Program-made: the position numbers and the translations under genes
NCBI RefSeq assembly: GCF_032118995.1
Contig: NC_092656.1
Location: 18,478,694-18,542,693, forward strand
Length of the DNA: 64,000 nucleotides
Origin: Asterias amurensis
Taxonomy: Eukaryota > Echinodermata > Asteroidea > Forcipulatida > Asteriidae
Direction of reading: 5' to 3'
Shown here: one piece after another, positions 1-64,000 of the stretch
How the letters are laid out: each line of letters opens with the position of its first letter
Position numbering within the stretch: the first letter of the stretch is position 1
The notes under the pieces: generated by a model
Databases searched by the model: none
What the model saw: the letters and a program-made list of their open reading frames with translations, nothing else
Told to the model about the DNA's origin: nothing

Positions 1-149
1 AAAGCAATGTGTTCCTTTAAGAGAGGTTTGCAGTGACACAATGTGAGTATTTCTTTCAGTGTTGGTTCTGAAAAGAACCGGTGGTTTTCAGAACCAACTG
101 TTATGAAAAAAGAGATTGTCGCACATGGTGTTACCGCAAAACTCTTATA
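1..149. mobile_element. Foldback element, family F
   Basis: Inverted arms AAGAGAGGTTTGCAGTGACAC (given here to 20 bases as AAGAGAGGTTTGCAGTGACA) and GGTGTTACCGCAAAACTCTT flank a central hairpin around AAGAACCGGTGGTTTT. A second copy with the same arms is at 24783-24896. No coding capacity. Confidence 0.75.
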
Positions 150-191
150 ATATTTCCACTATGCAAAGTTTAAAATCCAACTTGTCACTGC

Positions 192-579
192 TTAAAGGCA
201 GTGGACACAATTGGTAATTGTCAAAGACTAGCCTTCACAGTTGGTGGGTCTCAACATATATGCATAAAATAACGAACCTGTGAAAAATTGAGCTCAATCG
301 GTCATAGAACTTGCGAGATATGAATGAAAGAAAAAAACATTCTTGTCACACGAAGGTGTGTGCGTTTAGATGGTTGATTTCAAGACCTCAAGTTCTAAAT
401 CTGAGGTCTCGAAATCAAATTCGTGGAAAATTACTTCTTTCTCGAAAACTATGTCACTTCAGAGGGTGCCATTTCTCACAATGTTTTATACCATCAACTC
501 TCCCTATTACTCATCACCAAGAAAGGTTTTATGCTAATAATTATTTTGAGTAATTACCAATAGCGTCCACTGCCTTTAA
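192..579 (+). mobile_element. Family A foldback element (MITE-like), copy 1
   Basis: About 390 bases, ends TTAAAGGCAGTGGACAC and GCGTCCACTGCCTTTAA, with a short inner inverted repeat GATTTCAAGACCTC...GAGGTCTCGAAATC. It is the first of ten related copies in the window. No transposase. The open frames seen inside these copies recur only because the element recurs. Confidence 0.92.
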
Positions 580-584
580 AGGGT

Positions 585-925
585 CTATGTAACTTTTGTA
601 GGACAAAAAACACAATGTCCACAGATTTACACTAAACTTACACAGTTTGAAGATAATGATATCAGAAAGCTTCGCTGAAAATACTCCGTGCTGAGGTGCT
701 GTAGTTTTTGGGAAATGAGTAAAACAATGTCATGAAAATAATTTTCGTCTCATGAGACGAAAATAATTTTAATCATTAACAAACGTATTTTCATGACATT
801 GTTTTACTCATTTCTCAAAACTACAGCACCTCAGTGAGTAAGATTTGAAGGGAAGCTTTCCACTATCATTATCTTCAAACCCTGTAAGTTTAATGTAAAT
901 CTATGGACATTTTGAAAAAGTACCC
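585..925. mobile_element. Family G foldback element
   Basis: Long inverted repeat centred near 754: AATGTCCACAGATTTACACT and CATTGTTTTACTCATTTCTC on one arm match the other arm's complement. It directly abuts family A copy 1. Confidence 0.82.
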
Positions 926-1010
926 AAATCTTTTAATAAAATCTCACAAAACATTAAATTTAAAATTATGTAGCAGATTGAAATTGTCAGTGTAACTTCT
1001 TTCAACTTAC

Positions 1011-4000
1011 CGTTATATTCTCAAACTTCTTAGTTTCACTGTCAATAAACGCTCTAATAAGGGATTCATTTCCCCCAAAGTAGATGGAACCATCAATCTT
1101 ATTTAAGAGCCGATATGATGGCTGACTACCAGGATCTAATTCATTTGTAGAATTGTCCCCACCGTAATCTGCAATTTAAATCAGCAAAACAACCGTTCAA
1201 GAAATAGCAAAATAACCTCAACCAGTACAGAATACTCAATGAGGAAAAATCATCTTATTGGTGCTCAAGAAATACCTCAAGGCTATCCTTTTGGGTAGGT
1301 ATTTTTGATTGGGTAGGTATTTCTGATTGGTTAGGTATTTTTGATTGGGTAGGTATTTCTGATTGGGTAGGTATTTCTGATTGGGTAGGTATTTCTGATT
1401 GGGTCGATATTTCTGATTGGGGTGATATTTCTGATTGGGTAGGTATTTCTGATTGGGTAGGTATTTCTGATTGGGTAGGTATTTTTGATTGGGTAGGTAT
1501 TTTTGATTGGGTAGGTATTTTTGATTGGGTAGGTATTTATGATTGGGTAGGTATTTCTAATTGGGAAGGTATTTATGATTGGGTAGGTATTTCTGATTGG
1601 GTAGGTATTTCTGATTGGTTAGGTATTTCTGATTGGGTAGGTATTTCTGATTGGGTAGGTATTTCTGATTGGGTAGGTATTTCTGATTGGGTTGGTATTT
1701 TTGATTGGGTAGGTATTTCTGATTGGGTAGGTATTTCTGATTGGGTAGGTATTTCTTATTGAGGCCCTCATGCCCCAAACAGTTTCTGATCAATCAATTT
1801 AGCTTCAGCCTTTCTCAGTATGGGTGTACTATAGACTTATAAAAGGGGGTTACAATCACACCATTTGAGTTTGGGGAACCCAAGTATTTAATACTCCTTT
1901 CAACTTATTAAATTGTATCTAGTAAATTATTTTGTGTTTTCCTAGTTCTTCTATGTGGTTGTTTGGTCTACTGTAAAGTATCAACCAATAACTTCACTGC
2001 GAAAACTCTCTTCTCTTTATGTCTTTCCCAGATGTAAACAAGCAGTGACAAACATTTTGTCATAATCACAGAGCCACGACCCAAAACAACCATTTAACAC
2101 ATCATCACCACTAATTTGTAATAAATTCCCTCAATAATAACTGATTCATTTGAGAGCAATAAAGGAAATAAAATTGTTTAAAAGGTTAATACAACGTTGA
2201 GGAAGTGCTACTTCCCTTTTTTTTCATCTGTAGAGAAGTTAAAGGTTTAACAGGATTGGTAAAGCTGACCAAACAGTCATAGACGGTGTTTAAAATAATT
2301 ATTAATATTAAAATGAATTAACAAACTAACTTGTACAATGTTGGCTTAATTTAATCTGTCGTTACCATGCAACATTTTCAGCATGTAAACACAATTTTGT
2401 TCTAAACTTAGGAAACAACTGAAATCAGCTGACATTACATTTTTACAAGGTTTCAAACTTTTAGATACAGTTTTATCAAATAAAACTTTATTTCCTGTGA
2501 TTCAGAGATAAATATTTCACAGAAAAAAGGGTTCTAGTATGAACTCATAATTGTAAGTATTCATACACAAAAAGAGTTTTTTATCTTTACCAATCCTTTA
2601 TAATACCTTTAAAGGCAGTGGACATTATTGGTAATTGTCAAAGACTAGCCTTCATAGTTGGTGTATCTCAAAATATGCATAAAATAACTAACCTGTGAAA
2701 ATTTCAGCTCAATCAGTCATCAAAGTTGCGAGATAATAATGAAAGAAGAAAACACCCTTGTCACACGAAGTTGTGTGCGTTTAGATAGTTGATTTTGAGA
2801 CCTCAAGTTCTAAATCTGAGGTCTCGAAATCAAATTTGTGGAAACTTACTTCTTTCTCGAAAACTACGTCACTTCAGAGGGAGCCGTTTCTCACAATGTT
2901 TTATACCATCAACCTCTCCCCATTACTCGTCACCAAGAAAGGTTTTATGGTAATAATTATTTTGAGTCATTACCAATAGTGTCCACTGCCTTTAAGTAAA
3001 TAATGATAATAACACCACCTTGAACACAAAGGTCGTTTGACATTTGAAAGTGTTGATTGTTTTTACCTTTCACATCTACAGTTATGATGTCATTATTGTT
3101 TAGTTTCACAGCAGTCATCAGAACAGGAAGGGTGATAAACACCAAGCTAACAAAGCTGGGTAAACAGGTGTACATCCTGATCAAGAAAAAACATGAAGGG
3201 AAACAGGTGGAATTATTCATTGAGCACTGTGAACTTGAAGATACAACGTAAGAACGTACATAATTGAAAACGGTTAAAACAACAAGTGATGATTTTAAAC
3301 ATTTTGTAAAAAACTTAATAGATTCGTGGTTCTTATTTAGATGAATGGTGTCATTGTTTATAACACATTTGTTCATGATTTCAACTCATGCCAACAGTCC
3401 TGCATTGTAATTACCGGAGGTAATTATACCTCTAAAATGGCGAAAATTTTACCAATGATGCCATACTAAAAGGACACACGAGTACTTCAGTATTATTGCA
3501 ATAGGCTTATAGAATTATTGGCAAGGCTGCATTACAAACATGTATTTTAACTAACATTCATGTTACATGAGACTTTTTTAAAGTCATCTGAGAAGCTGCG
3601 TTAATTTGATGTACATGGAACTCTCCATTGTACAAACTGGGCCCAATTTCACTGCTCTGCTTACAGCTAAATTATATGTTTACTTACAATCACCAATCTT
3701 TGCTGACAGGGAAAGCCTTGAATTTGGGGGCTAGCTGTGTTCCTAGTAAAGTGGAGTATTTATGCACACGCACTATTAGCAATAAGTTAACCTGTGGATT
3801 ACACTTGACGTAAGCACTAGAATTCCCTGCTTTCATGGACAAAAATGGGGGTGAATCTTACAATTACAATGCGTCATCTGATGTGAAATAACTAAATGCA
3901 ATAACCCTCAAAAACATAACTGTACCAATATAACTGAAAAACAATATAATAATGCTAATTTGTAGTAAGCATGTAAACATTTAGGCCTATTTGTACACCA

Positions 4001-7000
4001 TCCATGGCAAAACACAGCAATCAAGCTCTATTGACGTATTATTTTGTAGTAACCATGGTTACTGGGGAACCCCCAGTGACGAAACAGACACACCCAGAAA
4101 ATATTAAATAGTGCGTCAGCGACTGCTTGCAAAAAATATGCAGTATAATGGCTCTCCAGCTACTGTATGTAATACAAAATCCAGGGGGCAAAAGTAATTT
4201 AGGGTTTTAACACCGACTCATGCTTGGTCTCCATTTATATCATTGATTGAAATACACACCAGCTACATAATTAGCTACAATGTAGCAATCACCAGCACCA
4301 GTGTACACCTATACGTTCCCTTTAACTTGCCTAGATACAAACAGTAATCACGACTTGCCGCATGATGTGATGCATTATTTTAACTTGCCATTTGTTATCT
4401 AAATTTATCTGGCCTCAAATCAGATGTTTTTCATTGCATAAGCAGTACATGTCTAACCTTTCAACCTGATGCATGTACACATTCTGGTAAACCAAGTGAA
4501 GAGTTACTAAACTTTACTTCATTGAACCGTTGACACTAAACATTCCTGACCCCACCGTACAAAAAACATTTATCAATCATTCCTTGCTATTTTTACATTT
4601 GGATTAGAAGCCATCAGTTCGCCTTTTTCTGTGGTTGAACCAAGGTTGAACAACGTTAAAGACATCCAGCTACACATGTTGCCATAACAAAACTGCTCTC
4701 ATTGCACTAGGCTATAAAAGTATGTAGGTTAGACAAGTACTAACAATATTTAATTTTTTTTCACTGAAAAGAAGGGGGGTAAAAAACATTTATTTTTTAC
4801 CTAATTTAATGGTGTCTGTTCGGTAACAGTGGTGAAGCAAAACTAAACGTTAGTCACAGCTGAACTACATCTGTATGCCACTTGTGGGAAAGTTTCATTC
4901 CCTGTGCTTGGCATCACCTCACCTTGCTTGCATCTTATGGTTTTGTATGTATCTCATACAATTCTCAACAATTTCCACCTTTATAATTGGGCACCAGGGG
5001 TGTCATTTACAAATGACTGACATTATTCAAGTAAATTTTTCTCTCCCAGGATAACATCTTTTGCTTGGTCATATCAGGACTTTTGATAGCTGATACATGC
5101 TAATTATAACTAAATGTCAACATACATATTGAATTTACTGAATACCATGAGAGGAAATGTAACATGATGAGTAGACCATAACAAAGGATTCCATTCCTTG
5201 ATTTTAATGCAATTAGTTTGTTGTAACTCAATCCAGATTACAATCTCATGTTTCCTGCAAACCGATGTTGTGTTGTTTTGTTTTTGTTTTGTTTAGTTTT
5301 TTTGCAAAGCGCTCAGTTCGGGTCAGGTGAGCTCCATCAATGACAAGAAGCCCATAGGCAATGCACTGTGCTTATTTGTCTCATTATAAAAGTGCTCATG
5401 AAAATGGAGTCAATTATGAATTTTCAGCAAGTTTTTAAATAAGTGAGGAGAACTAAAGAAGAAATGACGCAATGCAGGAAACCTTCCTCCATGAGGAAAC
5501 TTACACTTTGTACATGCACCAAGAATAGTTCCATGTAAGCATTTGTCCATAAATTATTTTTGTGTATTTTGTCCTGCCTCTATGGCAGCTTTATTTAATA
5601 GATTCTTTTCTGTGTGTGTTGCTCCATCATGGAATGCCAGACCTAGTGATAAGCAATCATTAATGGGATAGTACTTTTGGAGTCCTGCATTTTGGCAATT
5701 GGATTAAAAAAGAATTGAGAGTGAGACTGTACAAAGTTATGTTTTAATTATAGGCCCTATAATTTACAATGTACCATGGAGGTAGAAATAGTACGTAATC
5801 ATAGGATGATAAACAACACCACAATTATGGAAAATTCTTTCTACATTATAACTGCATGATTAGAACATCTGTTTGGTTCGTGATAATCTACATTTCAAAC
5901 AGTTAATATCCAAATACATGTACCACTCGGCACGCCTTATTGAGCACTGAAGTGTGATCAGTGTATTGTTGTGTACTGGCAGTGGCAGCTACAACACCAT
6001 TGACAACAATCATAACATTTACTCCCTCCATAGTTAAAGGAAATATTTGTTCAAATAATGTGTGTACATTGATGCTTTAAACTAATGGATATATTATTTA
6101 TAACCACATTTCAAAGTGAATTGTTTCTCAAAATGCTATACTATTGAACAATTTGGTTGGCTTCTCTAACAATTTGTTGTATTGCCGTTAGTTTTAAGAG
6201 TGATTACAAAACTTCCCCTTTAATATCAAGCATGCGCAGGCACACTCTAGAATGCAGTTTTACTGACAACTAAAATAGTTAATTTACCTTAGGCTTGTCT
6301 CCATGGCACCTTCTCTATCACAACAGAAAGCTATTGATCACAATGTCTCAATGTTTATGGCATTCAAACATGCCATCAACCAGGGACTGTCCCTAATTAG
6401 CATAACAAATGATAGCATCTGGTACACAGTTATAACACACTGTACTGTGCATGCATACATGTATTGGAGGGAGGTCTATTGTTTAGGTTGGTCTATGCAT
6501 TCATGGACTCCATGTTGGAGGAAGAGCCTGACTGTGGCGGATTCAATTTTGAACATCACCAGTTTCACAATGTAGGGTTCCTCTTGGCTTTGTTTGGCAT
6601 CAAATTTGACAGTCCATTTATTAAATTAATATTCTTTTCACTACTTAATTTCTACAGTAAAACTGTAATAAATATAAAACAGCAAGACTACCAACAAAAA
6701 GTCATAAAAATCCCATAGAAAAAGCACCAATTGCAAAATTGCTATATTTGTGTGTGACTAGTATAATAGCGTAGTGTATTGGTTGCCTTGTAAAAAGTTG
6801 TACTGTTAACTGAGCTTAGACTACATTTGTTTGCTATACGCATTATTAAATGTAACAAAGTAAAGATGATATTAAAATTAGGGTTAAGCTACAATATTAA
6901 CTATAGGTATAAAAGGGGGATGGCACACAGGTCATAGTTGTCAGCGACTTCAGGTACCTTGGGTCCTATATTGCCAATAGCAAGAAAGATTTCCTGTAGC

Positions 7001-10000
7001 CCACCTTGTTGAGCTGTTAATGGCTCCGCTTTTAACATCGGTCTCATCACTGCAGTGATGAGACCGATGTTAAAAGCGGAGCCATTAACAGCTCAACAAG
7101 GTGGGCTAAATTTCCTGATTCGCAAGGGTTTAGCTTGGAATGCCTGCAACAAGCTTCATAACATCTGACATTCAAACATAGCGAATACAACCAAGCTGGT
7201 ATTCTTCAGAGCCTGTGTAGAGAGCATCCTTCTGTATGGAGCGGAGACCTGGACCATGAAAAAAGAGTTTCACGATCGCCTGGACGGCACATACACCAGG
7301 CTTCTTATGAGGGTACAGAACATCTCATGGCGTGAGCACAAGACCAAAGAACAGATCTACGGAGATATTCCACCAATCTCTACTACTGTTGCTCATTGCA
7401 GAGTCCGCTTCTCATGTCACTGCTTTTGTGCCAAACAAAGACCAGGTCATTCCTGACGTGTTCTACTGGAGACTACCGTGCCCTAATAGAGGACCTCGAC
7501 CACTCAACTACATCGACGTGATCGGGAGAGATACGGAGGCTGAAATCATGGACCTTCCAAACATGATTGAGGGATAAACACCTCTGGCGAGATGTTGTGC
7601 ATGGAATCTCGGTTGCGACCGCTAAAATGATGATGAAAAGGGGGAGAACACTGGAGGAAAAGATTCCACATTTGACAACCACCATAAAATAAATAAATAA
7701 ATAAATAAATAAATATCATATCAAAACTAGACATTAGGTGTTTGTGAACAAACACAAAGCTGTTCCGTGTTCTTTTGCTTGGATTATGAGCTAAAATGAC
7801 CAAGGAGTCTATCATTGAAAAAAGAAAGAAAATGCTGAATGAGTTATGGTGCCACTTCCGGTTGACCCGGAAGTAGAGGTCGACATGGGGTCATGGTAAC
7901 CTAAGGCTAATCTCCAATGCCCAAGGAGTCTCTAACTGAGAACAGTTTGAAAATCGATATTGCCACACTTTGGGTTGACCCGGAAGTAGAGGTCAACTTG
8001 AGGTCACGGTTTTTCAAAATTAATCTCCAATCCCCAAGGAGTCTTTAACTACAAACAGTCTAAAAAACGGCAGTGTACTTCTTGAGATATGGTGTTACAA
8101 AGTTTTCCCAATTAAATATGCAAATATGGGTCACGTGGTTAATTAATTACGATTTTTAACATTTTTGGGGGTCGGTGCTTGATGTTTGATCTAATACGAT
8201 TTGATTTCACAGAACTCTTAACCACCAAACTCTGCGCTTATGATCACCATTTTCCACTTACTGTGTTTTTCAAACATCATCGTGTCATGCATGCACACAT
8301 GTTATGTTGGGTTAACAATTGAGAAAAAGAAAAGGCAACACTATCGATATAAAGATAAGAATCTAACTTAAATATTACAAAAAGAAATATTTTTTTAGTT
8401 TTGGGGGATAAAAAAAATATTGCTCCCGTGCGCAAATTCGAACTCGCACACATTAGTGAGGTAAGCGCGACTGATGACCACTAGGCTATGAGGGCCAATG
8501 CAAAAATCGAGGGTTTACATGTATGTATATCAACAGAGGTGATTATGACAATGTCACTAAATATGAACTGCTAACGCCTTTAACTATTAAGTAGGGTTGA
8601 AATGTAGTATTAGATGCCTTTAGGGGTTTTTGACGAGGACGTCGTCAAAAACCCCTATTCAATTACGCACGTTCGTCCACGGAGGACGCCACCTCAGAGT
8701 CTAAATTTGACATTTTTTCGCTCATTTCTCAAAAACTACAACACCACAGCAAGTAATATTTTAAGGGAAGCTTTCAACTGTCATTATCTTCAAACTGTTT
8801 AAGTTTAGTGTAATTCTGTGGACACCATGGTAAGTCGTCGTCGTCAAAAACCCCTATTTATATACGCACGTTCGTTAAAGGAAAACCCTAAGCCTTCGTG
8901 TACAAAGCATATTAGTCCAGAACTCGGTTAGGAAACGAAGAAACAGACACTACGCTGTGGTCCAGAACGTATGTAGAAAAACAAGAAAAAGAGACTTGAG
9001 TAGACTCCTCTCAAGAAGTCACAACTCATGATCGGTACATACTGAATTGCATTTACCATAGAGAATGTTTTTAACAATAACATGGAACAAGCTTGACATG
9101 GAAGTGACTGCATCCAGTTATGTTCAAACGCGTAGACTCATCTCAAGAAGTCACAACTCATGATAGGTACATACTGTGAATCCCATACTGTGTGTATGCA
9201 TGCATTTACCATGTTTACCAAAGAGAATATTTGGATAACTTTCCGTACTCATTTTTACAAAAAGTGATATCTCATTGAGGTAAATAAGACACTATATTAT
9301 TTCATATCGAATGAAAAAGTGGTGGCGCCATACGGAAACTTTTCTGAATATTTCACAATAACATGAAAAGTGACTGCATCAAGTTTACAAATTAAAAATT
9401 CAAATGAAGACCACGTGGTTAATTAATGAAGAATTTTTACACCTTTTTTTATTAGAGTAAAGCTTAGCTTTATATATGATTTAACTATTTTATCCCAATA
9501 CTTTAGGAGTAGGGGCCTGAACAAAAACGCTGTACTAGGGAGTCCGGCAAAATTTGCCTTTTTTCACAAAACGCCAACAAGTTTTATACCATTGGAAAGA
9601 GGACGGCAAGAGCAAACCAATGGTGTTTATTTTATTTCAATAGCTTGTATAATGAGGAAGCTATGCTCATTTTAAACATGGCAGAGGGCGTTTTGAGTCT
9701 GTCAATTTCTTACTGATTAAAAGAGTGTAGAAACTGCTCCTGATTTATTCATTAGAGCATACCAGACATAATAAATTTGACAAAATTGATCTCGGTATTC
9801 ACATCAATGGGACAATAGGTGATAATTGTGTCTTGTTTACATATTTTTAAGCCTAATTACATGTTTTAAAAAAGGTAAACAAATTAAAATACATGAACTT
9901 GAAGCGTGAATATATCTCTTTTTTTCCATTTCAGGTACCTCAAGTCTTGAAGATTCAAGCAAGTCAGTTTCTAAGACATAAAGCTGCACATATAACTGCT

Positions 10001-11730
10001 ACCTTGGCCTTTGAAAACTGCACTTTATGCCAATAAACAATTGCTAGTATTAGAAATTTGTGTGGTAATTTTTTTTGTAAACATAGTTACCAAGTGTTTT
10101 ATTAAAAATAGTATCAATTCATTAGAGTAATTTTGTTTACTTCTCTGTTTATTATGACTCAAGTTTTTAAGCCCTTTTTCATTTTGAAAGTTAAAATAAA
10201 CATTGCAAAATAATGTTTACAAATTCCGCACGAAATACTTATTATTATTATAATTTTGTTTTTCTTTTTTTCCTTTCTATCTTATTAAACAAATAGTAAC
10301 AAAAGTCAAGATTAAAACGAATCCTCATTTAAAACATGTATGTAACCTCAAACAATGGAATTAAGATTAAAAAAAAGGCCATCAGAACGTAATTTATTTT
10401 AACCTTTCCGATTCTGAATTATTGAAACCAATAAATCCCGGGGCGCGGACACTGCCGGCCGTTGTTTCTTAGCCGGTCTGGTTTTTGTGCATCAGCGAAT
10501 TGCGCAATCTTTTAAAGACTGGTGTTCACACTCACGCGGCAATGCTTGCTGATAAGCCGATTTTAAGTCAGGGGACACGACAACTGAAATGGCAATTTGC
10601 GCAGACACGGTGTGTCGGATAGTCTTGGTGGGATTCGGAAATCAGAGAAACAGTGCGCCCTCTACGTTCATTCGTTACAAGCGTGTACAGTTTTTGCCGT
10701 GCGTGCATAGATCGAACGTTGGCTGTGCGTGACCGCGCAACACCAATGGTCTTGGAACCAAGGCTATGTGTGTGAGTGCGCAGAGTGCCGCGCTGTGTTC
10801 AACCATCGACCCGATTTTGAGGATTTTTTTAAAGAACCTTCTCTATAAATTTGCTTTGCGATTGTTTGCGATAGTTAATAAAACAACAAAAAGTGCATTG
10901 ACACCCAGTTCAGAGTATAATCTTTCAAATAGAGTTCTGTCAAAGAACTGTAATGACCTATAAGTATGACATTTTGACGCATTTTCAGGAGAAAAATCGT
11001 CATAATATGTCCGTATTTCATGTGTTCGAAAAACTGGGCAGAAATTCCATTTTTATTTACGTGAATTGTTTCAAAATAGTACCGTTGGAAAGCTGACAAA
11101 ATTCTACATCATGTACTTTAGTTTCTCACATTATCTCGAAAGAAAGAGCACCCTCCAGTATTCTTGAAAATATACTTCTTGTGGCAGTCGACAAAATGGA
11201 CGTTCAGAAATTTAGACGCGTCAATATCTGGTCCCAAAAACGCAAAAGTAAACTTAATTTTTCACAATTTTACTGCAGCTTTTCCCAAGATATTTTGTTT
11301 TCTATGGATTCTGTTATCTTAATTCTTCTAGAAAACTGAATCCTTGTTTGATTTGGACAAGGTTAATGTTATCAATTGGCGAGTTATTCAAAGCTACTTT
11401 TCACACACAAACAGATACGTTTTACAAAACTGCCATTTTGACAGACTCGCTAGCTGTACAAACGCTATGGGGTTTTAGGCGGAAACAAAGAATAATAATA
11501 ATAAAAATAATAAAAATCTCGACGAAAACAATACCTGTTCCGACGGTAGGTCGGAACAGCTAATTAAATATCATAAACATATTAAAACTAAAACTAACAT
11601 TTTATATTAATAATAAATATTGAGTAAATAAGTACGTGACGACTCGGTAGGATTCTAGGAAGTTAGTTTTTTGTGTGCACATTTTCGCTCACATTTTCCG
11701 AGTTCTAACTTACCTTCTCAACCTTCCCAT
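1011..11730 (-). CDS. Unrecognised secreted or membrane protein, 5' part (partial)
   Basis: I do not recognise this protein. Three minus-strand exons join in phase: 11714-11730 (ATG plus five codons, donor GTAAGT), 3067-3176 (acceptor after a pyrimidine tract ending TTGATCAG, donor GTAAAA) and 1011-1168 (acceptor TTGCAG, donor GTAAGT). The junctions AG+G and G+AT keep one open frame. The N-terminus MGRLRRMYTCLPSF followed by a hydrophobic run to about residue 29 looks like a signal peptide, so the product is probably secreted or membrane-bound. The next exon carries N-glycosylation sequons and the stretch KIDGSIYFGGNESL, which could be the first blade of a beta-propeller, but that is a guess. 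Exons 2 and 3 are better supported than exon 1, because a later in-frame Met at 3175 could also serve as start. The first intron would be 8.5 kb and full of repeats. The rest of the gene lies left of the window. Confidence 0.5.
1285..1762. repeat. 18-bp minisatellite, about 26 copies
   Basis: A head-to-tail array of TGATTGGGTAGGTATTTC with few substitutions and almost no indels. Because the period is a multiple of three it leaves a minus-strand open frame of NQKYLP repeats (1557-1793), which is a by-product: a TAG interrupts it at 1557, and it lies in an intron of the unrecognised minus-strand gene. Confidence 0.95.
2609..2995 (+). mobile_element. Family A foldback element, copy 2
   Basis: Full length, ends TTAAAGGCAGTGGACA and TGTCCACTGCCTTTAA. 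It sits just downstream of exon 3067-3176 in the intron of the unrecognised gene. Confidence 0.92.
3450..6940. other. No feature recognised
   Basis: AT-rich, without long open frames or clear repeats. It lies in the proposed long intron of the unrecognised minus-strand gene. The open frames at 6303-6718 overlap each other and have no recognisable motif or splice context. Confidence 0.6.
6950..7714 (+). mobile_element. Non-LTR retrotransposon 3' end (reverse transcriptase C-terminal fragment)
   Basis: Translation gives RYLGSYIANSKKDF, then SILLYGAETWTMKKEF and TRLLMRVQNISW with REHKTKEQIYGD, the C-terminal part of a LINE reverse transcriptase. Frameshifts and stops make it dead. It ends in an AAAT repeat (7686-7714), a typical LINE 3' tail. 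A perfect palindrome interrupts it at 6997-7108. The family cannot be set without a library. Confidence 0.85.
6997..7109. mobile_element. Perfect 112-bp palindrome inserted in the LINE
   Basis: TAGCCCACCTTGTTGAGCTG on the left is the exact complement of the right end, and every base pairs through the centre CTGCAG (7050-7055). It is flanked by ATTTCCTG at 6989-6996 and 7110-7117. Removing it and one target copy restores the LINE reading frame SKKDFLIRKG, which proves insertion. Confidence 0.92.
7799..8034 (+). repeat. Two-copy ~120-bp tandem repeat
   Basis: CCAAGGAGTCTATCATTGAA and CCAAGGAGTCTCTAACTGAG open two units, each with GTTGACCCGGAAGTAGAGGT and TAATCTCCAAT. A third unit starts at 8034 and fades out. 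Confidence 0.8.
8425..8500 (-). mobile_element. tRNA-like SINE remnant
   Basis: Minus strand: GCCCTCATAGCCTAGTGGTC then GTGCGAGTTCGAATTTGCGC. The A and B boxes are recognisable but the stems are not, so a working tRNA is unlikely. Confidence 0.55.
8641..8876 (+). mobile_element. Family G half-copy between direct repeats
   Basis: The middle (8704-8822: CGCTCATTTCTCAAAAACTA, AGGGAAGCTTTCAACTGTCA) matches one arm of family G. It is bracketed by two direct repeats starting GTCGTCAAAAACCCCTATT and containing TACGCACGTTCGT (8641-8677, 8839-8875). A hairpin AGGGGTTTTTGACGA / GTCGTCAAAAACCCCT precedes it at 8622-8656. Confidence 0.65.
8998..9395 (+). repeat. Local direct duplication, second copy split by family B
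   Basis: CTCAAGAAGTCACAACTCAT and GTACATACTG occur at 9007 and 9140, and both copies run on to AACATG, AAGTGACTGCATC. The second copy is interrupted by the element at 9233-9345. Confidence 0.85.
9233..9345. mobile_element. Family B foldback element with 8-bp target duplication
   Basis: A 113-base element beginning GGATAACTTTCCGTA and ending GGCGCCATACGGAAACTT, flanked by GAATATTT at 9225-9232 and 9346-9353. It interrupts the second copy of a local duplication, so the first copy shows the empty site. Confidence 0.88.
9396..10429. other. Mostly empty; possible terminal exon near 9935
   Basis: At 9934 a TTTCCATTTCAG acceptor is followed by about 100 bases ending in AATAAA (10031-10036), the look of a 3' terminal exon on the plus strand. 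No upstream plus-strand coding exon was found, so it may be non-coding or chance. Confidence 0.3.
10430..10800. promoter_or_regulatory. GC-rich, CpG-containing island of unknown role
   Basis: This stretch is much richer in G, C and CpG than its AT-rich surroundings (CCCGGGGCGCGGACACTGCC, CGTGCGTGCATAGATCGAAC). It could be a promoter or an unmethylated remnant. It lies inside the proposed first intron of the unrecognised minus-strand gene, so it might be an alternative start for it. Confidence 0.4.
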
Positions 11731-11960
11731 CTTTATATGGCGCACTGGACCTCTTGGACTTCTGAAGGGGGATTTCCAAGACCAAACACTCAAAGCTAAT
11801 CAAGTCTATTTATATTGACTTTACCGACACAAACTTCGATGTTTTCATGTCCTTCCGAGATTGGTACACAACCTACAATGGACGTCATTTCCCGGAAATA
11901 AAATATATCCTTTTATAGAGGGCGCTATTTTGAATTAGTGGAGCGCGCGTCTTTGCTCTC
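11731..11960 (-). promoter_or_regulatory. Probable promoter and 5' UTR of the unrecognised gene
   Basis: The sequence upstream of the proposed ATG at 11730 is GC-richer than its flanks and holds GGAAATGACGTCCATT, a CRE-like site on the minus strand, and AGCGCGCGTC. This fits a promoter if exon 1 is right. Confidence 0.4.
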
Positions 11961-13230
11961 TGGATTGTGAGCAGTCATTATACAAAATACAATGACTAGC
12001 GAAATAGTATAAAATGGCATCGGGAGAGAGAAAAAAATCTTTATGACTTAATCTCATAACTACTGATTAAACTCAAGTCTTCCTTTCTCATTATTCTGAC
12101 TTGCGAACAGGCCACATAATGCGATAATCTATATATCCCATTATAATAACGAGTAGGGTATTTAGCTTTCGATCCAACCGGACCTTATACATCCCATTCT
12201 AAATATTCGATTGGCATTATGTCTTAATATAAACAAAAAAGCAACAAAAAGTGGTATAAACAAAAACAATTTAAACCAAGAAAATTCATATCTTTACCTA
12301 GAGATTTATTGTGATCCAAGCTCACCTAAATTGTGAAAAAGTGTGAATAAATATACTAATAATTGGGATTATTATGCACTTTAAACAAGGGTTCAGTACA
12401 GAAAATTATTTAAAAGACACCCACACATAACATGTCATGCATACAGAAATAAACCTTCTATAGTGTTTTTGCAAAGGACTTTTACCATATAAATACCTTT
12501 TTATGCAACTAACAACTGTACACTAATGGTATAATGGTATAACCAATTGGTTTTGGAGACATCCTTCCAATATTTGTACAGTTAACGGTGCAAAAATGTT
12601 TTGAAATACAATTGAGGCAACAGGATTATTTCTTTAAAGCAATTTGCAAACCCTTTTTTATTGGTTGAAATAACCTTCCACTGAAAAACTATTCAGAACC
12701 CAATGTCAAGCTGTAAAAATGTTGTAATCTTTTAACACGTTCAATTTGTCAAATTGTCATAATATATATGTCTTTTAATATATTGAAGAAGAGCAGCAAA
12801 TGAGCAATGTTGAGTGTCTTTACAGACAAAAATGACTCATAATTATAAGTGATGGTTTATGTCTTATGATTTATCAGAGAATAACTCTAGAAAAGCCTGA
12901 GGTGACAATAATGAAAAATGAAGCATTATATTACCAACACGACAACACCTCCATACAGTCAATGGCCAATGAAAATAATTACACCTTTATACATAGAGAA
13001 CAGGTGTAAAAATGATTTGATGACCTAGATGGGCATGTTTCTTCATTGGATTAGATTACACAGCACAGCACAGAGAGATTTGCCCAATGGTTGCAGGTTG
13101 TAACATTAGTTGCAGACAGGTGACTGTCTAAACAGTTTGAACTAATGTTCCATCTTGATAAAAGAGTGACTTACAAAGAGATCACTTCTTACTGGTATAG
13201 ACTTAAATATAGTGTTTACACATATAGTGC
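11961..13230. other. No feature recognised
   Basis: AT-rich intergenic stretch between the unrecognised gene's start and the 3' end of SDHAF4. No open frames, hairpins or repeats that I can support. Confidence 0.6.
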
Positions 13231-13271
13231 TTTATTCAGCATCTCATATCTGTCAACTTTGATCCAATATA

Positions 13272-14775
13272 TCAAAAGTCAATACAGCGGCCTTTACGTT
13301 CCCAATCTCCATATCGAGTTGGCTCTGGTCCTCTAGGTCCGCCTCTCTCTCCGGTTGTCGGATTAACATCATCAGGAAAAGCTTCTAGAGGTTCCTTCTC
13401 TCCATCCCGGTGCCTCTCAGAAGTCCCATCATGTTTCCCTAAAGGAGTAAATGGTTTCTTCAGTGGTGTTTTGCTGCTACTGCTGTCGTTTGAGGATTGT
13501 GAGTAGAATTTCTGTAGCAGACTTGGATTGCCAGGGATCGTGAGAGAAGGAGTTCTTTGGAACTGACCCATGTTGACTGCATCTGTAAAGACAAATTATC
13601 ATTAAAGGAACACGTTGCCTTGGATCGGTCGAGTTGGTCTTTGAAAAACGTTTGTAACCGTTTTTTATAAAATGCATATGGGTAGAAAGATGTTGTAAAA
13701 GTAGAATACAATGATCCACACAAACATGCCTCGAAATTGCGTGGTTTTCCTTTTACCTCGTCGACTAACACGTCGGCCATTTATGGGGGTCAAAATTTTG
13801 ACTCCCATAAATGGCCGACGGTGATAGTTCGCACAGTAGAAGGAAAACCACGCAATTTCGAGGCAAACTTGTGTGGATCATTGTATGCTACTTTTAAAAC
13901 ATCTTTTCAACCATATGCATTATATAAAAAACGGTTAAAAACGCTTTTGTTTTGACCAACTCGTCCGATCCAAGGCAACGTGTTCCTTTAATTAAAAGTA
14001 ATATTTTAAGATTTTGATAAAATAATATTATTAAAATTGTTATGAATATATGCATGTCATGTGCTGAAAACAATAATAACAAATAAAGTGGGAAAAAACA
14101 TCCAGACATATAATGTGGTGGCATACCTGGCCATTTTGTACTCTCTTGCAACGTTTGCGCCGACTTAGCAAACTGTTTGCCTTTTTGCAGTTAAAATAAA
14201 AAATCAGAGAAAGTTTCCGTATGGTGCCACTAATTTTTTATTCAATATGAAATAAATAGTATCTAATTTACCTCAATTATGAGATAATCAAAATTTATTC
14301 AGATATCCCTTTTTGTAAAATGAGTAAAAAAAGTGGTGGCGCCGTACGGAAAGTTATCCAGCAAAAGAACAGAGACCACTGTGTGGTGTGTGTGACTTTC
14401 ATGAAGGAATCCTTACGCACGATTGACATCCAATGCAACATTCACAATGCAGTTGGATCCATGCAGATAACGCATATGAATCACGCACCACACTACACGA
14501 TTTTTTGTGGCGTTACTAGCCCCACCCTTGGCCACACAAGTGGGGCTATGGCGTTACGTGGTAAACCATTTTGATTAATGATTGAAACAACTTTTTATTG
14601 ATTTAGCAGAGTCTGCTTTCTCGAACGAACGATGTGTTTTCTAGCTTATAAATGTAAATATTGTAAATATATAAAACTTACGATTGACATTTCCACAAAT
14701 GATCATGGGCTGACTCAAACTACTTTTTATGAGCTTAAAGTTGACAAATCTACGATAGACTATGGGCGCCGCCAT
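13272..14775 (-). CDS. SDHAF4: Succinate dehydrogenase assembly factor 4, mitochondrial
   Basis: SDHAF4 binds flavinylated SDHA in the mitochondrial matrix and helps it join SDHB during assembly of respiratory complex II. Two exons fit: 14682-14775 (31 codons plus one base, donor GTAAGT) and 13272-13582 (acceptor TTTACAG), giving 134 residues. The C-terminal third is unmistakable: [12 protein letters not shown], then [19 protein letters not shown] at the very end, as in the human protein. The N-terminus [19 protein letters not shown] is basic and lacks acids, as expected for a mitochondrial presequence. The middle is rich in Ser and longer than in the human protein (108 residues in total). 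The phase-1 join C+AT makes the upstream ATG preferable to the in-frame Met at 13571. The ATG context AAGATGGCGGCG is typical of a housekeeping promoter. An AATAAA on this strand lies at 13231-13236, 36 bases past the stop. A foldback element fills most of the intron. Confidence 0.93.
13602..13991. mobile_element. Foldback element, family H
   Basis: Nearly full-length inverted repeat of 390 bases with ends TTAAAGGAACACGTTGCCTT and AAGGCAACGTGTTCCTTTAA and centre TCAAAATTTTGA. The arms include a GGCCATTTATGGG palindrome. It fills the SDHAF4 intron 20 bases upstream of exon 2. The open frames on both strands here are mirror images of each other and are not genes. Confidence 0.9.
14207..14359. 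mobile_element. Family B foldback element, ~150 bp
   Basis: Arms AAAGTTTCCGTATGGTGCCA and GGCGCCGTACGGAAAGTTAT. It lies in the SDHAF4 intron. I could not find a matching 8-base duplication around this copy. Confidence 0.8.
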
Positions 14776-15236
14776 CTTGTTATGAAACTTTCATTGCATC
14801 ATGGGTAAAATGTAAATCTATTTTCATGACATTTTTCAAATTTGTAAATTTATTTAAATTTCATTTAAATAAATTATAAACACCTTTTTACAAGTAAAAT
14901 ATATAACAGAGTAGTTTCTCAATACTAAAACTATTTTTTAAGGAGATAAAATAATTTAATTTTAATTTTTGTTTTCGCACAATGCCTGTTCATTAAAAAA
15001 GATGACTAAAATTGGCGGGTGGATTGAAGTAAGTATGAACTTGAAGAAGATCGGGAAACGAGTGATCGTCGGCAAAAATGATCGGTACAGTGATGAAGTA
15101 AAACCGGAATACCGATCGACTGGCCAGTTTAGCTGCTTTCTCTAGTTGACAAACAATCAGTGCGAATCTAGTGTAAAGTGGCGATGCAAATGTTACCTCG
15201 GCGCCTCTCGAATAGTAAGTGTATTAAGGAATAAAC

Positions 15237-16373
15237 GGAAAAGTTTCCGTATGGCGCCACCACTTTTTCATTTGATATGAAATAATATAGGAACTTATTT
15301 ACCTGATTGATATATCGTAGGAGGTCCTGTTTTCGAGGTGTCCCTAATATCGTGGCAAATCTTTTACCTCTCTGTGCGCGATGTAAACAATCCCTAGATA
15401 AAAATTGTGTGGTTTTATTGGCCAAGCAAAGAGTCTCCTCTTCTTTGACCAAAACTTAGAAACACGTAATGCTCCACTGGTCATTTGCACTTGTAAATGC
15501 AAAAAAGTTGGTATTTTAGGCATTTCTACAAGGTACAAAAATATGTCATAATGTTGAGGCCATAAAAAAATATTTGCCCACCGAAAAAGTTTCATCAAAC
15601 GCTATTTCAATTCACAATTCATGATGATCAAAATCATGTGACTGAATGTTTTGCTGAGCATTCTTAAAGAAAAATACAGAGGCTTAAAGAAGCCATGTGC
15701 CTTATATCATTTTCTAATATTTTTTGAGATTTTTATTTTGTAACCCTCATATCAATACTATTATTTATATTAAAATTTAAACATCAGCTTATTGATTCAA
15801 TTATCACTGTTTATTAATACGCTTTATTATAAATATTAAGAAAAAAAGTAGAAAAAAAATAAATAGAAATCAGATTTTGAAGCTTAATTATTCACACTTT
15901 TTATTTTTGTTTTATTTTTTTAAATTTTTTGCAAGTTACCATGGTAATTTTAAAAATTTAATACAAAAATATTTTGAATAAAATGAAGGCAACTGCTGGC
16001 TATACAGTCATACACAGAGTCTCAAAGAACACTTGTAGTCACTGCAGATGTTTCTTCCATGTATGGCTTCACCGGGAAACCATACTTTCTTGTTTGCCGT
16101 GAAAATAGGAAAAACTCAAAACAAATGGGGCCAGTTGAAGTCATCCAAGATTGGTGTGTGGTGTGAACATTTCAATGTCCATCAAGTTTTAATTATGTTT
16201 GCATACTTCGTATTAACAAATGAAGATAATTAGGGCATCGGTTGATATATTGCATCATTATTTTTTTCCCAATTCAAAGAAAAAGGCATAATAGCGTGAT
16301 AACTGGTAAGCAGAGGATATCCCTTTTTCTAAAAATGAGTGAAAAAGTGGTGGCGCCATGCGGAAAGTTATCC
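15237..16373. mobile_element. Family B element, 1.14 kb, with 8-bp target duplication
   Basis: Ends GGAAAAGTTTCCGTATGG and GCGGAAAGTTATCC, flanked by GAATAAAC at 15229-15236 and 16374-16381. The exact flanks show that the whole 1137 bases moved as one unit. The ~1 kb interior has no open frame over about 95 codons and no transposase signature I can recognise; it is AT-rich and looks degenerate. Confidence 0.85.
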
Positions 16374-17067
16374 GAATAAACCATGACCCCATGATGATCA
16401 TGGAATGGATGTGGGGCAATAAAAAACTAGTTTTCATAAATCATAGAATATCTGTTCAGAATTGATCCAGGATTATTGCTCTTTGAATGATTATTTATAA
16501 TCAAAAATTATATTCATCTGAGTTTTTCTGACACTGCAGTCGACACAGGTGTGAAGTGTCTTTAGTCATTTTTTTGCCGGCTCAACAATACAGATACAGA
16601 TACACAACACAAGTCTTGTTTTGACAGTCATAATTTGCCATGATTTGACATGTCCGTATATTATATACTATAATAAATATATGTGCATATTTGTTTGCCT
16701 CTACTAATTCTATCATGAATTAATAAAAAAAATCTTCTTGAAAAGGCTACTTCTTGAAAAGCTGCCAATGATGAATTGACTGATGACTGAGTCAGACTCG
16801 GAGTCAGCTCAGAGAGAGACTAGACAGTGAATTTATTTGAAACTTTCTTGAAGTTGAACATGTTGTCGTTGAAAGAAACTGGTAAATAAAACAGATACGG
16901 CATTGTCACATTCAGATGATAATACCGTAATTTAATTATAATGGGCCAGGCAGTAATAATTGTAGAACCTGGGAACCTAGTTTCAAATAAAAAAGGCTTA
17001 GCCATGTTATTGTTTTGATTTTTACCTGATCTTAGAGGATATCACTAAAAAATCACTCCTTTGTTGA

Positions 17068-17656
17068 TTAAAGTCACCTGGAAATAGAATTTTTTTTCTT
17101 TCAAACATAAGAGTATATGCTTACGAACAATAAAACAATTTTTTTAGTAATTGTTTGTCACGATTTATATGTTTAAAAAATATATAAAGTTGTTTGGGGG
17201 CTGACTCCGCCTACCCCTTTTGTGACGTCAATCGAGGCAGACTTTGCCTGCAATGCGTATAGTAAACATATAGTAAACGTATAGTAAACACACGTCCAAA
17301 GTACATGTACGTCCAGGTCGTTAGTTGGTACATTTCAAAAAGTGTTTTTCTGCATTCAGCAGCAATACACCTGGTCGGCATTGCCGGAAAAAAAAAAAAA
17401 CGTACAAACTCACGATTTGGTACGTACATTTACTTTGCAATTGTGTTTACTCTACGCATTACAGGCAAAGTCTGCCTCGATTGACGTCACGAACAGCGCC
17501 CTCTCGGGTCGGGGTCTACTCTTAAATTTGTAAATAACATCAGAACTGATTTTTTAAAACCTTAGCTAACTGTTTATTCACATTCCACTCATCAAAACAC
17601 ATATATTAGTGACAAAAGCTTTATTTTGAAAAAATACCACTTCCAAGTGACTTTAA
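17068..17656. mobile_element. Foldback element with nested inverted repeat
   Basis: Outer ends TTAAAGTCACCTGGAA and TTCCAAGTGACTTTAA; inner arms GTGACGTCAATCGAGGCAGA (17221) and TCTGCCTCGATTGACGTCAC (17470) with CTTTGCCTG adjoining. It ends 125 bases upstream of the HAUS6 start and near its predicted 5' UTR acceptor, so it lies in or next to the promoter region. Confidence 0.82.
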
Positions 17657-17780
17657 GAATTAACGCTTCTTTTTTATAATATATATTTACTTACATTTTG
17701 TTATTCACAGAGTCAACTAAAAAGTCACAACACATTATCTGACCTAACGGATCTTGTCTTGAATTGAAGTAGTAAGAAAG

Positions 17781-20700
17781 ATGAGTAAGAAAAAGAGTCG
17801 CAGTCATGCGTCAGTCAGCAACATCCCAGACGTATTGGAGTCTAGGGAGATCTTCTTCACCAATGTATTGCTTCTTGGATTTGAACCTCAAGAAGCTGAG
17901 AGGCGACATAAAATTCCATTCAACAGGTTTGTAAACATTTCAAGAAACTCTTTTGAAAGTTGAGTCATGGATTTTCATCAAAAATCATTATCTTCAGCAA
18001 AAATCATGATCTTCTTGAAGCAAGTATTCTTTAGTTTTAAATAATAAATCGCAAATTAGAAGAAAGTAAAAAAAGAGACACATTGTCTCTTACATCTGTA
18101 TGTTTATGATTTATATTTTTATTTTTTGAAAGTGTTTGTAGTCGGATGGTAAACATTTATTATCTGTGAACCATTTTTAAAGTTTACCTTTTTCGGAGAC
18201 AGGCCAAGATGAAATAATAATAACTCTCACTCATTTCTCTTTCAAAGAGTTAAATATAAACTGTGCCTCATTATTTTCAAGATCTTACAAGGTGATGCCC
18301 CAGCATATTTAAGTGACCTTGTGCAGATATACACCCCAAGACATTGTGGCTTACGGTCTACAAAACACAAACTCCTCCAGGAAAAAACAACTAAACACGT
18401 ATGGGGGGAGAGAAGTTTTCAGAGCGCAGCACCAAAGCTTTGGAACTCCCTCCCGGACACTGTGAAACTCTCCAAATCACTCAACACATTCAAGAACAGT
18501 TTAAAAACTCATTTTCATAGAGAAGCTTTTTGTTAAGTTTATTTTCTTATATTTGTTGTTTGCTACTTTCATTGCTTGTTGTTCTTTTGTAGAGTAGCGC
18601 CATGAGCGCCGCGGCGGATACTGGCGCTTTATTAAGTGTCCATTATTATTATTACTATTATTATTATTATTTCACTTTTCAGAGATATGTTTGCTCTTCC
18701 AAACAAGAAAGCATTTGAAGTTGTCATGCATTTCTTGTTTGATCGACTAAATCCAGCCATGGCTCATGAAAAATTCAGGTCAGTATCAAAAACAGAAATC
18801 AATCAAATAAATCATCCAATGTGTCGGACAAAAAACCTAACACAATTTTATTTACTTTCTTACTAACACTTGATCAGAAAGCTGATCGTATCCAAACTTA
18901 AGTGACACTCAAAACTTGTTTGTGTGTGTTGTCATCATACATTTAAATTTTCTTATAAAGAAAGACAAGTTCTCCAAAGAACATAAACACTACCCAGCTA
19001 GTAAACCTACAAAATGCACATGGTAGTAAACCTACATATCTATTGAGATGGTGTTTTATTCATTCATCCATTTGATAATTTCTTCTTGTTTTTCGTAATG
19101 CGTCTTCTGGATTGCAGAGATTGTTGGCCGATCTTTGATAAGAAACAGGAACAGGCATTCAGAAAAGCTGTAAGCAATCAACTCTCTGAGATTTCTGCTG
19201 TAAGTATAAAATAAATAATTTTTGGTTGAACACTAAAAAAATTACTCAAATGCACTGAAGTGAGGTTTAAACCTGTGACCCCAGCAAAGCCAGGGATCAC
19301 ACCCAAGTTTGTGATACAACCTGTGAAGCAGAGGGATCAGCTGAAGGCACTTTGACTGGCACGCCCAAACAAGACAAAATAAGGAGACCACCAACATTAG
19401 GGCTAGATGGCTCAGTTGAGAGAGAGCTAACTCAGCCCGGATGTTGCAGGTTCAAACCCCATTCTCAGAAATGTTTCTTAGTTTCAACCCCAAAGTAACA
19501 TGAGAACTTTTCAATGTTAAGGCGTGATGATCAGGTTTGTTCAAATTGGAATGTAATTTGATTATTTTCTTTGTATTGTTTGCATCTTTAGGAGGATCCA
19601 GTAGCCAATCTACCCCGCATCGTACCATCCTTGTTCATGTCTCCGGGTGGTGATAGGTTCTACTTCCTCCTGTTACATTTCTCTCAGTATGTCCTTTATA
19701 AAGTCATCAGACAGGAAAACAGTAAGAACATAATTTATGCTCAAGTATTTCGGGTTTTGTTTCAGTAAACATGTAAATTGTTAGCTCATGAAATGCCATT
19801 GGGCATTTTTGCTTTATTTGGTTAGTGAGATTGCTGCTAAGATAGCCTGGCTTTGCCTGCTAAGCTAGTAGGGCTGCGCCTGCTAAGCAAGGTAGGCTTT
19901 GCCTGCTGTATCTTATCACGGTTTTACAGTTTTAAAATTTGAAATACTGTTGGATTGGATTAGTCTTAGTATGAGATGTGCTTCTTGTTGAAACTACACG
20001 GGGTCAGTTAAAACACATAAATTAAACTTGGTTAGATAGAGTACCAGTTGAAACAAGTACCATAGAGTAAACAGAAGGCTTTAACAAATAAACATGCAGA
20101 ACTCTACGAGTGACAATCAGTACTACAAGGGTCAAGTGAGAAAAAAATAAACTGATTTCTTTCACAGGCAAGAGAGAGCGAGACATGCTACAAAGACCTA
20201 AGTTACTACCGTCAGTCTCTCATCTAGGGCATATCATGCTCAAGACGACCCAATCAGCTACTGTTAGACATAGAAAGAGATTCCTTGAGAGAGCTCAACT
20301 CATGGTACTACTGCATAGAGAGTGGAAACAATATGCAAAGTAAGATCTAGGTTATACGCAAAGGAGACAATTCTTCAGTCCAGATAAGCTAATAATAATA
20401 ACGTAATTTATTGAGCACTCTTACACTGGGTACCACAGCGCTTTACAAGAAAACTATACAATAAGCAAATAAATAAAGGCACTAATAATGGGAAAGACAA
20501 TGGGAGACTTTTTGAAAGCTCTGCCACTAGAGGGCAGCAGACCTACCAGGTAAGGGTGCACAACTCCTATAGCAAACAATGGTAAATGCCAAAAATTCAA
20601 AAATACTCAAAAAATATTTAGAAGTCTCTCAACCTCTTGAAATTAAATCAGATACATTGTCATACAACTTAACTTCAGATTTCTTCTCAAGTTTTGGTAG

Positions 20701-23700
20701 GTCAGCATTTTGGAATTTTTGCTAATTACCCTAGAAGAAACACTCCCCAAAACTCATGCACACCGCTTGTTATCCTTGGGGAACTCGTGTCCAGTACGTC
20801 CTGTTCCAGAACAGTTTGGTTTATGCTGGCAATGTGTTATGAAAAACAAAACACAGTTTGGCTAAATCTAAAATACAAAATCAAAAACACGCAAAACACA
20901 AGGTATTTGCTGTCAGTGACCGCCGTCACTCATGCTTTTCCTATTCCTAAGTTGTTGACATTACCTGGTGAAGAGCGCCCTCTCTTGGTGATTGGCAGAT
21001 AGTCTAAAGTTTCCCATTATCAACCATTGAACGGGAAAGTTTGGAAAACTTCAAGTGACTATGCCAAACTAATTTGATGGGGGAGACAGTTCCAAAGGCT
21101 CAGGGCATGTGCATAAAATGCACAATCCCCAGCAGCAGAGTGCACCTCTGAAAACATGCCGAGAGTGTACTGTCTACATAAAGTATTTGTTGGGGGGAGG
21201 GGTCATTTTTTAGTGGTGGGGTGGGGCTTTTATTTATTAGCAATAGATGTTTAGTTGGGCAGAAGAATCATAAAGGCAGTGGACACTATTGGTAAATACT
21301 CAAAATAATTATTAGCATAAAACATTTCTTGGTGACGAGTAATGGGGAGAGGCTGATGGTATAAAACATTGTGAGAAACAGCTCCCTCTGAAGTGCCATA
21401 GTTTTCGAGAAAGAAGTAATTTTCCACGAATTTGATTTCGAGACCTCAGATTTAGAACTTGAGGTCTCGAAATCAACCATCTAAACGCACACAACTTCAT
21501 GTGACAAGTGTGTTTTCTTCTTTCATTATTATCTCGCAACTTCAATGACCGATTGAGCTCAAATTTTCACTGGTTAGTTATTTTATGCATATATTGAGAT
21601 ACATTAAGTGAGAAGACTGGTCTTTGACTGTTACCAATAGTGTCCACTGTCTTTAACTTATATTGAAGATAATTTTAAGATGATTGAGTAACCTTGATGT
21701 TATTACAGTGAGCTTGTGAAGGAGCACAGACAGTTATCTAAACAGCTACGTGATATTGAACATGAGTTACGAGATTGCCAAGCTGCGTCTTACGATCAAG
21801 CCAAGGCTAGGGGTAGTCCAGTTACTATGAGACGTAGATCAGGTGGGATGACGACGGGAGAACAAGATATGCATGCTGTCAAACGGACTCAGAAGATTCA
21901 AAAGGTAAGATTGGTCCCCATCATCAGAATGAGATATTGCTTAGCATCACAATCACAAAGCTGAACGGCCACTTCAAGGTGAGGGCTAGACTGAACTGGT
22001 TTGGGCTATTGGCCCTTGAAATCAACTGATAACAGGGACACGCTCCCGCCTACTCCTTGGGCTGCCCCAATAGTCCGTAAGGATGGAAGCATGGGTATCA
22101 TCCACTAGGAGCCTGGCTGGTACAGCAAAATGCTCTAACTTCCCAACATTGATTAGTATTTTGTAAAATTTGTATCTGTGATTGTACCTAGGTGTAGCTA
22201 ATTTAAGATTTAACTTTGTATGGAATTAACCAAATATTTCTCCAAATCCTATGATAGCTAAGAGAGCTTTGGAAGACGGTGGATTCATTCTATGTCACCC
22301 AGTCAGCAGAGAGAGATGTAGTGACCTCAGTCTTACAAGAGGTTGAAAATAAATACCGTCTTGACGCAGGAGAGATTAATGTCCAAGTCCCAGAGATGTT
22401 GCTTCGAGAATGCCAACAAGAACTCCAGAGGGTAAGAGTAAATGTTTCATTCTCAACAAATTGTCAAATCTGCCTTTTTCTATTTTGATGAGATACTCCA
22501 AGGAGAAAGTTTCCATATCTGTTTAGTTTCAATTGGTTGTCAATGAAACAATCGATAAAAACATTTTTCTTGATGCAGGATTTCACAGGAACAGAACACA
22601 ATAATAAATACTACAATAACAACATTAGGCATGAAGCAAAGACTTGTCATGGCTTGCCCTTACGAATAACAAACAACTTATTCTTGATCCTAATTATGAA
22701 CTTCAAAGACAAAGCAGACGAGAGTTACAGAGAAAAATGAAGGTAACTTTATTCCATGTTGGTTTTTTTCTTTCCAGCGTAATGTTGGGAATACTTACGA
22801 AGGCGGTCAACTTAATCTAGTCACGCTGATCCAGCTCTGGAACCTCTCACTTCATCTCTACTTGGAGAAAATCCATCAAGGTGGGTTCTGGTTAAGACTG
22901 GAGGGCTGAATTGAGTTAAGTTTACTGTAAAAAGAGTGAATACATTACACATCAAAACAAATAATAATGGAACTAGAATGTATGTATGCTCTTTAGCAAA
23001 CCTATGTACATGCATCAGCCAATAGTGCAATCTTCATCAGTTGAACGAGAGGATGTCTTCAGCCGACGCCTTCTCGGGGAAAAATCTTCATCTACACCTT
23101 GAACCGTTAACATAAAGAACTGATTTTCAAAATGTACTATTTACTTATCTTTTGTCCTCAGCACCAATGCCAAGATTTGAGGAGTATTCTTCTGAGTTAG
23201 TAACTCAAGTTCACACTCATCATGCACACCTTGCCAATACACAGGCTGTTAGGTAAACCACTTTCTTTTACTAAAAGCCGTGATAAGTTACTCTATCACC
23301 TAGCTATATGAATATTTATATATTTTTTCTCCACTGTAAAATGCTTGGACTTCTTTTGCAATATTGCAACAACATATAGGAGCAACGTGGTTTTTGGCTT
23401 AGCTTGTTACTTGCACATGAATCATAGGTTTAGTATTTTAGTTAAAACTACAATGAGCAGTACAGTGAGTCAGTAAGTGTGTAATGTTTGTTAAAACTGC
23501 AACCAAGCCCTATTTCATGGTCGCTACTTGCCCTTGCATTCTTTGCTTTGCCCTACCACAGCCCCATAGGCTTATATGCTTTACAGGTCCATCTAAATGC
23601 AGTATTCTTTGGTACAGTCACATGAAATGGTGGCATGGTTGGCTTGTAAGTAAAGCGCAAGCCTCTCACCAAGGTGACCCCCGGTTCGATACCCAGCCAG

Positions 23701-26700
23701 GGCCATATGTGAGTTGAGTTGTGCGTTGGTTCTCTGCTGTGCCACGAGGGTTTTTCTCCCTCAGGGAAAAATCAAACACTTTCGATCTTGGCTGTGCTCG
23801 GTGGTCATAATGGGTTGATTGTGGCTGGCAGCCAAAGGCGCCCTTGCATGCCTGCTTCTCGAATACGTTGTAGCCGTGTCTTTCGCAATTCAGCTCTTAG
23901 CTGCGATTAAGGATGATTAGCCCCCTTAAATTATTATTATTTAATATTATGAAATGTACTCTGATTGTTAAAATTTCTTTGATCTACGTTTTACACATAG
24001 TCTGAGTGAGACACTGAATCTGCACAACCATTCACTTTAAGCTGAACTGTGTAAACTTCCTTGAGAATTGATAACTATGTATCTTAGTGTGAGGCTCTTT
24101 GTCTAGTATCACCATACTCTCTCCTTCCCTGTCTTTGATACTTACAGATCCACATTAATCAATGAATTATTACCAGAGCTGAAGACATCAGTTAGTCAAC
24201 TTCGTAAGAAAGTCAGCGAAGGGAAAACACCCAGCAGGAAAGATACACTCAAGTCTTTTCAGCTCAGTGTAAGTTACAAACAATTCAATTCCCCTAATCT
24301 AATCCTTGCAAATTATGATTGGAAAAGAGTAAACAATTTTGGTTTGTATTAATTGGTTCACCCATACACCGATGTGTGTTAGCACTGTATACTCAGTACT
24401 TTCCAAGTCCTGTAAAAAAATATCACAGGTGGGATTGGAACCCACGACCCTTGCAATTCTAGAGCAGTGTCTTACCAACTAGACTACCGAGGTTGGTTTG
24501 TTGTTTATTCTTATTGTTGTTATTGAGTTATGAATTATACCCCCTCTCCCTACAAACTACTTGGAGTTCGATAATAAGACATGACATCACAGCAGAAAGA
24601 TATTCTGTTTTCTTAGCATTCTTAGAATTCTTTGATTTGCCGCATAAAACTCATCGCATAAGACAATGACTTCAAACAAAACAAACTGTACACTAAGAGA
24701 GATTTTTCCTAACCGATTCTATCAGATTACCTGTTTGTCAATTCAAAGCCAGAATTTGAAACTTTGCATTGTGGAAGTATAACTAAGAGAGGTTTTGCAG
24801 TAACACCATGTGAATAACTCTTTTGAGTAGTGTTGGTTCTACTATTCAAAAGAGATTTTCACATGGTGTTACCGCAAACCTCTCTTCGCAACCCAAAGCT
24901 ACTTGATATGTTCTTAATCTTTAGGTCTAGACTAACTGCCCCCTACTCCACCCGTCTCATTTGAACCTGCCGCTGTGAGGTCTCAAGATGAAACACCTTC
25001 AAGGCTACCTGCTGCAGGATCACTCAAGATAACCTGTTTGATAACCTGTTTGATAACCACTTGATATGTTCTTAGTCTTTAGGTCTAGACTTACTGCCCC
25101 CTACTCCACCCGTCTCATTTGAACCTGCTGCTGTGAGGTCTCAAGATGAAACACCTACAAGGCTACCTGCTGCAGAATCTCTCAAGATAAATACATCTAC
25201 AGGTAGTTATTTTGTTTTTGTCCGAGTCCTTTGTTTTACTTATTTTGGTCAGCACAAATAACATTATCAGTTAAACAACAGTCATGTTTTAAGTATTGTA
25301 ATACATACAATTTCAATTTTTAAAGCGCAAGTTTTGACGTAATACTATTGTTACTCTGGAATCTTTCACATGCTTTTTAAGAATAGCAGTTGTATTTATT
25401 CTGGTTGGGTTATCCTGTTAAAATTAAACCATAAATAACATTGAATTAAATTTGTGATTTTCCCACCAGATACTCCAGAGGCTGTGTCCATGTTAAGTGA
25501 AACCATCAATAAAGATGCGCTTAGACACGCTGGACTGATACAAGGAACACCAACAAGCATGCTTGGAGACCTAAGGAAACAGACCAATGGGTGAGACACG
25601 CCATGTAGCTATGCGTTTTTTTATCTAGTCCCCTACCATGTAAGGGCAGTTGATCAGCCAGTTAGTCAGGTCAGGTCAGGTCAGTCAGGTCAGGTTGGTC
25701 TGGTCGCATGGTCAGGTCAGTTGGCAATGTTGACAATGTCAGGTCACGTCAGTCAGGTCAGTCGGTCAGGTTATGTTAGTTGTTCAAAGCAGGTATAGGT
25801 CAGCGGAAATATCTACTTAAAGGCAGTGGCCACTATGGTAATTACTCAAAATAATTATTGCCTTAAAACCTTTCTTGGTGATGTGTAATGGGGAGTGGTT
25901 GATGGTATCAAACATTGTGTGAAACGGCTCCCTCTGAAGTGCCATAGTTTTCGAGAAAGAAGTAATTTTCCACGGATTTGATTTTGAGACCTCAGATTTA
26001 GAACTTGAGTTCTCGAAATCAACCATCTAAACGCACCAAACTTCGTGTGGCAATGGTGTTTTTTCTTTCATTATTATCTCGCAAGTTCGATGACCGATTG
26101 AGCTCAAATTTTCACAGGTTTGTTATTATTTTTATGCCTATGCTGAGATGTACCAACTGTGAAAGCTAGACTTTGACAATTACCAGTAGTGTCCACTGCC
26201 TTTAACAACTTTCTGCTTTCTGCGAGAACTTTAGTAATATGTTGTTCGTGTATCATTGTATTTTGGCTAGTAACCTTATACTGAATGTTTGTTATTACAG
26301 CCCATCCAAGCTACCCATCCCAATAGGAACAACATACCCAGAGACCACCCACCACCGCAAGAGAGTTAAATCAGCACCATCTAAAGTGGTACCCACATCA
26401 ACCCATTCAGCACTACATACCCCATTCAGGCACCTAGGTACCCAAGCAACTAATGCCACCCAGATCAATGGTACTGCATCCCATAAGAAGGGTGTGAGAG
26501 TGGGTAAGATGGAGCGAGATGTGACCCAGGGGTACAAGACACAACCCAGGAAGGGGGCTGAGAGTAGAGTCAGTAGAGGAATGACGGATCATAGGAAAGA
26601 GGACTTGAAAGAGGAGAAACCATGGAGACGAAAGAAAACATCCAAAACAAAGGTTTGATGCCCTAATTGAAATATGTGGGAGTAATTCAATTCATTAGAT

Positions 26701-29700
26701 CAGAAATTTGTTCAGTCAAATTAATTTGTACGGCCTGAGTGCTTAAAATGTTGTAATATTTTGGTAACTAGCACAAATTAAAAAAAATACTTTTTACAAA
26801 AAAGTTCCATTTTTAAGAACATAAACACAAATATGTCAGTTATTTAGGGTTACATTTTTGAAGAAATGTGCAGCCATTATGGAATTTTACAGGTTAGATG
26901 TGTGATATGCCTTTTGGAAACTTAAGAATTTGAATGAATTCTTTTAAAAAAAGTAATAGCTGTGACCCTAAAGTTGTACTGCATTTACTCTGCCTTGAAG
27001 CCAACAATTCTAACTGAGTTTATTATTGATCAACTCTTTGACTCATCAGATATCACGTCATGATGAAACATCCCAATCTCTATCATCACATACACCAGTA
27101 GCTTCTGCAATAAAGAGAGATGTCATGTCAAGCGCCTTGAGGTCTAAGACTACACCTAGAGCTCATCAATTACTCGTGGATCAGGTCAGAGGTCATCCAT
27201 ATTTTAGTTTTATTTTCAACTTTCAATCTTATAAGCAGAAAATCTCTCTTTTATTATTACACAGGGGATAAGGAGTTATAAGCTGGACAAGTTTGTTAAT
27301 TATTCAAAATATACATTAACATTAAAACTGACTTAGTAACGAGCAACTAAGAGCTGTTGATAGTATAAAACATTGTGAGAAACAACTCCCTCTGAAGTAA
27401 CATAGTTTTGGAGAAAGAGGTAATTTCTCACTAAAATATTTGAATCTAAAAATACTTCAAGCCTGTGAAGTCTTTCTCAGGCATCTGAAAGCACACAGAC
27501 TTTTGCAACAAGGGTGTGTTTTCTTTGGTTATTTTCTTGCAACTTAGACGACCAATCAAGACCAAATTTTCACAGATTTGTTATTTTATGCATATGTTGA
27601 GATACACCAAGTCAGAATACTGGTCTTTGACAATTACTTAGCGTGTGACTGTCCACTGTCCATTGCCTTTAAGACAGATGGTCTTAAAGAATGGTTTTGT
27701 TCTTCATCCTTTTCTTCTTGCTTTGACAAATAGATTGCTGATGCAGTGACGGATGGAGGGAATATAACACCAGACTTCTTGGAAATGTTAAGGACTCAAT
27801 CAAAAGAGAACACTCCTCTAGATTTGGCTCTTCAGGATCCTGTGGCAGGATTAGGTGAGTCAAGTTTCATATAGTAGACTATAACGGCTTGAAAAATCTC
27901 AAGCATGAGAGAAAGTATAGTTTGAGTACAGGTTTTGTTGAAGATGAATTTAATATTGTTAGAAAGAAATATGAAATGCAAGCTACAAACAAAAAATAGA
28001 GTATTTTTGTTTGTCATCGCCTGTTTATGGGGACATGAAAGGGCTAATATTATATATATATTTGTACTTCAGATCAAGAGGCTTTTATCAGCAAAGATAA
28101 GTTGGCGAGAACTCCTGTTTTAGATGAGAGTACACTTGGCACCCCAAGGTCATTGGATACCCCTCAAGACAGGCTCCCTAAAACACTCTTTGATTCAGAC
28201 TCAAGCCCTGATGTCCCTACAAGCCAGAGGAGAGAACCTATGGGTGCTACAGATACACACGAGTCCCAAGAACGAAGCCTTGAGGGACACAGCGTACACA
28301 TTGGTAATCTTCTTGACCTGGGGTCACCTGAGACCCAAGGAGAGACGTCGTTCCTGCCATCAAATCGTCTCCAGAACCATCTTCTTGATCTTGATATTGG
28401 AGTGTCACCAGCTCATGAATTTGATTCCCCGTTGCTTGTAAGGAGGCCAGAACTCTCTGAGGATCTTGAGCTAACCCTAGCTGAAGTATTCCAGACAAGG
28501 ACACCTCAGTTATCAACACGAGCAAAGACGAGGATTGCGGCTCACAAGCAGAAGGAACCACTTCCAAGTTTCAAAGAGGACGATGACATGACTTCATCCA
28601 CACATGGAACTCCACTAACACTTCACAGAGACACTGATATTATTGAAGGGCTAACCCCAAATTTAGATGTGATACGTCAAGATAGGATTAAGAGGCAGAA
28701 ACAGACAAGAACTCAGCAACCACAGGCTCCGGATCCAACGCCCTCAGCTGAATTGAGTAGCAGTAAGGTTCGGCAAGTAAGTGGTGGCTCACAAAAGAGT
28801 GTAACTTTCTCTGATCATGTTGACCAGCAGAGCTTTAATATCAGTGACTTTAGCCCTGACCGGTCAAACGTTGATATGACGCCACCGAATGACCAGGAAT
28901 CAGTTGATGACCCTTATGTCCAGGCAGGACAGCCAAGGCCGAGTGGCTACTCAATCCTTGGAATGGCCAACAATGGATCAATTGAAGAACACCGAAGCCC
29001 AGAGAAAGCTACCAACACATTCCTGAGTGAAGTTTATCTTGCACACTCCCCTCCCCCACAGGACAGACCCAGTGAAGGACTCTATGCAAGCCCTTTACAA
29101 TCTGATCTTCTGTCAGATTCTGACCTAGGTCAGGATTATTCCATGAACCTCTCCAAGGCCATGGATGATCTCCTGGTTTCTATTTCTCCCGACATCACTC
29201 CTTCTAGGACCCCAAAGCTCAATGCGAGACACTCCTCAAACTGGATGCAACAGCAGAGAAACTCTGTGACTCCACACAGGGATAAGAATAGTTCCTTGGT
29301 CGAACCTTCTTTGAATCAGACAGATGATTTCATCAAGATGACATCTGGAACTTCACCGCTGCTACAGGAATTGTCCAATTTACATCTGTCTAGAGTGTCT
29401 GGTACCCAGTCCTCTTTCACATCAAATCGGTATACACCTGATACCTCAATGAACTTTGGTCTGCTAGGTGAGTATTTTTGTTGTTGATTTGTTTGAAGAG
29501 GGAATGATAATGTGCATACCCAAACTACGACTCCTCATCAATTCCTAAAATCAGTCTTTCTAAAGCCGATAGAGTACCATGTGAAACAGTGCATGTTACT
29601 AAAAAAAAGTTACTTTACAATTCCAACACTAGACTTTGTCAGTTCTGTAATTTAATTTGGAAATCTGTTTAGAAAGCTGTAGATATTTTGAACTGTAAGA

Positions 29701-30251
29701 GGCTCAGTTGTCCCCTTGATGTGCTTCTTAAAGCCATTGGACCCTTTCGGTACAGAAAAAAAAAAAAAGGTCACAGATTCACAAATAACTTACAGGGTTT
29801 ACAGAAGGTAATGGTGAAAGACTTCTCTTGAAATATTATTCCATGAAATGCTTTACTTTTTGAGAAAACAGTAAAACAATATCAATTCTCGTTAACGAGA
29901 ATTACGGATTTATTTTAAACACATGTCATGACACGGCGAAACGCGCGGATACAAGGGTGGGTTTTCCCGTTATTTTCTCCCGACTCCGATGACCGATTGA
30001 GCCCAAATTTTCACTGGTTTGTTATTTGATATAGAAGTTGTGATACACGAAGTGTGGGCCTTGGACAATACTGTTTACCGAAAGGGTCCAATGGCTTTAA
30101 GCATTAATAGCAATCATGAGACAGTTTGATCGATTTAAAAAATGTTTTCTTTCTTGTCTCAAATACAGATGAAGATGATTCTATTTTGCTTCCAACCTCG
30201 CCAGCTCTTGGTCAAGGAATCCTAGTAGATATTGATTCTCCTTCAATGTAG
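17781..30251 (+). CDS. HAUS6: HAUS augmin-like complex subunit 6
   Basis: HAUS6 is part of augmin, which recruits gamma-tubulin to spindle microtubules for branching nucleation. Seventeen coding exons: 17781-17926, 18683-18778, 19118-19199, 19592-19721, 20168-20339, 21709-21904, 22258-22431, 22778-22880, 23162-23252, 24148-24266, 25083-25202, 25470-25590, 26301-26652, 27050-27184, 27734-27854, 28073-29467, 30169-30251. All phases match and the sum is 1211 codons plus stop (human 955 residues). Conserved marks are LLLGFEP near residue 30, SLFMSPGG near 121, the coiled-coil region about 190-350 with IQKLRELWKTVDSF, NVGNTYEGGQLNL, and LLPPTPPVSFEPA at about 439-451. The large exon 16 (465 codons) is low-complexity and full of Ser/Thr-Pro, as expected for the disordered, Cdk/Plk1-regulated tail. 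The start is the only ATG giving the conserved N-terminus; a TTATTCACAG acceptor at 17711 suggests an untranslated first exon further upstream. Exon 10 must use an unusual GTGTAAGT donor. Confidence 0.93.
18195..18672 (+). mobile_element. Non-LTR retrotransposon 3' end in HAUS6 intron 1
   Basis: Encodes the C-terminus of a CR1/L2-like reverse transcriptase: LIIFKILQGDAPAYLSDL, LRSTKHKLL, SFQSAAPKLWNSLPD and TFKNSLKTHFHREAF, ending at a stop (18534). The 3' UTR ends in an ATT microsatellite directly before the exon 2 acceptor. Confidence 0.9.
19398..19470 (+). mobile_element. tRNA-derived SINE head
   Basis: TGGCTCAGTTGAGAGAGAGC and GCAGGTTCAAACCCC match RNA polymerase III A and B boxes at the right spacing. 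The acceptor stem does not pair, so it is not a tRNA gene. HAUS6 intron 3. Confidence 0.65.
19845..19915 (+). repeat. Short degenerate tandem repeat
   Basis: About three copies of a 24-base unit around GGCTTTGCCTGCTAAGC in HAUS6 intron 4. Confidence 0.6.
20385..21180 (-). mobile_element. LINE 3' end and degenerate LINE-like sequence
   Basis: On the minus strand TTGTAAAGCGCTGTGGTACC, AGAGTGCTCAATAAATTACG and a TTATTATTATTAG tail look like the 3' end of a CR1/L2-type LINE. The rest to about 21180 is unassigned; it may be degenerate LINE sequence, but I see no clear protein match. Confidence 0.5.
21271..21656 (-). mobile_element. Family A foldback element, copy 3
   Basis: Full length, reverse orientation relative to copy 1, in HAUS6 intron 5, ending about 50 bases before exon 6. 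Its left end reads TAAAGGCAG after a C, so only TA is shared at both ends. Confidence 0.92.
23620..23925 (+). mobile_element. tRNA-derived SINE, near full length
   Basis: GCATGGTTGGCTTGTAAGTA and CCCCGGTTCGATACCCAG make a tRNA-like head; a ~200-base body (GTGCCACGAGGGTTTTTCTC, GGTCATAATGGGTTGATTG) follows, ending near TTAAATTATTATTATTTAA. HAUS6 intron 9. Confidence 0.75.
24360..24500 (-). mobile_element. tRNA-derived SINE, second copy
   Basis: Same family as 55440-55605: minus-strand GGTAGTCTAGTTGGTAAGAC and GGGTTCCAATCCCACC. In HAUS6 intron 10. Confidence 0.82.
24783..24896. mobile_element. Foldback element, family F, short copy
   Basis: Arms AGAGAGGTTTTGCAGTAACA and TGTTACCGCAAACCTCTCT with an inner inverted repeat ACTCTTTTGAGTAG. 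It lies in HAUS6 intron 10, directly before the duplicated exon 11. Confidence 0.8.
24898..25057 (+). pseudogene. Dead duplicate of HAUS6 exon 11
   Basis: A near-identical copy of HAUS6 exon 11 with its upstream splice acceptor (TTCTTAATCTTTAG, exon copy from 24925) lies 158 bases before the used exon (25083-25202). Read in the HAUS6 frame, the copy has TAA where the real exon has TTA, giving LD-stop instead of LDLLPP. The copy also lacks a clear 5' splice site: its end changes to AAGATAACCTG followed by two more copies of GATAACCTGTTT. Inclusion would truncate HAUS6 near residue 438, so it is either inert or a poison exon. Confidence 0.85.
25650..25790 (+). repeat. GTCAG-rich simple repeat
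   Basis: Irregular runs of CAGGT and GTCAG in HAUS6 intron 12, just after exon 12. Confidence 0.8.
25817..26205 (-). mobile_element. Family A foldback element, copy 4
   Basis: Full length, in HAUS6 intron 12, ending about 95 bases before exon 13. It keeps the inner ATTTTGAGACCTC / GAGTTCTCGAAATC arms. Confidence 0.92.
27281..27673 (-). mobile_element. Family A foldback element, copy 5 (old)
   Basis: Strongly diverged copy in HAUS6 intron 14. TATAAAACATTGTGAGAAAC and AACTCCCTCTGAAGTAACAT match the family, but the terminal repeats are degraded (GTCCACTGTCCATTGCCTTT on the right). Confidence 0.75.
29728..30100 (+). mobile_element. Family C foldback element, copy 1
   Basis: Ends TTAAAGCCATTGGACCCTTT and AAAGGGTCCAATGGCTTTAA, in the last HAUS6 intron. 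Inner part contains TCTCGTTAACGAGA and a segment like family A (GACCGATTGAGCCCAAATTT), so families A and C are probably related. Confidence 0.9.
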
Positions 30252-30420
30252 CTACGACAGGAGGGGTCAATCAATCAATCACATCACATCTATATTGGAG
30301 CTGCCTCCAACCTCAACAGCTCTAAGTCAGGGGAATCCTAGTAGACATTGGTTCTCCTTCAATGTTGCTACGACTGGAGGGGTCGATTAATCCCATCTAT
30401 TGGAGCTTTATTCAACCAAT
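30191..30420 (+). repeat. Tandem duplicate of the HAUS6 last exon and 3' UTR start
   Basis: The end of the last HAUS6 exon, starting TCCAACCTC at 30191 and running through the stop into the 3' UTR, is repeated from 30306 with a period of 115 bases. The second copy has TTG where the first has the TAG stop (30249-30251), and one inserted G upstream changes its frame. The second copy lies in the 3' UTR and is presumably untranslated. Confidence 0.85.
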
Positions 30421-31910
30421 CTCATTCTGGTAAAGATGTTGATCTGGCAATTGCTCATTCTCATTCGGATTCACCTTTGACCTCTGTTGGTGTCACACTT
30501 GATTACATTGTTATAGTTACACCACTCCCTAGTGAATCAATTCAACTTTGGGAGTTTGATAACATTTGATTGTCTATATCATGTGATACCACTCTATAGA
30601 GATGTCATCATTTCTTGGGAGCTAAGGAGATAGTCATCATTTGGCATTTGTATTGGCGTCTTGTGTAGATGTTTCAAGACATATCAACTGTTTTATAATT
30701 GCACATACACTAAATATACAAAAGCATGTAAGTAGCTGCAGTTAATAACAATTAATTCTATGCAACTTTGACACCAAAAAGTTACACGAGTCGGTATGTT
30801 TGAAGCAAGTTATTTCGACTTGACTTTATTCATATCAGTATTTCAATTGAAAGCGTTTTATGTGATCACCTTCACACTTATTTTAATTTGTCAATATTTT
30901 ATTAGATTTGTGGTGAGTTTGTGTATGCATGCAATGCATTGTTTTAATAATAAGTGCCTTATGACAAATCTACACAGAGTTAATATGCGACTATAGAATA
31001 TGAGAGTGCAAATCTGTACATATTTTTTTGTAAAATAACGTACATGAACACATAATCCGTTTGGTGCTTGTGAGTTTGTTAGTGAGCTTGAGTTCATTTA
31101 GTTTTTAAGCAGGCATTTAATTTCAATACTGCTCTTTTTTTCTATGTAGTCACAAAAAATGCCCAAACTTGGTAATGAATTTGGATATTTAGTTGCATCA
31201 GCTGCAGTAATATAAGCAATTTATTTATCCTCAGCAAAATAGTTATGTAAACGCTCGGACCAAAATAATTTCACAAAGCTACTTAGCAGTAAATTATTGC
31301 TTTACACTTTAATTTCAGCAAAGTAAGGCTATAGGTAAGATCTGTTAAGTTTATCAAACGTAATGCCTAACAGTTGTATGTGCGACAAAGTAGATTTTAG
31401 CAGCTCCATGAGCCATTGTTTTGTTGATATGGTGGACGCAATTCTATGACCTTACGAGGTTTTTCTTATACACACATAAACCAAACAGCGCACCTGTAGT
31501 GTCCATCATATCTCAAAAAGGTTACTGATTTAGTGTTGAATCGTAGAGGAAAGACTTCTCCCCCATGGTTAAATACAACTGCTGAAAAAGTGCAGCTAAA
31601 AATTAAATTGTATTGGATTGGAAGTGCAGGGTATTTTTGAATTACCATTTGTTAAAAAAAAACTTGTAGGTTCTCAAAAACAAAACAAACTTAGGAAAGA
31701 GACATCTTGTTTTCAGAGTTTCTGATAACTAGGAAATGTTTAATTATTTCAACAACTTTGAATGTGTCTAGCTGAAAACCACAGAATTATTCCATATTTT
31801 CTTTTCTCCAGAGTAGTAGATTAACTTTGTACTTCTCAGTCGAGTGTAAAATAATTTAATAAGTGTGGATTGATTTAATATAGTATGGCCAAACTGAAAA
31901 CTGAATTTGA

Positions 31911-31916
31911 AATAAA
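31911..31916 (+). terminator. Candidate HAUS6 polyadenylation signal
   Basis: AATAAA about 1.66 kb after the HAUS6 stop; it is followed by T-rich sequence. Another AATAAA overlaps the end of Ly6 A at 32037. I see no earlier AATAAA in the 3' UTR. Confidence 0.45.
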
Positions 31917-32036
31917 TGAATTTTTATGCTTGCATTAAGTTTGTAAATGATAACAGATGACTTTGTTTCAAATTGTTTCAAATTTCTATAATCCATTCTG
32001 GAATTAAGACGGTTTCCATGTTTGTTTTCTTGTCAT

Positions 32037-33260
32037 TTAATAAAGTAACCATTGGGCAGTAATTGCCATGGTAACGGTGCTAAGCAACCATAATGAAGCA
32101 GTCCTCCCATTGGCTGAATTACATAAATCTCCTTCACAACAAGAGATGCAGGCACCAGTACCAAAGGTCAACCAGCAACCAGCCTCACATTTAGGTACAC
32201 ATTTACGATCCATGAAATACTTCTCATCCATCACGTACGATTTCTTGGTCTGTGAATCAAAACCGATAATTATTTAATTCCTCCCCCAAAAAGATCAATG
32301 TATTCCATCTCCAAAACAACTACAAGTTATGATTGTTCACAATCTCCTGTCGCACGTGTTAAAGACAGTGGACACTATTGGTAATTGTCAAAGACTAGTC
32401 TTCACAGTTGGTGTATCTCAACATATGCATAAAATAACAAACCTGTGAAAATTTGAGCTCAATCGGTCGTCGAATTTGCGAGATAATGAAAGAAAAAAAA
32501 ACCCTTGTGTCATGATGTTGTGTGCTTTCTGATGCTTGATTTCGAGACCTCAAGTTTAGATCTCGAAATTTAACTTGAGGTCTCGAAATCAAATGCATGG
32601 AAAATTACTTTTTTGTCAAAAACTACGTCACTTCAGAGGGAGCTGTTTCTCAGAATGTTGGTTACTATCAACCTCTCCCCATTACTCGTAATAAAGAAAG
32701 GTTTTATGATGATAATTATTTTGAGTAATTACCAAAATAGCGTCCACTGCCTTTAAATGAAAAGAGGTCTAAAAAATCTAAGCAAAACTTTGAAACGTTA
32801 CTGGAACCAAAAAGGAATCCAATAGCAAAGATAAGTTTTATTGTGGATATAATATTGGGTGTTATTTTGTTTATTGAGTGAATTAACAGAAGGGTTCACC
32901 CTACCATGCATATGCCTTCACATACAGCTGTGGGTGGTGTATTAACTGATAAATCTAACATCTCGCCGCAGTATTCAAGGTCTGCTACCAAGTCGCAGTC
33001 GGAGCCACAGTTTGGCGGTCTGGCCAATACACCATTACAGGAATAACACTCGGTCTCTGAGATTACAATCATGAAGTTCAATAAGTTTTAGCAAGAATAT
33101 TAAAATATCAAGCTTATTCTACTTTGAAATTAATATAAGTTTTCATCAACTGTGACTTTGTAAACCAATTAATCAATCGACCAAATCAAAAAGTAACCTT
33201 ACGTTTCGCGTCAGTTGCCGAAGCAAGGCACAAGACAAGGCCTAGAAGTAGCAACACCAT
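32037..33260 (-). CDS. Ly6/uPAR three-finger protein A, probably GPI-anchored
   Basis: Three exons: 33203-33260, 32905-33056 and 32037-32249, phases 1 and 0, giving 140 residues. The N-terminus MVLLLLGLVLCLASA is a signal peptide. The mature part opens with ECYSCNG and closes with CISCCEGDLCN, the start and end signatures of the LU domain (CD59, Ly6, uPAR), a disulfide-knotted three-finger fold on the cell surface. I count 14 cysteines in the mature chain, more than the usual 8-10. After CN come a short spacer and the hydrophobic tail TASLWLLSTVTMAITAQWLLY, cut here to its first residues TASLWLLSTVTMAI, which fits a GPI-anchor signal. The partner cannot be read from sequence: members regulate complement, nicotinic receptors or epithelial junctions. 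The gene lies tail to tail with HAUS6 and next to a second gene of the same family and exon design. Confidence 0.87.
32359..32756 (+). mobile_element. Family A foldback element, copy 6
   Basis: Full length, in intron 2 of Ly6 gene A. Ends TTAAAGACAGTGGACAC and GCGTCCACTGCCTTTAA. Confidence 0.92.
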
Positions 33261-33769
33261 CTCGAGAGCACACCCGGCCTTCTTGGAAAACAAAGGAAGA
33301 TATAGACGGACAAAGTTAAGTCAAAACAACTTGAAGTTGCAGATGAACACACCGTAACATCAATAGTACAAAACAGTTTATAAAGAATCATCCACTTATT
33401 TAAAACCTCACCTGAGTTTGCCTTGAGAGCCTACTGTATTTTTACCGCACGGCACGGCAAACCCGTTATTTAATTTGAACAACGTTGTTGCAAACTTCCT
33501 AAATCCCCATAGTATTATTTTTGTGTATTATGTGGGGTTTTTATTTAGTGCGCGCGACACAAAATCGTTCCGTGCGCGTTGAGAGCATTTGAGAGCAACA
33601 GACTTTCGGCCTTAGTTTTACCACGTGTGCGCTTGCGTGTCTTGCACGCGATTCAGTCCAGACGCACAAACTGCCACACCCGGAAATGGCGCGCGCTCCT
33701 CTGGTAATTCACCTGCAAAATATCACAGAGATTATGGGTAGAAGATCGTACCAAACTCTACGCGACAAA

Positions 33770-34015
33770 GTATTACATTCCAACATACGGCAACGATCTT
33801 CACTAGATCTAAGACATCATAGAAAAGATCAAGGAACCTAAATGGAGATAGGCGAGACATATTATATCAAAAAGATGGCAACAGGTGGACCAAGAGACTA
33901 AACTGAATGACAACGAAATGGAAACAGAAGAAGAGGAAAACCGAAGAGAAGATGTAGAGATGAAATCTAAACTAAACACAACATGGAGCTAACAAGAAAA
34001 AGTAGAGAATGGTAA
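33770..34015 (+). mobile_element. Old LINE fragment (end of ORF2)
   Basis: Broken reading frames resemble the post-RT tail of craft/RTE-like LINEs: RWTKRLN and KWKQKKRKTEEK around 33880-33960. Several frameshifts. Upstream of Ly6 gene A. Confidence 0.5.
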
Positions 34016-35102
34016 TTGTTTGATGATGAATGTCATTGGTGTAAAATTGAGGAAACATATTGCTGGGTTTTTTTATTGGGGGGGGGGGGGTGGGGGGAAT
34101 CACTTTTGAAACATCTGCATTCACAGAGAAGTCTTGGAAGATGTAAAATTGTCACTTTATTTAAATCAAAAGTACTGCCAAGAAGATACATCAATACATA
34201 ACTTGTAAAAGACAAACGGATGTTAAAAAAGCCAGGTCGCGTTGGAAACGCCATTTTATTTATTAACAGTCTCGGATTGTACAAGTAACTTAAAACAATT
34301 AAGATTTTAAAATTGACCACGATTATAAAGACTCTCGCTTCACACTATACAAGTGTAATAGTTGTTACATAATCCTGGTGAAAATTTGAACAAACCTTTT
34401 TTGTACAACTTTTGAAAACTTGGTACAACAAACTTTTGACCCAAACAAAATTAGCTGAGCACAATTTCATCAAGTGGTGAGCAGAACATTGCGCTTAGCA
34501 TATTTGTCTGCTCATAAAAAAAATGCAGGCAATTGGCTTAATAATAACTTTATGAAAGTGGTCCCTTCTAATCACATCATTATGCTAGCTAAAAGAAAAC
34601 ACAATGTAATGTTCGTTCAGAAAAATGTGTGACATACAACTTTTGTGAATGGAGACAAATCAGATACTATAGTGCTTAACAATTCTACGAAACTAGTCTT
34701 ATGGCTCATAATAAACAACAAATGTTAAAAACTGTTTATTTAATCAATAAAAGTTCACAGTTAGTAAAAAGTTTTCGTGAAAACAAGGTGGGAACTGCTT
34801 CCACTTGCAAAAAAAAGTTATGAAGTGACATTCCGTCATGTCTTTTCTCATAAAAACAAAAACAGACACTTCCTGCCAATTCTCAAAACTTGGTTAATTT
34901 GCTCATCAAAGAGATAAGAATAAGACCATTTTTTCAAATGTCACTTAGTTGGGGTCATTTAGGCAAGTCTTTCTCAACATATAGAATACTTAAAACATCA
35001 CATGAACACATAGATATCGTGGCTAATGTTTTGGTTGTCTTCACTTAAATTGCCATTTTACCAGAATACAAGAAATGCAAAATAAATGCATGGCTTCACA
35101 TT
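34016..35102. other. No feature recognised between the Ly6 genes
   Basis: AT-rich, with a G run at 34080-34092. It probably contains the 3' UTR of Ly6 gene B. No coding exon is evident. Confidence 0.55.
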
Positions 35103-37067
35103 TTATTCTGAATTTAAGAATCTACAAGCTTGAACTTGAAGAATTGTCATGAAAACAGTGAACCATTTTACATAGTTACGGGTGATGGTTACTGCATTAT
35201 TACACAAATAATCTTGGCAGCAATAATAACAATGGCTAGCTAGCTGTTCATCTTTAACACATCCATCTTGACATTGAGGGGCGCAACCTCTGACGATAGT
35301 TATCTTCTGTTCAATCATGTAGATTATTACTTTCTTTAAGAGAAGAAGAAGAAGAAAAAGACACTGGGTTAAACAATTATGATATATTGTACATATGTTT
35401 CATTTCTATTTTATTGGTTTTTTTTTTAACAAAGTGGCATTTGACCCTTAGGCTTTTGGATTCTGGAACTTGTCAATTCTCATGGGACACATTGTCTAGT
35501 GTTCGATCGGTTCTTTCAACTTCATCACATCCACAAACACAAGCAAAATCATATTTGTGTTGTGTACATTCTGTTATAAACTTATCGTCATCATGGAGGA
35601 AGCAGTTGCGATATTATTATTTGTTCTGGGTTAAACAATTATGATATATTGTACATGTTTCATTTCTATTTTATTGGTTTTTTTTAACAAAGTGGCATTT
35701 GACCCTTAGGCTTTTGGATTCGGGAACTTGTCAACTCTCATGGGACACAGATAAGTCTCTATCAGTTTCAGTTTCAGCAAAAAGTACCTCTGTCAGTTCA
35801 ATCAGTAAAAGAGTGTTAGATAGAGGAGTGCCTGGGTGTCTTTTGGACACCATAATTTTCAATTCGGACACCCTGTTTTATCTGTCATTGACATGTAAAT
35901 ATACTATTGTAAGTGAACGATTTGAAAACCCCTTTTTTTATTTCTATCACATTTTGACCCTTGTATTTTGTAGTTGTACAAAATCCTGGCTAAACCAGAG
36001 CCACTCTGGGACTAGTGGTTTGTTAAAGATTTTGTATTTCTTCATCTAAATCTTCTGGAGACAAGCACAAATGTAAAGAAAATGAATCCTTAGGCCTATA
36101 CTAGTTTGTATGATTTTATTTATTTATGACACATTGATTGATGAACTTACAGCACAAACGGTCTGGTTGGTACAAGTTGTTGTGTTAATGATGTCATCAT
36201 GATATAATGTATTCCCACAATTATTATTTGCATCTCCCAGAGTTCCTTCACATTGGTAGCACTCAATATCTAGAAAACAAACACAGAAAGAAATGCTTAA
36301 GTTTTAGTCTATTGCAAAACAGTATTAAAAGAGAGAGTTTTTTTTACCCCCACCTGCCCCTGCCAGAAACGTCAAGACCAAACTGGAACTATTTTCTTAG
36401 CCCACACTCCCACAAAAGAGATTTAATTTTACCCGCAAGCTAGTATTCATTTAGTTAAAGCCATTAGACCCTTTCGGTAAACAGTATTGTTCAAGGCTCA
36501 CACTCCGTGTATCACAACTTATATATAAAATAACAAATCTGTAAAAATTTAGGCTCAATCAGTCATCGGAGTCGGGAGAAAATAACGAGAAAACCCACCC
36601 TTGTATCTGCGCGTTTCGCCATGTCATGACATGTGTTTAAAATAAATCTGTAATTCTCGCTAACGAGAATTGATATTGTTTTACTGTTTCTCAAAAAGTA
36701 AAGCATTTTATGAAATAATATTTAAAGAGAAGTCTTTCAGTTTCACCACTACCTTCTGTAAACCCTGTAAGTGTAAAATAAAAGTTCACAGATTTACAAA
36801 TACGAACTTACACTGTAAGTTCGTACTTGTAAATCTGTGAACTTTTAATTTTTTGTCTGTACCGAAAGGGTCCAATGGCTTTAATTCGTAATATTCACAC
36901 CATATGCAAAACAATGATTAACCACTTTGGAAATACCAGAAGGCAGTGTTTTACGTACCTGAGTCTGAGACAGTGGCATTCGGATTGATGGTTGCTGTTG
37001 TGTGAACTAGTGAAGTTGCCGACCAAACCAACAATCCGATGAAAAGGGAAAAGCCTACGTTCAACAT
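35103..37067 (-). CDS. Ly6/uPAR three-finger protein B
   Basis: Three exons: 36959-37067, 36151-36269 and 35103-35333, phases 1 and 0, giving 152 residues. MLNVGFSLFIGLLVWSA is a signal peptide. The LU domain starts at IECYQCEG in exon 2 and ends with HCYYCCQDYLCNN in exon 3. The sequon NATV just before the domain and NTTT inside it may be glycosylated. The tail after CNN (NYVKWFTVFMTILQVQACRF) is only moderately hydrophobic and ends with polar residues, so GPI anchoring is less sure than for the neighbour. Exon boundaries and phases are the same as in gene A 1.8 kb away, which supports tandem duplication followed by strong divergence. The exon 3 acceptor (CTCTTAAAG) follows a purine-pyrimidine CTT repeat. 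An AATAAA overlaps the stop codon (35102-35107). A family C foldback element occupies most of intron 1. Confidence 0.85.
35370..35760 (+). repeat. Local duplication upstream of Ly6 B exon 3
   Basis: A block with TTATGATATATTGTACAT, TTTCATTTCTATTTTATTGG and CATTTGACCCTTAGGCTTTT occurs near 35378-35490 and again near 35640-35752, in intron 2 of Ly6 gene B. Confidence 0.85.
36465..36884 (-). mobile_element. Family C foldback element, copy 2
   Basis: Reverse copy in intron 1 of Ly6 gene B. Ends TTAAAGCCATTAGACCCTTT and AAAGGGTCCAATGGCTTTAA. It carries an extra inner inverted repeat, TCACAGATTTACAAATACGA with its complement, near 36788-36842. Confidence 0.9.
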
Positions 37068-37396
37068 TCTCGCCTTTAGTTTTATCCTTTGAAAGTCCTC
37101 ACAATAAAGTTGTTTCTTCTCGATGTCGATGAAGGAAGGATCCGTTAAAGAAGCTTATTGATAAGTGTTTCAAATCTAACGAAGTTGTAAAAACAAGAAG
37201 TTTTCCTGACAGTTCTTATCACACGTCCTCCCTCGCAGCACAAAAAGTTTCAACTCAAATAATTTAGCATGAAAGCTTCAACAGAGGGCGCTACAGTTTT
37301 CGTCAGTAAAGTATCCAACAATAAACAGCCGTAGTTTTATTTACAAACAACAGTCGTCGCGAACAGTCTCGCTCTGCAGATGAGAGAGAGGTCAAC
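37068..37396. promoter_or_regulatory. Divergent promoter of Ly6 B and NAA35
   Basis: The two start codons face away from each other across 329 bases. The stretch is GC-richer than its surroundings near NAA35 (AACAGTCGTCGCGAACAGTC) and has no TATA box at a convincing place. No transcript start can be read from sequence. Confidence 0.55.
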
Positions 37397-40300
37397 ATGG
37401 CAGACGAAAATCAGTTAGATTTGTCATCTTCGGCAAGTTCAAGTCAGACTTCTGATCAAAAGTAAGTCAAATGTGTTATTCTGTGTGTGTTCCGTTCTAT
37501 GCATTGTAGCTGTGTAATTTATAAAGTATGTCTAGTGTTCGATCGGTTCATTCAACTTCATCACATGATGAGGCACACATAATAATTTTTAATGACATAT
37601 CCACAAGCAAAATCAATTTTGTGTTGTGTACATTTTGTTATTGACCAGTTGCGATATTATTTATTTATTTGTTCTTTCAGTAGTGTAGGCATGGTTTGGT
37701 AGGCATAGCTAGCTAGTAGGGAAAAGTGTCCGTATGGCGCCACCACTTTTTTTATTAGGTATGAAATAATATCTTTTTTTTACTTGCACTTTGTCTAGCA
37801 CCAGTTGAGTTCCAGTTGTTTTGTCTTCATCACCTTCTGTTTCTTCAGTTTTGTTTTTGTTAGTTAGCACTTTTGTGTCCGATCTGCACTGCATCAACAA
37901 TCAAGCACCCCTGGCCTTACGTCCTCACTTGAGGATTCTGCTGAGTATCGACGTAAACTTATAGTATCTAATTTACATTCAAATTGAGGCTCAGACAATG
38001 AGGAGATATCCCTTTTGTAAAAATGAGTGAAAAAGTGGTGACGCCATACAGAAAGTTATCCGCTAGTAGCCTAGAGTAGTACTACTATATAGACATGTGT
38101 AGTTGGGATCCCCTTACCCTTGCTTGGCCTCATAACATTTCTTCCCGCTGTGAACCTTCGGCAAACAGCATGCAAGGAGGGTTCTGATCTTCACAAACTT
38201 GCTACCTACCTACGATTGTACGATACGAGTTCGACACAGTTATGGCAGGATGACAAACAATGAAATATTGCAAAATGTTTGTCGTACAAAACTGTTCTTA
38301 CTATTTATTGTGTTCCACTTTTCAATAGGTTAAATATGCAACAAGAAGACAAACCTGCCAACAAATGTGACTTCAATGACAGGCCAAATATTGTTGAAAT
38401 GAGAGGTAAGGTTTTTGAAGATTAAACTTGGAGTTGTTATGGTAAATAGTTGCAATTTTCAGAATTTTTTTTTGATTGAGTTATGATTAAAACGACCATC
38501 AGGCAAAGATTCCAAATCTGACTACTATCTTTTCACTCACAAGTCATAGGGGCCTATTTACCCAATTCACCTGACGCCATCATCAGAATAATCTTGGAAC
38601 CGCCATACTGGTGGGCAATGTAACTGTGCGTTATTAGTAGGCCCTAAAGTACGCATTTTAGGCGGCACGGCATTTACGTGTAATTTTATTGACCACCAAA
38701 ATGGTAAGGCACAGTCAGCCCGTGTAACATGCGTGCAAGGGGTCAATAGGCCTACCATTGAGAAAGAGGCCTATAGACCTTATGCATTGACGTCATCCAA
38801 TCGCCATCTTTGAGGTCAAACGGTGACGAAACAATCGAAACACACATAGATTGGCCAATGAACAACCTCCTTTTGACCTCGAGGCGAGGGCGCCGTACTG
38901 AAATGACGTCATGTGCATAAGGTCTATAGGTCTACATTGTTACCCAATCTTAATTACAATGACCCCTTGTACTGTGAGAATGACAATGGTGTTGAAAAAA
39001 AGAGCTGTATGCATCGTTATATAATGTACCACACCAGCTCTCATGAATGTCTAATGCTTACCAGCTTATTTCTGTATGTTTCATCAGGAATGAAATTAAA
39101 ACTTTACTTTATTCTTTACTGAATTTGTATTTTTGTTTCCTTTTTTCAGAGGCTCAAGGTATCAAGTACAACTGGGTCGATATCACCGAGGAATTCACTG
39201 AAGCAGCATCTCAACTTGAGATGGGGGAACTCTTACATGATGCAAAGTAATGTACCCAGTTATTGGTACCCAGAAACCCATATCCCAGTAGGGGATTAGG
39301 GTGAGGGTGGCTAGAGAGGAATTCACTGAAGCATCATCTCAACTTGAGATGGGGGAACTCTTACATGATGTACCCAGTTATTTGTACCCAGAAACCCATA
39401 TCCCAGTTATTGGTACCCAGAAACCCATATCCCAGTAGGAGCTTAGGGTGAGGGTGGCTAGAGAGGAATTCACTGAAGCATCATCTCAACTTGAGATGGG
39501 GGAACTCTTACATGATGCAAAGTAATGTACCCAGTTATTGGTTCCCAGAAACCCATATCCCAGTTATTGGTACCCAGAAACCCATATCCCAGTAGGAGCT
39601 TAGGGTGAGGGTGGGTAGAGAGGAGTTTGCTAAGCAGCATCTCAACTTGAGATGGGGGAACTCTTACATGATGCAAAGTAATGTACCCAGTTATTGGTAC
39701 CCAGAAACCCATATCCCAGTTGGAGCTTAGGGTGAGGGTGGGTAGAGAGTATTTTGCAGTATTTCAAGTTGAGCCAGAGGAGGAATGGTTGTTTGATCGG
39801 AATGTCTGGGATTGGGATTACATCCCTTCTCACCTAGCATGTAGAAACTATAGTTTTTTCTTTCTTTCTCTACCCTAGCTTTGGTTTATTTGAGGCAATG
39901 TCCGCCATTGAGATGATGGACCCTAAGATGGATGCCGGAATGATGTGCAACCAAACTGGACGTCAAGTCATGGGTATGGAGCAGTCAATTCAACACAGAG
40001 GACTCAAGATTAAAGACTTGTCTCCGGATGAGGTCATTGGGATCATCGATAACACTCTTGCTTGTATTGTAAGTATCTCTTAGCAAGTCTCAAGATGGTA
40101 TGGGAGTGGGTAAGAGATGGAACAGTCGCCAAACAATGAGTTAGGACCAAAGAGGACTTGGTACCTCAAGAGATTATTGATAGCACTCTAGCTTGTCTTG
40201 TAAGTATCTCTTAGCAAGTCTCAAGATGGTATGGGAGTGGGTAAGAGATGGAACAGTCGCCAAACACTGAGTTAGGACCAAAGAGGACTTGGTACCTTAA

Positions 40301-43300
40301 GAGATTATTGTCAACACTCTAGCTTGTCTTGTAAGTATCTCTTAGGCTCAAGATGGTAGGGGTCAGGGAGTGGGTAAGGGATGAAACAGTCGCCTCGCAC
40401 AGAGTAAGGAACAAAGTCGAGCTATTTGGTATACAGGCGTTAAACTCTCAGATTCTTATGTTGAAAGTACCATTTTGTTTCTACAAATTAGCTAAACTTA
40501 AACTGTTCAAAGTTTGCAAAGATCTGTTTGATCAATTTGGTTTGAAAAGAATGGATTGGACGGAAAAAATTAGGTGAGGGGGCTGGGATTGAGTTGGGAT
40601 CGAGTGGGGTGGCAGTTGTGTCTTAATTAATCTGAAGAAAATCTGTTTAACTATGTAGTTAATTGAATTGGTGATTAGAAGTGCTATAGTGTTGTATTTG
40701 TTCTTACTCTGAAACCTTATTGCGTTCAACTGTTTCTGTTTCAGGCTACATGGTTAGAAGGTCATTCTCTTGCCCAGACAGTCTTCACCAATCTCTACAC
40801 TCATAATCCTGATCTTATAGAGGATCGATGTACTAGAGCTTTCACATTAGCCGCTCTCAAAATAGTAGATATCATCAAAGATAAAGTAGTCAGAGCTTCG
40901 GTGTTTGAAGAGGTAAGACCAGCGGCCGATTTCACGAAACGCTAAGATTAATCCTAACTCAAGTTAGGACGAGTAACCCGTCCTAACTTAGGATGGGTTT
41001 AATACGTTCTACGTATTTGAATACGGAATGAACCCGTCCTAGCTCCTAAGATTAATCCTAAGTTAGGAAGAGTTTGGTGAAATCGACGGCAGGGCTCATC
41101 AGCCAAACCTTCCAGGGTCTAGGAGGGAGAATGTGTTTGTTATAACACATCTGAATATGGGTTGAAGTTTGAAATTTCCCCGAAAGTAAATCTCCTATCT
41201 ATTGATGGGCACTTTGAACTGTGAATAGAATTTGACGTACCCACAAGGGTTTTTATTACAGGGCTAAAATTACCCTTTAGTAGGGTTGTGGATATGGGGT
41301 TGGACATTCACCATCAGAGATTATGGGTATGGGGTTGGAATTGCCCACTTGGGTTTTTGACATACCCATAGCGTCAAGCAGAGTGTAATGAATACTAATA
41401 TTATCAGACTCAATCTCACAGTGATTCCCTTTTTACAGATTGCGATTTTACAATTCTCTCTCCCGAGAACCTTTTCACTGACACCTTTAAGTTATTTAAT
41501 TTATGTCAGTCAATCTGTGCTAGGATTAATCTAACCTTATGTGAATTTTGACAGGAGGATTTTCAGTCCATGACGTATGGGTTTAAGCTCGCTCATAATG
41601 TGACAGATCTAAGAGTAGCTGGAATGCTGAGAGAAGTAGAGGAAGAATTCAACAGAAGGATTAAGGTCAGTTCAAGAAAAATATTGAACAGTTATCTGAA
41701 TATATTGATATATGATCTTGGACCGGTAGTAACCACATAATTATCAACATATTCCCAAATTCTTCTTAAACTCCTGTAATGTCTGACAGTAATGAGACAC
41801 TGTGTAACTATGGCAATGTCAGTTTTTAAAGACAGTGACAAAGTTGATATTCTCTTGTGTTTCTCAGAGTACGAGAAGCAGACAAGGAGAGGTGAGAGAG
41901 CCAGCAACTGAGCAAGAGGTAAGAGTGAAATAACTTTATAAAATGACTTCTTTGGTTTGGGCCATTTCAAGAAAATAAAGTTACAGTTCATTTATTTATT
42001 TATTATTACTGGTTTATTAAAAATGCAAACATGGCGGCCAAAAAGCAGAATTGCGGATGCATATACACAAAGAGTAAAAATACAACAATTATTACTAACA
42101 GTCTACCGTAAAACTACCGTAGTGAAGAAGTTGTTTCTGTCGTAGTCCAGGAGTGGATTTCAGCCGTTAAGACTAGACTTAGTTAGGTCGAGTTACCTAA
42201 CTTCAGACTAGCCTTAAGTTTCTAATAACTTCTAGTTCCTAAATAAGGACTGTCTTTGTTTAACTGACCTAGGGATATTTATTGTACTTGTACTTTCAAA
42301 TAAAGTACTAAATAATAATATGTTTATCAACTTTATTTGTTTGAATTTGATTGCAGCATGAGCAGTGTGTTGCCGTTCAGTGTCGAATAAAGTTCATCAG
42401 AATGTTTTACACGGCACTCTTGGCATTAAATAAGAAAGAGGTAAGTTCAAGATCCAATCAATACAAGGACAATGAGAGTTGATATTGTTTATAAACAAAC
42501 TTGTGATTGATAGTAATTTGGAAGCTACTCTCTGCTTGTTCTATGCAATGTTCAAAAGACCAAACTTCTAGGCCATGTGTTCATAATTCATTGTGGCTAT
42601 GTCAAATAAAGACAGTGGACACTATTGGTAATTGTCAAAGACTAGCATTCACAGTTGGTGTATCTCACACTGTGCATAAAATAATGAACCTGTGAAAATT
42701 TGAGCTCAATCGTACATCGAACTTGCCAGATAATAATGAAAGAAAAAAACACCCATGTTACACGAAGTTGTGTGCGTTTAGATGGTTGATTTCGAGACCT
42801 CAAGTTCTAAATCTGAGGTCTCAAAATCAAATTCGTGGAAAATTACTTCTTTCTCACAAACTATAGCACTTCATAGGGAGCCGTTTTTCACAATGTTGTA
42901 TACCATCAACCTCTCCCCATTACTCATCACCAAGAAAGGTTTTATGCTAAAAAAAATGTTTGAGTAATTACCAATAGTGTCCACTGCCTTTAAGTTGCTG
43001 CTTCCTAAAACAGTAATAAAAAGCCAACTTCAACAGATCTAGCCCTTATTCACTCAAGTCCGACATTGCTAAAGAGCTACGTTGTGATTTCATCTTTGTT
43101 CGACTTTTGACCTTTGTTTTGACCTAGGTCAAGCAGGGTGTAGAGGAGGCAAGAAAGCTTCTAATCCAAGCCGGTGATCTCCTTCCTATAATCAAGAAAT
43201 CTATTCATCTAGGAATTCAACCCACTAAGTCGGACAGCCAAGGGGATCAAGAAAAAGCATCAGGTATTCTATACAAACAGTTTTATGTTTTATGCTCAAC

Positions 43301-46300
43301 TTCAATGATAACAACGGTTAACAAAACTTGAGTTACTTTTTTAACTATTTGTACTTGTCAAAGACTAGTCTTCACAGTTGGTGTATGCATTATTTACATG
43401 TATTCTTTACAAACAGTTTTATGTTTTATGCTCAACTTCAATGATAACAACGGTTTACAAAACTTGAGTTACTTTTGTTTTTCTTATAATTTGTTTTACA
43501 ATTGTAACTTCTTGTAGATTTACCATTAATCATGGGTTTTGAGCCGCTTGTCAACCAGAGATTACTTCCTCCAACCTTCCCTCGATACTCCAAGATTATC
43601 GATCGTCCAGCTGCAGTCAAATACTTTGAAGGTCTCATAGTTCGATTAAAATCTGTTTGTGAAGTCACAAATCTCAGCGCCTTCCATGCTATTATGGTAA
43701 GAATGTTCTCAAATATTAAGAGTAGATTCATGAAAATCAAATTCTTTGTTATGTTTGTTTGTCCTTCACACTTCATCAAGTCAAATAATACTATCACACC
43801 ATGCCATAAACACGGAGGCAAACCCCTTCTCTTTACGATAAAAGCACTTGATTCTTTTACGAGCATAACACAACACACAGGACCTACAGCTTTACGTCCT
43901 TTGCAAAGGACGAAGCATCATGGTTAAGTGTCTTGCTCAAGGACAAAACTGAGATGTGAACCCACACTCTACTGATCAGAAACACAAGAGCTCAAGTCAA
44001 GTGAGCTAGACTGCTCTACCTCAGAATGCCACATATATCAATCAACTAATTATACTTGTGTTGTTTTTTAGTATTTTGCTCCGTGCAGAAAATTGGCTCA
44101 GAAAATGAATCCCTCTTCATGATCCACAGCAGTCAATCATGTGATGTGATATTTTCACCCAACTCTTGAGATGTATCTTTCATTTATCACTTTCTTATTT
44201 CTGATTGACATTCTTGTCTAATGTTTCTTTCATTATTTTTTATTTATTTCAGGATATGATTGGTGAATTCAGTAAACATTGTCCCTGTGTCTTATCTCGT
44301 TCCATTCTCCAACTCATCTTCCTTCCGTTTAACAATAAGAAGGTATTTGGGACTGAGTTAGTTCAAGAGTCTCTACGAGACTGCGTCCGTTCTTTTGTGT
44401 ATCCTCCTGCCCTTATCCCAAAGTCACCGATCTACAACAACCCTCAAGTTAAGGAGATGGTCGATTCGTTGTTACTGCATGCCGTCAGGGTACGTTGTTA
44501 ATCAGAATAATAATAATGGCTTCTTATATAAAACTTATATCCATCACATGGTGGCACTCATAAGGCACTTTAACATTCAGTATTTTCCTGCAAGGTTTTA
44601 TAGAGCTAGTTTTTCAAGTATGAGACCAATTACATTACAAACCACCTTGTTATGGTTCACAAGGTGATGTGGCATACTATGCAACCAATCAAACTAGGAA
44701 CATCGCGGAAAACCCCTTCTCTTTACAATAAGTGCACTGGGTTCTTTAACATGCATTACACAACACACGGGATCAACCACTGTACATCTTATCTAAAGGA
44801 CACAACCCACACTCAGATTTTGAGTCCATTGCTCTTATCGTCATGGTAAGGGTTAGGGTCGGAGCCAAAAAGCCCCACAAGATAAAATCCCACTCAAAAC
44901 TGCTCCCAATCTAGTTCCTTCATAGTGTGTTGTGGTGCACTTCTTCGGAAAGGAGAGACATTGCTTATGGATTGGTGTAACTTTTGTTAAAATATTAGTA
45001 ACATTTTGCAAGTGAACGAAAACAAAATGTTTGTTTAGGTTTCTAGTCCCTATAAGTCATCAGGAAAGTTTTTTGGAAACGCAACTTCAATGGTTTTACA
45101 ATATTTTATTTTTCAGCCAATGTGTACCATAATTCAGATTCAAGGTCATAATCGAGCCAGACAGAGAGATAAACTTGGACAAGTCTTAGAAGAACTCTCC
45201 AACCTTCAAGATGAGGTAAAAACGTCAACAAGACACTCGGAAATATATGTGTTTATATTGCAGTTACAACACAACTAGACACCTGAAGTCAATTCCAACC
45301 CCCTCTCTCCTCTCTTGTCTCTTGGCAAAATTTTTGTTTTAAATTCCCACAATCCACACAGAAAATTCACCATCAATCCTCGACCAATAAAAGTCTGAAT
45401 CTGAATCTGAATTTAAACTGTATAATTGGCAAATCATCCCAATGGAAACACAACACCAATTTTGTTCTGATAATTCAATGAAGAAATTTCAGTTTTAGAC
45501 GTGGGAGAAAATCCACAGTATTAAAAGGCAGGGACATAAACCACTGAGCCAAGAACCGGGCCGGGCATCGAACCTGCCGTCGATTTCACAAAGAGTTACG
45601 ACTCGTCTTATCTCGAGTTAGGACGAGTAACTCTTCCTAACTTAGGATTAATCTTAAGGTCTGCATGCTACAGTGCAGGGTTGGGACTCGTCCTAAGACC
45701 TAAGATTAGTCTTAAGTTAGGAAGAGTTTTGTGAAATCGACAGCAGGGTCCATAGAGGTGAAAGGCAGGGACAGAAACCACTGAGCCAAGAACCGGGCCG
45801 GGCATCGAACCAGGGTCCATAGAGGTGAAAGGCAGGGACAGAAACCACTGAGCCAACCTGACTACCCTCGATGTCTGACTCTCTAACATTCAGAATGATT
45901 TTGCTTAATCTACAGGCAGAGAAAGTCGACGCTGGAGTTTTATCCTTCATGTCAAAGTCTGATCCTAAATGGCCTCATCAAGCTTGCTTTGGGAGCTGGG
46001 TTATGTACCATACGCTAAGAACCATGATACGTTATGTTCTCTCTGGGTTTGAACTTGAGCTGTATGCAACACATGAGTATCATTATATTTACTGGTGAGT
46101 AACTCTTTAGGCAACTTAGAATACATTAAAGATAGATAAATTGGTTAATAAAAGAAGACCGACTTCCACAATTTTTACATCTAAAAGTAATTACTCATCA
46201 TATAAAAACAGAGAAAATTAAACAAACAATTCCTACTTATTACAAGAGAAATGGGTACCTGTGAGGGTAGAAATGGTTCTTGTGATTGATATACCTTAGC

Positions 46301-48307
46301 AGCGCATATTTGTTGCACAGGCTGTATACTCCCCAGGGAGCTGAGATGGTTTAAGGAGTGATTTAAGGCCCAACGACCAGGGGTGGTAATGTTGGCAGCA
46401 CTTTAAGAAGCCCTTCGCTTCGGGTGTGAAAAGCACCGTAGAAAAACTTGTTATTATTATTATTCTTATTATTGCTGATTTGACTTTTTGTGTGTCCTCT
46501 CATTCCCATTGTGTATTTACCTCAGGTATCTGGCCGACTTTCTGTATGCATGGTTTATCTCGACAGTCACAAGAGCAGATAGTATGCTACAAGACAATGA
46601 GGCTGCGTTTACTGAACCTGCAGCTAAAAGCAGGAGCAACAAGAAGAAGAACAAGCGACGTAAGACACGACCGTTTGAACGAGAGCTAGCAATAGCCCAG
46701 GCTTATCAGCTGTTGTGTTCTGCCTATTATAAGGTACTTAGCGTTTGAACGAGAGCTAGCGATAGCCCAGGCATATCAGCTGTTGTGTTCTGCCTATTAT
46801 AAGGTACTTGGCGTTTGAACGAGAGCTAGCGATAGACCAGGCGTATCAGCTGTTGTGTTCTGCTTATTACAAGGTACTTAGCGTTTGAACGAGAGCTAGC
46901 GATAGCCCAGGCTTATCAGCTGTTGTGTTCTGCCTATTTAAAGGTACTTAGGGTTTGAACGAGAGCTAGCGATAGCCCAGGCCTATCAGCTGTTGTGTTC
47001 TGCTTATTACAGGGTACTTTATAAAACCAAATTAACTGGATATGTTCATCAAAGCTCTGGACAGTCAACACTTAGTCCAAGAGAGATAAATGCATGGTTT
47101 TCCCCAATTGCAGTAACTATCTCCGCCATGCAGTACACCAAATCCTACTTGAAACATTTCTGCTATAAATAGTTCATTCCATTTCATGACGTCAATACAT
47201 AACAAGAAGTCATGGGTTATGTTTCACAAAACTCTAATATTTATAACATTTTGTGCAGAAACTAAGTTGAATCATTGGATAAATTCAACTCGTATGAATC
47301 TGAGCCCCTGTTGAAAGATCAAACCCTGGCATAACCGAATAATTTTACTCATAAATTTATCTCGGAGATACAAAATCAAAACTTTGACTTCTTTTTATCT
47401 TCTGTACCCAGACGGTCATCGGTTTCACAATGGATGGCAAATTAAAACGACCCAACTGTACCTTTGATAATGAAAGGGTTCGCTTTGAGCATCGGTTCAG
47501 TGTCTTCAATGCCGTCTTGACTCCTCCTTTAGTGCAATATGAGACATTCTGTGAGATGACGGATATTCGTAAGATGGACCCTAATAGGACACCGCTAGAT
47601 TTGTTTTACACGGCGTATAAACTCTTCATGCAGTCATCGTCAATGCTAGAAAAGATCCCCAACCAGACGCCAGAGGTAGGTTGCCTGGACTCTTTTCAAA
47701 TTGTAATGTTCTTTATTGATACAGGGTATTGCATGGCAACGATCCTGCAAGATTTAAAATGGCAGTTTACGAAGGAGTCACCACTCTTTTGATCTCTGTG
47801 AAGTTTCAAACTTGTTCACTTAATCTTTGTTAATGGCACGTAAGTTTCCAACGTGTGAGAGCCAAACAAGCGACCGGCCAACTTAAAATTAAGTCATGAA
47901 ATATGATACTGCCCTGTATTGACTTGATGTCCCCAGGCCATGTAAAACACTCCTCACCGTGTTGTTATGTTACGTTTGAACATGGCTGGATGATCCCCTC
48001 TCGACCAATCAGAAGGGATAGACTGTCCTGGTCATGTATGAATATGGGAATAATGTGAGGTGAGTTATAATTTTGAATAGCGCATCTTAAAATGTGATGT
48101 GGAACATTTTGCTTCATACAACATTGTATGTTTATCACTTTATTGTTTCTTCTTTTTTATCAACAGTTGAGTTCGTTAATCCGTGTTGCTAAGACCAATG
48201 TAGTTGTCATCAAGCTAATGATGGGAGGTCACAAGAGAGAGTCCAAAGTCCCTCCTGAGTTTGATTTCAGCATGCATGGCATCTTCCCCATCATTAAACT
48301 AAAATAA
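37397..48307 (+). CDS. NAA35: N-alpha-acetyltransferase 35, NatC auxiliary subunit
   Basis: NAA35 (Mak10) is the large scaffold of NatC, which with NAA30 and NAA38 acetylates N-termini beginning Met plus a hydrophobic residue, on ribosomes. Sixteen exons: 37397-37461, 38329-38405, 39150-39246, 39879-40068, 40745-40912, 41555-41665, 41868-41918, 42357-42440, 43128-43263, 43518-43696, 44253-44489, 45117-45215, 45916-46094, 46526-46733, 47412-47675, 48167-48307. Phases all agree; 761 residues (human 725). Conserved blocks are [24 protein letters not shown] (exon 4), [42 protein letters not shown] (exon 10), [11 protein letters not shown] (exon 12), [17 protein letters not shown] and the end [15 protein letters not shown]. 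The ATG sits in a good context (CAACATGG) and precedes a weakly conserved acidic leader. Exons 3, 4 and 14 are each followed by tandem copies of their own 3' ends. Confidence 0.96.
37528..37681 (+). repeat. Third-site copy of the Ly6 B intron segment
   Basis: TGTCTAGTGTTCGATCGGTT, CAACTTCATCACAT, TGTGTTGTGTACATT and CAGTTGCGATATTAT match 35490-35625, with an insertion. In NAA35 intron 1, 2 kb away. Confidence 0.8.
37720..38061. mobile_element. Family B element, 342 bp, with 8-bp target duplication
   Basis: Ends GGAAAAGTGTCCGTATGG and CATACAGAAAGTTATCC, flanked by GCTAGTAG at 37712-37719 and 38062-38069. In NAA35 intron 1. Its interior differs from the other family B copies; only the arms are shared. 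Confidence 0.88.
38769..38932. mobile_element. Foldback element in NAA35 intron 2
   Basis: Arms CCTATAGACCTTATGCATTG + ACGTCAT and ATGACGTCATGTGCATAAGG + TCTATAGG form a 164-base foldback. Confidence 0.82.
39190..39750 (+). repeat. Tandem array of NAA35 exon 3 tail plus donor
   Basis: The last ~55 bases of NAA35 exon 3 (from GAATTCACTGAAGC) with the 5' splice site and the first ~80 intron bases are repeated three more times, starting near 39316, 39463 and 39620. Copies two and three keep the donor GCAAAGTAATG; the first lost it. A smaller direct repeat of CCCAGTTATTGGTACCCAG sits inside each unit. All copies lie in intron 3. Confidence 0.88.
40040..40400 (+). repeat. Tandem array of NAA35 exon 4 tail plus donor
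   Basis: The last ~25 bases of exon 4 with its donor (GTAAGTATCTCTTAG) and ~105 intron bases are repeated twice more. Donor positions are 40069, 40200 and 40331, an exact 131-base period. All three keep a perfect GTAAGTATCT, so two spare donors lie in intron 4. A weaker fourth piece fades out by about 40400. Confidence 0.9.
40926..41090. mobile_element. Family E foldback element, copy 1
   Basis: Arms CGATTTCACGAAACGCTAAG and TTTGGTGAAATCG, with several inverted copies of TCCTAACTTAGGA inside. In NAA35 intron 5, starting about 14 bases after the exon. Confidence 0.85.
42145..42240. mobile_element. Possible family E remnant
   Basis: GGATTTCAGCCGTTAAGACT and AGTTAGGTCGAGTTACCTAA resemble family E arms but the pairing is poor. 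In NAA35 intron 7. Confidence 0.4.
42607..42993 (+). mobile_element. Family A foldback element, copy 7
   Basis: Full length, in NAA35 intron 8. Ends TAAAGACAGTGGACAC and GTGTCCACTGCCTTTAA. Among the least degraded copies. Confidence 0.92.
43264..43482 (+). repeat. 80-bp direct repeats flanking a family A fragment
   Basis: ACAAACAGTTTTATGTTTTA to AACTTGAGTTACTTTT occurs at about 43271 and 43410. Between them lies CTTGTCAAAGACTAGTCTTC, a piece of family A. NAA35 intron 9. Confidence 0.82.
43860..44035 (-). mobile_element. SINE-like element, copy 1
   Basis: Contains AGTGTCTTGCTCAAGGACAA and GTGAACCCACACTCTACTGA, shared with 49020-49220. NAA35 intron 10. Orientation is judged from the B-box-like sequence only. 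Confidence 0.55.
44640..44870 (-). mobile_element. SINE-like element, partial
   Basis: AAACCCCTTCTCTTTACAAT, CATTACACAACACACGGGAT and CAACCCACACTCAGATTTTG match parts of the elements at 43800-44035 and 49020-49220. NAA35 intron 11. Confidence 0.5.
45525..45870 (-). mobile_element. tRNA-like SINE, duplicated and split
   Basis: Minus-strand TTGGCTCAGTGGTTTCTGTC and GGTTCGATGCCCGGCCCGG occur twice, with a third partial copy, around a family E insertion. NAA35 intron 12. Confidence 0.65.
45577..45745. mobile_element. Family E foldback element, copy 2, in a SINE
   Basis: Arms GTCGATTTCACAAAGAGTTA and GAGTTTTGTGAAATCGAC. It splits a tRNA-like SINE whose sequence (CCACTGAGCCAAGAACCGGG) resumes on the right. 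Confidence 0.85.
46290..46470 (+). mobile_element. SINE/LINE 3' end with TTA tail
   Basis: GGCAGCACTTTAAGAAGCCC, TGAAAAGCACCGTAGAAAAA and a TTATTATTATTATTCTTATT tail. NAA35 intron 13. Confidence 0.55.
46671..47020 (+). repeat. Five-copy 70-bp array of NAA35 exon 14 tail plus donor
   Basis: The last 62 bases of exon 14 with the donor AAGGTACTT form a 70-base unit starting at 46672, 46742, 46812, 46882 and 46952. Only the first is exon; the other four lie at the start of intron 14. Three of the extra copies keep AAGGTACTT. The last copy ends TTATTACAGGG, which resembles a 3' splice site. As 70 is not a multiple of three, use of a downstream donor would shift the frame. Confidence 0.92.
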
Positions 48308-48316
48308 CTCTCTAAA

Positions 48317-48465
48317 AGTTAATGAGGGTTCATTAGTGACTGTTAATGACTGCCCTAGGGTTAAGTTAATGAGGGGTCATTAGTGGTGACTGTTAATGAC
48401 TGCCCTAGGGTTAAGTTAATGAGGGGTCATTAGTGACTGTTAATGACTCCCTAGGGTTAAGCCTT
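48317..48465 (+). repeat. ~50-bp tandem repeat in NAA35 3' UTR
   Basis: Three copies of a unit containing GTTAATGAGGGGTCATTAG, GACTGTTAATGACT and CCCTAGGGTTAAG begin ten bases after the NAA35 stop codon. They are almost identical, differing by short indels. Confidence 0.85.
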
Positions 48466-49019
48466 GCTTATTGTGTACAATACTCAGATGCGATTTTATG
48501 TTTTTTATTAATAGATAAAGTGTTCTAATCTAGTCTAATCTATTTTGGAAAAACCTCCACATTGGACTTTTGAAACAATTATTTGCAGTATTAAGTTTGT
48601 CCTAAGATCTTCAATATTTAAGATTAGACTTCCTTCAGTTCCATCGAACAGATTAATCCTCCCATATTATTTTGAACCATCAAATCGCATCTTACAATTA
48701 GCAGGGTGGTTCTGAAATAAGTGTACAGTCTTGTGAAGCATAGTGCATGCTTCATTCATATGTAAAAAGATGGCAAGTAAACAAAAACAAAAAGTTTCAG
48801 TCAGACTTTTCTGATAACAAGTAGTTGATAACTATAACATAAAGTATTTTTAAAGCACCAACAGTCTAGTTCACTATTCTGAGGTGCAGTAAGTTAAAGA
48901 TGAAGGTATGCAAACTGTTTGAATTATCATACCCATTTATGTACATGTAGAACCTTTTAAAGGTAGCCAATGTGCTGCACTGCATGCAATCTGCAAGCAA
49001 TCTGCAACAAATGCCACCA

Positions 49020-49220
49020 AACAACATGGCAAACCCCTTCTCTCAGCTATGTGTATAAGAGTTATTTTATGTGCATTGCACAACACACAGGACCTGTGTG
49101 TTTATGCCCCATTCAAAGGACAATGTAACAGTGGTTTAGTGTCTTGCTGGAGGGCCTCAGCGTCACGACCAGGACTCGAACCCACACTCTGCTGACCAGT
49201 AACACCGCTATGGCACGCCA
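49020..49220 (-). mobile_element. SINE-like element, copy 2
   Basis: CAAACCCCTTCTCTCAGCTA, AGTGTCTTGCTGGAGGGCCT and CAGGACTCGAACCCACACTC, with a B-box-like GGGTTCGAGTCC on the minus strand. Downstream of NAA35. Confidence 0.6.
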
Positions 49221-49941
49221 TAGTGATAGGGATGGATACTTAAACACCAAGTCTACACTGCCGAAATACAAGATTATTTTTGTCACAAATCAATTTGTAT
49301 AATCATGGACTTTGTAAAGATGTCTGCAGAGTTTTCAGTCAAAATTCTGCTAAAACATCCAGATGAAAATGCAATTTTTTTGTAGTTTACCCCACAAGGG
49401 GATATGAACACCAACCTGGCATCAGACAATATCTCTTAATATTGGTTAACGTCTATAATTATGATTTGCACAAATCATTCAATAATGGTTCAGTAACTAG
49501 ACGACATTATTTATTCTAGTCACTGTGAAATCAGCAGTTAGCTTGATAGGACTTGAATCCACTTCAGTGTGATTACAAATCCTGCAGTCTAACAACTGGA
49601 CCACGGTGACACAAAGTCATGTACTAAAGGTCTCCACTTATTTTCAGAAACCAAATAACAACATTTAAAACCAATGAAATAATATATTGGCATAAATATG
49701 ACTTTATTTAACTTTCCAATTTGACACCATTCATAAAAATCTGAAAATTGAAACAATATTTAAATCACATAAATTGTACACAACAGTTTTTGAATTAGGC
49801 ATAAAATGGTCAACCCTCGACATAAAGGGCTGAGTGTACTGTAGAATGGTGTACATCAATGTCAAACAGACTAAATACATTGTATATACAACAGATATTA
49901 AATCCATCACAATATTATTAATCGTGTACCAATTAGACCTG

Positions 49942-50207
49942 GGACCTGGGGCCAATCATAGAGCTGCTTAAGCAAAAAAAACTTGCTTAAAAAACTTGCT
50001 TAAGCACGAAAATAGATTGCTTATTTTACACATGTTACTGGCCAAAATTTCATGCAAAATACACTGCTTGTGACTGGTATTTAGCTGTTGTTTACTTAGC
50101 ATACCAATTGAGTGGAGTCTTGGCCGGTCATCTGATTTTACTAAGCAAGGATTTGTTTGCTTAAGCAAAATTTTGTGCTTAAGCAGCTCTATGAAATTGG
50201 GCCCTGG
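49942..50207. mobile_element. Family D foldback element, copy 1
   Basis: Arms GGGGCCAATCATAGAGCTGC and GCAGCTCTATGAAATTGGGC with repeated TTGCTTAAGCA motifs. No coding capacity. Lies between NAA35 and the receptor gene. Confidence 0.85.
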
Positions 50208-50514
50208 TATAACTTAACTCAAGGCATGGTTGATCTATCATTGTACTCAACAGTCATTCAACGTCGGCCATTTTGTTTCTCTCACATTCAAGTCAATGTA
50301 ACCAAATTGAGGGTGGAAGGGTGTGTTGAGTTTTATGTACAGGATTTGATTTCATGAAGCTATTTTTGAAGCTAAATGATTGTTTTCAAAACAGGAAACC
50401 CAAACCACTAAAGGCAGGAACCTACTTCTGTATTCAGCAAAATTTGTCAGTGTTCGTTTCAAAAACTTTGGCTTCAACTTAGTTATTTTTTGCCCTTTAT
50501 GTACATGGCTTCAA

Positions 50515-50592
50515 AGCAGGCAGAGGAGCCCAAGCCTAAGCCAGAGCCTTAGCCGGAACCGAAGCCAGAACCTAAGCCAGAGCTGCAACCAT
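50515..50592 (+). repeat. 12-bp repeat AAGCCAGAACCT
   Basis: Six or so diverged copies of AAGCCAGAACCT. One frame reads PKPEP-type repeats but is broken by TAG at 50550. Intergenic. Confidence 0.65.
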
Positions 50593-51567
50593 GGTTTTTA
50601 ATGTCAATCAATCTTTAGTACACTGACAGTTTCATTTTGAGTCATTTTCATATGAATGACATGAAAATCTTATGGACCAAAAAGGTATATTTGTCATATC
50701 ACCCGTGTCTGGTAATGATAATAACGTACGTACATAATAAAGAACCAGACTATTTTTGATCAGTATGCATTTGGATGTGACATAAACAAAATGGCTCCGC
50801 ACATTGAAACCAGAATGACCTTTTTCCTGTTGATAGAGTTAAGGATGTCTGGAATCAATGCAGTTGGTAAATGTCAAATAATTCCAATTCAGAAACCCTT
50901 AGGAAATATGTTTGACTCTAAGCCGATGGGTTTTACTACTATGTCTCCGTTTTTCTTTAACCTGTTGCAAAAGGTGAATAAAACATATCAATAACTTCTG
51001 TGTATGAATTTAAATTGAATGGCGAGTTAAGATTTAATGACAAATAAATGTTTGAGATTTACAGAGCCTTTAAGTACAATTCCTAAACTTGGAAACCAAT
51101 GTGTATTAATGTGCCTGGTACTTCAGAATGGTGGATTTGCCACGTTGCTATAAATACGTGACGTTTATGAGAAAACTCTATTTCATGTTCTGTGTAATTG
51201 TTAGCAGGAAGTCAAATAAAGCAATTACTTTAATAAATTCATACATGATTTGTACTGAGCGATTTTAGTTTTTCTTTGGCTACAAACGCCAGACCAGCTG
51301 ACTGACTACTAATACCCTCATGACAGTCTCTAGACAATCTAATAGTATGAAACAAATGATCAAGATTTGCTGCTGAATAACACTTTGCACTAGAAGTGCT
51401 ATAAAAATAGAGGCTCATTAAGTACCCTGTATCTCAGAAAATGCGTCAAAATTCAAACGAGCGCACACATACATGTCCAAGCTTGATGTTGACCGTACTA
51501 ATATAGCGATCTGGCGCACCAATGCAGTGATCACGCAAGTCATTAGTGCAAAGTGCTATTTAACAAT

Positions 51568-51772
51568 AGACCGATCCATTAAGCCCCGCCCCATGTCGTA
51601 TTGACCAATCACAACCCATCGCACAACCAAAAGTCTGACAAATTAAGGTCCGACATGTTTGCGCGTATGCTTGGCGGGCGCGGCAGAGTTGTGCAGAATG
51701 GCATTGGAGTGGCGCACGTATTCTTGCTCACACTTGCGTCGTGGGCGGAGCCTAATGGATCGGTCAATTTGC
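51568..51772. mobile_element. Foldback element, GC-rich arms
   Basis: Arms ACCGATCCATTAAGCCCCGC and GCGGAGCCTAATGGATCGGT. The interior is GC-richer than the surroundings. Intergenic, between NAA35 and the receptor gene. Confidence 0.8.
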
Positions 51773-52589
51773 TTTATGTAAAAACTAGTTCCACCTGCCA
51801 ACAACCAGACTTCACTTGTTTCTTAATTAATAATAAAATCCTAAGAAAAATCACCTTAAAAAAACCAGTTCCTGCCTTTGTAAAAAAAAATTGAGAAAAC
51901 CACTCTAAAACAAGAATCTTTTTCAAAACTTTCTAGACTACAGTCATGTTGTGTTGTAGGAATGACACAGATAAGGATCAGATAAGCAATAAACTCGTTT
52001 TAACCTCAACAATTTGCGTAATGACTGGGACAGATGTAGGAAAAGTTGCTGAGAAAAGTCACTCAGAATTGTACTTAACATTTCAATTCTTGACTGATAT
52101 TTTCACAGTTCTTTAGCAGACATTCCAATTTGTTATTCAGCGTTTCATGGCCAACTTGCAGTATTGGGTTTAGTACTAATACTACTTCTGGGTGTGGGGA
52201 AACAACCAATCTGTCTCTTGTACTTCCTGAACATGACAACGTCTTATCGTTTCATCACTAAATGCATGCTTTCTTCATATTTATATTAAAAAAAACTAAG
52301 GTCTAGAAGTACTCACTAGTACCTGTAGTAAACAACTTTAAGCTCTAAGCAATTGGGCAAAGTAAAGCCCAATTGCTGATAGTTTTATTTGTATTTTTAC
52401 AACCAGATCAACCAAGTAGAAACTTGGTTTGAAGATTCCAATGTGGGGCCCACTTGAGTCATCCCAGAATGGCCCATGCTGGATTTTAAACTGATTAAAG
52501 GAGATATAAGTTTAGTTGTAGTATTTTTCATTTAAATTGTTCATTTAAAATTCTTCAATATATTCAATTTGATTACCTGAGTACTGATA

Positions 52590-52945
52590 TGAAGATGGGT
52601 GTAAGTGAGTTACCTCTATAGTAATATAGTCCCTGGTGTATGGATACTTGTCAAAGTTGTGAAGGATTAGCATGCAGTGTGAGCCAGAATACTTCAATAT
52701 TTGAGTATCGGGCAGTGTGAGCCAGAACACTTTATTATTCTAGGAGTAGACCATCAGTGTAAAAGAGTGTATTTCAATATCAGAAGAGTAGCCTGCAGTA
52801 CAAGCCAGAATACTTTTATATTGGAGGAGTATTCTGCAGTGTAAGCTTGAATACTTCAATATCAGAGGAGTGGACCAGCAGTGTTATTCAGAACAATTTA
52901 ATATTGGAGGAGTAGCCCAGCAGTGTAAGCCAGAACACAAAAACA
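52590..52945 (+). repeat. Degenerate ~50-bp tandem repeat
   Basis: Recurring CAGTGTAAGCCAGAA, TACTTCAATAT and GGAGGAGTA motifs, five to six worn units, intergenic. Confidence 0.7.
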
Positions 52946-53900
52946 TTGGGCAGATTCATTCCACAAACGTCTTCTAATCCTACTGGGATAATTTAGCTTA
53001 ATTTTAAAATACACATAATATGTCAGCTGCCAATATTAGGCTTGTTTTGGTCCCATCTCAAATTTCGTTAAAATTGATACATCATGAAAAATTGACTTTT
53101 GTAATTGAAAACATTAGTTACAGTAACACACAACTGGATCCTATATTGACGTACAACACACTGATTGCCAATAGTGTAAATACCATTAAACACAATCAAT
53201 CATAAATGTTAAGCTTTACAGTTATTGTTTATTTCACAGTGAGAGACTGTATATTCTTATAAATACAAAATATTTAATGAGTTGCGTTGATAAATTAAAA
53301 AATAAATAATTACATCAAATGGCAGTAAGAGATATTTGTATATGGATTTGGGGAACAGTGAGAAATACTTCCTTCGTACCTATGGGACTCATTTATGAAA
53401 ACAAATTCATTAAGGCCAGAGATCACTCATTGAAATATAGGATATTAAAAAAAAAAGTAACATGAAACAGTGATTCTTGTCAAATAGGTTATCACTGGTA
53501 TTCTGATTGCATGGTTGGTAACCTAACTACACAATGAACTCATCTTGCTTATGCTCAGCCTTAGAATTGCTGACTAAACAAGTGTACATAAATGAACGGC
53601 TTAGGGTGTGGCTGTCTTCACTGTCAGCCAAAGCCATAACCAACAACACTCCATCAAATACATCCAACTACATGTAGTTCTACACATTGTACCAAAAGAC
53701 AAACCTAGTGTGATTGGTAAGAATGTAACTATTCAACATTCTTTGTTGATATTTGATAAACATCCATGACATGACGGTTGACATGACGATATGGAATACA
53801 GTCAGGACGGGGGCCTCGGTGGGAATAATATAATAATACACTCATTGACAAAGTAGTTCCAAACAATCAAGCCCCAGAGGGCAGGTCAGACAAACATAAA

Positions 53901-54074
53901 GGCCCAATTTCATAAAGCTGTTAAGCAGAAAATATTGCTTGACAAACTTCTTTGCTAAGCAAAAATTAAGTCAGGCACCACCAAAACAACGTTAACTTAA
54001 TGTAATTTGGGCAGGTAACCTGATTCTGCTATCAATACTATTCTGTGCTTAGCGAGTTTGAGTGCTTACAGGCT
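53901..54074. mobile_element. Family D foldback element, broken copy
   Basis: Left arm GGCCCAATTTCATAAAGCTG and TGCTTGACAAACTTC are present, but the right arm is missing; a family A element begins exactly where the match stops. Confidence 0.75.
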
Positions 54075-54457
54075 TTAAAGGCAGTGGACACTATTGGTAA
54101 CTACTCAAAATAATTATCATCATAAAACCTTACTTGATTACGAGTAATGGGGAGAGGTTGATGGTATAAAACATTGTGAGAAACAGCTCCCTCTGAAGTG
54201 ACGTAGTTTTCGAGAAAGAAGTTATTTTCCATGAATTTGATTTCGAGACCTCAAGTTTAGAATGTGAGGTCTCGAAATCAAGCATCAGAAAGCACAAAAC
54301 TTCGTGACACAAGGTTTTTTTTCTTTCATTATTATCTCACAAAATCGACGACCGATTGAGCTCAAATTTTCTCAGGTTTGTTATTTTATGCATATGTGGA
54401 GATACACCAACTGTGAAGCTAGTCTTTGACAATTACCAATAGTGTCCACTGTCTTAA
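54075..54457 (-). mobile_element. Family A foldback element, copy 8, nested in family D
   Basis: Full length, reverse orientation. Its left end follows directly on the broken right side of a family D element (53901-54074), so it probably inserted there. Confidence 0.9.
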
Positions 54458-54829
54458 AGACATTGTGCCCAGGTGACTTTGAAGGAGGGCCCAGTTAAGT
54501 TCCATGGTGCTACAACCTCCTGTGAAATGGCGCCATACGCCAAGAATTCTACAGTAAACAGTGCCACAAGTGCATCATACAATACATGAACTTTAAAGAC
54601 CCGTGCTGATTTACTTTGTCATTGATGTGATGGAATGAATCCTAAAATTAGGTCCTAAATGCAAGAAATTTGCATAATGCATATTCATACATTAACACTT
54701 TAATAAGGACTGGTCTTTTTTCACTTTCTGACTGACAACTTTATTTAACTTAAAGCAAATTCATAACTGACTTAGTAGAGGATCAAATGGTTGAGGAATA
54801 TTGGTTAAATTGTTTCTGTTAGCATGACC

Positions 54830-55120
54830 TGCCGTTGCTTAGCAGATTGCTAAGCAGATTTGTATGATTAGCTGCTCTGCCACATTGGCTACTCAGTATG
54901 ACTTTCCTATGCTAAGCAGATTGTCTAGCAGATTTTTCAGCTTAGCTGCTTTATCAGATTGGTTCCTCGGCCTAATTGTATAAAGCTGTTGGGCAAAAGA
55001 ATGGCTCAGAACAGAAAAGCCTTGCTTAGTAGAAACAGGGTACCAGTTTAAAATACACTATAATGTACAGTGCTCATCACTGGTGTCCTGCTAATAGTCA
55101 CTAAGCAGATACAATCAATG
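54830..55120. repeat. Degenerate family D-like repeats
   Basis: Several diverged copies of TGCTAAGCAGATT, and TAATTGTATAAAGCTGTTG, which resembles the family D arm. Element boundaries cannot be set. Confidence 0.5.
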
Positions 55121-55209
55121 TATCTTTACAATCATAAGGGAACTATAAACTTGTCTCCCAAATAACGTTTTATCCAAACTTTTAACACAAGCAGCATCTT
55201 GGTTCTCTT

Positions 55210-55400
55210 CAGTTATTAATAATAATTATTTTTACCTGCTGCTCAAATTAAATTCATCTTGATGTTTTCTTCAGCTGCGCCACGCATCTGGAACTCTCTA
55301 CCACTTAATCTTAGATCTTGTCTTTGTACCACAACATTCAAATCTCTTCTTAAAACTTATCTTATGTCACAGGTTTTCAAGGACTAATTTTGTTGTGTCT
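55210..55400 (+). mobile_element. LINE 3' end (reverse transcriptase C-terminus)
   Basis: Reads AAPRIWNSLPLNL, TTFKSLLKTYLMSQVFKD and stop, the same C-terminal motif as the element in HAUS6 intron 1 but clearly diverged from it. Confidence 0.8.
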
Positions 55401-55439
55401 GTTTTTCTTTGTTTTGTTTTGTTTGTTGTTGGTTTTTAC

Positions 55440-55605
55440 TGCGCCTTGAATACCCATATACACCGATGTGTGTAGCACTGTATACTCAGTACTTTCCCGA
55501 GTCCTGTGAAAAAAAAAATCACAGGCATTTTACTCGGGTGGGATTCGAACCCATGACCTTTGCAAATCTAGAGCAGTGTCATACCAACTAGACCACCGAG
55601 ATTGC
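55440..55605 (-). mobile_element. tRNA-derived SINE
   Basis: On the minus strand GGTGGTCTAGTTGGTATGAC (A box) and GGGTTCGAATCCCACC (B box) form a tRNA-like head. The tail ACACATCGGTGTATATGGG is shared with the copy at 24360-24495. It lies directly after a LINE 3' end. Confidence 0.85.
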
Positions 55606-57104
55606 CCGGTAGCTATGTTTTAGCAGCGGGTACTGCAAACGATTTAACATCTATTAAATTATTAATATTATTTATTATTAAATATGCTTAATGACATAAA
55701 AAAAAAAAAAATTAAAACTTGAATTTTTGAAAACTCAACAAGTAAAACCAATTAGTAAAATAAAGACATTTCAACGTCATACTTCACATTTTCAAGGATG
55801 CGTTTCAACTGATAGAGCTACGGTGTATTTCTTGTTACTCCGTCAAAGCAAAAAAGGGGGGGGGGGGAAATGAAAATATCGATTGTTTAAGTATTCTGCT
55901 TTTGCATTTTTGTCTGAAGGCCTTGTATTACTCCATCACATTTGGCACAAACACAAAATATAACACACAGTTAAACATATTTACTGAACCTTAAAGCACA
56001 ATGGTCAACTATTGTTATATATATTGTGGAGAGATTAATCTTAGTCTCATTCTATGTACAAATATTTCTACCAAAATATTTCTCCCCACAAAAAAAATAC
56101 CCCAAAGTATCGGACACACTCTGCCAAAGTGTGCTTACATTAAAGGAAACTAAAATTGAACATAAAAACAAAAGTCAAACGAGCCATTCAAATTTCTTTC
56201 TAAAAATATAAGTTCCACAAAACATGTGCCTTCACTGAAGTTCTTTGTTTAAAAAAATTCATACAATTCCACAACTGAAATTCATTACGTTCATATTAAT
56301 TTCTCAAAGTCCATTTGTTGAAACATTTACGAATGATATTAAAGTGATTATGCCCTCATTCCGATTCTCCCGTTGTTTAAACCAGTGAAGGGTTTTTAGT
56401 TAGCAATAATGTACAATCCCTTCACATTTTGTTTCTAGTTCATGATTTATAAAATCAGAAAACTTCAATGTGATCAAATTTTTTATGAATATTGTCTGCA
56501 AAAAATTACCTCAAATATACACTGTGTACATTAAAGATTCTTTTTTTCTTCAGAAAATCCCAACTTCGAAAACATGTTCTCCAATCTTCTACATATTTCT
56601 AACACTTACTAACTATACACGTACTGTTGATTTATTCTCACATGCAACCACACACAGACATAAACTTTTTTACAAAATAAACTCTTCTTATACAATATAT
56701 CACATTATTTTTGCTTTTTATATAAACATCAAATATATCGGATAGAGTTTATTTCAACTCTTAGTAAATTCTGATCATTCTTACACATTAGAATATTTTA
56801 TTCATCTGTACAAAAGAGGTATCACATTGTTGGTTGACTCTATAAACAACGCCCTAACGAAGAGCAGCAAAGAGCCAACTAATTGTTCCAAATGTAAAAA
56901 GTTCAAAAAGGAAAATAATCAAATTGAAGTGTTTTTGAAAGTACTGATGTTTAATTCTTTGTTGACCAGTGTTGTAGTTTTCACTCTTCAACAGTATAAT
57001 GGAATACGTTTCATTCCATATGTTAGTCAAACTCCAAACAACCATTTTAGGTTTGAAGAGACATTTCAATCATTTTCATAATACTGCTTCAAGAAAAAGC
57101 TACT

Positions 57105-57250
57105 TAACACATTTCTTCTGCTGTGAACTAAGCAGAGCACCAGTCAAAAACAGTGTACATTGTAACTTGCCTGGTAACCTTTTAACTTGTAAGCAAAATT
57201 TATTTGTGCTTAGCTAAATGTAGTGCTTAAGCAGCTTAATAAAATTTGAG
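57105..57250. mobile_element. Family D remnant
   Basis: Right half only: AACTTGTAAGCAAAATTTAT followed by GTGCTTAAGCAGCTTAATAA. The left half is absent or too diverged. Confidence 0.5.
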
Positions 57251-57479
57251 ATGCACAATGATATGGCTAAGTGCTGACTACAACACTGGTAGTATTATAT
57301 TTATAAGTTCATCTGTAAGTAAATTTCTTTTGGCAATTTCTGGCTGGCTTATAGTACATCTGCAATTACATATTTCTTTTTAACTCAACCCGTAATGGCC
57401 CACTTTCCACTTTCTTCATATCCACATCAGAGGGGTGCATCCAGTATTATCAACAGCTTCCACGATTGTACAGAGAGTA

Positions 57480-57662
57480 TTAAGGCGGAGTCACACTGCA
57501 GCGATAATGAAAACGATAACGATAACGATCACGACGCAAAGAGAACGCATCCTATTGATTGAATGAGTGTGTGTGTACTCTACGTGGAGCAATTCAACCA
57601 ATAGAATGCGTTCTCTTTGCGTCGTTATCGTTTTCGTTATTGCTGCAGTGTGACTCAGCCTT
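57480..57662. mobile_element. Foldback element, intergenic
   Basis: Arms AAGGCGGAGTCACACTGCAG and CTGCAGTGTGACTCAGCCTT; inner arms ACGACGCAAAGAGAACGCAT and complement. The loop holds GTGTGTGTGTACTC. Confidence 0.85.
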
Positions 57663-58835
57663 CAGAAAGAAAACAAGACAACAAGACAACAATCTGTGAA
57701 TAATCATTGTTTGTGTATACACAGAAAGGACAATAATTTGTAGTACTTTAAAGAAATATCTGCATAAGGTTCTGTATCAACCTTGAACTCAATGAAGACT
57801 GTATGGTTTACAGTGGAGTAATGGCATGTACTATTTCAGGCCTGGGAATAAGGATGATCTAGACTCTCTGTACCTCCTTGTGAGGCTGTCTCAACATCAA
57901 CTGACTCTGGCTATAGCTATGGCTATTGCCAATGGCTGCAGTCGCAATGATGAAGAAAAGGTCATTCTAGCAACAAAGACATAGCCACTCACACTGCCAA
58001 AGCTGTTAGACAACACTGGATGACCTCTGACCTATCTTCCTAGCTATCGTTATTTGCAGGAACTGTAAGCATCTGAATAGTTTCTAGGATGCTAAAGATG
58101 TATGAAGTGATTGTACAACAACTACGTGATCATGTCATGGTACTACGAGTCAAGTCAGACGTGATCACTTTAGTAAATATCAAAATATCTAATTATTCTA
58201 TCAATGTTTAATGTAGAAAATGATTGATTGAATATCAATTTATCGATTGTTTTGCAACCACTCAGCACCTTTTACTGTATCCACACCTGTCACTATCTAG
58301 GCACAAGGACTGCTACTAGAATTAGCATAGTCATGAATATTCAATGTGCTATCATGGCTTAGTGTCAAATTCATGAATAATTCATGAATTGTGCAGTTTC
58401 TCACTTATCATGGCCAATTCATTAATAACTCATTCCATTTTGGAAGATGAATAATTCAGTATTTTTCAATGACTAAAACACTGACTTCCCACACATGAAA
58501 AATTTAAAAGATTCTTAATCCACTTTGTAAATTCATTTGTAATTCATGAATAATTCATTTGGTAATGCATGAATAGTGAATAATTCAGTATAAGCCTAAT
58601 TAGTTGCATATTCAACTCATGAATATTGATGCACAATTTATGAATATTTCATCAAAAGCCAATGGTGTGAATACAGATTAAAAAACACCATTTTACTCAA
58701 TTTATTCCAATAATAAGAATTAGTCATTGAATACCAAACATCAAAAAAGTCTTGCACAGATTTGAGTCAAATTCAACAAATATGCACTGAACATTTATCA
58801 CATACATAATATACATATATATGTTCACCATTTCC

Positions 58836-58836
<1 letters not shown>

Positions 58837-58868
<32 letters not shown>
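58837..58868. repeat. CAA microsatellite
   Basis: About ten uninterrupted CAA units, in the predicted 3' UTR or downstream flank of the receptor gene. Confidence 0.95.
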
Positions 58869-58928
58869 CCCCGAAAATATATACTTCTCTGTTTGCTCGA
58901 CGAGCACTTATCTTAAAGTGACACCATT

Positions 58929-61900
58929 TTAGCATTCAGTAACTTTGCCTATTGAGCTGTCACTTGAACCATTGTGAACTGCTCGGCCATTTACAGGCAC
59001 AAGTCCATTTTTAGGCGTTCGTTTCCTTTCCTTAGGCGCCATATTTTCATAAGCATCCTTCTCATCTCCAAGGATTGAAACTCGTTCCATCTCCGCGGCA
59101 TTCATTTTATCGTGAGTGGCTTGAAGTCTTTCATCGCTGTGATAGAAGGAGTTGATAGCGAACTTAGAAGAGACCATGTTGGTGTCTTCGACAAACTGAA
59201 TAATCTCTAAGAAGGTTGGGCGGAGTTTCTCGTTGAACTGCCAGCACATCACCATAATCTCATCCCTGAGAACAAAAGTAAAAAGGTTGAAGATAACTCA
59301 AGAAACTAAGACGAAACAAAGTTAAAATGTTGATCAACTCATAACAAAACCATCTCCCCTACATATAATAACCTTTCTCAAAGTCTTCACATGTTTTTAC
59401 TTCACACTTTAAGAGAATGTTTTGAAGGGATTGGACTTTGAACTTACAGTTTATCTGGGCATCCGTCTGGTTTGTTTAAGACGTTTCCATTCTTGACGTA
59501 TTCTCCAGCTTCTTCATTTGACATGCCTTGGTATGGCAGTTCACTTAGTGTGGCAATCTCCCACATCAATACACCAAATGACCTGTAAGAATAACACCAA
59601 TAACGTTTTACCTCCTGTCTATATCTTCTCTTGTTACATTGTAGTTTCAAGGGTAAAGTTTCAAATTGAAGCTAAGAATCTGCCATTATTTCTTACCAGA
59701 CATCAGAGCTTGCAGTGAAGACTCCATCTCTAATTGATTCCGGCGCCATCCATCGGATCGGTAACATTCCACCTTTCTCTTTCCGATAATAGTCAGACTG
59801 GTAGATATCTCTTGCTAAACCAAAGTCAGCTACTTTACATGTACCTTCTTCAGATACTAGACAGTTTCTTGCTGAGAGATCTCGATGGACGAATTTATGA
59901 GCAGTGAGGTACGCCATACCATCGGCTACCTCAGCTCCCATGTTGATGATGTCTGCTAGGGTAGGTGGATACTTCCTGTTGTGAAGCTGTAGAGAGGTAA
60001 AAAAACAAAACAACAAACTTATTTCATATTGTTCATATTTTATCGATAAGATTTATCAAATTTGCTGAAGCGCTTAAGTCCACATTGAAAGTAACCAGCT
60101 TAATGCGAATGACAACAAATTTTACTCTTGCAACATCAAGGATTCTAGCAAGTTTTTGTGCTCAAGCAACTCTCAGTTCTTGAAATAAATGCCAAAAATA
60201 GTTAATGACCCTAGCAGAGTCCTTTTTTTTTCGAAGGATTTAAATAAACTCACAGCAACATCAGCTTGGTTCTCTGGTCGGCGAGCTCGAAGCCAGTTCT
60301 TCAAATCACCTTGTGCCATGTATTCCATAATTACATAGGTAGGTTGGCCTTTAGATACAACACCCAATAATCGCACTACATGGTGGGTATGGATAGCTCT
60401 GTAAAGCAGGAGGAAATAGAAATGTTATTGTCTGCATTATAAAAACATGGACATTTAGTTTCCATTGGCACTTAATAAAAAAATAATTTAGTTGAAAATA
60501 GTTATTTGGTTGTAAACAATAATTTGGTTGTAAACAACAACAAATTATCAACAAAGTTATAAGGATTAAAAGGACAGAAATATACAGTCAAATAACATCT
60601 ACTTAAATACAAGAAAAGTAACAAACTATTTACAACGGACTGAAAACCTGTAGTGAACAAACCTACAAATGAGTACCCCTATTTACCTACAGCTGACGGG
60701 TTTAATAAATGAGCCGAGTTTAAAACAAAAGAGTAATGTTTGTACGAGGAACACAAAGTCTACGCCTACATCTAATAAAACAAATGTACTTTAGATTGTA
60801 CCTGTGGAGAAATATTTGAAATAAGATCACAAGAGGTGCAGTATGAAAGGACAGTTTCAAATCACAAAGCTTGGTCAAACTTAAGGGCAGTGGACGCTAT
60901 TGGTAACTACTCAAAATAATTATTGGCAAAAAACCTTACTTGGTGACGAGTAATGGGGAGAGGTTGATGGAATAAACCATAGTGAAAAACGGCTCCCTCT
61001 GAAGTTACATAGTTTTCGCGAAAGAATTAATTTTCCACGAATTTGATATAGAGACCTCAAGCTTAGAATTTGAGGTCTCTAAACCAAGCATCTGAAAGCA
61101 CACAACTTCGTGTGACAAGGGTGTTTTTTCTTTTGTTATTATCCCGCAACTTCGACAACCGCAGGTTGGTTTTTTTATGTATACCAATCGTGTCCACTGT
61201 CTTTAATACTGGTGCAAAGCAAATTGTGAGAATAACAAACAAACAAACATTTTAAATCAATTCAACCTTCACCACAACACAATAGTTTTCCATCAATCAT
61301 ACAATGAATAACAAACAATACAATATCATCCAAAGAATAACAATTCAATAACATATACAATGAAAAACAATTCAATAACATATACAATGAAAAACAAACA
61401 CAATAGCAAACAATAAAATCATCAAACAAGGAAAACAAAGATGAAATCACCAATAACCAGATACTGTCTCAAATAAACCAATCAGAACTCATTAATCAGA
61501 CTTAAAGGCAGTGGACACTATTGGTAATTGTCAAAGACTAGCCTTACATGTATCTCAACATATGCATAAAATAACAAACCCCTGAAAATTTGAGCTCAAT
61601 CGGTTGTCACAGTTGCGAGATAATAATGAAAGGACTAAACACCCTTGTTACACGAAGTTGTGTGCTTTTAGATGGTTGATTTCGAGACCTCAAGTTCTAA
61701 ACTTAAGGTCTCGAAATCAAATATGTGGAAAATTACTTCTTTCTCGAAAACTATGGCACTTCAGAGGGAGCTGTTTATCACAAAGTGTTATACCATCAAC
61801 GTTTTTCCATTACTTGTCACCAAGAAAGGTTTTATGCTAATAATTATTTTGAGTAACTACCAATAGTGACCACTGCCTTTAATGATATGACTTGGTGACT

Positions 61901-64000
61901 AAAACCAGGCATGATAGTTGGTCCTTGGAAAAAAAGTAGGAAATCTTCTTGAGTTCAAGGGCTAACATAACGAAATGACTCGGTGAAAAAGGCAGGATTT
62001 TTGGTGCTAGGAAAAAAAAGTTGGAAAATCTTCTACAAGGGCTGCTGATTATTCCTAAGGAGTAGGGTTTACTGGACTTTTGGGCTAATTAATCACAGTT
62101 TTTCTAATTTTTCCAAGGTAAAAAAAAACGTCTGTAAAACTTACTTCATAACCGATGCTTCGTTTAAGAATTCAATGCGATCCCGTATTGATGCATTAGC
62201 CTGTACAGACTTGACAGCAACTGTTGAGACGTCTTCTTCAGGAATGATCTTCTTAGCGTGGCCTTCGTATACCATACCAAAGCTACCTTTACCGAGCTCA
62301 CAGATGATATCCAATTGGTTCCTTGGAAACTCCCATTCATCAGCAACGTACACTGTCATGGAAACAAAGTCAACAAGCAATTTAGATCAAACTCAAACTC
62401 ATCAGTGACATGCACTGTCATGGAAACAAACTTAACAATCAATTAGACAGGCATTGTCATGGAAACAAAGTAAACAAACAGTTCAGATCAAGAACTTCAC
62501 CAAAAAAAAAAAAATTTTACAAAATGTTTTTGTACATTATTTTTAAACTTTGAATGGTAAAACTGAGAATAAAAAAGAGGAAATCAGCTGATCCGAGGAA
62601 AATTTGCGTGTCTGTCCACACTTCTCTATTCCCCGACCTTGGATAAATTATTAATAATAAATTTAGTTGGTACTCACTGTCACTGGTACTCATATATTCA
62701 GGATTGACGGAGGCATACAGGACACCATCAGGCATCTGGTTCTTCTTGTACCTGATAAGAAACAACAATCGATTAATATTCATTCCATAATCATTCCTTG
62801 TGGTTTGTATTGATAATCAATACCAAGTGACAACAACTTTAAATGATTATTAATTATCAAAAATAAATTGACTAAATTATTTTTTTAAGACAATGTTGAA
62901 ATGTTCAGCTGCATTCCTAATTGCGGCTTTATCTACGGCTACAGCTGTTGCTAAGAGTGTATTTAAAGACATCCTATACTTCAACACATTACCCACCCTT
63001 AGCTGTAGCCAGAGCCAATTCAAACACAGCCTACTATTCACTAATGGCAAAGATTATAGAGCGCCACAAGGCGCAAGATGCGGAACTGAAGCTTTATCTA
63101 TTGTTGGAACGTGAAATACGCATGGGCGCCATTTCAGCAAGTGAATGTTTTGTTTCCCATTGATAGGAATGGTCATTGTCTGCACCGATCTGCACTGAAC
63201 TACTGTTGTATCAAAAGAGTTACTCGCCGAAATGGCGTCCAGTGGGATTTCACATTTCAGCCCGAGTTCCCCATCTCGCCCCTTGCGGCGCTCTATAATC
63301 TTTGCTGATAGTAAATCTTGACACTCTGTTTACTTGACTTGATGCCCAGTTGTCTTACCTCCATCTAACCAGTAACCATATGAAGAATACCAAGATGATT
63401 ACTACAGCAAAACACACACCAATAGTAGCGCCCATTGCACTCAGACCCGACTCTTTATCATCTAGTTTCTCTGAAACGTCAAAAAGACAAGTATCAATGT
63501 TTCTACATCCTCAGTCTCAATTCTATAAACACAAAACTAGCAAAAAACTACAAACATAAACAATCCTGGAGCTTCCAGGACACCAGACAAGCAAGGGACC
63601 TGGTTGATTTCACAAAGATAGTCCTAACTTAGGACTAATCCGAGGAATCTTAAAGTTGTTAAAGAAACGTGTCGCTAGTGCTAAGTTTAACTCGTCTTAA
63701 CTCGAGATAAGACTAGAGTCTTAACTGTTTGTGAAATCCACTCCCGGACCAGCCAGCGACCTAAACCAAGGACCAAAACCAGCCAGGGACAATCTCAAAA
63801 CACGAGTACAGGTAGCTAGACAGAAAACAAAGATGGCTGCTAAGGGATTCCACTCACCTTTAAGAGGTTCAGGAACATTGAATAAAACCGGTTCAGTCCA
63901 TGGTCCTTCTCCAGCGAGTGAGATGACTCGGACTCTAGCCGTATAATTCCCTGGATCTAAAGCTTTCAATTCGTACCCTCGATCCTGGAGAAACTGATGC
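58929..64000 (-). CDS. Insulin/IGF1-receptor-type tyrosine kinase, 3' half (partial)
   Basis: This is the membrane and kinase half of an insulin/IGF1 receptor homologue, which binds insulin-like peptides and signals through IRS/PI3K. Eight minus-strand exons: 63858-64000 (cut by the window edge), 63359-63470, 62678-62751, 62145-62352, 60254-60398, 59697-59986, 59448-59582, 58929-59265, all in phase. In order they encode the end of the last FnIII domain ([19 protein letters not shown]), the transmembrane helix, a juxtamembrane NPEY docking motif ([11 protein letters not shown]), the glycine loop [11 protein letters not shown] with VAVK lysine, [16 protein letters not shown], catalytic [11 protein letters not shown], and the activation loop [14 protein letters not shown] with the three-tyrosine pattern diagnostic of this family. 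HRDLSARN replaces the vertebrate HRDLAARN. The C-terminal tail is about 80 residues and ends IGKVTEC. An AATAAA on this strand at 58701-58706 is about 225 bases past the stop. The ligand-binding half is outside the window. Confidence 0.95.
60881..61206 (-). mobile_element. Family A foldback element, copy 9, internal deletion
   Basis: Reverse copy in a receptor-gene intron, about 60 bases shorter than full length: the segment between CGACAACCGCAGG and the right terminal repeat is missing. Confidence 0.85.
61502..61882 (+). mobile_element. Family A foldback element, copy 10
   Basis: Full length, same intron as copy 9 but opposite orientation, 296 bases away. Two inverted copies in one intron could pair in the pre-mRNA. 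Confidence 0.92.
62325..62490 (-). repeat. Tandem copies of a 3' splice site in the receptor kinase gene
   Basis: The start of the kinase exon 62145-62352 with its acceptor (TTTCCATGACAG on this strand) is duplicated 62 bases upstream, including at least 25 exon bases, and a third, shorter copy (TTTCCATGACAATG) follows 39 bases further. The copies lie in the intron before the exon. The second copy keeps an AG acceptor-like sequence (CCATGACAGTGC). Confidence 0.75.
63031..63313. mobile_element. Foldback element in a receptor-gene intron
   Basis: Arms GGCAAAGATTATAGAGCGCC (63046) and GGCGCTCTATAATCTTTGCT (63287) extend with mismatches for about 50 bases. It lies 46 bases downstream of the transmembrane exon. 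Confidence 0.82.
63603..63741. mobile_element. Family E foldback element, copy 3
   Basis: Arms TTGATTTCACAAAGATAGTC and CTGTTTGTGAAATC with inner CGTCTTAACTCGAGATAAGA. In the intron before the transmembrane exon of the receptor gene. Confidence 0.8.

Follow-up and report, generated by a model that had tools for sequence, protein, structure and literature searches.

Tandem duplications that extend from an exon end or splice site into the neighboring intron recur in three adjacent genes of the starfish Asterias amurensis, namely HAUS6, NAA35, and a receptor tyrosine kinase gene. These arrays most likely arose by ordinary local tandem duplication, in events independent of one another, and made existing introns longer at little or no cost, with the exon-proximal copy remaining the one that is used.

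The window under study, by which we mean the entire 64 kb stretch of DNA (positions 18478694-18542693), was analyzed against a genome that totals 491,506,623 bases over 23 contigs; the coordinates given below are those of the window. HAUS6 (17711-30251, + strand) was called with 17 exons, and part of it has a match in human HAUS6 (E = 2e-15). NAA35 (38329-48307, + strand) has an intact 737-aa frame in which residues 28-736 align with human NAA35 (E = 1e-277), and every NAA35 junction discussed here falls inside those aligned residues. The receptor tyrosine kinase gene model runs on the - strand from 58929 to beyond the window and, from a reading of its sequence, is probably of the insulin-receptor type. 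Calls by eye were used for HAUS6 exons 1-4, for the exons in the 10 kb past the window end (L010), and for some splice sites. Arrays were detected by self-alignment, by TRF (only for those arrays that TRF lists), and by alignment of copies. The scan left out offsets below 40 bp, lengths below 40 bp, and identities below 70%, and due to the floor on offset, 22-bp and 18-bp repeats were counted only via multiples of their unit.

The first HAUS6 array (24901..25190, + strand) comprises two copies with a period of 158 bp that include the acceptor and most of exon 11 and that are 95% identical over 132 bp when aligned. Copy 2, with its acceptor before 25083, keeps the reading frame. Copy 1 contains an in-frame TAA, a reading that presumes the frame-keeping donor of exon 10, which is itself weak; a second working exon 11 was ruled out by this in-frame stop. 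As a separate observation, exons 10 and 11 join in frame only via that weak donor, which counts against the favored explanation. The second HAUS6 array (30187..30392, + strand; period 115 bp, 86% identity over 91 bp) lies in the last exon, spans the stop codon (30249-30251), begins 18 bp past the acceptor, and contains no splice junction.

Three NAA35 arrays multiply a donor. At exon 3 (39188..39773, + strand), four copies with units of about 128-160 bp are 94-98% alike; the used donor lies after 39246, intact decoys lie after 39521 and 39677, and one copy is without a donor. At exon 4 (40041..40416, + strand), three copies with a period of 131 bp and 79-95% identity place the used donor after 40068 and decoys after 40199 and 40330. 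These copies form a mosaic: over the exonic part copies 2 and 3 are alike and copy 1 differs, and in most of the intronic part copies 1 and 2 are alike and copy 3 differs, with overall pairwise identities of 0.95, 0.79, and 0.82. This pattern suggests an old duplication that was probably followed by a recent second one in a shifted register. At exon 14 (46672..47019, + strand), five copies of 70 bp are 90-96% identical, with the used donor after 46733 and decoys after 46803, 46873, 46943, and 47013. Overall, the introns after exons 3, 4, and 14 measure 632, 676, and 678 bp, and their last intact decoys lie 431, 262, and 280 bp from the intron start, indicating that the copies make up about 39-68% of the length of these introns. 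A further duplication at exon 9 (43261..43476, + strand; offset 136 bp), which was missed in the initial annotation, is intronic and starts at the donor; it is a marginal case that reaches the donor by just 3 bp (exon end at 43263).

The receptor tyrosine kinase gene contributes two acceptor arrays. The first (62351..62491, - strand) has copies 62 and 39 bp apart that are 77-80% identical. Its used acceptor is at 62352, a decoy that retains its AG lies 62 bp upstream, and an older copy 101 bp upstream of the used acceptor has lost the AG. The second (63977..64323, - strand, with 63977..64000 inside the window) comprises four copies with a period of 100 bp; it lies mostly past the window end, its used acceptor is just beyond the window, and it was likewise overlooked in the initial annotation.

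That annotation had described six tandem arrays, all on an exon end or splice site and all arising as independent events. Self-alignment, TRF (where it lists them), and alignment of copies confirm that the six arrays are real. Five hold a junction, but the HAUS6 last-exon array holds none, such that the count was off by one. The independence of the events is borne out by their differing periods and divergence. Copies differ at 2-23% of sites, with the highest values in the receptor kinase gene (about 20-23%) and some pairs at about 2-5%, and this range suggests that the events differ in age. It is very unlikely that the arrays are assembly artifacts, since the A. amurensis assembly derives from PacBio HiFi data with fragments of about 15 kb, such that a single read can span each array; moreover, the copies differ among themselves, and the exon 4 array has the appearance of a two-step mosaic. 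An origin from a dispersed element was rejected for two units: genome-wide searches with the HAUS6 exon 11 unit recovered only itself, and matches to the NAA35 exon 3 unit were confined to its own array.

In the arrays that span a junction, the coding copy, as assigned by homology and frame, adjoins the exon body; this is the first donor at NAA35 exons 3, 4, and 14 and the last acceptor in the receptor kinase gene and at HAUS6 exon 11. Splicing from an intact NAA35 decoy donor, whichever of the eight is taken, would truncate the 737-residue protein at residue 56, 123, or 607, and the upstream receptor-kinase copies at 62351-62491 read into stops. With a matrix trained on the window, the scores of the decoy donors match that of the used donor or fall slightly below it. 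Introns beside the exons with junction arrays are at least 267 bp, a length that reportedly counts as long in human work on splice-site competition. In human data, when several sites are near-equal and the introns on either side are long, preference goes to the site closest across the exon (PMC9225289). The starfish arrays resemble that system in that several near-equal donors or acceptors lie beside one exon, and differ from it in that the study measured site usage whereas usage in the starfish is deduced from frame and homology (PMC9225289).

Collectively, these observations are consistent with a simple sequence of events. Ordinary local tandem duplications, each an independent event with a unit of about 40-160 bp, would in some cases fall over a junction, and further copies of the exon end would then be placed on the intron side. 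The copy that adjoins the exon body (first donor or last acceptor) would still work and would be favored by exon definition, and the extra copies would turn into intron, making the existing intron longer. Judging from the reading frame, the stops, and exon definition, the decoys are probably unused in the animal, and a mutation of this kind would presumably be near-neutral and so persist. Outward copies that are silent under exon definition would probably be tolerated to much the same degree as duplications confined to introns. It had been suggested earlier that such duplications survive because introns hide them, which fits the finding that the extra copies are on the intron side in each junction array.

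The intact decoys could also be read as a splicing rheostat, in which array copy number would set the share of transcript that goes to a premature stop and decay. The decoys are indeed close in strength to the used site, and those tested lead to premature stops. However, copies diverge at 2-23% of sites with no visible pattern of constraint, and the site has been lost in one exon 3 copy and in one receptor-kinase copy, which together make a rheostat highly unlikely. Regardless of their use in the animal, the arrays, which line up as many as five nearly identical donors beside a single exon, provide useful natural tests of splice-site competition.

The arrays had also been likened to proposed routes of intron gain and growth by tandem duplication. 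Growth of existing introns agrees with our results, but intron gain does not, since the duplicated unit lacks one of the two splice sites. Tandem genomic duplication is an accepted route of intron gain, as described in a study of the AGGT model (PMC3443670). The starfish arrays share with that model an intragenic tandem duplication that puts copies of splice signals in tandem (PMC3443670). As presented there, however, the model copies an exonic AGGT segment and places the new intron between the copies, whereas in the starfish the far splice site lies outside the array (PMC3443670). Intron gain by this model was therefore rejected: the duplicated unit consists of an exon end plus intron and lacks the far splice site. 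The arrays at NAA35 exons 3, 4, and 14 end 105, 328, and 392 bp before the next acceptor, and the absence of that acceptor from the unit indicates that existing introns grew and that no new intron was formed.

A closer parallel comes from human genes in segmental duplications, where internal tandem repeats occur at exon-intron boundaries (PMC2812944). In both cases, the tandem unit crosses from exon into intron in a coding gene, and part of it is absent from the mature transcript (PMC2812944). The human repeats, as characterized there, vary among recent paralogs, and some form new introns with transcript evidence (PMC2812944). In contrast, the starfish genes look single in this region, and it is existing introns that grow. 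Five of the six arrays noted initially, together with the one at the window end and the marginal one at NAA35 exon 9, belong with boundary tandem repeats. A literature search by title, conducted largely outside subscription journals, yielded none announcing an excess of tandem duplications at splice junctions.

The initial annotation had further proposed that so many hits on junctions exceed chance. To evaluate this claim, 76 junctions were listed in the window and every detected array was placed at random. With arrays averaging 284 bp and 76 junctions in 64 kb, about four junction hits are expected; arrays this long among junctions this dense mean that some will span an exon-intron junction. 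For offsets of up to 500 bp, 6 of the 16 arrays in the window were on a junction versus 3.9 expected (P = 0.17), and when placement was confined to gene bodies, 6 of 11 were on a junction versus 4.8 expected (P = 0.32). Likewise, 6 of the 76 junctions (7.9%) were inside arrays, which cover 7.1% of the window. Inclusion of the next 10 kb (87 junctions; offsets of up to 300 bp) gave 7 of 19 arrays versus 4.3 expected (P = 0.11). When the junction was required to be 5 bp inside the array in this extended region, the count was 5 of 19 versus 4.2 expected (P = 0.41), a rule that also discards the receptor-kinase array at 62351 despite its visible copied AG and exon start.

Across variants of the cut-offs, two of 23 P values were below 0.05, both obtained at 85% identity (5 of 10 arrays in the window, P = 0.0488; 6 of 13 in the extended region, P = 0.049), and the rest ranged from 0.064 to 0.54. 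Arrays within 20 bp of a junction in this region numbered 9 of 19 versus 4.8 expected (P = 0.029), a count that was done last and in a region that had been picked for its hits. These results do not sustain the claim that junction hits exceed chance. The list on which it was based was incomplete, in that the 10 of 16 detected arrays without a junction had gone uncounted, and an apparent junction bias arises when hits alone are listed. The junction excess is thus a weak hint at most; a robust excess is not supported, and a mild bias is possible.

Loci elsewhere in the genome were sampled through 48 exons from among 150 kinase-profile matches, in 26 loci totaling 43.6 kb. The exons were chosen by hand before their DNA was seen, with neighboring exons favored. 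A simple score called 93 of the 96 exon ends, although some of these calls look loose. Six arrays were detected at 3.6% coverage, and one of the 93 called ends was inside an array, compared to about 3.3 expected from coverage. Counted by arrays, one of six was on an exon end versus 3.4 expected. This single hit was an acceptor in locus L032, preceded by about 18 copies of a 22-bp unit, and two further arrays end short of a called acceptor, by 8 bp in L041 and by 38 bp in L043. Raw match ends of the first 34 kinase exons gave 2 of 68 inside arrays, which make up 4.9% of those 20 loci. When this region and the kinase loci were pooled, 8 of 25 arrays were on a junction versus 7.7 expected (P = 0.52), and 11 of 25 were within 20 bp of one versus 8.5 expected (P = 0.17).

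These comparisons bear on whether exon ends are hotspots of short tandem duplication, at which splicing-linked structures or the junction sequence would promote slippage or breakage. Point estimates in this region above expectation (6 versus 3.9 and 7 versus 4.3) lean in that direction, as do the values just below 0.05 at 85% identity and the count within 20 bp. However, the main tests were not significant (P = 0.17 and P = 0.11), the kinase loci fell below expectation, and the region was chosen for its hits, so we consider hotspots improbable. It is similarly doubtful that exon ends in the starfish lineage are mildly but truly prone to duplication (about 1.5-fold), seeding both intron growth and intact decoys that would be silenced only by exon definition. 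Ordinary local duplication irrespective of junctions is the reading that we favor.

A simple exon finder trained on the kinase exons was tried on the 35 known exons of the window; at the cut-off used, its predictions overlapped 14 of them, five exactly, and 4 of its 19 predictions were outside known exons. After retraining on all exons, 7 of 132 predicted exon ends in L009-L030 (220 kb) were in arrays at a coverage of 2.7%. Six of these seven belonged to one satellite (L028) with units that mimic exons, and the retrained finder missed a real receptor-kinase acceptor array in L010; little weight is placed on the finder.

Arrays were present at a density of 15 in 64 kb in the window, versus 11 in 120 kb of flanking sequence and 9 in 100 kb elsewhere. 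The Poisson probability is 0.001 for the window and 0.0004 for the six arrays over NAA35, both values being uncorrected for the post-hoc choice of place. Arrays included 6 of 76 window junctions but just 1 of the 93 ends called for kinase exons (Fisher P = 0.046), a difference that counts against the favored explanation and that is in line with the higher array density in the window. Clustering of arrays here is better supported than their attraction to junctions. In the sampled stretches, arrays occurred at about one per 11 kb, and a rough extrapolation yields about 45,000 such arrays in the genome, of which about 6,000 would be on a junction by chance.

Six tandem arrays lie within the roughly 10 kb of the window occupied by NAA35 (window 38329-48500), where 0.9 would be expected from the rate in 220 kb of flank and elsewhere, a comparison for a place that was chosen and that is uncorrected for this choice. 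Within the NAA35 exon 4 array (window 40041-40416), the exon parts and the intron parts of the three copies group differently. The history of this array is mosaic.

A receptor-kinase acceptor array of four copies with a period of 100 spans the end of the window and the DNA directly past it (window 63977-64000 and L010:1-323), and is a second junction array within the same receptor-kinase gene. Elsewhere in the genome, approximately 18 copies of a 22-bp unit (L032:1-393; C19:3732880 onward, on another contig of the assembly) were identified directly upstream of a kinase exon, with the acceptor at 419. The unit resembles a polypyrimidine tract followed by CAG and the first bases of the kinase exon, and the repeat represents an amplified acceptor. 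Other tandem arrays were found on the intron side of acceptors, at distances of 14 bp (L010:8674-8805), and, around kinase exons elsewhere in the genome, 8 bp (L041:2638-2930) and 38 bp (L043:194-381).

At the HAUS6 exon 10 donor (window 24260-24275), the reading frame is lost on joining to exon 11 from the strong site AGT|GTAAGT and preserved from the weak site A|GTGTAA. A foldback (inverted repeat) stretch recognized by eye at window 24785-24900, possibly a small transposon, abuts with its end the start of the HAUS6 exon 11 array.

Additional repeats comprised a minisatellite of 26 copies of 18 bp (window 1208-1762), the open frame of which encodes repeated DWVGIS-like units; a dispersed element of approximately 100 bp (window 30000-30105) with at least 40 further matches at 89-100% when scored genome-wide; and, in the comparison stretch L028 (1326-1697), a 74-bp satellite whose units a simple exon finder scores as back-to-back exons.
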